The notes beneath the pieces are model-generated. The model was not told the DNA's origin and did no database searches. It worked only from the letters and a program-made list of their open reading frames with translations. A DNA stretch of 42,405 nt from Bacillota bacterium (GTDB lineage: Bacteria > Bacillota > Clostridia > Clostridiales > Clostridiaceae): assembly GCA_030705885.1 (NCBI GenBank), contig JAUZPN010000006.1, positions 1 to 42,405 of the forward strand, read 5' to 3'. The position numbers were made by a program, and so were the translations under genes. Of the stretch, positions 1 through 42,405 are shown piece by piece; within the stretch, counting starts at the first letter, position 1; each line of letters starts with the position of its first letter.

Positions 1-1
1 A

Positions 2-709
2 GAAAGTGAAAAAGCTGCAAATGAACCTTCCTATGCAGCAATGAAGCTTACTGGAAGTGATACAGAGGAAACAGTTTTACTTCAATATTTTAATATGAAA
101 TCAAAGTTAAATATGGTTGCATTGTTCGGTGCAAGAATGGATAATGATAATTATGGTAAAATGATACTTTATAGATTCCCAGCAGATAATTTAGCAGATA
201 GTCCTCTGTTATTTAAACGAAAAGCAAATCAAGATCCAAATATTTCAAAAGAGATATCTTTGTGGAATGGAAATGGTTCACAGCTTGTGTATGGTGATAC
301 AATGATTATACCTATAAAAAACTCATTATTATATATAGAACCAGTATATTTAAGAGCAACAGGGGAAAATAGTGTTCCTGAAATGAAGAGGGTAATTGTT
401 TCATATTCAGATAAAATTATAATGGCAAATAACATAGACGATGCTTTGAATCAATTATTTGGTATTGATAATACTGAAGGTCAAAGTGATACAACAGAGA
501 CACAGACACAAACACCTGAATTATCACCAACACCAACACCATCAGGTACAAATCAGTCAAGTAATAATCCTTCAGATGTTAAAGCTAAAATCAAGCAGGC
601 GAAGGATTTGTATGATAAAGCGATAGAAGCACAACAAAAGGGCGATTGGGCAACTTATGGAGATTATTTAAAACAGATGTCTTCTATATTAGATGAATTA
701 TCAAAGTAA
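2..709 (+). CDS. UPF0182 family membrane protein, C-terminal part (5' truncated by window)
   Basis: The frame is open from the first bases of the window, so the gene begins upstream and only about 235 C-terminal residues are seen. The segments around NYGKMILYRFP, DPNISKEISLWNGNGSQ and IIPIKNSLLYIEPVYL are characteristic of the soluble C-terminal region of UPF0182 (COG1615) proteins, large multi-membrane proteins of unknown function. After this conserved block come a short Thr/Pro-rich linker (TPELSPTPTPSGTNQSS) and a terminal charged helix (DVKAKIKQAKDLYDKAIEAQ), the usual end of the family. The membrane segments lie outside the window. The first ATG (base 41) is internal to the conserved domain and is not the true start. 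Family assignment is confident; function is unknown. Confidence 0.9.
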   Translation, partial: ESEKAANEPSYAAMKLTGSDTEETVLLQYFNMKSKLNMVALFGARMDNDNYGKMILYRFPADNLADSPLLFKRKANQDPNISKEISLWNGNGSQLVYGDTMIIPIKNSLLYIEPVYLRATGENSVPEMKRVIVSYSDKIIMANNIDDALNQLFGIDNTEGQSDTTETQTQTPELSPTPTPSGTNQSSNNPSDVKAKIKQAKDLYDKAIEAQQKGDWATYGDYLKQMSSILDELSK

Positions 710-734
710 TATAATTTGTTTGTACACATACTAT

Positions 735-821
735 CCTCGGTCACAAAGTTTCAATAAATTTCTAAAAGAAGCTTCTCTCCGCTATCATTTATAAATTAAG
801 TGAAACTAAATGTGACCGAGG
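735..821 (+). repeat. 87-bp palindromic repeat, copy 1
   Basis: The element has terminal inverted arms of about 20 bases (CCTCGGTCACAAAGTTTCA and TGAAACTAAATGTGACCGAG) around an AT-rich core. The same element recurs at 28716-28802 and, inverted, at 33903-33988. This copy ends about 14 bases before the ribosome binding site of the FAD oxidoreductase gene. It could be a MITE-like element or a structured leader RNA; the sequence does not decide. Confidence 0.8.
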
Positions 822-852
822 AAAGTATAGTATCAGGAGGTAATGGTCAATT

Positions 853-2544
853 ATGGATTATGATGTTGTTATATTAGGAGGTGGAATCATAGGCTGTGCA
901 ACAGCCTATGAACTTTCTAAATATAATTTAAATATTGCACTTATAGAAAAAGATTATGATATTGCTGATAATGTTGCTTTTGTTAACTCTGCTATAGTAT
1001 TTGATGGAACTGACAGCAGGGATAGTATGACTGCTAAGCTGGAGATTACAGGTAACAAAATGCTCGACGAAATTTCTAAAAAGTTAAATGTACCATTTAA
1101 AAGATTTGGTACATTTATAATTGGTGTTACAGAAGAGGATGAAAAAAAGCTTCAATATATATATGATAGATCAAAAAAAATTGGGATAGATGATGTATTC
1201 ATATTGACAGGTGAAGAAATATATAAAATTGAACCTTCTCTTAAAAAAAACGTTAATCTAAATATAAAAAAAGCGATATATTCAGCTAATACAGGAGTTA
1301 TATGCCCTTATGATTTAGCACTTGCTTATGGTGAAGTTGCTTTTGATAATGGTGTAAATTTTAAGCTTAATGAAAAGGTATTAAACATTCAAAAAATTAA
1401 TAGAGGCTACAGGGTAGAAACTAAAAAAAACAAGATTACATGTAAGATAGTAATAGATACAACACCAAGAAATAATAAAGAGGATAATTCAAATACTAAT
1501 GAAGAAAAAAGTATAAATAATCAAAAGACTAAATATTTTTTAATGGATAAAGAAATTGAAACTAGTCTTTCAAATATTATATTTACTTTAAATAACCAAG
1601 ATGAAAATATATATAGCTTTCCAATGCTTCAAGGAGGAACCATTTCAGCTGTAAATGCCAATAAAAACATGGATAATAGCGGGGCAATTGCTAAGACAGC
1701 TAGTATTTTTAACTGGTTTGTAGAAAACAATATAAACACATTTTATGAGGAAAATTATTATAATAATCAAATATTAATAGATGATAGTCAAGTAGATAAG
1801 GGATATATCAAAGTTGAAGTTAAGCATTATGCTGAAGTTACAATGGCACCAGCAATAGCTAAATTAGTTTGTGAAACTGTAGTAGGAAATATTAATTGTA
1901 AATTAAAAAGAGATTTTAATGATAAAAGAAGAGAATTTTATAGATTTAGAGAATTGTCAAATGAAAAAATAAATGAAATAATCAAAGAGGACAGCAGATA
2001 TGGAAAAATAGTTTGTATATGCAATAAGGTAACAGAGGGTGAAATAGTTAATGCTATTAGAAGACCATTAGGAGCTCGTACTGTTGAAGGGGTAAAGAGA
2101 AGGACTGGTGTAACACTCGGAAGCTGTCAAGGCTCATATTGTATGTCAAAAATAGTTTCAATATTGTCGAGAGAAACAAATAAAAGTCCTCTTGAAATAG
2201 TTAAAGATTCAAAGAAGTCGAGAATTTTATTAAGTAGAATAAAGGAATTTGATGATCTTAATAAATTAAGCATTAGCGAATTAAGCAGAGCTGCTTTTAA
2301 TGAAAAAGATAATACAAAAGGAATTCTAACTACATTAGTTAGAGTAAAAGGCAGTAAAATAGGAGTTTTACCTGTTAAGAGCAGTATGCCTATTGATAGA
2401 AATATGTGGCTACAATGCTCTGAAGCATTAAGCAGAGTTTATGTTGGTTTGCCTATTAAAATAGGGGATGTAATCTGCAAAAATATTTTAAATACAGGTG
2501 TGGACATAATATCTGCAAAAAATATGAAAGTAATAAAAGATTAA
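853..2544 (+). CDS. GlpA-like FAD-dependent oxidoreductase with BFD-type [2Fe-2S] domain and DUF1667-like C-terminus
   Basis: The 563-residue protein starts with a dinucleotide-binding fold (VVILGGGIIGCATAYELS) and continues like the GlpA/glycerol-3-phosphate dehydrogenase family up to about residue 205. There the expected Ala-Gly FAD-contact motif after VID is replaced by a polar insert rich in Asn, Lys and Glu. Residues 384-440 form a BFD-like [2Fe-2S] domain with Cys388, Cys390, Cys425 and Cys430 (CxC...CxxxxC). Residues about 495-563 match the C-terminal half of DUF1667, a family usually encoded separately next to glpA/glpB-like genes. The start ATG follows AGGAGG by 12 bases. The gene stands alone between a repeat element and tRNA genes. 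A redox role is likely, but substrate and even full FAD binding are uncertain because the second half of the flavin domain is divergent. Confidence 0.75.
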   Translation: MDYDVVILGGGIIGCATAYELSKYNLNIALIEKDYDIADNVAFVNSAIVFDGTDSRDSMTAKLEITGNKMLDEISKKLNVPFKRFGTFIIGVTEEDEKKLQYIYDRSKKIGIDDVFILTGEEIYKIEPSLKKNVNLNIKKAIYSANTGVICPYDLALAYGEVAFDNGVNFKLNEKVLNIQKINRGYRVETKKNKITCKIVIDTTPRNNKEDNSNTNEEKSINNQKTKYFLMDKEIETSLSNIIFTLNNQDENIYSFPMLQGGTISAVNANKNMDNSGAIAKTASIFNWFVENNINTFYEENYYNNQILIDDSQVDKGYIKVEVKHYAEVTMAPAIAKLVCETVVGNINCKLKRDFNDKRREFYRFRELSNEKINEIIKEDSRYGKIVCICNKVTEGEIVNAIRRPLGARTVEGVKRRTGVTLGSCQGSYCMSKIVSILSRETNKSPLEIVKDSKKSRILLSRIKEFDDLNKLSISELSRAAFNEKDNTKGILTTLVRVKGSKIGVLPVKSSMPIDRNMWLQCSEALSRVYVGLPIKIGDVICKNILNTGVDIISAKNMKVIKD

Positions 2545-2609
2545 AAATATATGTTCAGCGGCAAGATTCTATTAGAAAAAAGTTTTTTAAAAAATTTTAA
2601 AAAAATATG

Positions 2610-2638
2610 TTGACATAATACAAATACGTTGATATAAT
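2610..2638 (+). promoter_or_regulatory. Promoter of the tRNA-Ser pair
   Basis: A perfect TTGACA (2610-2615) and a perfect TATAAT (2633-2638) are separated by 17 bases. The first tRNA begins 25 bases downstream of the -10 box. This is the expected strength for a stable-RNA promoter. Confidence 0.9.
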
Positions 2639-2663
2639 AATACATGTCGCTGGACATGAACGT

Positions 2664-2754
2664 GGAAAGATGGTCGAGTTGGTTTAAGGCACCGGTCTTG
2701 AAAACCGGCGTACGGGTGACCGTACCTAGGGTTCGAATCCCTATCTTTCCGCCA
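2664..2754 (+). tRNA. tRNA-Ser (UGA anticodon)
   Basis: The acceptor stem GGAAAGA pairs with TCTTTCC, the T-loop is GGTTCGAATCC, and a long variable arm (TACGGGTGACCGTA) marks a class II tRNA. The anticodon TGA sits at 2699-2701 in the loop between the CCGG arms. The 3' CCA is encoded (2752-2754). It is the first of two serine tRNAs transcribed from one promoter. Confidence 0.97.
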
Positions 2755-2766
2755 TTTAAATACTAT

Positions 2767-2857
2767 GGAGAGGTACTCAAGTGGCTGAAGAGGACGGTTT
2801 GCTAAACCGTTAGCAGGGGTAACCCTGGCATGGGTTCAAATCCCATCCTTTCCGCCA
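2767..2857 (+). tRNA. tRNA-Ser (GCU anticodon)
   Basis: The acceptor stem GGAGAGG pairs with CCTTTCC (one G-U pair), with a long class II variable arm (AGCAGGGGTAACCCTGGCA). Anticodon GCT is at 2801-2803 and CCA is encoded at the 3' end. It lies 12 bases after the tRNA-Ser(UGA) gene and is followed at once by a terminator, so the two form one transcription unit. Confidence 0.97.
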
Positions 2858-2866
2858 ATAATTGGA

Positions 2867-2895
2867 ACTTTACAGATTAGCTGTAAAGTTTTTTT
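2867..2895 (+). terminator. Rho-independent terminator after the tRNA genes
   Basis: The 9-bp stem ACTTTACAG/CTGTAAAGT has a five-base loop and runs directly into seven T residues. Confidence 0.9.
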
Positions 2896-2965
2896 GTTGC
2901 AAAAAATGTTATAGGCGAACTAAGGTGAAAATTGTTAAAAAGTTTAGTTTTCATTCAAAATGTTG

Positions 2966-2994
2966 TTGACATTTTTTAAGAAAAGAAGTAGAAT
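2966..2994 (+). promoter_or_regulatory. Promoter of the scaffoldin gene
   Basis: TTGACA (2966-2971), 17 bases, then TAGAAT (2989-2994). The predicted transcription start near 3001 lies about 565 bases before the scaffoldin start codon. The -35 box forms the right arm of an inverted repeat AAAATGT (2957-2963)/ACATTTT (2969-2975), a possible operator. A weaker alternative (TTGTTA 3364, TATATT 3386) exists closer to the gene. Confidence 0.75.
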
Positions 2995-3008
2995 TGATGT
3001 ATAAAAGG

Positions 3009-3023
3009 TTGTAAGCGTATACA
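3009..3023 (+). promoter_or_regulatory. Catabolite-responsive element (cre, CcpA box)
   Basis: TTGTAAGCGTATACA matches the cre consensus WTGNAANCGNWNNCW at every position. It lies about 8-22 bases downstream of the predicted start site, where CcpA binding would block transcription. This predicts glucose repression of the scaffoldin gene. The match is seen in the sequence; CcpA binding is inferred. Confidence 0.8.
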
Positions 3024-3565
3024 TGTTTGCAAACTTTTAAATACCCTTTTGTTTGATACACTAAGTAACAATGTATTAGATGAAGCTGCTTTTAAATTTA
3101 TTTTTAAAGGGGGAATGTTTATTTATTTGATGCTAATTATAGATATGAATTGTTTTATTAAAATAGTCCATGCCTAATAATTACAAAACGTTTCTCTAAA
3201 TAAAGTAGTTTTTGTTTAATATAGTATTTTGTAAAAAGACTATTTTTGTTGTACAAGCTTAATGACTTACAAATGCTCTCTAGCCAGTTAAATGTTTTTG
3301 TTAATTGGACGTGTTTGTACAGCTATTATTGTTAATATTAATAGAAATTATTTTTACAGTATGTTGTTACAAGGTGTTGAGATATTATATTTCCAGATAC
3401 AACATCAAAAAATATTTTAAAAATGATATTATTATTTAGACAATTAATCTTTACTTTTTTAATAAGCTTAGCAGCTGATAAAGAAATCATTTCATTTAAG
3501 ATTATGTATTCATGTATGTTAGATTAAAAAAATTATAATTTATTATTTTGGGAGGTTTTTTAATA
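3024..3565 (+). other. Long untranslated leader of the scaffoldin gene
   Basis: About 540 bases without a credible gene. A purine-rich AAAGGGGGA at about 3108 precedes a 20-codon ORF (ATG 3117), but only about one base separates it from that ATG, so I do not call a gene. The stretch is AT-rich with no clear terminator. A long leader upstream of cipC is, from memory, also known in C. cellulolyticum; here it may carry RNA stability or processing signals. Confidence 0.55.
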
Positions 3566-5209
3566 ATGTACAATAAAAAGAAAAAAGTATCTTGCTTATT
3601 AGCTTCAACTATGTTATTCTCACTTATTCCAGCTATGTCTGCTTTTGCAGCATCAAGCGTTTCCGTTTCATATAGTCCATCAGCATCATCAGGTACTGGA
3701 AGTTCAATATCAGGAACTATTACTATAACTAATACTGGTAGTTCAGCAATAGATCTTTCTACATTAACTATTAAAAATTATTTCACAGCTGATGGAATTT
3801 CAGGCTTTGTATATGATAGTTATTATACAAATGCACCAGTAGCACCAACAGTTGCAGTTTCTTCTTATTCTCCAGCTATATCTACTGCTGATTCAGTTGC
3901 AACATATTCATTTGCAAGCGGTTCTTTAGCTGCAGGTGCTTCAATTACTCTTAACGGAGCTATTCGTAATGGAAGCTACAGCTCAATGAATTTAGGTAAT
4001 GATTATACAAGTGCAACAAATGCACCAGCTGTTTTTGTTAGCGGAACTTTAGTTGCTGGTAAAACACCAGTTCCACCTGTAACATCAACACCAACACCAA
4101 GCCCAAAACCAACAGCAACTCCAACTCCAATAGCAACTCCAACTCCAGACCCAACAGCTTTCGGAATTACAATTGGAAAAGTTGCAGGTACTGCAGGTGC
4201 TACAGTTGTAGTTCCAGTTACTATAAAGAACGTACCAACTGCAAAACTTGATGCTTTAAACTTTATAGTTAAATATGATTCAACTAAACTTACATTTGTA
4301 AGTGCAGCAGCAGGTTCAATAGTTCCATCAACTGCATCAGTTTATACAGATGCTACAACTGCAGGATCAGTAGGAGTTTTATATGCTGATGAATCAGGAG
4401 CTAATACAGGAGCTGTTTCAGCAGCTGGAACAATTGTTAATTTAACATTTAAAGTAGCAACAACAGTTACAGGATCAATTCCATTAACAATAGATACTAC
4501 TACTACAGATGGATTATCAGCTGCAACAGCTGCTGTAGATGCATCAGGTAACAATGGTGAAATTACTAATATAACTACAACTGCTGGAAGTGTTACTTTT
4601 GGAGGACCTACTCCTACACCTACACCTGTAGTTACACCTGTATCTGGTCCATTAACAGGAATATTTAATACATTAGCACCAGCTGATATAACAGTAGCTG
4701 TTCCAGACGCAAATAAAGCTACTAATCCAATAGTTGGAGTTTACGCAGGAGCTACTAAACTATATTCAGGTATTGATCAACAATTAACATCTACAACTGC
4801 AGGATATAGTGCAAAGATATTTAAATCATTTTTATCTAAATTTGCTTTAGGTTCTCACGTTATTACATTCAAATTCAAAGATGGTACATCAGTAAATTTA
4901 ACTTTCTATGTAACAAATGGTATAGACATGACACCATTGTCAGCAGCATTTACTAAAGCATCACCAGCTGATGTAACAGTAGCTCTTACAGATTCAGTTA
5001 AAGCTACTAATCCAATAATTGGAGTTTACAATGGAAGTACAGGTGCTAAACTAGCTTCAGGTGTTAATCAGCAATTAACATCTACAACTGCAGGATATAG
5101 TGCAAAGATATATAAATCATATTTATCTACATTACCTACAGGTACTAATAGTATTGTATTCAAATTTAAGGATGGTTCATTAGTAAAATTATATGTAGTT
5201 GTAAAATAG
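3566..5209 (+). CDS. Mini-scaffoldin: signal peptide, CBM3-like module, one type I cohesin, two X2 modules
   Basis: This secreted 547-residue protein is the structural subunit on which dockerin-bearing enzymes assemble. Residues 1-28 are a signal peptide (cleavage after SAFA). Residues 30-165 resemble a family 3 CBM (ITNTGSSAIDLS, SLAAGASITLNG, NDYTS, SGTLVAG). A Pro/Thr linker leads to a cohesin at about 198-346 (VPVTIKNVP, LNFIVKYDSTKLTF, GTIVNLTFKV). Two X2 modules follow at 361-452 and 455-547 (AKIxKSxLS, IxFKFKDGS). Classical scaffoldins carry many cohesins; this one has a single cohesin and no dockerin, SLH or sortase motif. The protein contains no tryptophan, so the aromatic cellulose-binding strip of the CBM3 is missing. 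The ATG at 3566 follows GGGAGG and is preferred to an upstream TTG (3548). It has its own promoter and terminator ahead of the enzyme operon. Confidence 0.88.
   Translation: MYNKKKKVSCLLASTMLFSLIPAMSAFAASSVSVSYSPSASSGTGSSISGTITITNTGSSAIDLSTLTIKNYFTADGISGFVYDSYYTNAPVAPTVAVSSYSPAISTADSVATYSFASGSLAAGASITLNGAIRNGSYSSMNLGNDYTSATNAPAVFVSGTLVAGKTPVPPVTSTPTPSPKPTATPTPIATPTPDPTAFGITIGKVAGTAGATVVVPVTIKNVPTAKLDALNFIVKYDSTKLTFVSAAAGSIVPSTASVYTDATTAGSVGVLYADESGANTGAVSAAGTIVNLTFKVATTVTGSIPLTIDTTTTDGLSAATAAVDASGNNGEITNITTTAGSVTFGGPTPTPTPVVTPVSGPLTGIFNTLAPADITVAVPDANKATNPIVGVYAGATKLYSGIDQQLTSTTAGYSAKIFKSFLSKFALGSHVITFKFKDGTSVNLTFYVTNGIDMTPLSAAFTKASPADVTVALTDSVKATNPIIGVYNGSTGAKLASGVNQQLTSTTAGYSAKIYKSYLSTLPTGTNSIVFKFKDGSLVKLYVVVK
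4781..5121 (+). repeat. 40-bp identical direct repeat within the two X2 modules
   Basis: Bases 4781-4820 and 5082-5121 are identical over 40 bases, both beginning CAATTAACATCTACAACTGC. They encode the same part of each X2 module. The identity at DNA level indicates a recent duplication or gene conversion, and a substrate for deletion by recombination. Confidence 0.85.
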
Positions 5210-5243
5210 TATTAATCTAATAAATGATATGATATTTTAATTT

Positions 5244-5277
5244 AAAGGTACTCGCAATATGCGGGTACCTTTGTTTG
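5244..5277 (+). terminator. Terminator after the scaffoldin gene
   Basis: The 12-bp stem AAAGGTACTCGC/GCGGGTACCTTT (one G-U pair) has a five-base loop and is followed by TTTGTTTG. It separates the scaffoldin transcript from the enzyme operon, at least partly. Confidence 0.8.
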
Positions 5278-5427
5278 TGCATTAAAATAACTGGCATTAT
5301 AAAAGCATTTAAAGTATCAATTTATAATAGAAAATAAGTTTAATATAATAATTATTTAAATTTAATAATTGCGAAAAAAAGTTGAAATACATGTCACAAT
5401 ATGGAGCAAAATGTCGAATTAATATAC

Positions 5428-5456
5428 TTGACATTTTACTTAAATTAAAAGATAAT
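5428..5456 (+). promoter_or_regulatory. Promoter of the cellulase operon
   Basis: TTGACA (5428-5433), 17 bases, then GATAAT (5451-5456). The -35 box overlaps the right arm of a perfect 8-bp inverted repeat AAAATGTC (5408-5415)/GACATTTT (5430-5437). A second, weaker candidate is TTGACA at 5595 with TTACAT at 5618. A start near 5463 would give a leader of about 627 bases before the GH48 gene. Confidence 0.65.
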
Positions 5457-5462
5457 AGAGTA

Positions 5463-6089
5463 AGAAACAGTAAGTTAATAAAAAGTTCATATATACTACA
5501 AAATGATTAATTGAGACAGATTAAACTTTTTATTTAACTATTATGTTTACGATTTCAGAATAACAACATATTTTATTCAATTCATTAAATTATTTTGACA
5601 ATTATGTCGAATAAGTATTACATTTATTTTGTATTTCATTCTAAAATGTGTAATATGAATTCGATAATAATTTATATTTTAAATCTGGACATGCAGTCTT
5701 AAAATGAAATGTGGAAACATTTACATTGTTTCCGTGGTCTTCAGAAGCTTTTCAATTACTTATTTGATGTTGTCAGATTTACTGGAAATTATAAGAAAGA
5801 TATTTTATTAAATGTGTTTCTGCAAGAAGGGGGATAATAAATATTGTACTGATGTATGGTCAGCAATAAATATTATCTTATTGAAATTACTTTAGGCAAT
5901 TATAAATCATATTTTTACTGATGTTTGTCTTATTAATAGACTAGAGACTATTGATAAAGCAAAATAAAGAGAGTTATGTATAGGATGAACTACAAACCTT
6001 TACATGATTTGTGAATGTATGATTTTTAATGTCTCTACCACGAAAATTGTTAGAATAGTAGTATATTAAAGAGAGGGAGATAAAAGAAT
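5463..6089 (+). other. Long leader region upstream of the GH48 gene
   Basis: About 630 bases with no credible gene. It holds a second copy of ATGTCGAATAA (5604-5614, near-repeat of 5411-5421), a second weak promoter, the inverted repeat at 5713-5733 and a GGGGG tract near 5830. Its length parallels the scaffoldin leader, whereas genes inside the operon are separated by only 13-122 bases. Confidence 0.5.
5713..5733. promoter_or_regulatory. Inverted repeat in the GH48 leader
   Basis: GGAAACA and TGTTTCC flank a seven-base spacer. It could be an operator or a small RNA hairpin. An overlapping cre-like sequence (5711-5725) lacks the conserved central CG, so I do not call it a cre box. Confidence 0.35.
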
Positions 6090-8258
6090 ATGTTAAGAAC
6101 AAAGAAAATTGCTAGCAAAGTTGCAGTTGCTGCTTTAACAGCAAGTATGTCATTGGCTCTTATTCCTTATAATGTTTTTGCAGCTACAACACCTGCACAA
6201 AACACATATCAGCAAAGATTCGAAACAATGTATAAAAAAATTCATACAGCTTCTAATGGATATTTCAATGCAAATGGAGTTCCATATCATTCAGTTGAAA
6301 CATTCATGGTAGAAGCTCCAGACTATGGTCATGAATCTACAAGTGAAGCATTCAGTTACTATATGTGGCTTGAAGCAATGCATGGTAGTATTACAGGAGA
6401 TTTCGCAGGTTTTAAAACTGCATGGGATACTACTGAAAAGTATATAATTCCTTCACATGATGATCAGCCAGCTCAAAATACAACACCTAGTGCAACATAT
6501 GCAGGAGAATATGAAGAGCCTAGCATGTATCCTTCAAAATTTGATAAAAATATAGCACAAGGAACTGATCCACTTTATTCAGAATTAAAATCTGCTTACA
6601 ATACAGGCGATATATACGCAATGCATTGGATTACTGACCCTGATAACTGGTATGGTTTTGGAGCACATGAAGATGGTTCTACATCTCCAGAAAACGTATA
6701 TTTTAACACTTATCAGAGAGGACCACAGGAATCTGTTTTTGAAACAATACCACAGCCTTCTTGGGATGCATTAAAATTTGGTAGCACTGGTGGTGGATTC
6801 TTAACATTATTTACAAATGAAACTGGTGGAAATCCTGCTACTAATACTGCTTCTGTACAATACAAATATACTGAAGCTCCAGATGCTGATTCCCGTGCTG
6901 TTCAAGCAACATATGTAGCATATCAGGCTGCAAAGAAGTATGGAGTAGATTTAAGTGCTCAAGTTGCTAAAGCATCTAAATTAGGAGACTATTTAAGATA
7001 TTCAATGATGGATAAATATTTCAGAGTAATTGGAGATCCATCTAAAGCTGGAACAGGAAAAGATGCAATGCATTATTTACTTTCATGGTATTATGCATGG
7101 GGTGGAGATGCAGGTCCTCAACATGGATGGTCTTGGAGAATAGGCTGTAGCCATATTCACTTTGGATACCAAAACCCACTTGCAGCATATATACTATCAA
7201 CAAATACTGATTTTGAACCAAAATCACAGACAGCTTCAGCTGACTGGTCTACAAGTTTAAAAACTCAAATTCAGTTCTATCAATGGTTACAATCATCTGA
7301 AGGAGCTATAGCTGGTGGTGCTAGTAACTCAAATAACGGAAGATATGAAGCATGGCCAACAGGAACTTCTACATTTGATGGAATGGGATATGTAGAAAAC
7401 CCAGTATACCTAGATCCAGGAAGTAACACATGGTTTGGTATGCAGGTATGGTCAATGCAGCGTATGATTCAATACTATTATGAATCAAAAGATCCTTCTG
7501 TAAAACCATTAATTGATAAATGGGCTAAATGGGCTAATTCTACAATTAAGTTTAATGCAGATGGTACATTCCAAATACCATCAACAATAACATGGAAAGG
7601 TCAGCCTGATACTTGGACAGGAACTGCTTCAGCAAATACAGGATTACATGTTGAGATAGTTGATTATTCAACTGACTTAGGTACTTCTTCTTCACTTGCT
7701 AATGCATTAACATATTATGCAAAGGCTACTGGAGATGCTACATCCAAGAAAAATGCTAAAGAAATTCTTGATAGAATTTGGAACAAATACCAGGATACTA
7801 AGGGTATAAGTTCACCAGAAGCTAAAGACTTCAGCAGAGTATTTAACCAGACTGTATATGTACCAGATGGCTGGACAGGAACATATCCAAATGGTGATAA
7901 GATTCAAACTGGAATTAAATTTATTGATATTAGATCAAAATATAAATTAGATCCAGATTACACAAGAATAAAAGCAGATGTTGATGCAGGAAAATCATCA
8001 ACAATGTACTATCACAGATTCTGGGCACAAAGTGAATATGCAATTGCAAATGCAGTTTATGGACAATTCTTTAATGATGCTGTTAAAGGCGATGTTAATG
8101 GTGATGGTAAAGTAAATGTACTTGACTATTTATTATTAAATAAATATTTAAAGAATACTTCTATTAAGATAAGTACTACAGGTGCTGATGTTAATGGTGA
8201 TGGTTCAATAACTTCTGCTGATTATTCAGCATTAAGAACAAAATTAATTAAAAGATAG
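6090..8258 (+). CDS. GH48 processive cellulase with dockerin (Cel48F-type)
   Basis: The 722-residue secreted enzyme is a family 48 glycoside hydrolase, the processive cellulase that is normally the major catalytic subunit of clostridial cellulosomes. A signal peptide (residues 1-31) is followed by the GH48 domain to about 655. The block VEAPDYGHESTSEAFSYYMW contains Glu75 and Glu86, which probably correspond to Glu44 and Glu55 of C. cellulolyticum Cel48F, the latter being the proton donor. Long conserved stretches such as WGGDAGPQHGWSWRIGCSH support the family. A dockerin begins at about 667; its first repeat contains VNVLDYLLL and the second is the divergent ITSADYSAL. The ATG follows GAGGGAG. 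It is the first gene of the operon and 25 bases precede the next gene. Confidence 0.95.
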   Translation: MLRTKKIASKVAVAALTASMSLALIPYNVFAATTPAQNTYQQRFETMYKKIHTASNGYFNANGVPYHSVETFMVEAPDYGHESTSEAFSYYMWLEAMHGSITGDFAGFKTAWDTTEKYIIPSHDDQPAQNTTPSATYAGEYEEPSMYPSKFDKNIAQGTDPLYSELKSAYNTGDIYAMHWITDPDNWYGFGAHEDGSTSPENVYFNTYQRGPQESVFETIPQPSWDALKFGSTGGGFLTLFTNETGGNPATNTASVQYKYTEAPDADSRAVQATYVAYQAAKKYGVDLSAQVAKASKLGDYLRYSMMDKYFRVIGDPSKAGTGKDAMHYLLSWYYAWGGDAGPQHGWSWRIGCSHIHFGYQNPLAAYILSTNTDFEPKSQTASADWSTSLKTQIQFYQWLQSSEGAIAGGASNSNNGRYEAWPTGTSTFDGMGYVENPVYLDPGSNTWFGMQVWSMQRMIQYYYESKDPSVKPLIDKWAKWANSTIKFNADGTFQIPSTITWKGQPDTWTGTASANTGLHVEIVDYSTDLGTSSSLANALTYYAKATGDATSKKNAKEILDRIWNKYQDTKGISSPEAKDFSRVFNQTVYVPDGWTGTYPNGDKIQTGIKFIDIRSKYKLDPDYTRIKADVDAGKSSTMYYHRFWAQSEYAIANAVYGQFFNDAVKGDVNGDGKVNVLDYLLLNKYLKNTSIKISTTGADVNGDGSITSADYSALRTKLIKR

Positions 8259-8283
8259 TTTATAAAAAGAGGTGTAATACTAA

Positions 8284-9765
8284 GTGAATAAAAAAAGAGC
8301 TTGCTCAATCATTTTACAGTTAATTTTAATAATAACTTTGATTATTCCATCATCAAATGTTTTTGCAGCAACTAATACAACTAATGATGATTATCTCCAC
8401 ACAGATGGAAACAAGATTCTCGATGACAGTGGAAATCAGGTTAGATTGACAGGCATCGCTTGGTTTGGATTTGAAACACCTAATTATTGTTTTCACGGTA
8501 TATGGGCAAATAAGATGGAAAACATTATCGATTTAGTTGCAAATAATGGTTTTAATCTTATGAGAGTTCCATTAAGTGTTGAACTTGTTAATCAATGGCG
8601 CAAGGGTGTTTACCCTGCGCCTGATTCAATGAATGATTACATTAATCCAGAATTAAAAGGAATGAATAGTCTGCAGGTACTTGATGCAACCTTAGCATAT
8701 TGTAATAAAGTAGGACTTAAAGTTATGCTTGATATGCATAGAATTGACTCAGCAGGTCAGACACCAACTTGGTATACAGATAAGTATACCACTGCTGATT
8801 ATGAAGCATGTTGGGAATGGCTTGCAAATCATTATAAGAATGATGATACAGTAGTAGCAATGGATTTATTTAATGAACCTCATGGAAAGGCTTACAGGCA
8901 GGAAACAACTGCAATATGGGATGATTCAACAAATCCAGCTAACTGGAAGAATGAAGCTCAAATTGTAGGAAATAAAATTCTTAAGATAAATCCAAAAATG
9001 CTTATAATGGTTGAAGGTATTGAGACATATCCTAAAGAAGGAAAGACTTATTCATACACAGGTGAAGATGGTTATTATGGATATTGGTGGGGTGGAAATT
9101 TACGAGGAGTAAAGGATCATCCTATTACCCTTTCAGTAAAAAATCAAGTTGTTTATTCACCTCATGACTATGGTCCTAGTGTTTCAGACCAATCATGGTT
9201 TTCTGCTGGATTTGATGAAACTTCATTGACAAAGGATGCATGGATGCCAAATTGGTTATACATTCATACAAACAATATAGCTCCTGTTCTTATTGGTGAA
9301 TGGGGAGGACAAATGGATGGTGGATCTAATCAAAAATGGATGAGTGCACTTGCTGATACAATAGTAAAGAATAATTTAAATCATACATTCTGGTGTTTAA
9401 ATCCTAACTCTGGAGATACTGGTGGTATTTTAGGAAATGATTTTGCAACTGTAGATCAAGCAAAATATGCTCTTGTAAAGCCTACACTATGGGCAGATAA
9501 AACAAGCGGCAAGTTCATAGGCTTGGATCATCAAGTTAATTTAGGAACAACAGGTACACATGTAAAAGGAAATGGAATAGTTCCAGTACTAAATGGTGAT
9601 GTAAATGGTGATGGAAGAGTAAATGTACTTGATTATCTAAAGTTAAAAAAGTACATTGTAAACAAATCTATATCAATAAATACAAAAGCAGGCGACGTGA
9701 ACAATGATGGGGTTATTGATTCTAATGATTTAACAGCACTTAGAAAAGTTCTTTTAACAAAGTAG
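8284..9765 (+). CDS. GH5 (subfamily 1-like) endoglucanase with dockerin
   Basis: The 493-residue protein has a signal peptide (residues 1-28), a GH5 catalytic barrel and a C-terminal dockerin. The segment LTGIAWFGFETPNYCFHGIW is typical of GH5_1 endoglucanases. Glu198 in LFNEPHG is the expected acid/base and Glu339 in IGEWGG the nucleophile; SPHDYGP supplies the conserved His-Tyr. The dockerin has the VNVLDYLKL repeat first and the divergent IDSNDLTAL repeat second. The start codon is GTG at 8284, preceded by GAGGTG at a good distance; no better ATG exists upstream in frame. It lies 25 bases after the GH48 gene in the same operon. The role is endo-cleavage of beta-1,4-glucan outside the cell. 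Confidence 0.92.
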   Translation: MNKKRACSIILQLILIITLIIPSSNVFAATNTTNDDYLHTDGNKILDDSGNQVRLTGIAWFGFETPNYCFHGIWANKMENIIDLVANNGFNLMRVPLSVELVNQWRKGVYPAPDSMNDYINPELKGMNSLQVLDATLAYCNKVGLKVMLDMHRIDSAGQTPTWYTDKYTTADYEACWEWLANHYKNDDTVVAMDLFNEPHGKAYRQETTAIWDDSTNPANWKNEAQIVGNKILKINPKMLIMVEGIETYPKEGKTYSYTGEDGYYGYWWGGNLRGVKDHPITLSVKNQVVYSPHDYGPSVSDQSWFSAGFDETSLTKDAWMPNWLYIHTNNIAPVLIGEWGGQMDGGSNQKWMSALADTIVKNNLNHTFWCLNPNSGDTGGILGNDFATVDQAKYALVKPTLWADKTSGKFIGLDHQVNLGTTGTHVKGNGIVPVLNGDVNGDGRVNVLDYLKLKKYIVNKSISINTKAGDVNNDGVIDSNDLTALRKVLLTK

Positions 9766-9792
9766 TAATTTTAGAAATCAGGAGCTGAAAAT

Positions 9793-12003
9793 ATGTTTAA
9801 AATTAAAAGTAAAAAAATGCCATCAATTTTATTATCATCTGCTTTAACTGTATCATTATCATTAACTGCTTTTCCAGCAGTATCAAATGTTTCTTCAACT
9901 GCTTTAGCAGCAACTACAACACCAACACCAGCGTCAAGCAGCAGTACAAATTTTAATTATGGAGAAGCATTACAGAAATCACTAATGTTTTATGAACTAC
10001 AGCGTTCAGGTAAACTTCCAGCTGACAAACGTGATAACTGGCGTGGTGATTCAGGATTAGGTGATGGATCAGACAATGGACTAGATCTTACTGGTGGATG
10101 GTATGATGCAGGTGATAATTGCAAATTTAATTTACCAATGTCTTATTCAGGTGCTATGCTTGGATGGTCTGTCTATGAAAATAGAGATGCTTATGTTAAG
10201 AGTGGCCAGCTAAAGTATGTATTAGGTGATATAAAATGGGTAACTGATTATTTGATTAAATGTCATCCATCACCTAATGTTTATTATTATCAAGTTGGAG
10301 ATGGTGGACTTGACCATAAATGGTGGGGGGCAGCTGAAGTTATGCAGATGGAAAGACCATCATATAAAGTTGATTTGGATAATCCAGGTTCAACAGTAGC
10401 AGGTGAAGCTGCAGCAGAGCTTGCAGTTGCATCAATTATATTCAAATCTACAGATCCAACATACTCAGCAACATGTTTAACTCATGCAAAACAGTTATTT
10501 AGTTTTGCAGATACTACTAAAAGTGATAAAGGTTACACAGCAGCAAATGGATATTATAATTCTTGGAGCGGTTTCTATGATGAACTTTCATGGGCTGGTG
10601 CATGGCTATATTTAGCTACTAATGATAGTACTTATCTTAGTAAGGCAGAATCATATGTTCCTAATTGGCCAACACTTCCTCAAACTACAACAATTGGTTA
10701 TAAATGGGCTCAATGTTGGGATGATGTTCATTATGGTGCTCAGCTTTTACTTGCAAGAATAACAAACAAAGCAATTTATAAAGAATCAGTAGAAAAAAGT
10801 CTTGATTATTGGACTACTGGTTATAATGGTGAAAAAATAAAGTATACTCCTAAAGGACTAGCTTGGATGGATACATGGGGATCTATAAGATATGCAACAA
10901 CTATGGGCTTTTTAGCAGATGTTTATGCTGGATGGTCTGGATGTACACAAACCAAAGTTAAAACTTATAAAGACTTTGCAAAAAGTCAGCTTGATTATGC
11001 TCTTGGCAGCTCAGGAAGAAGTTTTGTAGTTGGGTTTGGAGTTAATCCTCCTCAAAATGAACATCATAGAACAGCACAAGGTTCTTGGTCAGATCAGTCG
11101 ATTGTTCCTGATTATCATAGACATGTGTTATATGGAGCATTAGTTGGTGGTCCAGATTCAACTGATGGCTATGAAGATGTAGTTACTAATTTTACTGAAA
11201 ACGAAGTAGCATGTGATTATAATGCAGGTTTTACAGGTCTTCTTGCTAGAGAGTATGCTGCATATGGCGGAACTCCAATAGCAAATTTCAATGCAGTTGA
11301 AAAAATTACAAATGATGAACTTTATGTTGAAGCTGGTGTAAATGCAGCAGGTCCAAATTTCTGTGAGATAAAAGCTGTATTGAATAATAAAACAGGATGG
11401 CCGGCAAGAGTAACTGATAAACTTTCATTTAGATACTTTATTGATATTAGTGAACTTGTAAGTAAGGGATACTCAGCTAAAGATATAACTGTAAAAACTG
11501 GTTATACAACTGGTGGTACAGCATCACAGCTGATACCATATAATGCTGCTAAAAATATTTATTATGTTAACGTTGATTTTACCGGAACACTAATATATCC
11601 TGGAGGGCAGTCTGCTTATAAGAAAGAAATTCAATTCAGAATGTCTGCACCAGAGAATGTTAATATTTGGGATAACTCAAATGACTTCTCATATCAAGGC
11701 ATTACTACAACACCTGGTGATACACCAGTAGAAACAAAGAATATTTCAGTTTATGATAGTGGTGTTAAAGTATTTGGAAATGAACCAGCTGACAAGCCAG
11801 CATTTTCAGGTGATATTAATGGCGATGGTAAAATTAATATTTTAGATTATCTAAAACTAAAACAATATCTGTCATCAAGTAGTGTGAGTATAAACGTTAA
11901 AAACTCAGATATGAATGGTGATGGAAAAGTTGATACAAATGATTATATATTACTAAGGAAATACTTGCTTGATCCAAAATCAAGCAGAATAAACAATTTA
12001 TAA
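9793..12003 (+). CDS. GH9 endoglucanase with CBM3c and dockerin
   Basis: The 736-residue secreted enzyme has a signal peptide (cleavage near residue 39), a short Thr/Pro/Ser linker, a GH9 domain (about 54-495), a fused CBM3c (about 505-645) and a dockerin (673-736). Asp105 and Asp108 in WYDAGDN form the catalytic base region, and Glu471 in [12 protein letters not shown] is the general acid. CBM3c modules fused behind GH9 feed the chain into the active site and confer processivity in this theme (as in Cel9G). The dockerin order is INILDYLKL then VDTNDYILL. The ATG follows AGGAG, 27 bases after the GH5 gene. Compared with the other GH9-CBM3c gene at 20467 it belongs to a different GH9 branch (GGWYDAGDN rather than GGFHDAGDH). 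Confidence 0.92.
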
Positions 12004-12016
12004 GGGGGATTTATTA

Positions 12017-14767
12017 ATGCTTAAAAAGCGAATTTTAACAAGTGTGCTTTCAGTTATTATGGGTCTTGGTTTAGTTGCACCAACAATTGCACCAATTCAA
12101 GCTTTTGCAACAGATCTCATAAAAACAAGCAATTTTGATGATGGTAAAGGATTACCATGGACAGAAGTTGAAACACCACCTACACATGCAGATTGTGATA
12201 TCAGCGGTGGATTTTATAATTTGACAGCTACTAATATAGCTACAGGTTCTGAAAGATGGGATCTTCAATTCCGTCATAGAGGACTTACAATTATAAATGG
12301 TCATACTTATAATCTTAAATTTACAATTGAAGCAAGTAAGGATTGCCAAATATATGTTAAATTAGGTGAAATGGGCGGAAAATATGCTGAGTTCTGGAAC
12401 TATGGAACTACTGCAGATGACACTCTTGGATGGAAAATGATGCCATTAAAAGGTGGCGTACCAACAACTATTGATACATCATTTAAAGTTGACTTTTCAA
12501 AACAAACACAAGATCCTGATTTAGTTAGTGCTGGTCAATGTACTACATCTGAACTTGCATTCCATCTTGGTGGAATTAATGGAGAGGGTCAGTATACTGG
12601 TGGAATATCATCAAGATCTGATTTACCTATAAAATATTCTTTCAGTGATATTCATCTTATTGATCCACAGGCTCCAACTCCTATACCAGATCCTATTAAA
12701 CCATCAAATGCAATACGTGTAAACCAAGTTGGATATTATCCAAACTTAGAGAAAACTGCAACTTTAGTTACAAAATCAACAACTGCAGTTCCATGGGCAC
12801 TTCACAACAGTGCTGGAACAGTAGTAGCAACTGGTACTTCAAAATTGTATAAAGATTCAGCAACAGGAACAAGTCTTGATAAAGCTTCAGGTGATAAAGT
12901 TCAGATAATTGATTTTTCAAGCTATAAAACTCTTGGAAAAGGATATTATTTAACTGTTGATAATCAATATATAGATCCAACACTTGTGGCAGATTCTACA
13001 CTTCCTGGAGCAACTCTTGCAAAGAGTATGCCATTTAATATTGGTACTGATATTTATACTAAATTAAAGAATGATTCTATTAATTATTTCTATCAAAATA
13101 GAAGTGGTATTGATATAACAATGCCATATTGTGTAAGAGATGATCTTGCTCGTGTAGAAGGAATTAAAGATACAGCATTAAAAAATGTTCCAAGTAGTGG
13201 CTATTCAGGTGATTCTGATACTTATGATGTTGAAAAAGGCTGGTTTGATGCTGGTGACCATGGTAAGTATGTAGTAAATGGCGGTATTTCAGTATGGACT
13301 CTTATGAATGAATATGAAAGAGCATTAAATAGTAGTGATACAAGTTTAGTTAAAAAAGCACCATTTGCAGATGGAACAATGAATATTCCAGAAAATGCAG
13401 ATGGAAAACCAGATATTCTTAATGAAACTCGTTGGGAAATTGAATTTATGCTTGGAATGCAGATTCCAGATGGTACTTATGCTGGAATGGTACATCACAG
13501 TGCACATGACGTATCATGGACAGCACTTTGCACAAGACCAGATCAAGATGATAAGACAAGATATGTATATCCTCCAAGCACACAAGCTACATTAAATCTT
13601 GCAGCAAGTGCAGCACAAGCTTCAAGATTATGGGCAAGCTATGATTCAGATTTTGCAGCTAAGTGCTTAACTGCAGCTAAAGCAGCTTATGTAGCAGCAA
13701 AAGCAAATCCTAAAATGTACTTTAAAACAGGCGGTACTGGTGGTGGAGACTATGGTGATACAAATGCAACTGATGAATTCTACTGGGCAGCATGTGAACT
13801 TTATGCAACTACTAAAGATTCAACTTATTTAACTGATGCTAAATCTTATACAGACAAATATTTACAAATGCCTTCAGGCCTTCAAGGTGGAGAAGATATA
13901 GGCGTTTCTGGAGCATTTGACTGGGGTAATGTTGCTGGACTTGGTACTTTAACACTTCTTACAGCTAAAACAGGTTTATCTACAACTGATATTGCAACAG
14001 CTAAAGCTAATGTTGCAAAAGCAGCAGATGTATTTATTAATACAGAAAATACTCAAGGATATGGTTCACCAATTACTGAAGCACCATTAACAGTATCAAC
14101 TACTGGAGAACAGATTGTTGGATATCCATGGGGATCAAACTCATTTGTTTCAAATGAAGCAATTGTAATGGCATATGCATATGATTATACAAATAATGCG
14201 AAATATGCTAATGGTGTTGCTACAGCATTAGATTACTTATTAGGAAGAAACCCTAATGTACAATCTTATGTAACTGGATATGGTTCAAATCCACTTTTGA
14301 ACCCACATCACAGATTCTGGTCACATGAGGAAGACAGCACTTATCCATCAGCACCTGCTGGATGCATAAGTGGAGGTCCAAACTCAGGACTTGAAGATCC
14401 ATGGGTATTTGGTATGGGCTGGAAACCAGGTGGATATCCAGGTGAAAAGTGCTTTACTGATAATATTGAATCTTGGTCAACAAATGAAATTACAATTAAC
14501 TGGAATGCACCATTATCATGGCTTACAACTTATATGGATTATGCAAAAGTTAATCCAGTTAATGTTATTGGTGATGTAAATAATGATGGAAGAATTAATG
14601 TTCTTGATTATCTATTATTAGGAAAAGCAGTAAATGGTAAAGTTACTTTAACAGGTGACAAACTTAAAAATGCTGATACAAATGCTGATGGAACTATAAC
14701 ATCTGCAGATTTAACAGCTTTAAGATACTACTTAACTCGTAAAGTTAAAGCATTACCATATAAATAA
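12017..14767 (+). CDS. CBM4-Ig-GH9 exo-acting cellulase with dockerin (Cel9E-type), copy 1
   Basis: The 916-residue protein has a signal peptide (1-32), an N-terminal CBM4-type jelly roll (about 33-215), an Ig-like domain beginning at AIRVNQVGYYP (about 230-325), a GH9 domain (about 335-845) and a dockerin (from 852). This is the architecture of Cel9E of C. cellulolyticum and CbhA-type cellobiohydrolases. Catalytic candidates are Asp411 and Asp414 (FDAGDHGKY) and Glu824 in WSTNEITINWNAP. The dockerin order is INVLDYLLL then ITSADLTAL. The gene starts 13 bases after its neighbour, with AAGGGGGA as ribosome binding site. A close paralogue is encoded at 22782-25526; that copy differs at the catalytic acid while this one is intact. 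Confidence 0.93.
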   Translation: MLKKRILTSVLSVIMGLGLVAPTIAPIQAFATDLIKTSNFDDGKGLPWTEVETPPTHADCDISGGFYNLTATNIATGSERWDLQFRHRGLTIINGHTYNLKFTIEASKDCQIYVKLGEMGGKYAEFWNYGTTADDTLGWKMMPLKGGVPTTIDTSFKVDFSKQTQDPDLVSAGQCTTSELAFHLGGINGEGQYTGGISSRSDLPIKYSFSDIHLIDPQAPTPIPDPIKPSNAIRVNQVGYYPNLEKTATLVTKSTTAVPWALHNSAGTVVATGTSKLYKDSATGTSLDKASGDKVQIIDFSSYKTLGKGYYLTVDNQYIDPTLVADSTLPGATLAKSMPFNIGTDIYTKLKNDSINYFYQNRSGIDITMPYCVRDDLARVEGIKDTALKNVPSSGYSGDSDTYDVEKGWFDAGDHGKYVVNGGISVWTLMNEYERALNSSDTSLVKKAPFADGTMNIPENADGKPDILNETRWEIEFMLGMQIPDGTYAGMVHHSAHDVSWTALCTRPDQDDKTRYVYPPSTQATLNLAASAAQASRLWASYDSDFAAKCLTAAKAAYVAAKANPKMYFKTGGTGGGDYGDTNATDEFYWAACELYATTKDSTYLTDAKSYTDKYLQMPSGLQGGEDIGVSGAFDWGNVAGLGTLTLLTAKTGLSTTDIATAKANVAKAADVFINTENTQGYGSPITEAPLTVSTTGEQIVGYPWGSNSFVSNEAIVMAYAYDYTNNAKYANGVATALDYLLGRNPNVQSYVTGYGSNPLLNPHHRFWSHEEDSTYPSAPAGCISGGPNSGLEDPWVFGMGWKPGGYPGEKCFTDNIESWSTNEITINWNAPLSWLTTYMDYAKVNPVNVIGDVNNDGRINVLDYLLLGKAVNGKVTLTGDKLKNADTNADGTITSADLTALRYYLTRKVKALPYK

Positions 14768-14782
14768 TTAATTATCCTTTTG

Positions 14783-14815
14783 AGAAACTGTAGAGAATTT
14801 ATCTCTACAGTTTCT
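14783..14815 (+). other. Intra-operon hairpin without U-tract, copy 1
   Basis: A perfect 14-bp stem AGAAACTGTAGAGA/TCTCTACAGTTTCT has a five-base loop (ATTTA). It is followed by ACTACAT, not by Ts, so it is unlikely to terminate. A related hairpin (AAACTGTAGG/CCTACAGTTT) lies at 22707-22734. Such hairpins could mark RNA processing sites or protect the upstream 3' end. Confidence 0.75.
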
Positions 14816-14872
14816 ACTACATAAAGAGGATATACAAAAAAACTAAGTTATGTTTATGGAAGGAGCAGCGTA

Positions 14873-15472
14873 ATGAAAAAGGGAAAAATAGGTACGTTTA
14901 AAGTTGTTGCAATAATTTTTTTATGTTTACTTGTTGGTGGAGGAATATATTTCTTTACGAATTATCGTATTGTAATACCTGCAAATAGTAATACAAATAA
15001 AAATACAAATACAAGTGCAGTGGCAGATCCAACTAAGAAGCCATCAAGTACAGTAAAAGTTAGTATTGGCTCTGGTGAAGGAAGCGAAGGTAAAACAGTA
15101 ACAATACCAGTGAAATTTAGTTCAGTTCCTAAAAAGGGAATTGATGGGTGTGATTTTAAACTAAAATATGATACAACAGCACTTGAAATGAGTGATGTAC
15201 AGCCAGCTGATATTATCGGTTCTACTAATAAAGATGGTTTTAGTACAGAAAATGATGATACAAATGGTGTTATTAGTGTTTTGTTTATGGATACTACAGG
15301 CAATAGTGCAATAACTAAAAATGGCTCTTTTATGAATATAACTTTTAAAGTTAAAAGTGGAGCAAAAAAGGGAGATTCTAAAATTACTTTAGATTCAGTA
15401 GGTGCCTTCGCTGATAAAGATCTTAATGAAATAGGTACTGATTTTAGTGCTGGAAAAGTAACAATAAAATAA
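14873..15472 (+). CDS. Membrane-anchored single-cohesin protein (OrfXp-like)
   Basis: The 199-residue protein has one hydrophobic segment at residues 10-29 (VVAIIFLCLLVGGGIYFF) with a Lys-rich start. It lacks an obvious signal peptidase site after the helix, so it should remain as an N-terminal membrane anchor. A short Asn/Thr linker leads to one type I cohesin (about 58-199: VTIPVKFSSVP, CDFKLKYDTTALEM, GSFMNITFKVKSGA). This matches the small cohesin protein encoded amid cellulosome enzymes in mesophilic clostridia (OrfXp of C. cellulolyticum). It may hold dockerin enzymes at the membrane or hand them to the scaffoldin. The ATG at 14873 follows GGAAGGAG. A stable hairpin precedes the gene. 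It has no tryptophan and no CBM. Confidence 0.88.
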   Translation: MKKGKIGTFKVVAIIFLCLLVGGGIYFFTNYRIVIPANSNTNKNTNTSAVADPTKKPSSTVKVSIGSGEGSEGKTVTIPVKFSSVPKKGIDGCDFKLKYDTTALEMSDVQPADIIGSTNKDGFSTENDDTNGVISVLFMDTTGNSAITKNGSFMNITFKVKSGAKKGDSKITLDSVGAFADKDLNEIGTDFSAGKVTIK

Positions 15473-15495
15473 TATATAATTAAGAGGGATGTTAA

Positions 15496-17355
15496 ATGAA
15501 GAGATCAAAAAGTATTTTATTGGGAATTGTGGTAATAGGTATATCTATAACTACAAATTTTAGCTCAGGTGGGTTTGTTGTAAATGCTTCAACTACACCT
15601 GATATAGCAATTAATATTGATCCTACAGCTGAAAGATCAGCAATAAGTCCATATATTTATGGATTAAATCAATGTAGTTCTAATAGTACTCTATATAATA
15701 ATACAACTGTGAATTCAAGAAGACAAGGAGGAAATAGATTTACAGCCTATAATTGGGAGAATAACTATTCTAATGCAGGAAGCGATTGGAAATATGAAAG
15801 CGATGACTATCTATCCATGGATTTACCTGCTGATAAAAAGAATCAACCTGCGTCAGTTGTTACCTCATTTCATGACAAGAATTTGGCTGATAAAGTGCCA
15901 TATTCATTAGTTACCCTTCAGGCTGCAGGAATGGTGTCAGCTGATGGTAGTGGACCGATTGCTAAAAGTGATTTTGGTTCACCTGCTAAATTTAAAAAAG
16001 TTCAATTTAGTAAAAATTCACCTTTTTCACTTACACCAGATCTTACAGATGATACTGTATATATGGACGAATTTGTAAATTATTTAGTTAATAAATATGG
16101 CAAAGCATCAACTGCTACAGGTATAAAAGGATATTCTATTGATAATGAACCAGATTTATGGAGCAGTACTCATGCAGAGATTTATTCTGCACCAGTTACA
16201 TGTAAAGACCTTCTTGATAAAAACATTGCTTTATCAAAATCAGTTAAAAAAGTAGATCCTTCTGCTGAAATATTTGGACTAGCAAGTTATGGTTTTGCTG
16301 GATATTTAAGTCTTCAAAGTGCTAGTGACTGGGATAGTATAAAAAGCAGTGGGAATTATTCTTGGTTTCTTGACTATTATCTTGATACTATGAAAAAAGC
16401 ATCAGATGCTCAAGGTCAAAGGTTACTTGATGTGCTTGACCTTCATTGGTATCCGGAGGCTATGGGCGGAGGAAAGAGAATAACAGATAATGATGTTACA
16501 AATATTGATGAAAATAAAGCAAGAATTCAAGCACCAAGGACATTATGGGATTCAACATATAAAGAGGACAGTTGGATTGGTCAATGGGGAAGCCAATATT
16601 TGCCACTAATACCAAACGTACAAAAATCTATTGATAAATATAATCCTGATACAAAGCTATCTTTTTCTGAATATAATTATGGCGGAGAAAGTCATATTTC
16701 TGGAGGTATTGCTGAAGCTGATGTACTTGGGATATTTGGGAAATATGGTGTTTATTTTTCGACTATGTGGCCAATGAGCACTGACAGCAGTTATATTCAA
16801 TCAGGAATTAATCTTTATACAAATTATGATGGTAAAGGCGATAAATATGGTGATATGAAGGTAAAGGCAGAAACATCAGATAATGAGAATAGTTCAGTAT
16901 ATTCTTCAATTACTAAAAGCGATGATGGCAAGCTTCATATAATACTTCTTAATAAAAATTATGATAATTCTGAAACATTTGATTTCAATATTGCAGGTGA
17001 AACTAATTACGTTTCTGGAAAGGTTTACGGCTTTGATGGAACCAGTGCTGCAATCACTGAAAAAAGTGGGATTAACAATATAATTGGTAATAAATTTAAT
17101 TATACAGTTCCTCCTCTTACAGCATTACACATAGTACTTGATTGTGAAAATGTAAAATATGGAGATTTAAATTCAGATGGTATAATTGATATAAAAGATT
17201 ATGCTATATTGAGAGATATGATATTAAAAAGAAAAACAGTAAAAGATAATCCAGCTGGAGATGTTAGCAAAGATGGAAAAATTAATGTGTTTGATTATCT
17301 AATTCTTAAAAATTATTTGGCTGGAAAAATAAATTCATTACCAGTAAATAAATAA
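15496..17355 (+). CDS. GH44 endoglucanase/xyloglucanase with dockerin
   Basis: The 619-residue secreted protein has a signal peptide (1-31) and a GH44 domain to about residue 550. Markers are the N-terminal SPYIYGLNQ, RRQGGNRFTAYNWENN, IDNEPDLW with Glu218 (acid/base) and FSEYNYGG with Glu392 (nucleophile). Family 44 enzymes cut beta-1,4-glucans with mixed activity on xyloglucan. The dockerin follows directly with no extra domain; its repeats are in reversed order compared with the preceding enzymes: IDIKDYAIL first and INVFDYLIL second. The ATG follows AGAGGG, 23 bases after the cohesin gene. Spacing places it in the same operon. Confidence 0.92.
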   Translation: MKRSKSILLGIVVIGISITTNFSSGGFVVNASTTPDIAINIDPTAERSAISPYIYGLNQCSSNSTLYNNTTVNSRRQGGNRFTAYNWENNYSNAGSDWKYESDDYLSMDLPADKKNQPASVVTSFHDKNLADKVPYSLVTLQAAGMVSADGSGPIAKSDFGSPAKFKKVQFSKNSPFSLTPDLTDDTVYMDEFVNYLVNKYGKASTATGIKGYSIDNEPDLWSSTHAEIYSAPVTCKDLLDKNIALSKSVKKVDPSAEIFGLASYGFAGYLSLQSASDWDSIKSSGNYSWFLDYYLDTMKKASDAQGQRLLDVLDLHWYPEAMGGGKRITDNDVTNIDENKARIQAPRTLWDSTYKEDSWIGQWGSQYLPLIPNVQKSIDKYNPDTKLSFSEYNYGGESHISGGIAEADVLGIFGKYGVYFSTMWPMSTDSSYIQSGINLYTNYDGKGDKYGDMKVKAETSDNENSSVYSSITKSDDGKLHIILLNKNYDNSETFDFNIAGETNYVSGKVYGFDGTSAAITEKSGINNIIGNKFNYTVPPLTALHIVLDCENVKYGDLNSDGIIDIKDYAILRDMILKRKTVKDNPAGDVSKDGKINVFDYLILKNYLAGKINSLPVNK

Positions 17356-17415
17356 CTGATTATATTAAAAGTGAAATTATATAGATTAAAACAAATATGG
17401 GGGAGGTTAAATTTA

Positions 17416-19062
17416 ATGAGAAAAATTGCTACGTTAGTAACAATTGCAGGAATTATGGTTACACAAATGTTTTCTGCAGTACCTGCTATGGCGGATACAA
17501 ATCAAAATTATGCAGATGCTTTTCAAAAATCAATTTTATTTTATGAAGCCCAATGGTGTGGACCTGATGCAGGAGATAACAGACTTCCATGGCGTTCAGC
17601 ATGTCATACTGAAGATGGAAAGGATGTTGGTTTAGATTTAACAGGAGGTTTTCATGATTGCGGAGATCATGTAAAATTTCAAATTACTAATCAATATGCA
17701 GCAGCAACTTTAGGCTGGGACTATTATGAATTTAAAGATACATTTAAGGCAAAAGGTCAGGATCAATATATGCTTCATATATTAAAGCATTTTACTGATT
17801 ACTTCTTAAAATTACACACAGATAGAAATACTCTTTATTATGATGTAGGAAATGGTGATATTGACCATTCTTATTGGGGACCTCCTGAATTACAAGATAC
17901 TATACAGCCAAATTCGAGACCTACTATGGGCAAAATAACACCAAACAATCCAGGTTCTGATATATGCGGCGGAACAGCTGCAGCACTTGCAATAATGTAT
18001 TTAAATTATAAGGATATTGATTCGACTTATGCAAATAAGTGCTTAACAGCTGCTAAGGAAATTTATGACCTGGGAAATAATTATAGAGGTTTAAGCAAGC
18101 AGTTTGGAGGTTATTATACTTCATCAAATTATTGGGATGACTTAGCATGGGGCGGAGTATGGCTTTATCAGGCAACTAATGATAAAACTTATTTAACTAA
18201 TGCTGAAACTATTTTACAGCAGAATAATGTAAGTCAATATTATGCTTTTAACTGGACACACTGCTGGGATAATGTGCTTGGTGGTACATTAGTTGAACTA
18301 GCAAAGGTCACAAATGATCAAACTTATAAAACTGTTGCTGAAGGTGGTTTCAGACATTGGATGAATGATGTTTCAAAATCATCAGGCGGGTTGTGTTCTT
18401 TCCAGACTTGGGGAAATTTAAGATATGTTACAGCTGAATGCATGACTATGCTTGCATATAATAAGACATTCCCTAATCAATCATATGTAAATTTTGCAAA
18501 AGGTCAAATTGATTATATTTTAGGAAATAATCCAAAAGGTATGTCTTATGAAGTAGGGTATGGAAGTAATTATCCTAAATTCCCACATAACAGAGCAGCC
18601 AGCGGCAGAAAAGAATTTGCACCATATAATGAATCTAAAAAACAGCCAGAATTAAATATAATATATGGTGAATTAGTTGGAGGACCAAGCAGTAGTGACA
18701 GCTATAATGATGATATAGAAGATTATACTTATTCAGAAGGCGGTATTGATTACAATGCAGGTTTTGTTGGTGCACTTGCAGGACTTACAGAAGTTTATGG
18801 ACAAAGTCAGACTCCAAGTGTTATACCAGGACTTCAAGCTGCTAAATGGTTAAAAACTACACCAACACCAACTCCTACACCTTCTGGTCTTCTAGGAGAT
18901 TTAAATAAAGATGGTGTTGTTAATAATACTGATTTAGCATTACTTAGAAATTATCTTCTTAATCATAAAGGAACTATTGATAAGAGTATTTGGGATGTTA
19001 ATAAAGATAATAAAATTAATGTTTTAGATTATCTTAAATTAGGGAAAATTATAAAGTCATAA
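17416..19062 (+). CDS. GH9 endoglucanase with dockerin, no CBM (Cel9M-type)
   Basis: The 548-residue protein has a signal peptide (1-26, cleavage after PAMA), a GH9 domain directly after it, a Thr/Pro linker (TPTPTPTPS) and a dockerin. Glu441 in YTYSEGGIDYNAGF is the general acid. The base motif reads HDCGDH (Asp81, Cys82, Asp84), where GH9 enzymes normally have Ala between Asp and Gly. The lack of any CBM resembles Cel9M of C. cellulolyticum. The dockerin is of the reversed type: VNNTDLALL first and INVLDYLKL second. The ATG at 17416 follows GGGGGAGG by nine bases; an upstream in-frame GTG (17371) would add 15 residues in front of a normal signal peptide and is rejected. Confidence 0.92.
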   Translation: MRKIATLVTIAGIMVTQMFSAVPAMADTNQNYADAFQKSILFYEAQWCGPDAGDNRLPWRSACHTEDGKDVGLDLTGGFHDCGDHVKFQITNQYAAATLGWDYYEFKDTFKAKGQDQYMLHILKHFTDYFLKLHTDRNTLYYDVGNGDIDHSYWGPPELQDTIQPNSRPTMGKITPNNPGSDICGGTAAALAIMYLNYKDIDSTYANKCLTAAKEIYDLGNNYRGLSKQFGGYYTSSNYWDDLAWGGVWLYQATNDKTYLTNAETILQQNNVSQYYAFNWTHCWDNVLGGTLVELAKVTNDQTYKTVAEGGFRHWMNDVSKSSGGLCSFQTWGNLRYVTAECMTMLAYNKTFPNQSYVNFAKGQIDYILGNNPKGMSYEVGYGSNYPKFPHNRAASGRKEFAPYNESKKQPELNIIYGELVGGPSSSDSYNDDIEDYTYSEGGIDYNAGFVGALAGLTEVYGQSQTPSVIPGLQAAKWLKTTPTPTPTPSGLLGDLNKDGVVNNTDLALLRNYLLNHKGTIDKSIWDVNKDNKINVLDYLKLGKIIKS

Positions 19063-19095
19063 AAAAATGTATTGCTAAAAGGTGGGAAAAGTACA

Positions 19096-20382
19096 ATGAG
19101 AAAAAAAATAAGTTCAATAATAATGTCAGTTTTGCTTTTTGTAAGTACGTTTACCTTTAGTAATTTTCAAGCAATATCAGTTAAAGCTGATACAACTTCA
19201 GACAGTACTGCAGGTATAAATTGGATGAATAACTCCAAATATTTTGCACTAGGAGCGAATTATGCCTGGCAGGATTGGGGAAATGATTTTAATGACAATG
19301 GATGGGATCAAAGATATCCTAAATTAAAAGCAACTTTAGATGATATGGCTTCTCAAGGAATACACTCAGTTAGATGGTGGGTATTCTGCAACATGTGGGC
19401 ATCACCTTTGTTTACAAGCACAGATGGTAAAGGTGTATGTACAGGATTACCATCAAAATGGGTGGATCATATGAAAGAAATAACCGATTATGCTTACTCA
19501 AAAGATATGAAAATCTATTATACATTTACAAGCTTCGATGTAGCTACAAATACTAATGATTTTTATCATGGAACTATAATAGATAACTTAGATATTCGTA
19601 AAAGCTTTATTGATAATGCTGTTACTCCAATAGTACAAGGCCTTGGAAATAATCCAGGTGTAATGGGATGGGATATAATAAATGAACCAGAATGGGTAAT
19701 TTCTAGTGCAGATAATGGATGCCCTAATGGAAAATGTACTCCATATAGTTTAGCTACGATGAGATCTTTTGTTAAAGATATGGCTGATTGTATTCATAAA
19801 TATGCTAAACAGCCAGTAAGTGTCGGCAGTGCAAGCATGAAATGGCTTGGAGGACAATATCCTAATTTCTGGGCAGGTCTTGGACTTGATTTCTATGACT
19901 TCCATTGGTATGATTGGGCAACACCTTATTTTAATCCTCTTAAGATTACAGCAGCAAGTTTAAATCTTGATAAGCCAGTAATTATTGGAGAGATGATGCC
20001 TGATTTAAGTACATCTACAGACCCGCAAGTAAAATCAATGACACATGAACAGGTACTTGAAGGCATTTTGAAGAATGGATATGGCGGATATATGCTTTGG
20101 TCTTGGACAGATACAAGCGGATTTAATTGTGAAGGTAAAACGACACCATATTTTGCTGAATTTAAAAACCTTCACCCTGCATTAAATATTGATAATATAA
20201 AAGTAATTACAGGTGATCTTAATGATGACAGCAAAGTTGATAGTGCTGACTATTTATTATTAAAAAATTATTTGATAAACAGAAGTACTAAAATTGATAC
20301 AAAAGCAGCAGATGTAAATAATGATGGTAAGATTAATGTCTTAGATTATCTTAAATTAAGAAGACTAATAATAAATGCATAA
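19096..20382 (+). CDS. GH5-like hydrolase with dockerin, candidate beta-mannanase
   Basis: The 428-residue protein has a signal peptide (1-31), a TIM-barrel glycoside hydrolase domain to about residue 365 and a dockerin. Glu197 in GWDIINEPEW is the expected acid/base, His270 sits in DFHWYDW, and Glu299 in VIIGEMMP is the expected nucleophile, the clan GH-A pattern. The WWVFCNMWASP region differs from the GH5_1 enzyme at 8284. Dockerin-bearing GH5 mannanases occupy a similar place in related clusters, but the substrate is not proven by sequence; a glucanase remains possible. The dockerin is of the reversed type (VDSADYLLL then INVLDYLKL). The ATG at 19096 with AAAAGGTGGG upstream is preferred over a TTG at 19072. 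Confidence 0.85.
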   Translation: MRKKISSIIMSVLLFVSTFTFSNFQAISVKADTTSDSTAGINWMNNSKYFALGANYAWQDWGNDFNDNGWDQRYPKLKATLDDMASQGIHSVRWWVFCNMWASPLFTSTDGKGVCTGLPSKWVDHMKEITDYAYSKDMKIYYTFTSFDVATNTNDFYHGTIIDNLDIRKSFIDNAVTPIVQGLGNNPGVMGWDIINEPEWVISSADNGCPNGKCTPYSLATMRSFVKDMADCIHKYAKQPVSVGSASMKWLGGQYPNFWAGLGLDFYDFHWYDWATPYFNPLKITAASLNLDKPVIIGEMMPDLSTSTDPQVKSMTHEQVLEGILKNGYGGYMLWSWTDTSGFNCEGKTTPYFAEFKNLHPALNIDNIKVITGDLNDDSKVDSADYLLLKNYLINRSTKIDTKAADVNNDGKINVLDYLKLRRLIINA

Positions 20383-20400
20383 TAACAATTTATAAAATCT

Positions 20401-20435
20401 AAGCTTAGATTTGATTTACTATCAAGTCTAAGCTT
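20401..20435 (+). other. Intra-operon hairpin between GH5 and GH9 genes
   Basis: A 15-bp stem AAGCTTAGATTTGAT/ATCAAGTCTAAGCTT (one G-U pair) has the loop TTACT. Only two Ts follow the stem before TTAAAAATTTT, so termination would be weak at best. It may be a processing or stabilising structure. Confidence 0.7.
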
Positions 20436-20466
20436 TTAAAAATTTTAAAATGGGGGATTAATATTT

Positions 20467-22659
20467 ATGAAAAAATGTATTGCTATTGTTGTAGCTGCAG
20501 CTGTTTTAGCAACATCATGCGTGTTCCCGGTAAGTAGTTCAACTAGAGCAGAAGCAGCTGTGACTACAACATCTGTAACACCAACAATTAAACCAACAGC
20601 TTCGCCGACACCAACAGCTAAATTAACATCTTCACCAACACCAGCCTCAACTATATCTACATCAACTCTAGTTGCAGCAAACTATAACTATGTAGATGCT
20701 TTTGCAAAATCGATTTTATTTTATGAAGCTAACTGGAGTGGTCCTGATGCAGGAAATAACAGACTAAAATGGAGAGGACCATGCGATTTAACAGATGGTA
20801 AAGATGTAGGAGTAGACTTAACAGGAGGTTTTCATGATGCAGGTGATCATGTAAAATTTGGACTTCCAGAGGCATATGCAGCATCAACCTTAGGATGGTC
20901 ATATTATGAGTTTAAAGATGAATTTGCAAAGAGTGGACAAGATAAATATATGCTTAATATATTAAAACACTTTACAGATTATTTTCTAAAAAGCTATGTA
21001 AACAAAACTACATTTTATTATCAATGTGGTGATGGAACTTTAGATCATTCATATTGGGGACCTCCAGAACTTCAAACAACAGAACGTCCTACACTGTTTG
21101 TAGCAACACCTGAAACACCAGCTTCTGATGTGTGTGGAAATACAGCTGCTGCACTTGCACTTATGTCAATAAACTACAAATCAGTAGATCCAGTTTATGC
21201 AGCAAAATGTTTAACAGCAGCAAAAGATTTGTTCAGCTTTGGTGATAAATACAGAGGTTTAAGTAAAAGCGGAGGTTTTTATGAAGCTTCAGGATATATT
21301 GATGATTTATGCTGGGGAGCAATATGGCTTTATCTAGCTACAAATGACAATACTTATTTAACAAAGGTTGATTCATTACTTGCGGAAAAAGGAATAACTG
21401 GTGATAATTCTTATTCAAATCACTGGACACACTGTTGGGATGATGTATTTGGTGGTGTATTTGTAAAACTTGCTCAAATAACATCAAATCCAAAATATAA
21501 AGCAATAGCAGAAGAAAATCTTAATTATTGGATGAGCGGAGTTCAGACTACTGCTGGAGGACTAAAATATATTAATTCATGGGGAGCATTAAGGTATACT
21601 GCAGCTGAGTGTTTAATGTCTGTTGTATATTATAAGACATCAAAGCAGCAAAAGTATTTAGATTTTGCAAAAGGGCAGATAAACTATATGCTTGGAACGA
21701 ATCCAGAAAAAATGTCGTATGAAGTTGGTTTTGGAACTAATTATCCTAAATTCCCTCATCATAGGGCAGCAAGCGGAAGAATGGAATCAGCACCAGCATA
21801 TGAAAAGAAAACACAGCCTGAGAAACATTTATTATATGGAGCATTAGTTGGAGGACCTAGTGATGATGATACTTATGTTGATGATGTTGATGAGTATGAA
21901 CATTCAGAGGTTGCTATAGATTATAATGCAGGATTTGTGGGTGCACTTGCAGGTGTATCAAATTATTATGGTGCAGATCAAAAGCCTCTTCCAACACCAG
22001 GTATTGAACCAACAACTTCACCTATTTTTGTTGAAGCAAATGTAATGAAGGAAGATACTCAGGGAATTACAATACAAGCATTTATTCATAATGATGCATC
22101 TCTTCCACCTCATTATGAAAGCGGGTTATCATTTAGATATTTTGTTGATTTAACTGAATACTATGAACATGGAGGTTCAGTTGATGATTTAACAGCAGAA
22201 GTAAATTATGGACCAAATGGCGGTCAAATATCTAAACTTATTCCTTGGGATAAGACAAAGCATATTTATTATATTGAAGCAAGCTGGCCAACCAGTGAAA
22301 TTTATGGAAAGCTAGAATTTCAGTTTGTAATAGCTGGGTATAATTTGAAGTGCTTCGACTCAACCAATGATTTTTCAAGAAAAGGATTAACCTCACTTAC
22401 AAATACTATTAGCAGCTATATACCAGTTTATAAAAATGGAATTAAAGTATTTGGCAGTGAACCTAGTAACTCAAATATTATAGTTGGTGATCTTAATGGA
22501 GATCATAAGGTCAATGTTTTAGATTACTTGAAATTAAAAAATTATTTAGCAAAGCCAAGCGGAACTGTTGATACAAATGTATGGGATATCAATAAAGATG
22601 GTATAATTAATATCAACGATTATGCTGCACTTAGAAAATTACTTTTAAGTAGAAAATAA
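20467..22659 (+). CDS. GH9 endoglucanase with CBM3c and dockerin (Cel9G-type)
   Basis: The 730-residue protein has a signal peptide (cleavage near residue 30), then an unusual Thr/Pro linker of about 35 residues, a GH9 domain (about 74-510), a CBM3c (about 518-645) and a dockerin (from 674). Asp124 and Asp127 in FHDAGDHVKF and Glu481 in EHSEVAIDYNAGF are the catalytic residues. The dockerin order is VNVLDYLKL then ININDYAAL. The N-terminal linker joins the signal peptide directly to the catalytic domain, as if an N-terminal module had been lost. The ATG follows TGGGGGA. It is preceded by a hairpin at 20401 and followed by one at 22707. Confidence 0.92.
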   Translation: MKKCIAIVVAAAVLATSCVFPVSSSTRAEAAVTTTSVTPTIKPTASPTPTAKLTSSPTPASTISTSTLVAANYNYVDAFAKSILFYEANWSGPDAGNNRLKWRGPCDLTDGKDVGVDLTGGFHDAGDHVKFGLPEAYAASTLGWSYYEFKDEFAKSGQDKYMLNILKHFTDYFLKSYVNKTTFYYQCGDGTLDHSYWGPPELQTTERPTLFVATPETPASDVCGNTAAALALMSINYKSVDPVYAAKCLTAAKDLFSFGDKYRGLSKSGGFYEASGYIDDLCWGAIWLYLATNDNTYLTKVDSLLAEKGITGDNSYSNHWTHCWDDVFGGVFVKLAQITSNPKYKAIAEENLNYWMSGVQTTAGGLKYINSWGALRYTAAECLMSVVYYKTSKQQKYLDFAKGQINYMLGTNPEKMSYEVGFGTNYPKFPHHRAASGRMESAPAYEKKTQPEKHLLYGALVGGPSDDDTYVDDVDEYEHSEVAIDYNAGFVGALAGVSNYYGADQKPLPTPGIEPTTSPIFVEANVMKEDTQGITIQAFIHNDASLPPHYESGLSFRYFVDLTEYYEHGGSVDDLTAEVNYGPNGGQISKLIPWDKTKHIYYIEASWPTSEIYGKLEFQFVIAGYNLKCFDSTNDFSRKGLTSLTNTISSYIPVYKNGIKVFGSEPSNSNIIVGDLNGDHKVNVLDYLKLKNYLAKPSGTVDTNVWDINKDGIININDYAALRKLLLSRK

Positions 22660-22706
22660 TATGCTATCCTTGGATAGTGTAGAAATTAAATCTTTACTCT
22701 TCTGCG

Positions 22707-22734
22707 AAACTGTAGGGACTTATTCCTACAGTTT
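22707..22734 (+). other. Intra-operon hairpin without U-tract, copy 2
   Basis: The stem AAACTGTAGG/CCTACAGTTT has an eight-base loop and is followed by ATACTTATTT. Stem and flanks resemble the hairpin at 14783-14815. A smaller hairpin TATCC/GGATA lies about 35 bases upstream. Confidence 0.7.
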
Positions 22735-22781
22735 ATACTTATTTAAAGGGATAAAAAAAATTAATTAATGGGGGAATTATT

Positions 22782-25526
22782 ATGGTCAAAAAACGTATTT
22801 TAACAGGTTTACTTTCAGTTATTATGAGTCTTGGTATATCATCTCCAATTGCAAATATTCAAACTTTTGCAAGTACTGAACTTTTAAAGGTATCTGATTT
22901 TACTGATGGTACAGGATTACCATGGACAGAAGTTGAAACGCCGCCTTCACATGCAGATTGTGATATAAGCGGCGGAAGCTATAATATAAAAATTACTAAT
23001 GTAGCTACAGGATCTGAAAGATTTGATCTTCAATTTCGTTACAGGAATCTTACAATTATGAATGGATGTACCTATAGCATTAAATTTACAGTTAAGGCAG
23101 ATAAAGACTGCCAGATATATCCTAAACTAGGCGAATCAGGCGGTAAATTTGCTGAGTTTTGGAATTATGGAACTACTGCAGATGATACTCTTGGATGGAA
23201 AATGATGCCATTAAAAGGTGGCGTACCAACAACTGTTGATACAACATTTAAAGTTGATTTCTCAAAACAGACACAAGATCCTGCTTTAGTTGGAGCTTCT
23301 GAATGTCCTGGATGTGAAATTGCATTTGAGCTTGGCGGAATAAATGGAGAAGGTCAGATTGCTGGTGGTATATCATCAAGAAGCGATTTACCTATAACAT
23401 ATTCTTTTAGCGATATTCACCTTCTTGGTCCGTCTCCTGATATACCACCTATTGAATTACCATCGAATGCAATACGTGTAAACCAAGTTGGATATTATCC
23501 AAGCTTAGAAAAGACTGCAACTTTAGTTACAAATTCAACAGATCCAGTCCCATGGCAGCTTCACAATAGTGCTGGAACAGTAGTAGCAACTGGTACATCA
23601 AAAATATATAAAGATTCAGTAACTGGAACAAATGTTGATAAAGCTTCAGGGGATAAAGTTCAGATAATTGATTTTTCAAGTTATAAAACTGTTGGAAAAG
23701 GATACTATCTAACTGTAGATAGTAAGTATATAGATCCAACGCTTATAGCAAGTACTACAGTTGCTGGAGCAACTCTTGCAAAGAGTATGCCATTTGATAT
23801 TGGTATGGATATTTATACTCAATTAAAGAAAGATTCTATCAATTACTTCTATCAAAATAGAAGTGGTATTGATATAACAATGCCATATTGTGTAAGAACT
23901 GATCTTGCTCGTGTAGAAGGAATTAAAGATATTGCATTAAAAAATGTTCCAGACAGCGGTTATACAGGTGATAATGATACTTACAATGTTGAAAAAGGCT
24001 GGTTTGATGCTGGTGACCATGGTAAGTATGTAGTAAATGGCGGTATTTCAGTATGGACTCTTATGAATGAATATGAAAGAGCATTAAATAGTACTGATAA
24101 AACTTTAGTAACAAAAGCACCATTTGCAGATGGAACAATGAATATACCAGAAAATGCAAATAAAATACCTGATATTCTTGATGAAACACGATGGGAAATT
24201 GAATTTATGCTTGGAATGCAGATTCCAGATGGCACTTATGCTGGAATGGTACATCACAGTGCACATGATGTATCATGGACAGCACTTTGCACAAGGCCAG
24301 ATGAAGATTATCAAACTAGATATGTTTATCCTCCAAGTACACAAGCTACATTAAATCTTGCAGCAAGTGCAGCAGAAGCAGCAAGATTATGGAAGAACTA
24401 TGATTCAGCTTTTGCATCAAAGTGTTTAACTGCAGCTAAAGCAGCTTATACAGCAGCAAAAGCAAATCCTACTATGTACTTTAAAACAGGCGGTGATGGT
24501 GGTGGAGACTATGCTGATACAAATACAACTGATGAATTCTACTGGGCAGCATGTGAACTTTATGCAACTACTGGAGATTCAACTTATTTAGCAGATGTTA
24601 AAACTAGTGATAAATATTTACAAATGCCTACATCTCTTATAGGTGGGGAAGATATAGGAAGCAATGGAGCATTTGACTGGGGTAACGTTGCTGGACTTGG
24701 TACTTTAACACTTGTTACAGCTAAAAATAGTTTGCCATTTACTGATATTGTAACAGCTAAAGCTAATATTGCAAAAGCAGCTGATTCATTTATAAGTACA
24801 GAAAATACTCAAGGATATGGATCAGCAATTACTGAAGCACTAATGACAGTTTCAACTACTGGAGAAAAAATTACTGGATATCCGTATGAATCAAATTCAT
24901 ATATTGAGAATGAAGCAATTGTAATGGCTTATGCATATGATTTTACGGGAAATGTAAAATATATAAATGGTGTTGCTGAAGCAATGGACTATTTGATGGG
25001 CAGGAATCCAAATATACAATGTTATGTAACAGGATATGGTACAAATGCACTTAAAAATCCGTATCACAGATTCTGGTCATATCAGGAAGATAACACATAT
25101 CCACAAGCACCTGCTGGATGTATAAGTGGAGGCCCTAACTCAGGACTTGAAGATCAATTGGTGTATGGTTTGGGTTGGAAAGCATATACAAGACCAAGTG
25201 AAAAGAACTTTACTGATAATATTGAATCATGGTCAACTAATGATGTTTCAATTAACTTGAATGCACCATTATCATGGCTTACAAGTTATATGGATTACTC
25301 AGTACCTTATCCCCCTATACCTTCTATTGGCGATGTAAATACTGATGGAAAGATTAATGTTCTTGATTATCTATTATTAGAAAAAGCAGTAAATGGTAAA
25401 GTTACTTTAACAGGTACTAAACTTAGGAATGCTGATACAAATGATGATGGAACTGTTACATCTGCAGATTTAACATCTTTAAGAAACTACTTAATTCATA
25501 AAGTAAAAGCATTACCATCTAAATAA
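22782..25526 (+). CDS. CBM4-Ig-GH9 enzyme with dockerin, copy 2, with altered catalytic acid
   Basis: The 914-residue protein is a close paralogue of the product of 12017-14767, with the same order: signal peptide, CBM4, Ig-like, GH9 and dockerin (INVLDYLLL then VTSADLTSL). The base motif is kept (Asp409 and Asp412 in FDAGDHGKY). The conserved general acid is changed: the motif reads STNDVSINLNAP with Asp821 in place of Glu and Leu826 in place of Trp, against STNEITINWNAP in copy 1. Shortening the acid side chain usually cuts GH9 activity strongly, so this copy may be slow, inverted in preference or mainly a binding protein. The reading frame is otherwise intact and codon use is unchanged. 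It is the last gene of the operon and is followed by a strong terminator. Confidence 0.92.
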   Translation: MVKKRILTGLLSVIMSLGISSPIANIQTFASTELLKVSDFTDGTGLPWTEVETPPSHADCDISGGSYNIKITNVATGSERFDLQFRYRNLTIMNGCTYSIKFTVKADKDCQIYPKLGESGGKFAEFWNYGTTADDTLGWKMMPLKGGVPTTVDTTFKVDFSKQTQDPALVGASECPGCEIAFELGGINGEGQIAGGISSRSDLPITYSFSDIHLLGPSPDIPPIELPSNAIRVNQVGYYPSLEKTATLVTNSTDPVPWQLHNSAGTVVATGTSKIYKDSVTGTNVDKASGDKVQIIDFSSYKTVGKGYYLTVDSKYIDPTLIASTTVAGATLAKSMPFDIGMDIYTQLKKDSINYFYQNRSGIDITMPYCVRTDLARVEGIKDIALKNVPDSGYTGDNDTYNVEKGWFDAGDHGKYVVNGGISVWTLMNEYERALNSTDKTLVTKAPFADGTMNIPENANKIPDILDETRWEIEFMLGMQIPDGTYAGMVHHSAHDVSWTALCTRPDEDYQTRYVYPPSTQATLNLAASAAEAARLWKNYDSAFASKCLTAAKAAYTAAKANPTMYFKTGGDGGGDYADTNTTDEFYWAACELYATTGDSTYLADVKTSDKYLQMPTSLIGGEDIGSNGAFDWGNVAGLGTLTLVTAKNSLPFTDIVTAKANIAKAADSFISTENTQGYGSAITEALMTVSTTGEKITGYPYESNSYIENEAIVMAYAYDFTGNVKYINGVAEAMDYLMGRNPNIQCYVTGYGTNALKNPYHRFWSYQEDNTYPQAPAGCISGGPNSGLEDQLVYGLGWKAYTRPSEKNFTDNIESWSTNDVSINLNAPLSWLTSYMDYSVPYPPIPSIGDVNTDGKINVLDYLLLEKAVNGKVTLTGTKLRNADTNDDGTVTSADLTSLRNYLIHKVKALPSK

Positions 25527-25533
25527 TTTAGTA

Positions 25534-25577
25534 AATGCTTATTAAATACAGTAATGTATTTAATAAGCATTATTTTT
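25534..25577 (+). terminator. Terminator of the cellulase operon
   Basis: A perfect 17-bp stem (AATGCTTATTAAATACA with its complement) has the loop GTAA and is followed by A and five Ts. It closes the ten-gene operon. Confidence 0.92.
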
Positions 25578-25628
25578 AAGTAAAATTCAAACAAATAGTA
25601 AGTAAATAATGAACATATTATATAGTTT

Positions 25629-25650
25629 ATTAAGTAATAAATTACTTAAT
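25629..25650. promoter_or_regulatory. Perfect 10-bp palindrome upstream of the GH74 gene
   Basis: ATTAAGTAAT and ATTACTTAAT are separated by AA. It lies just upstream of the GH74 promoter region and is a plausible operator for a dimeric regulator. No regulator gene is adjacent. Confidence 0.45.
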
Positions 25651-25655
25651 AAAAT

Positions 25656-25707
25656 TTGAAATTGTTTTCATAAAACTATTTTATTTTAAATTGCTTTATG
25701 ATATAAT
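25656..25707 (+). promoter_or_regulatory. Probable GH74 promoter region with cre-like box
   Basis: TATAAT at 25702-25707 is preceded by only a weak -35 (TTTTAT at 25679). TTGAAATTGTTTTCA (25656-25670) matches the cre consensus except that the central CG is TG. It would lie about 45-58 bases upstream of the start site. Promoter presence is likely because a terminator separates GH74 from the operon; CcpA control here is tentative. Confidence 0.4.
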
Positions 25708-25877
25708 GTTAATGGTAATAAGTTCTCATAAATTTTAATGCTTATAATTTTTATCTTTTTAAATTATGTAATTTTTAAGAGGATTTTTTTATTTTTAAGA
25801 TGATTAAAATATATTATTATTTACGAAGTTTTAGTTAATTTGGTAATTATAAAATTATTTAGGGGAGGAATAAACTT

Positions 25878-28490
25878 ATGAAAGGCATTATTAGTAAAAA
25901 AGTTGTTGCAGCAACTGCGGGTATAGCTTATTTATTATCTTTAGCATCATTTACCACAGCATCTGCACCAAAAACTGCTGTTGTTAACAAGGTTTTAACA
26001 ACAACAGGTGTAGTAAATAGTCAAGCTTACAATTTTAACAATGTAAAAATTACAGGAACAGGTTATATACCTTCAGTAATTTTTAATCCAACAGAAAAAG
26101 ATTTAGTTTATGCAAGAACAGATATGGGCGGTGCATACAGATGGGACAAGACAACGAGCACATGGAAGCCATTAACAGACTGGGCGGGTTTTGATGATTG
26201 GGACTTTTTGGGCTGCGAAAGTATAGCAACAGATCCTATTGAAACTAATAGGTTATATATTGCAGCTGGTACTTACACAAACAGCTGGAGTCCTAATAAT
26301 GGTTATATATTAAGATCTACAGACAAAGGAAATACATTTCAGAAAACACAGCTTCCATTCAAGTTTGGCGGAAACATGCCAGGAAGAAATGCTGGTGAGA
26401 GACTTGTAATAGATCCAAATGATGATAAAATTTTATATTTAGGAGCAAGAAGCGGAAATGGACTTTGGAGAAGTACAGATTATGGTGTTACATGGTCTCA
26501 GGTAACAAGTTTCCCTGATCCGGGAAATTATGTAAAAGACCCTTCTTTACCATACACTGCAGATAAACTTGGAATACTTTGGGAAGTATTTCAGCCAACT
26601 ACTGAAGCAAAAGGAACACCTACACAAACAATATATGTAGGAGTTGCAGATAATGATACTACAAGCAATAATATTTATTGCTCAACAGATGGAGGTAAAA
26701 CTTGGAAAGCACTTGCTGGACAACCTCATGGAATACCTGCATCTGCAGATGGTTCTGTTAAAGCTACTGGATTTCTTCCTCATCATGGAGTTCTTTCTTC
26801 AAATGGAAATCTATATATAACATACAGTAATACAGATGGACCTTATGATGGTTCACTTGGTGCAGTGTGGAAATATGATACTAAGGCTAAAACTTGGACT
26901 GATATTAGTCCAGTACCTGCAATTAAAGATGGTAAAGTTAATGCTGATGAATATTATGGTTATGGTGGACTAGCAGTTGATGCACAGCATCCAGATACTA
27001 TAATGGTAACTACATTAAATTCTTGGTGGCCTGATGCAAATATCTTCAGAAGTACAGATGGTGGAAAGAGTTGGTCATCAATATGGTCTTGGAATGGATA
27101 TCCAGATAGAACTTTGCGTTATACTCAAGATATTTCAGCATCACCTTGGCTTACTTTTGGTGCAAAACCAAGTACAGATGTTAGTAATGGTATTGCTCCA
27201 AAACTTGGGTGGATGATAGGCGATATAAAAATAGATCCATTTAATTCAGATCATATGTTATATGGAACAGGAGCAACACTTTATGGTTCAGATAATCTTA
27301 CAGATTGGGACAAGGGAACAAAGATTACAATTTCAGTTAAAGCTCAGGGAATTGAAGAATCAGCAGTACTTTCTTTAGCAGTGCTTCCATCTGGAACATT
27401 AATGAGTGGTATTGGTGATGTAAATGGATTTAAGCATGATGATATAACAAAATCACCTACTGATATGATTCCATTTGGTGCTTCAACTACAAGTTTAGAT
27501 TACGCAGAGCTTAAGCCGTCATTTTTAGTACGTGTTGTAAATCCTGATACTAATCATCCTAACCAGAAATGTTCGTCCTATACTTATGATGGCGGGTCAA
27601 ACTGGTTTAATGGAAATGTTGATATACCAGGAATGACTGGTGGAGGTACAGTAGCAGCAGCAGCTGATGCAAGTTTAGTTTTGTGGGCTCCTGATGGAGG
27701 TGCTGTTAGTTATTCAAAAGATAATGGAAACTCATGGAAAGCAAGCACAGGTATACCTCAAGGAGTAAAAGTTGCTTCTGACCGTGTAAATCCAAAGAAA
27801 TTTTATGGATTTGGAAATGGTAAATTTTATGTAAGTGTAGATGCTGGCGTATCATTTACTGAGTCAGCTGCAACAGGTCTTCCTTCATCAGCTAATATTA
27901 AAGCTGTTCCAGGTATTGAAGGAGATATATGGTTAGCAGGTGAAGATGATACTGTAAAAGGTATGTGGCATTCAACAGATTCAGGTGCTACATTTACAAA
28001 GTTATCAAACGTTGATGCATCTGATACAGTTGGATTTGGTAAAGCAGCACCAGGGAAAACTTATATGGCAGTATATACAAGTGCAAAGGTAAATGGTGTG
28101 CGTGGTATATTCCGTTCAGATGATGCAGGTAAATCATGGATAAGAATAAATGATGATCAGCATCAATATGGCTGCACAAATGCATGTATTACTGGAGATC
28201 CAACTAGATATGGAAGAGTTTATATAGGTACAAATGGACGTGGTATAATATATGGCGATATATCACCAGCACCTGTTTTAATAGGAGATTTAAATGGTGA
28301 TAAGTTAATTGATACAAATGACTATACACTTTTAAAGAAATATCTTATTAGATCAATAAAGAGTTTCACTGTAAGTAATGGTTCTACAGCAGCTGATGTT
28401 AATGGTGATGGAAAGATTAATGTATTAGATTATCTTATGATGAAAAATTATATTAATAAAAAAATTACTAAATTCCCAGCTCAAAAATAA
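25878..28490 (+). CDS. GH74 xyloglucanase with dockerin
   Basis: The 870-residue secreted protein has a signal peptide (1-30), a GH74 double beta-propeller to about residue 795, and a dockerin. Asp82 in ARTDMGGAYRW and Asp606 in WAPDGGAVSYS fit the two catalytic aspartates of the family, and repeated Asp-box motifs (RSTDGGKSW, RSTDYGVTW, YSKDNGNSW) are present in the propellers. GH74 enzymes cut the xyloglucan backbone. The dockerin is of the reversed type: IDTNDYTLL first and INVLDYLMM second, joined by a longer linker than in the other enzymes. The ATG follows AGGGGAGG. It is transcribed alone, between the operon terminator and its own terminator. Similar Asp-box proteins are often annotated as sialidase-like. 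Confidence 0.93.
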   Translation: MKGIISKKVVAATAGIAYLLSLASFTTASAPKTAVVNKVLTTTGVVNSQAYNFNNVKITGTGYIPSVIFNPTEKDLVYARTDMGGAYRWDKTTSTWKPLTDWAGFDDWDFLGCESIATDPIETNRLYIAAGTYTNSWSPNNGYILRSTDKGNTFQKTQLPFKFGGNMPGRNAGERLVIDPNDDKILYLGARSGNGLWRSTDYGVTWSQVTSFPDPGNYVKDPSLPYTADKLGILWEVFQPTTEAKGTPTQTIYVGVADNDTTSNNIYCSTDGGKTWKALAGQPHGIPASADGSVKATGFLPHHGVLSSNGNLYITYSNTDGPYDGSLGAVWKYDTKAKTWTDISPVPAIKDGKVNADEYYGYGGLAVDAQHPDTIMVTTLNSWWPDANIFRSTDGGKSWSSIWSWNGYPDRTLRYTQDISASPWLTFGAKPSTDVSNGIAPKLGWMIGDIKIDPFNSDHMLYGTGATLYGSDNLTDWDKGTKITISVKAQGIEESAVLSLAVLPSGTLMSGIGDVNGFKHDDITKSPTDMIPFGASTTSLDYAELKPSFLVRVVNPDTNHPNQKCSSYTYDGGSNWFNGNVDIPGMTGGGTVAAAADASLVLWAPDGGAVSYSKDNGNSWKASTGIPQGVKVASDRVNPKKFYGFGNGKFYVSVDAGVSFTESAATGLPSSANIKAVPGIEGDIWLAGEDDTVKGMWHSTDSGATFTKLSNVDASDTVGFGKAAPGKTYMAVYTSAKVNGVRGIFRSDDAGKSWIRINDDQHQYGCTNACITGDPTRYGRVYIGTNGRGIIYGDISPAPVLIGDLNGDKLIDTNDYTLLKKYLIRSIKSFTVSNGSTAADVNGDGKINVLDYLMMKNYINKKITKFPAQK

Positions 28491-28504
28491 ATAACTCAAA
28501 TTAC

Positions 28505-28543
28505 AAAGCTGCAGCATATAAATTTGCTGCAGCTTTAATTTTT
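28505..28543 (+). terminator. Terminator after the GH74 gene
   Basis: The perfect 12-bp stem AAAGCTGCAGCA/TGCTGCAGCTTT has an eight-base loop and is followed by AATTTTT. It marks the end of the main cellulosome cluster. Confidence 0.9.
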
Positions 28544-28570
28544 ATATTAGGACAAAGTAATCTGTCCTAA

Positions 28571-28690
28571 TTAACAGCATCTAAAAAATAATCTACATAA
28601 TATTGCAATAATAATTATTGTAATAATTATAGATTTAATATTTCCAAACTCACAGCATTCCTCTTCCTCACAATGTTTGTGGTGTCCCAT
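28571..28690 (-). CDS. 39-residue Cys/His-rich single-pass membrane peptide
   Basis: A short reading frame starts at ATG (complement of 28688-28690), eight bases after a strong GAGGAGG. The product begins MGHHKHCEEEECCEFGNIKS, continues into a hydrophobic helix of about twelve residues (IIITIIIIAIL) and ends CRLFFRCC. The His/Cys/Glu-rich head could bind metal. I do not recognise a named family. It lies alone between the GH74 terminator and the divergently oriented pepT promoter, with the second palindromic repeat directly upstream. The strong ribosome binding site and the membrane-peptide layout are the evidence for it being real. Confidence 0.65.
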   Translation of the reverse strand: MGHHKHCEEEECCEFGNIKSIIITIIIIAILCRLFFRCC

Positions 28691-28715
28691 AATTATCATC
28701 CTCCTCATTTACTGT

Positions 28716-28802
28716 CCTTGGTCACAAAGTTCTAATAAATTTATAAAAGAAGCTTTACCTCACTATCATTTAAAAATTGATTAGAACTAAATGTGACTAA
28801 GG
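28716..28802 (+). repeat. 87-bp palindromic repeat, copy 2
   Basis: The arms are CCTTGGTCACAAAGTTCTAA and TTAGAACTAAATGTGACTAA (ending GG). Compared with copy 1 both arms changed together (CCTC/GAGG to CCTT/AAGG, TTTCA/TGAAA to TTCTAA/TTAGAA), so base pairing is kept. It lies between the 39-residue peptide gene and the pepT promoter. Confidence 0.8.
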
Positions 28803-28841
28803 AAAGTTTACTATACTATATACTATTTATAAAAATAAAAA

Positions 28842-28871
28842 TTGTTACAATAAAATAAAAAGTGATATAAT
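28842..28871 (+). promoter_or_regulatory. Promoter of pepT
   Basis: TTGTTA (28842-28847), 18 bases, then TATAAT (28866-28871), about 42 bases before the pepT start codon. Confidence 0.6.
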
Positions 28872-28913
28872 AATTTAACAGTATGTAATAATAATGAAAG
28901 GAAAATAAATATA

Positions 28914-30149
28914 ATGAATGTAATTGATAGATTTATTAACTATGTTAAGTATGATACTCAATCTGATGATGAAAGCATAAACATTCCAAGTACGGAAAAA
29001 CAAATTATTTTTGCTGAAAAAATTGTTCAGGAGCTTAAGAAAATAGGAATTAAAGATGCTGAAGCAGATCAATATGGATATGTTATGGCTGAGATTCCAT
29101 CTAATATTGAAAAGAAAGTGCCAGTAGTAGGTTTTATTGCTCATCTTGATACATCGCCTGAAATGAGTGGAAAAGATGTAAAGCCTCAATTTGTTCAAAA
29201 TTATGATGGAAAGGATATAATTCTAAACAGAGAGAAAAATATAGTTTTATCATCTAAAGAGTCTCCAGAGTTAAAAAAATATACAGGGAATACATTAATT
29301 ACCACAGATGGGACTACGCTGCTTGGAGCAGATGATAAGGCAGGTATTGCTGAAATAATAACAGCTGCTGAATACTTATTAAACCACCCTGAAATATCAC
29401 ATGGAACAATAAAAATAGGATTTACTCCTGATGAAGAAATTGGGCATGGTGCAGATAAATTTGATGTAGAAAAGTTTGGTGCTGATATTGCTTATACAAT
29501 TGATGGCGGGAGCATAGGAGAGATAGAATATGAAAATTTCAATGCAGCAGCAGCAAATATAATTGTAAAAGGTAAAAATATTCACCCAGGATATGCATAT
29601 AATAAAATGATAAATTCAATTTATATTGCAAATGAATTTATTTGTATGCTTCCAGAAAATGAAACACCTGAAAAAACATTCGGCTATGAAGGTTTCTTTC
29701 ATTTAATTTCTGTAGTTGGAGGAGTTGAAGAAACAAAGCTGAAATATATTATTAGAGATTTTGATTTAAAGAAATTTAATATAAGAAAAGAAAAAATGAT
29801 AGAAATTACTGAGAAATTAAATAAAAAATATGGAGAAGGTACGATTAATATTGAAATAATTGACCAATACTTTAATATGAAAGAAAAAATTGAACAGGTT
29901 AAGTATGTGGTTGATATTGCTATTGAAGCTATGCAGCAGTGTAACATTACTCCTATAGTAACTCCTATAAGAGGCGGTACTGATGGAGCAAGGTTATCGT
30001 TTATGGGGCTTCCAACACCTAATATATTTACAGGTGGAGAAAATTTTCATGGCAGATATGAATACATTCCAACTTTTTCACTAGAAAAAGCAGTAGAACT
30101 AATAGTTAAAATATCACAGCTATACTCTAATAGCATTAAAGAAAATTAA
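28914..30149 (+). CDS. pepT: Peptidase T (tripeptide aminopeptidase)
   Basis: The 411-residue cytoplasmic enzyme removes the N-terminal residue from tripeptides. It is an M20-family metallopeptidase with the expected zinc ligands: His77 and Asp79 in GFIAHLDTSPE, Asp140 in LLGADDKAG, Glu174/Glu175 in TPDEEIGHG and a C-terminal His in GGENFHGRYE. TPIRGGTDGARLSFMGLPTPN is diagnostic of PepT. Length matches the family. The ATG follows AAAGGAAAA. It begins the housekeeping block downstream of the cellulosome cluster and is separated from radA by a short tandem repeat. Confidence 0.96.
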   Translation: MNVIDRFINYVKYDTQSDDESINIPSTEKQIIFAEKIVQELKKIGIKDAEADQYGYVMAEIPSNIEKKVPVVGFIAHLDTSPEMSGKDVKPQFVQNYDGKDIILNREKNIVLSSKESPELKKYTGNTLITTDGTTLLGADDKAGIAEIITAAEYLLNHPEISHGTIKIGFTPDEEIGHGADKFDVEKFGADIAYTIDGGSIGEIEYENFNAAAANIIVKGKNIHPGYAYNKMINSIYIANEFICMLPENETPEKTFGYEGFFHLISVVGGVEETKLKYIIRDFDLKKFNIRKEKMIEITEKLNKKYGEGTINIEIIDQYFNMKEKIEQVKYVVDIAIEAMQQCNITPIVTPIRGGTDGARLSFMGLPTPNIFTGGENFHGRYEYIPTFSLEKAVELIVKISQLYSNSIKEN

Positions 30150-30165
30150 ACAATCTTTCATATCT

Positions 30166-30214
30166 CAATTGTGAACTGTGAATTGTCAACTGTCAATTGT
30201 CCATTGTCCATTGA
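30166..30214 (+). repeat. Tandem heptamer repeat (7 units)
   Basis: Seven consecutive 7-base units follow the pattern (C/G)(A/C)A(T/C)TG(T/A): CAATTGT, GAACTGT, GAATTGT, CAACTGT, CAATTGT, CCATTGT, CCATTGA. The tract fills most of the pepT-radA gap and ends just before the radA ribosome binding site. Confidence 0.85.
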
Positions 30215-30230
30215 AAAGGTGGTGTTATTA

Positions 30231-31601
30231 ATGTCTAAAATAAAAAGTTATTTTATTTGTCAGGAGTGTGGATACAAAAGTCCTAAATTTATGGGAAAGT
30301 GTCCAGAATGCAGCAAGTGGAATAGTATGATAGAAGAGCAGGAAACCTCAGTCGATTTCCAAAGAGCAATTACTATAAGCAGCGGAAATATTCCAAGGAG
30401 TATAAAAAATATTAAATCTGGGGAATATGAAAGATATGATACTGGAATAGCAGAGCTTAATAGAGTTTTAGGAGGAGGACTTGTAAAAGGTTCTTTGACT
30501 CTTATATCTGGTGACCCTGGTATTGGAAAGTCTACACTGCTTTTACAGACAGCTGATAATATTGCAAAAAAAATTGGAAAAGTATTATATGTATCTGGTG
30601 AAGAATCTGAAGAACAGATTAAAATCAGGGGAGATAGATTAGGTGCATTTTCAGAAAATTTATACATACTTTCAGAAACAAATGTTGATATTATTGAATC
30701 ACATATTAATAACCTTGAGCCTGTTTTTGTCATTGTGGATTCTATACAAACACTGTTCAAACCTTCAATTACATCAGCACCAGGCAGCGTTTCTCAGGTT
30801 AGGGAATGTTCAAATGATCTTATGAGAATGGGTAAAACCAAAAATGTACCTTTCTTTATTGTTGCTCATGTTACTAAACAAGGGGAACTAGCTGGACCAA
30901 GAGTGCTTGAACATATGGTAGATACTGTACTTTCTTTTGAAGGGGAAAGAACTGAGGATTTTAGAATACTTCGTACATTAAAAAACCGTTTTGGGACAAC
31001 TAGTGAAATAGGAGTCTTTGAAATGCAGCAAGAGGGGCTTAAAGAGATTTCAGATCCATCAAGGGTATTTCTTGAAGAAACCAGCTTTCAGCAGGAGGGT
31101 TCTGTAGTTATAGGTGTTATGGAGGGAACAAGACCTATTTTAGTGGAAATTCAAGCATTAGTAAGCGAAACTAAAGCAGTTATGCCTAGAAGAACTTCAG
31201 TTGGAATTGATTCTTCAAGATTAAATTTAATTCTTGCAGTATTAGAAAAAAAACTTAGAATTCCATTTTATAATTGTGATGTGTATGTTAATGTAGTAGG
31301 AGGACTTAATATTGAAGGTACGTTTGCAGATTTAGGTCTTACATTAGCACTTGTTTCCAGCGTAAGAGGAAAAGAAATTCAAATGGAAAAGTCTTTGATT
31401 GTTGGAGAAATAGGATTAACAGCAGAAGTAAGGCCTATATCTCATTGTGAGAGATTAATTAATGAAGGTAGTAAAATGGGATTTAAAAATGTTATAATTC
31501 CTTATAGAAATAAGGAAAAAGTACATAATAAAGATATTAATATAATTGGAGTTTCTTCCATAAGAGAAGCCATCAGTAAAGCTTTTAGGCCAACCACATA
31601 A
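30231..31601 (+). CDS. radA: DNA repair protein RadA
   Basis: The 456-residue branch-migration and recombination factor contains an N-terminal zinc finger (CQECGYKSPKFMGKCPEC), a RecA-like ATPase with Walker A GDPGIGKST, the RadA-specific KNRFG motif (LKNRFGTTSEIG) and a Lon-like C-terminal domain (VNVVGGLNIEGTFADLGL). The ATG at 30231 follows AAAGGTGG and begins MSKIKSYFICQECG, the standard RadA N-terminus; an upstream in-frame start at 30171 would translate the heptamer repeat and is rejected. It is 32 bases upstream of disA, the usual partner in Firmicutes. clpC, often upstream of radA, is absent and pepT occupies that place. Confidence 0.96.
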   Translation: MSKIKSYFICQECGYKSPKFMGKCPECSKWNSMIEEQETSVDFQRAITISSGNIPRSIKNIKSGEYERYDTGIAELNRVLGGGLVKGSLTLISGDPGIGKSTLLLQTADNIAKKIGKVLYVSGEESEEQIKIRGDRLGAFSENLYILSETNVDIIESHINNLEPVFVIVDSIQTLFKPSITSAPGSVSQVRECSNDLMRMGKTKNVPFFIVAHVTKQGELAGPRVLEHMVDTVLSFEGERTEDFRILRTLKNRFGTTSEIGVFEMQQEGLKEISDPSRVFLEETSFQQEGSVVIGVMEGTRPILVEIQALVSETKAVMPRRTSVGIDSSRLNLILAVLEKKLRIPFYNCDVYVNVVGGLNIEGTFADLGLTLALVSSVRGKEIQMEKSLIVGEIGLTAEVRPISHCERLINEGSKMGFKNVIIPYRNKEKVHNKDINIIGVSSIREAISKAFRPTT

Positions 31602-31633
31602 ATTGGCAGTATTGTTATTCAGGAGTTGATTAA

Positions 31634-32692
31634 ATGAGAATTGAAAAGGATAAGGAATTGTTAAATGTTTTAAAGATAATGGCACCAGGTACATCACTTA
31701 GAGAAGGACTTGAAAATGTATTAAAGGCTAAAACGGGAGGTCTTATAGTTCTTGGAGATACAGAACAGATTTTAAAACTTGTAGATGGCGGATTTTCGAT
31801 AAATGTTGATTATACACCTTCTTTTGTATATGAATTAGCAAAGATGGATGGTGCCATAATTATAAGCAGTGACTTAAAAAGAATATTATATGCTAACACC
31901 CAGCTTATACCAGACTCAACCATTCCTACAAAGGAAACTGGAACGAGGCATAGGACTGCTGATAGAGTGTCAAAGCAAACAGGCAGTATTGTAGTAGCTA
32001 TTTCAGGAAGAAGAAGTATTATTACAGTGTATATGGGAAATATGAAGTATGTTTTGAGAGATAGTAATGTAGTTCTTGCAAGAGCAAACCAAGCGCTGCA
32101 GACACTAGAAAAATATTCTGTAGTGCTTGATAGAATAATAAAAAACCTTAATTTGATGGAGTTTCAGGATTTAGCATCTTTGTTTGATGTTGTTACAGCA
32201 ATTCAAAGAAATGAAATGGTTATGCGGGTTGTAAGTGAAATTGAAAGATATATCTGCGAGCTTGGAAATGAAGGCAGGCTTATATTTATGCAGTTAAATG
32301 AGCTTACTAAAAATGTTGAGCAGGAAGGAATACTGTTAATAAGGGATTACTGCCAAGATAATATAGATTACAATGAGGTATATAAACAGATTCAAATGAT
32401 ACCATCAGAGGAATTGTTAACTTTAGAAGCTATCGCAAAGATTCTTGGGTATTCATCTGTGAATTTAATGGATACATTTATATCATCTAGGGGATATAGA
32501 ATTCTTAGTAAGATTCCAAGAATACCAGTTAGTGTGACAGAAAATGTGGTTAAACACTTTAAAGAATTAAAGGCTGTTGAAGAAGCTACAAATGAGCAGC
32601 TTGATAAAGTGGAAGGTATTGGAGAAGCAAGGGCAAAGACTATTAAGAGTGGATTAAGAAGGCTAAAAGAGCAGGTTTTAATAGACAGATAA
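31634..32692 (+). CDS. disA: DNA integrity scanning protein DisA (diadenylate cyclase)
   Basis: The 352-residue protein makes cyclic di-AMP while scanning DNA for branched structures. The N-terminal DAC domain carries DGA (residues 72-74 in MDGAIIIS) and RHR (105-107 in GTRHRTAD). A central helical spine leads to a C-terminal helix-hairpin-helix ([19 protein letters not shown]). Length matches the family. The ATG follows CAGGAG, 32 bases after radA, so the two are co-transcribed. A bidirectional hairpin separates it from the convergent gene. Confidence 0.97.
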
Positions 32693-32702
32693 CAAAAAAT
32701 AA

Positions 32703-32755
32703 AGAGGCTGTACAATAAACTAAAGCATGTTCAAGTTTAATTTGTATCAGTCTCT
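32703..32755. terminator. Imperfect bidirectional terminator between convergent genes
   Basis: AGAGGCTG.TACAA..TAAACT pairs with AGTTTAATTTGTATCAGTCTCT in an imperfect long stem. It lies between the 3' ends of disA and the minus-strand gene. The flanks are A/T-rich but without a clean T-run. Confidence 0.55.
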
Positions 32756-32761
32756 AAAGTT

Positions 32762-33160
32762 TTATCTAAAGTTAAATTTGCCAAGGGTTTCAATATTATC
32801 ATATTCCTTTAAAAGTATATCATAGAGATTTAAATCTAAAAGATTGCATAAAGATGCAAGATAAAAAAGATTGTTTCCAATCTCACTTTCAATTACATCA
32901 CGGCAGTTACTGCAAAGCTGACCGCTTATGTGAGTCTGCATTTTATCTTTTAAAGAATCTAAATCATCTAATTCTTGTGTTTCATTTTTTTTCTTTGAAT
33001 CAATCTCGACACATCCACACCTCGTTATAGATTTTGCGACTGCTCTATTAATTCTTCCACTAGACTCTTGAAGCTTTGTTAATATATCTAGTATACTTCT
33101 ATGACGAAGTAAAGATTCGTTTACAGAATTTTGAAAATTATCAAATATTACATCTTTCAT
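32762..33160 (-). CDS. Conserved clostridial protein of unknown function, MazG-like C-terminus
   Basis: The 132-residue soluble protein begins MKDVIFDNFQNSVNESLLRH. It contains a Cys pair in TRCGCVEI and another in GQLCSNCRDVI, which could bind metal. Its end (EIGNNLFYLASLCNLLDLNLYDILLKEYDNIETLGKFNF) resembles the helical region of MazG-type nucleotide pyrophosphohydrolases. I recall related proteins next to disA in other clostridia but cannot name the family with certainty. The ATG (complement of 33158-33160) lies 8 bases after AGGAG; an upstream TTG overlaps that spacing and is less likely. It faces disA tail to tail and has its own promoter. Confidence 0.7.
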   Translation of the reverse strand: MKDVIFDNFQNSVNESLLRHRSILDILTKLQESSGRINRAVAKSITRCGCVEIDSKKKNETQELDDLDSLKDKMQTHISGQLCSNCRDVIESEIGNNLFYLASLCNLLDLNLYDILLKEYDNIETLGKFNFR

Positions 33161-33194
33161 TAGGCTCAACTCCTCAAATGAATTATTTAATTTA

Positions 33195-33224
33195 ATTATA
33201 ATTAATTTTATGTATTTTTGTCAA
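33195..33224 (-). promoter_or_regulatory. Promoter of the minus-strand 132-residue protein gene
   Basis: Read on the minus strand, TTGACA (33224-33219) and TATAAT (33200-33195) are separated by 18 bases and point into the gene ending at 32762. Confidence 0.7.
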
Positions 33225-33297
33225 TAAAATAAAGTACATATTTGTCTTTCTATTTATATAATAAACCATAAAGATATTTAAGGATAGGGGGATGAAT

Positions 33298-33768
33298 ATG
33301 ATAAAATATAGTGATAAAATATTTGTACCAGCTTATGGTGCAGGTGTTGTAGTCTGTTCTGAGGATAAAAAAATAAATGATAAAGTACAAAAATATATAT
33401 GTATTTCCCTCTTACTTGATAATATGAAAATGTTAATTCCAGAAAATAAGTTAATCGATTATAGAATAAGAAGTATTGTCAGTGAGGATATAATAAATGA
33501 TGCACTTAAGATAATAAATAATGAACCTGAATATATTGAAAAAAAGTGGGGTAAAAGATATAGAAGCAATAATGAGAAAATTCACTCAGGAGATATTTTT
33601 AAAGAATGTGAGGTAGCAAGAGATTTATATTATTTAAAAAAGAATGAGATAATGCCTCCAGGAGAACAAAAGATATTAGAAAAGGCTGAAGGAATGATTG
33701 CCAGCGAAATTTCATTAGTATTTAGCTTATCATTAAAAGATAGCTATGATAAATTAAGAAAATTTTAA
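33298..33768 (+). CDS. CarD/CdnL-family transcription regulator
   Basis: The 156-residue protein starts MIKYSDKIFVPAYGAGVVV, which matches the RNA-polymerase-interacting N-terminal domain of CarD/CdnL proteins (a small beta domain that stabilises open promoter complexes). The rest is helical (ARDLYYLKKNEIMPPGEQKILEKAEGMIASE), as in the family. The AGGGGG at 33286-33291 abuts the ATG at 33292, so the second ATG at 33298, six bases away, is the better start. Its position near disA, PIN/TRAM and ispD is the usual Firmicutes context. The CarD DNA-binding Trp is not evident in the C-terminal part, so binding strength may differ. Confidence 0.8.
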   Translation: MIKYSDKIFVPAYGAGVVVCSEDKKINDKVQKYICISLLLDNMKMLIPENKLIDYRIRSIVSEDIINDALKIINNEPEYIEKKWGKRYRSNNEKIHSGDIFKECEVARDLYYLKKNEIMPPGEQKILEKAEGMIASEISLVFSLSLKDSYDKLRKF

Positions 33769-33902
33769 TATTAAGAGAAATTTATTAATTAAACAGATGC
33801 CATTATTATTGCAATATGATGGTTATTATATTATTATTAATATAAGTAAAATATTTTTATAAATTAATGGAATATTTATACAACAGTTGCATATTATATT
33901 TT

Positions 33903-33988
33903 CCTCATCACATTTAGTTTCGCTCAATTAATAAATAATAGCGGAAATAAGATTGTTTTAGAAATTTAGTGGAACTTTGTGACCGAGG
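33903..33988 (-). repeat. 86-bp palindromic repeat, copy 3 (inverted)
   Basis: On the minus strand it reads CCTCGGTCACAAAGTTCCAC and ends GCGAAACTAAATGTGATGAG (then G). The outer arm is less perfectly paired than in the other copies. It sits in the roughly 310-base gap between the CarD-like and PIN/TRAM genes; nothing else is seen in that gap apart from AT-rich DNA. Confidence 0.75.
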
Positions 33989-34079
33989 ATATAAAAAATT
34001 TATCTATTTGTTTTATACTGTGGATAAAAAACAAAAATATGTCAATAATTACTTTATATAATAAAAGGAGGGGATTAAA

Positions 34080-35177
34080 ATTATCAAAAATATTTTTAGA
34101 ACTTTATTTACTATTATTGGACTTATTATAGGTTTCTTTTTTGCACATTTGCTTTTACAGCTTGATTTTTTCATTAATTTTAATAAAAATATATTTACTG
34201 TTATATTATTTTATCTAATTGCAACTGTATTTTTTGGACTTTTATTATTTTTATTTTCACCAATTGTTATTAAATATATTATTATAGTAATTGAAAAATT
34301 TGAAAAAAAGATACAAAGGATGCCAATAAATCAAATTGTATATGGATTAGCAGGTGCACTTATTGGATTATTAATTTCATTTCCCATTGTAAGTTTGTTT
34401 TCTGGCATTAATGTAGTTGGATTGATAGTTGCAGTTTTTGTTTATGTAATAATGGCTGTAATTGGTGCAGATATTTCAGTAAGAAAACGAGAAGATATTA
34501 CTAACTTCTTTAGTACATTTAAGAAAAGTAGTGCAAATAAAGACAAAAAAGATAAATTATTATCAAAGGGTTCACCTAAAGTTTTAGATACATCGGTAAT
34601 AATTGATGGCAGAATATTTGATTTATGTCAAACTGGATTCATAGAAGGAACTCTTATTATACCTGCTTTCGTTTTACAAGAATTAAGACATATAGCTGAT
34701 TCTTCAGATAATTTAAAAAGAAATAGAGGTAGAAGAGGTCTTGATATTCTTAATAAAATACAAAAAGAGTTAAAAGAAGTTGATGTTCAGGTTACTGAAA
34801 AAGATTTTCCTCAAATTGCTGAAGTGGATAGCAAATTGTTAAAGCTTGCACAAGAGTTGAATGGCAAGGTAATTACAAATGACTATAATCTAAATAAAGT
34901 AGCTGAATTTCAAGGCGTACCTGTACTGAATATCAATGAACTTGCGAATGCAATTAAGCCGGTTGTACTTCCAGGAGAAGAAATGAGAATTCAAATTGTT
35001 AAGGATGGAAAGGAATCAGGGCAGGGAGTAGCGTATTTAGATGATGGTACAATGATTGTTGTAGAAGGTGGAAAAAAATTCATTGGAGAAACAAAAGATG
35101 TAGTGGTAACATCAGTTTTACAAACAGCTGCAGGAAGAATGATATTCGCAAAACAAAAAGAAGCATTAGGAGTATAG
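34080..35177 (+). CDS. PIN/TRAM domain membrane protein (YacL-like), probable ATT start
   Basis: The protein (about 365 residues) has four or more N-terminal membrane helices, a PIN nuclease-like domain starting at VLDTSVIIDGRIFDL (Asp near residue 170, with TNDYNLN later) and a C-terminal TRAM domain (GEEMRIQIVKDGKESGQGVAYLDDGTMIVVEGG). It is the homologue of B. subtilis YacL, presumed to act on RNA at the membrane. The first NTG start in frame (TTG 34149) would cut the first membrane helix and has no ribosome binding site. An AAAGGAGG lies at 34064-34071, eight bases before an in-frame ATT at 34080, giving IIKNIFRTLFTIIGLIIGFFF as the N-terminus. ATT initiation is rare but fits best. ispD follows after ten bases. 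Confidence 0.85.
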   Translation: MIKNIFRTLFTIIGLIIGFFFAHLLLQLDFFINFNKNIFTVILFYLIATVFFGLLLFLFSPIVIKYIIIVIEKFEKKIQRMPINQIVYGLAGALIGLLISFPIVSLFSGINVVGLIVAVFVYVIMAVIGADISVRKREDITNFFSTFKKSSANKDKKDKLLSKGSPKVLDTSVIIDGRIFDLCQTGFIEGTLIIPAFVLQELRHIADSSDNLKRNRGRRGLDILNKIQKELKEVDVQVTEKDFPQIAEVDSKLLKLAQELNGKVITNDYNLNKVAEFQGVPVLNINELANAIKPVVLPGEEMRIQIVKDGKESGQGVAYLDDGTMIVVEGGKKFIGETKDVVVTSVLQTAAGRMIFAKQKEALGV

Positions 35178-35187
35178 GAGAAAGTAA

Positions 35188-35907
35188 ATGGGAAAGAATT
35201 GTGCAATTATTTTAGCGGCAGGAAAAGGAAAGAGAATGGGAGCAGACAAGAATAAACTTTTTCTACATATTGTTGATAAACCTGTATTGTATTATACTAT
35301 AAAAACTTTTTCCGAAAATAATAACATTGATGAAATAGTAATTGTAACATCAATAGATGATATGGAATACTGTCAAAAGGAAATAATTGATAAATTTAGC
35401 TTTAAAAAAGTAAGAAAAGTTATTGTAGGAGGTCTTGAAAGGCAGGATTCTGTTTTACAAGGCCTTTTGGCTCTTACAGAATGTGAAATAGTACTTATTC
35501 ATGATGGTGCAAGACCATTTGTGAGCCAAAAGATTATAAATGAAGGTATAGAAAATGCTAAGCAGTTTAAAGCATGTGCGTGTGGAGTTATACCAAAGGA
35601 TACAATAAAAATTATAGATGAAAATAAATTCTCAGCAGGTACTCCTGACAGAAGCGGATTATTTTGTGTTCAAACCCCGCAATGTTTTGATTATGAACTA
35701 ATTTTAGAGTGTCATAAAAGAATAAAGAAAGATAACATAATTGTTACTGATGATACTATGGCAGTAGAAAGATATGGACATAAAGTATATCTTTTTGAAG
35801 GAAGCTATAATAATATTAAAATTACAACACCAGAAGATTTAATTGTTGGAGAGAATATACTAATGGCAATGAGAAATCAGCTATCGACTAATGATAATAA
35901 TTTTTAG
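35188..35907 (+). CDS. ispD: 2-C-methyl-D-erythritol 4-phosphate cytidylyltransferase
   Basis: The 239-residue enzyme catalyses the CTP-dependent third step of the MEP pathway to isoprenoids. The nucleotide-binding signature [17 protein letters not shown] is at the N-terminus, with [32 protein letters not shown] and [14 protein letters not shown] in order, all family hallmarks. The ATG follows GGAGAAAG, ten bases after the PIN/TRAM gene, so they are co-transcribed. ispF, often next in Firmicutes, is missing here and cysS follows. Confidence 0.96.
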
Positions 35908-36012
35908 AGTATTTGCTGAAATAAGCCTATGTATTTCTATCGATTTGTGATATTATTAACATATGAAATTTTTATATAGGAGACTATAGTTGTGTGGAGG
36001 TAGAAAAATACT

Positions 36013-37416
36013 GTGAAAATTTTTAATACAATGACGAATAGAAAAGAAGAATTTATACCTATAAACCCCAAAGAAGTTAATATGTATGTCTGCGGTCCTA
36101 CAGTATATAATTTTTTTCATATAGGTAATGGAAGAACCTTTATTGTGTTTGATGCAGTAAGAAGGTATCTTGAATATAGAGGATATAAGGTAAATTTTGT
36201 TCAAAACTTTACAGATATTGATGACAAAATGATAAAAAAAGCAAATGAGCAAAGTACAACAGTTAAAGATATAGGCGATGAATATATTGCAGAATATTAT
36301 AAGGATGCTGATGCTCTTAATATAAAAAGAGCTACTGTTAATCCAAGAGCTACTGAGTTTATTGATGAAATAATAGCTTTTGTAAAAGAACTTGTAGAAA
36401 AAGGCTATGCTTATGAAGTTGATGGAGATGTGTATTTTAGCACAAAGAAATTCAAGTCATATGGTAAATTATCAGGACAAAATTTAGATGAACTAAAAGC
36501 AGGAGCAAGTGAAAGAGTAAATTTAGATGAAAAGAAGAATGATCCTATGGATTTTGCAGTTTGGAAATCACAAAAACCAGGCGAACCTGCATGGCAGAGC
36601 CCTTGGGGGATGGGAAGACCAGGCTGGCATATTGAATGCTCATGTATGGCACATAAGCTTTTAGGAGATACTATTGATATTCATGCAGGCGGAGAGGATT
36701 TAGTATTCCCTCACCATGAAAATGAAATTGCACAAAGTGAATCGAGAACAGGAAAACCTTTTGCAAATTATTGGATGCATTCTGCATTTATAAATATTGA
36801 TAATAAAAAAATGTCAAAATCATTGAATAACTTCTTTACTGCAAGAGAAATGCTTCAAAAGTATAATTCTGATGTTATAAGGCTGTTTATGTTAGCAGGT
36901 CATTATAGAACTCAGTTAAATTTCAGTATTGAACTTTTGGATTCTACAAAAGTTTCTTTAGAAAGATTATATAATGCAATAAGTAATCTTGAAAATCTTT
37001 TAGAAGAAGTTAAACGTCAAAATTTGAATGATGATGAAAGAGAATATACCAAGAATTTAGACTCATATAGAGATAAATATATAGAAAAAATGGATGATGA
37101 TTTTAATACTGCAGATGCAGTTTCAGTAATATTTGATCTTGTAAGAGATATAAACAGTAATGTTAATGCCGGTTCTTCAAAGGATTTAGTTGTTTATTCA
37201 CTTAACCTTATAAAGGAACTTGGTGAACCTCTTGGAATATTACAAAAAACTACAAAAGGCAGCCTTGAAGAAGAAATAGAAAATCTTATAGCTGCAAGGC
37301 AGCAGGCTAGAAAAGATAAGAATTGGGCACTTTCAGATAAAATAAGAGATGATTTGAAATCAAGAGGCATTGTTTTAGAAGACACACCTCAGGGAGTAAG
37401 ATGGAAAAAAGCATAA
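36013..37416 (+). CDS. cysS: Cysteinyl-tRNA synthetase
   Basis: The 467-residue class I synthetase charges tRNA-Cys. It has the HIGH-like HIGN (residues 36-39), KMSKS at 266-270, and the zinc-site segments MYVCGPT (Cys27), HIECSCM and [10 protein letters not shown]. The C-terminal DALR-like region ends with [26 protein letters not shown], the usual ending. The start is GTG at 36013, preceded by GTGGAGG; length agrees with the family. The 105 bases between ispD and this gene show no clear promoter. Confidence 0.97.
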
Positions 37417-37432
37417 AAATTCAGCAAATCCA

Positions 37433-37461
37433 TTGACATGAAATGCACATTGTATTATAAT
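37433..37461 (+). promoter_or_regulatory. Promoter of rplM-rpsI
   Basis: Perfect TTGACA (37433-37438) and TATAAT (37456-37461) with a 17-base spacer. It leads into a ribosomal-protein leader of about 140 bases. Confidence 0.9.
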
Positions 37462-37467
37462 ATAACA

Positions 37468-37609
37468 TGTTTGTATTGTAAGTGTGAAAGATCCACTAGC
37501 CCCGGATCTTGACATAGAGATAATAAAACAGAATTTTGTAAAATATTTATTATTTAAATTTTACGTAATTAAGTTTTACGTATTTGTTTAGTATTCGGGA
37601 GGGAAATAA
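37468..37609 (+). promoter_or_regulatory. rplM leader, possible L13 autoregulatory element
   Basis: The leader holds a stem AAGATCC (37488-37494)/GGATCTT (37504-37510) with loop ACTAGCCCC, and a direct repeat TTTTACGTA just before the ribosome binding site (GGGAGGG). Position and hairpin agree with the L13 leader motif described in Firmicutes, through which L13 is thought to control its own operon. The match was made by eye. Confidence 0.5.
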
Positions 37610-38044
37610 ATGAAATCATACATTGCAAAAGCTAATGAGGTTGAAAGAAAATGGTATGTAGTTGATGCTGCTGGTAAGCCTCTTGGAAGGGTAGCAAGTC
37701 AAGTTGCATCCATATTAAGAGGAAAAAATAAACCAATATTTACACCAAATGTTGATACTGGAGATTTTGTTATAATCATAAATGCTGAAAAAGTTGTACT
37801 TACTGGTAAGAAATTAGATCAGAAATTAATGAGACATCACTCTTTATATCCAGGTGGATTAAAAGAGACTCCATATAGAGAAGTTATGGCAAAGAAACCT
37901 GAATTTGCATTTTATGAAGCTGTAAGAAGAATGCTTCCAAATGGACCTTTAGGAAGAGATATGCTTAAAAAATTAAAAGTATACAGAGGTGCTGAGCATA
38001 ATAATGAAGCTCAAAAACCAGAAGTATTAGAATTAAAGTACTAG
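37610..38044 (+). CDS. rplM: 50S ribosomal protein L13
   Basis: The 144-residue protein begins [20 protein letters not shown] and has the L13 signature blocks [35 protein letters not shown] and [20 protein letters not shown]. Length is typical. It is the first gene of the rplM-rpsI operon and is preceded by a strong promoter and a GGGAGGG ribosome binding site. Confidence 0.98.
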
Positions 38045-38068
38045 TAGGAATTGAAAGGAGGAAGTAAA

Positions 38069-38461
38069 ATGGCTAAAGTACAGTATATAGGAACTGGAAG
38101 AAGAAAAAAATCAATAGCAAGAGTAAGACTTGTACCTGGAGAAGGTAAAGTTACTATAAATAAGAGAGATATAGATAACTATTTTGGATTAGATACATTA
38201 AAATATGTAGTTAATCAACCATTAGTTTTAACTGAAACTAAAGATAAATTTGATGTTATTGTAAATGTTCATGGTGGTGGTTTAACAGGTCAAGCTGGAG
38301 CAATCAGACATGGTATTTCAAGAGCACTTTTAAAGGCAGATGAAACTTTAAGAGGAGAGCTTAAGAAAGCTGGTTTCTTAACTAGAGATCCAAGAATGAA
38401 AGAAAGAAAGAAATATGGTCTTAAAAAAGCAAGAAGAGCTCCTCAGTTCTCAAAGAGATAG
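38069..38461 (+). CDS. rpsI: 30S ribosomal protein S9
   Basis: The 130-residue protein begins [21 protein letters not shown] and ends [24 protein letters not shown], the basic tail that reaches the ribosomal P site. [19 protein letters not shown] is the family signature. The ATG at 38069 follows AAAGGAGG (38054-38061) and is preferred over a TTG at 38051, which would place the ribosome binding site inside the gene. It lies 24 bases after rplM and is followed by a terminator. Confidence 0.98.
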
Positions 38462-38474
38462 TTCAAAGCTTACA

Positions 38475-38512
38475 AAAGTCCCGAAAACAAAGTGTTTCGG
38501 GACTTTATTTTT
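38475..38512 (+). terminator. Terminator of the rplM-rpsI operon
   Basis: The perfect 12-bp stem AAAGTCCCGAAA/TTTCGGGACTTT is followed by ATTTTTG. Confidence 0.93.
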
Positions 38513-38617
38513 GTGCGCCCAAATTATAGCCCTAAAGGTATGAAATACAAAAATTATGTGTCAATTATATAAATATATTCATATAATAAAATAGAAATGT
38601 TTGTATGGAGGATATTT

Positions 38618-38926
38618 ATGTATTGCTGTCCGTATTTTAATAGGATGTATAGAAGAAAAAGTTTTACAACGGAAGAAGCTATAATGATTGCAAAGCATTT
38701 AAATATACGATTTGATAGATTTAATGTTGAACAGTTCAGATGTGGCTTAGATGTTGAATTAGAGCATGGAGCAATAAATCCACTGACTAATTTAACTAAT
38801 GATGATCCAATTTTAACAGGTAAAATAACGTTGGCACATTTAAATGAATTTCCAGACTATTATACTAGATTAACTAAAATGGAAAAAGAGGCGGAAGAAT
38901 ACTGGGATGTTAAAGGGACAACTTAA
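38618..38926 (+). CDS. DUF5661-like conserved hypothetical protein
   Basis: The 102-residue protein begins MYCCPYFNRMYRRKSFTTEEA. The block FRCGLDVELEHGAINPLTNLTNDDPILTGKITLAHLNEFPDYYTRLTKMEKEAE is strongly conserved in small clostridial proteins assigned to DUF5661 (assignment from memory). Function is unknown; it is predicted soluble, with a Cys pair near the start. The ATG at 38618 lies six bases after GGAGG; an upstream ATG (38597) is in frame but would put the ribosome binding site inside the gene. A weak promoter (TGTCAA 38559, TATAAT 38582) and a downstream terminator make it a single-gene unit. Confidence 0.8.
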   Translation: MYCCPYFNRMYRRKSFTTEEAIMIAKHLNIRFDRFNVEQFRCGLDVELEHGAINPLTNLTNDDPILTGKITLAHLNEFPDYYTRLTKMEKEAEEYWDVKGTT

Positions 38927-38963
38927 ATTTTTATAAGTACTACCTTTATGTAATGCGGAGGCC

Positions 38964-38999
38964 GTTGCACTAAGTAAATTAGTGCAACAGCGTTTTTTT
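38964..38999 (+). terminator. Terminator after the DUF5661-like gene
   Basis: The 10-bp stem GTTGCACTAA/TTAGTGCAAC has a five-base loop and is followed by AGCG and seven Ts. Confidence 0.88.
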
Positions 39000-39144
39000 G
39001 GAAAAAATACGATTCCCAAGCTGAAAAAGCTCAGGAAAAGGTGTAAAACTATAGCTAGATTTCGCAGTCTTGATTTTGCTCCAGTTGCAGAAAAAATCAT
39101 GACAAAAATAATTATTCAGCTCCTACTCGATTTACATAGTACCA
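39000..39144. other. Unassigned intergenic stretch
   Basis: About 145 bases between a terminator and the GH26 promoter. It looks slightly richer in G and C than the flanking leader DNA and holds no reading frame with a ribosome binding site. It could be a gene remnant or a small RNA; nothing is recognised. Confidence 0.4.
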
Positions 39145-39173
39145 TTGAACTAAACTTCTAAAAATGATATAAT
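39145..39173 (+). promoter_or_regulatory. Promoter of the GH26 gene
   Basis: TTGAAC (39145-39150), 17 bases, then TATAAT (39168-39173). The predicted leader is about 125 bases. Confidence 0.8.
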
Positions 39174-39214
39174 TAAGGAAAGTATTCTTGTTGTATCAAA
39201 ACTTTATAAATACT

Positions 39215-39229
39215 TTGTAAACGGTTGCA
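39215..39229 (+). promoter_or_regulatory. Catabolite-responsive element (cre) in the GH26 leader
   Basis: TTGTAAACGGTTGCA fits WTGNAANCGNWNNCW at every position. It lies about 35-50 bases after the predicted start site, consistent with a CcpA roadblock. Together with the scaffoldin cre box it suggests joint catabolite control. Confidence 0.8.
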
Positions 39230-39304
39230 CATATTTAATCTATAGCAATTATAGCTGTATTAAAAACTAATGATAAAAAATTTAAACAAAAGAGGAGATA
39301 AAAA

Positions 39305-40426
39305 ATGAAAAAAAACATTTTAACATTAATATCATTTATTATAATATTAATGTTTATGATCCCAAAAACAAGTGCTGAAGCTGCAACAAATGATTCTTCT
39401 CCATCATCAAATCTTAAAATAGGAGCTTGGGTTGGTACTCAGCCTTCTACTACTGAACTAAATAATTTTCAAATCTTACAGAAAAGAAAACTTGATATTG
39501 TAAATATTTATGTATCATGGGCAAACAACTTTAATTATGTTAAACCATATGCAGATGCAGTTTATTCGAACAATTCTACATTAATGATGACTTGGGATGC
39601 TTGGGGTTATACTACTGTTGATATTGCTAATGGTAGTGCAGATAATTATATTAAAAATATGGCTGATAATATAAAATCTTATGGTAAGGAAATATGGATA
39701 AATCCATTACATGAAGCTAATGGAAACTGGTTCCCTTGGGGTCTTGGTGATAGTAAAGTAAATACAAATGACACATATAAATCAGCATATAGACATATAG
39801 TTGATATATTTAGAAAAGAAGGAACTGTAAATGTTAAATGGATATTTAACATAAATGTATCTAATGTTGGAACAGGTACAAGCTTTATAGGTCATTACCC
39901 TGGTGATGAATATGTAGATTATACATCATTAGATGGATACAATTGGGGAACTAGTCAGTCTTGGGGAAGTACTTGGCAAAGCTTTGATGAGGTTTTTAGA
40001 CCATCTTATAATGCAATAACAACTATCAATAAACCGGTTTTTATAGGTGAAATTTCTTCTGCCGAACAAGGGGGAGATAAAGGTAAATGGATTACTGAAA
40101 CCTTTAATACTATTAAAACTTCATATAGTAAAGTATTTGCAGTAATATGGTTCAGCGAAAATAAACCAGCAGAGGCAGACTGGAGAATTAATTCCAGCGA
40201 TGATGCACTTACAGCATATATAAATGCTATTAATAGTTCTCCTGTTTTAAAAGGTGATATTAATGGAGATAATAGAATTAATGTTTTAGATTATTTATTA
40301 CTAAGCAGATATTTATTAAATAATTCTATTAAAATTAATACTGCAGCAGCGGATATTAACAATGATGGATTGATTCAAGAGAATGATAAAATACTTTTAA
40401 GGCAAATATTAATCTGTAGAAAATAA
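39305..40426 (+). CDS. GH26 beta-mannanase or beta-1,3-1,4-glucanase with dockerin
   Basis: The 373-residue protein has a signal peptide (1-27), a GH26 barrel (about 36-312) and a dockerin. Glu137 in NPLHEANGNWFPWG is the expected acid/base and Glu249 in FIGEISSAEQGG the nucleophile; both surrounding motifs are GH26-like. GH26 contains mannanases and lichenases, and the sequence read by eye does not separate them. The dockerin order is INVLDYLLL then IQENDKILL. The ATG follows AGAGGAG. The gene lies 11 kb from the main cluster, beyond the ribosomal protein genes, with its own promoter and cre box, so it is a satellite cellulosome gene. Confidence 0.9.
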   Translation: MKKNILTLISFIIILMFMIPKTSAEAATNDSSPSSNLKIGAWVGTQPSTTELNNFQILQKRKLDIVNIYVSWANNFNYVKPYADAVYSNNSTLMMTWDAWGYTTVDIANGSADNYIKNMADNIKSYGKEIWINPLHEANGNWFPWGLGDSKVNTNDTYKSAYRHIVDIFRKEGTVNVKWIFNINVSNVGTGTSFIGHYPGDEYVDYTSLDGYNWGTSQSWGSTWQSFDEVFRPSYNAITTINKPVFIGEISSAEQGGDKGKWITETFNTIKTSYSKVFAVIWFSENKPAEADWRINSSDDALTAYINAINSSPVLKGDINGDNRINVLDYLLLSRYLLNNSIKINTAAADINNDGLIQENDKILLRQILICRK

Positions 40427-40803
40427 ATATTAATTCAGAAACCTTAAAAATGGACAATTAAATCTTAAAAATTAACAATATATTTTAAATATTATATATA
40501 TTATAATATTATAGAAGACTTTAGTGTAGTGCTTTGTAAATTAATAATTGTTAATAAAATTGACTATAGATAGTCTCATAATAAATGTATTAATCGATAG
40601 TTTTGATATTATTTGATTTAATAGAATATGTTTAACATGTTTATGTATACGATTTAATAACAAAAGGATGTGCTGAAACATATAAAATAAATGAGTTAGT
40701 TGTATTTTAAATGGTATTAATAGCATAGTAAAATAATTTATAAAAATTTAAATAAAATTCATTTTTATAAATTATTTATTCTAATATTAAAAGGGGGTAT
40801 TAT
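40427..40803. other. Intergenic region between GH26 and GH10 genes
   Basis: About 375 bases of very AT-rich DNA. No convincing terminator follows GH26. TATAAT-like sequences occur (for example 40502-40507) without a good -35. An AAAGGGGG tract at its end is the ribosome binding site of the small upstream ORF. Confidence 0.5.
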
Positions 40804-40863
40804 ATGAACCTTATGACTGTGGATAGTGTAAATAAAATTTTTATTAAAAGGAGTATTAAGTAA
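40804..40863 (+). CDS. 19-codon upstream ORF (possible leader peptide) before the GH10 gene
   Basis: ATG at 40804 follows AAAAGGGGG by six bases, a stronger ribosome binding site than many genes here have. The product begins MNLMTVDSVNKIF and is basic at its end. The stop TAA (40861-40863) is one base before the GH10 ATG (40865), and the AAAGGAG of the GH10 gene lies inside this ORF. The arrangement suggests translational coupling or a regulatory leader peptide. No family is recognised. Confidence 0.5.
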   Translation: MNLMTVDSVNKIFIKRSIK

Positions 40864-40864
40864 T

Positions 40865-42405
40865 ATGAAGAAATTTTTAAGTGTAATTCTGTCTTTAACT
40901 ATCATCAGCTGTTCATTTTTTACTTCAGCAATTAAGACAGAAGCCTCAACCGACTTAAGCAATGCTACTTTATTGAATACTTATGGAAAGGCATTTGGAA
41001 AAGTAGGAACTGCAATGGGATCATATCAAATGTCAGACAGCAATGCAATGAATTTTGCAAAGAAACAATTCAATAGTATAACTCCAGAAAATGAGATGAA
41101 ACCTGATGCAATTTTAGGTTCTTCTGCAACATTGATTTCTGTAGCACAAGCAAAATCACTTGGTTATTATATTCCTAGCGGATATACTGAAAGTACAGTT
41201 CCAAAACTCAACTTTTCAACTGTGGACAAGATGCTTCAGACTTGCTATGAAAATGGAATGTCAATGCGTGGACATACTCTTGTTTGGCACAGTCAAACTC
41301 CAAGCTGGTTATTTAAAACTAATTACAATGGCAGCGGCAGTTATGTTAGTCAAAGTGTTATGAATGCAAGAATGGAATTTTATATTAAATCTGTTATGGG
41401 ACACGTCTTCTCAAGCAAGTATGGAAGTGTAATTTATGCATGGGACGTTGCAAATGAATACTTACATGCATCTGGTTCTGGCTCTGGATGGCAGATGATT
41501 TATGGCAATAATCTTGGAACTCAGGCAGGTTTTATAAAATCAGCTTTTCAGTATGCATATCAAGAATTACAAACTTATGGATTAACAGATAAAGTAAAGT
41601 TGTTTTATAATGATTATAATGAATATATGGAAGTTAATGATATAATCAATTTAATCAAGTATATTAATTCAAACGGTAAAATATGTGCTGGAATTGGTAT
41701 GCAGTCTCATTTGAGTACTACTTTTCCATCAGTTTCTTCTTATAAAAGTGCAATGCAGTCATTTGTAAATGCAGGGTTTGAAATTCAGATTACAGAACTC
41801 GATGTTGGATGTACTGATTTAAATGTACAAGCTAAATATTATTATGATTTGATGTCTGCAATTTTATCTATAAAAAAAGCAGGTGGAAATATTTCTGCTA
41901 TTGTATGGTGGGGATTAGGTGATAATAATTCATGGAGAAGCAGTGATAAACCATTATTATTTTCAAGTATAGGAGTACCAAAATCAGCATATACTTCAGT
42001 TCTTCAGGCATATTTTGATTCAGGATATACTTCTACACCAACACCAACAGTTACACCAAAGCCAACTGTTGCACCAACAGCTGTTCCAACAATTACACCA
42101 AAACCAACAGCTATACCAACAGTTACACCAAAACCAACAACTGTTCCAACAGTTACACCAACACCAACAGCTGCTGGAAATATTCAAGTAAAAATGTTTA
42201 ATGGAACAACTGCTTCATCATCTAGTGCTATTAATCCTAAATTTATATTAACTAATACAGGAAATACAGCTATCAATCTGTCAAATGTGAAAGTAAGATA
42301 CTATTATACTGTTGATGGAGACAAGGCACAAAATTTCTGGTGTGATTGGTCAACTATTGGAGCTGGTAATGTTACAGGCAAAATGGTAAAGATGACTACA
42401 CCTAA
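40865..42405 (+). CDS. GH10 endo-xylanase with CBM3, 3' end cut by the window
   Basis: The open frame runs from ATG 40865 to the window end (513 codons seen). A signal peptide (about 1-28) precedes a GH10 domain (about 35-380) with Glu198 in WDVANEYL as acid/base, Glu311 in ITELDVG as nucleophile, and GHTLVWHSQTPSWL and IVWWGLGD as further family motifs. A Thr/Pro linker of about 48 residues with repeated TVTPKPT-like units follows. A CBM3 begins at about 438 (NPKFILTNTGNTAI, VRYYYTVDGDKAQNFWCDW). This CBM3 keeps the aromatic FWCDW missing from the scaffoldin module. A dockerin cannot be excluded beyond the window; on what is seen, this may be a free xylanase. Confidence 0.92.
   Translation, partial: MKKFLSVILSLTIISCSFFTSAIKTEASTDLSNATLLNTYGKAFGKVGTAMGSYQMSDSNAMNFAKKQFNSITPENEMKPDAILGSSATLISVAQAKSLGYYIPSGYTESTVPKLNFSTVDKMLQTCYENGMSMRGHTLVWHSQTPSWLFKTNYNGSGSYVSQSVMNARMEFYIKSVMGHVFSSKYGSVIYAWDVANEYLHASGSGSGWQMIYGNNLGTQAGFIKSAFQYAYQELQTYGLTDKVKLFYNDYNEYMEVNDIINLIKYINSNGKICAGIGMQSHLSTTFPSVSSYKSAMQSFVNAGFEIQITELDVGCTDLNVQAKYYYDLMSAILSIKKAGGNISAIVWWGLGDNNSWRSSDKPLLFSSIGVPKSAYTSVLQAYFDSGYTSTPTPTVTPKPTVAPTAVPTITPKPTAIPTVTPKPTTVPTVTPTPTAAGNIQVKMFNGTTASSSSAINPKFILTNTGNTAINLSNVKVRYYYTVDGDKAQNFWCDWSTIGAGNVTGKMVKMTTP
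42031..42175 (+). repeat. Thr/Pro linker repeat within the GH10 gene
   Basis: Degenerate units of about 30 bases built on CCAACAGTTACACCAAAACC encode the inter-domain linker. The repetition makes length variation by slippage likely. Confidence 0.7.

Follow-up and report, generated by a model that had tools for sequence, protein, structure and literature searches.

Repeat order in the dockerins of a cellulase gene cluster

The dockerins encoded in a cip-cel type cellulase gene cluster of a cellulose-degrading member of the Clostridiaceae each pair one repeat of a conserved recognition motif (A) with one repeat of a different signature (B), in the order A-B or B-A, and complementary halves of the two repeats are conserved. 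Judged from these sequences, each dockerin probably possesses one composite cohesin-binding site, such that the A-B and B-A forms would adopt single poses about 180 degrees apart.

The window (the whole stretch of DNA analysed, 42,405 nucleotides) contains, in order, genes for a putative scaffoldin, GH48, GH5, GH9-CBM3c, CBM4-Ig-GH9, an OrfX-type cohesin protein, GH44, GH9, GH5, GH9-CBM3c, CBM4-Ig-GH9, GH74, and later GH26, followed by a GH10-like open reading frame truncated by the window end. The host genome is a 3.0-Mb draft in 249 contigs (78% complete), in which a Pfam profile search located 22 Dockerin_1 (PF00404) domains, 11 of them in the window. All 22 score above the profile cut-off, which together with two F-hand calcium loops bearing Asp or Asn at positions 1, 3, 5, 9, and 12 defines a type I dockerin; D1 and D12 are invariant in all 44 repeats.

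Repeats were assigned by positions 10/11 and 13/14. The A motif is K/R7-N9-V10-L/F11-D-Y13-L14, with VL or the near forms IL and VF at positions 10/11 in all 11 window dockerins; the corresponding residues of the B repeats are, in window order, SA, SN, TN, SA, IK, NT, SA, IN, SA, TN, and EN. As originally predicted, one repeat of each kind is present in every window dockerin (11/11), and the predicted orders are borne out gene by gene: A-B in GH48, GH5 (8284), both GH9-CBM3c, both CBM4-Ig-GH9, and GH26 (40256), and B-A in GH44, GH9 (17371), GH5 (19072), and GH74 (Table 1). The genome-wide comparison proposed with that prediction extends the asymmetry to 9 of the 11 dockerins outside the window, of which 8 are ordered A-B and 3 B-A (contigs C219, C12, and C4, the A repeat of the latter two being degenerate, AN/VN-DYL), so that the draft genome holds 15 A-B and 7 B-A dockerins. 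An unsupervised division of the 44 repeats into two clusters assigns one repeat to each cluster in 20 of 22 dockerins (permutation P about 1e-4), or in 19 of 22 if positions 10, 11, 13, and 14 alone are used (P about 7e-4), P values on host dockerins being indicative only because related paralogues are counted as independent.

Table 1. Dockerin repeats and cohesin-bearing proteins encoded in the window.
Feature	Assignment	Position	Strand	Sequence or Pfam match
Putative scaffoldin	CBM3-Coh-X2-X2, single cohesin	3548..5209	+	CBM_3, Cohesin, 2x CBM_X2
Putative scaffoldin, cohesin module	candidate partner	4166..4567	+	PF00963, 75 bits
GH48 repeat 1	A (VL/YL)	8091..8159	+	DVNGDGKVNVLDYLLLNKYLKNT
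GH48 repeat 2	B (SA; R17, I21)	8187..8255	+	DVNGDGSITSADYSALRTKLIKR
GH5 (8284) repeat 1	A	9598..9666	+	DVNGDGRVNVLDYLKLKKYIVNK
GH5 (8284) repeat 2	B (SN; R17, L21)	9694..9762	+	DVNNDGVIDSNDLTALRKVLLTK
GH9-CBM3c (9793) repeat 1	A (IL)	11812..11880	+	
GH9-CBM3c (9793) repeat 2	B (TN; R17, L21)	11908..11976	+	
CBM4-Ig-GH9 (12017) repeat 1	A	14573..14641	+	DVNNDGRINVLDYLLLGKAVNGK
CBM4-Ig-GH9 (12017) repeat 2	B (SA; R17, T21)	14675..14743	+	DTNADGTITSADLTALRYYLTRK
OrfX-type protein, N-terminal hydrophobic segment and one cohesin	candidate partner	14873..15472	+	PF00963, 122 bits
GH44 repeat 1	B (IK; R17, L21), reversed order	17164..17232	+	DLNSDGIIDIKDYAILRDMILKR
GH44 repeat 2	A (VF)	17260..17328	+	DVSKDGKINVFDYLILKNYLAGK
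GH9 (17371) repeat 1	B (NT; R17, L21), reversed order	18898..18966	+	DLNKDGVVNNTDLALLRNYLLNH
GH9 (17371) repeat 2	A (VL), protein terminates at repeat position 22	18994..19059	+	DVNKDNKINVLDYLKLGKIIKS
GH5 (19072) repeat 1	B (SA; K17, I21), reversed order	20215..20283	+	DLNDDSKVDSADYLLLKNYLINR
GH5 (19072) repeat 2	A (VL; also R17, I21)	20311..20379	+	DVNNDGKINVLDYLKLRRLIINA
GH9-CBM3c (20467) repeat 1	A	22489..22557	+	DLNGDHKVNVLDYLKLKNYLAKP
GH9-CBM3c (20467) repeat 2	B (IN; R17, L21)	22585..22653	+	DINKDGIININDYAALRKLLLSR
CBM4-Ig-GH9 (22782) repeat 1	A	25332..25400	+	DVNTDGKINVLDYLLLEKAVNGK
CBM4-Ig-GH9 (22782) repeat 2	B (SA; R17, I21)	25434..25502	+	DTNDDGTVTSADLTSLRNYLIHK
GH74 repeat 1	B (TN; K17, I21), reversed order	28287..28355	+	DLNGDKLIDTNDYTLLKKYLIRS
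GH74 repeat 2	A (VL)	28395..28463	+	DVNGDGKINVLDYLMMKNYINKK
GH26 repeat 1	A, beyond the range of the original prediction	40256..40324	+	DINGDNRINVLDYLLLSRYLLNN
GH26 repeat 2	B (EN; R17, I21)	40352..40420	+	DINNDGLIQENDKILLRQILICR

Among the dockerins outside the window, contig C219 (L034:2045-3901) encodes an RHS-repeat protein, an unusual cellulosome cargo, with an N-terminal B-A dockerin, and contigs C217, C12, and C4 (L038, L039, L040) encode leucine-rich repeat (BspA-type) proteins, the dockerins of C12 and C4 being short with a decayed A repeat.

Complementary conservation of the two repeats

The divergence first attributed to the B repeat holds at positions 10, 11, and 14, but not in the C-terminal half of its helix, which is conserved: across the host genome, B repeats possess R17 in 19, L16 in 21, L20 in 20, and L/I21 in 20 of 22 cases, whether B is the first or the second repeat. 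In the A repeats residues 17 and 21 vary, and positions 10, 11, and 14 of B together with 17 and 21 of A are the least conserved recognition positions, mostly polar. The N-terminal half is intact in 19/22 A repeats and 0/22 B repeats, and the C-terminal half in 19/22 B repeats and 2/22 A repeats. The face comprising A10, A11, A14, B17, B18, and B21 has an entropy of 7.05 bits among host dockerins, versus 13.87 bits for the opposite face; in the symmetric dockerins of R. papyrosolvens the two faces are equal (5.35 and 5.84 bits).

The combination of K/R17 with an aliphatic residue at 21, a marker outside the A/B definition, is confined to the B repeat in 17 dockerins and to the A repeat in none (P = 1.5e-5), and it shifts place with repeat order, being in the second repeat of 11/11 informative A-B dockerins and the first repeat of 6/6 informative B-A dockerins (counts 11, 0 and 0, 6; P = 8e-5; both values again indicative). 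The recognition residues of A-B and B-A dockerins can be aligned only after exchange of the N- and C-terminal halves, two independent markers being reversed together. The hydrophobic triad of positions 10 and 14 in one repeat and 21 in the other (10+14+21') is complete in site 1 of 11/15 A-B and 0/7 B-A dockerins, and in site 2 of 6/7 B-A and 0/15 A-B dockerins. One composite is complete in 17/22, neither in 5/22, and both in 0/22, and in the 17 dockerins the complete composite always agrees with repeat order. Completeness of one composite interface is what a single binding mode requires of the sequence, and the near-identical recognition residues in both repeats that accompany a dual binding mode are absent from the host dockerins. 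Several dockerins fit less well: GH5_19072, with K/R17 and I21 in both repeats, and CBM4GH9_12017 and the dockerins of contigs C222, C79, C176, C217, C12, and C4, each of which is missing one signature residue.

A predicted composite site and its structural precedents

The original prediction that contact with the cohesin is likely made by the A repeat alone finds no support: R17 and L/I21 are retained in B, and in a solved complex position 21 sits in one cohesin pocket together with position 10 of the opposite helix (PMC5934362). Because the helices run antiparallel across the cohesin, each would begin beside the end of the other, and the predicted site consists of A positions 10, 11, and 14 at a helix start and B positions 17 and 21 at the antiparallel helix end. 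An internally symmetric dockerin would have two such composites and hence a dual binding mode; one composite appears to have decayed in every host dockerin, the survivor being formed by the N-half of repeat 1 with the C-half of repeat 2 in A-B dockerins, and by the N-half of repeat 2 with the C-half of repeat 1 in B-A dockerins. With one of two composites gone, the A-B and B-A poses would differ by about 180 degrees, each a single fixed orientation on the same cohesin, and the extent to which the enzyme is turned would depend on its linker. The A code is shared by both orders, and both are therefore likely to bind the same cohesin. Loss of binding upon mutation of B would be compatible with a single mode of this composite kind.

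The predicted single mode with two opposite orientations survives as an inference, in that the residues retained match those of solved single-mode complexes. In R. flavefaciens DocScaA, the dominant binding residues are Val-662 and Val-666 (11 and 15 in that numbering, 10 and 14 here) together with Val-721 on the other helix; Val-662 and Val-721 occupy one cohesin pocket, their symmetry mates are polar, and the mode is single (PMC5934362). Val-721 corresponds to position 21 if Asn-661 is taken to be the calcium ligand at position 9, with Thr-709 its symmetry mate. The hot spots of RfDoc1a, Ile-39 and Val-43, map to positions 10 and 14 through the 5m2o alignment. DocCel48 of B. cellulosolvens binds through contralateral composites, either Met17 with Phe60 or Met50 with Phe27. 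Counter to a single site, a dockerin of C. acetobutylicum, a member of the host's GTDB family, is reported to use both sites, switched by pH.

Candidate cohesin partners

The putative scaffoldin gene occupies the place of a primary scaffoldin upstream of GH48. The OrfX-type cohesin and its counterpart in R. papyrosolvens OrfX share 45% identity, and the cohesins of the scaffoldin and of contig C205 are about 30% identical to the OrfX-type cohesin, so that at least two divergent cohesin types are present. The C205 protein (L041:6534 onward) is a scaffoldin paralogue with the architecture Coh-X2-X2 and one cohesin. The partner cohesin is uncertain because the 78% complete draft has three cohesins, one per protein, versus 22 dockerins; no multi-cohesin scaffoldin for the 22 dockerins was found in it. 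Either the system genuinely works with one cohesin per scaffoldin, or the draft assembly has a gap or has collapsed cohesin sequence.

Symmetric, fixed-order, and mixed-order dockerins in other genomes

The host dockerins resemble the dual-binding type I dockerins of C. cellulolyticum and R. papyrosolvens in fold, calcium loops, recognition positions, and gene cluster, but the repeats of the latter are symmetric at positions 10, 11, 14, 17, and 21 (A10, L/I11, K17, and L21 in both repeats of Ruminiclostridium dockerins), whereas the host exhibits complementary loss. The nearest genomes compared belong to the same GTDB family as the host. A relative in that family (G207, C. acetobutylicum genus) has VL/VL at 10/11 in most dockerins, which demonstrates that the symmetric VL state exists in the host's family; VN/VL in its GH74 and a GH5 enzyme (L047, L048) is a possible intermediate state.

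The host GH48 shares 66% identity with its counterpart in C. acetobutylicum (G024), one of whose dockerins is letter-for-letter that of PDB 6kg9. The pH-switch dockerin of this relative (6kg8-6kgf) comes from a related cluster with orthologous enzymes and has poses related by 180 degrees, but unlike host dockerins it is symmetric (GR/GR at 10/11) and reportedly uses both sites according to pH; the Gly-Arg pair that characterizes it is absent at 10/11 from all 22 host dockerins. Among the G024 dockerins (L042, L043, L044), which have Gly-Arg at 10/11 of both repeats, R17 is in the first repeat of 8 and the second of 2, the latter being those of GH74 and CBM4-GH9, which amounts to a concealed reversal of order at this position.

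Asymmetric dockerins of a fixed order occur in all 22 cases from three C. saccharoperbutylacetonicum-like genomes, and in 9/9 each of G103 and G123. The C. saccharoperbutylacetonicum dockerins (XXQK/TARK), of the same family as the host, were proposed to have a single mode (PMC7157769), and their asymmetry had been remarked on with no function assigned to it; unlike the host, they show no reversal. Mixed order recurs in two other Clostridiaceae lineages, G028/G159 (split 5 and 2) and Clostridium sp. SIG253 (G104; split 6 and 3). The conserved pair of G104 is VK, located in the other repeat type, and A could therefore not be treated as the universal donor of the conserved residues at 10/11. With the VK repeat in second place, its helix stops at position 20 (6/6), and with VK in first place, the other repeat is of full length (3/3), which is the pattern the composite model would predict for a repeat with a dispensable C-half. 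A second repeat that ends at helix position 20, without the usual end of helix 3, is found in several Clostridiaceae (G103, G123, G104, L064-L093; L022).

Reversed single-mode sets are already known. In the rumen Ruminococcus, R. flavefaciens groups 3 and 6 are likewise two asymmetric dockerin sets in one organism with recognition residues reversed between repeats, reported to be single-mode sets of the same specificity that bind one cohesin in reversed modes; there they are distinct sequence groups, mainly of hemicellulases, that bind an adaptor scaffoldin, unlike the host orders, which share one recognition code and alternate inside one cip-cel type cluster, GH48 and GH9 included. A comparable reversal, in a lineage different from that of the host, is cited for groups 3 and 4 of Ruminococcus champanellensis in PMC5301203. 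The open-licence literature searched yielded no account of both orders occurring together in a clostridial cip-cel cluster, and what seems new here is the spread of reversed sets over one classical clostridial cellulase cluster.

Alternative readings of the second face and of repeat order

If both faces were to bind the same cohesin through different residues, perhaps switched by pH, dual binding would be retained. Such switching of sites is reported for C. acetobutylicum (6kg9/6kgc/6kge), and GH5_19072 has C-half residues in both repeats, but the pH-switch dockerin keeps identical residues at 10/11 of both repeats where the corresponding host positions vary, the entropy of the second host face is twice that of the first, and its triad is complete in no dockerin, making this reading unlikely. 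Still less probable is recognition of different partners, the A face binding the scaffoldin cohesin and the second face the OrfX or C205 cohesin: divergent cohesin types do exist in the genome, and type II dockerins of dual specificity have been described, but a second specific face would be expected to be conserved, and its positions are the least conserved of all. The single composite site is preferred over both.

As to how the two orders arose, the most likely course is that dockerins descended from a symmetric ancestor lost one site in some enzymes and the opposite site in others. A physical exchange of repeats by recombination is a lesser possibility, favoured by the likeness of A2 to A1 at recognition positions (0.59, versus 0.60 among A1 repeats); however, outside these positions repeats do not clearly group by role over place, the third-codon identity of A1-A2 (0.69) is no higher than that of A1-B1 (0.69) or A2-B2 (0.74), which also disposed of recent gene conversion, and the paralogues GH9CBM3c_20467 (A-B) and GH9_17371 (B-A) have co-linear linkers (GTVDTNVWDINKD and GTIDKSIWDVNKD). 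The balance tilts slightly towards orientation being inconsequential, with long linkers permitting either pose and random drift deciding which site survived. CBM4-GH9 is A-B in the host and B-A in G028/G159 and G104, GH44 and GH74 are B-A in the host and A-B in G028, GH5 is A-B in the host and B-A in G104, and the host GH74 (B-A) has an A-B homologue on contig C112. This lack of conservation among orthologues and paralogues rules out enzyme type as the cause of order and argues against an enzyme-specific orientation code; R. flavefaciens, moreover, assembles with single modes only. On the other side, the pair G028/G159, both members of one genus, has its single reversed gene (CBM4-GH9) in common. 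A code in which chosen enzymes are opposed so that neighbouring catalytic domains face different sides, both orders being under selection, is quite improbable. Order is also not tied to the place of the dockerin in the protein, N-terminal dockerins being of both orders (C73 and C112b A-B, C219 B-A), and nothing was inferred from the adjacency of the B-A genes GH44, GH9, and GH5 (5 runs in 11 genes; 6.1 expected). Most simply, loss could affect either site, and the link between pose and enzyme type is not a strong one.

Implications

These dockerins bear on the question why two docking poses are kept in most cellulosomes. In the host and in two related lineages each enzyme seems to have given up one pose, whichever of the two, while a single recognition code is shared, which provides a natural enzyme set for testing the effect of pose on assembly or activity. 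A simple sequence rule (positions 10 and 14 in one repeat combined with 17 and 21 in its partner) would predict single or dual mode and its direction, and dockerins of orthogonal pose may serve as parts for designer cellulosomes.
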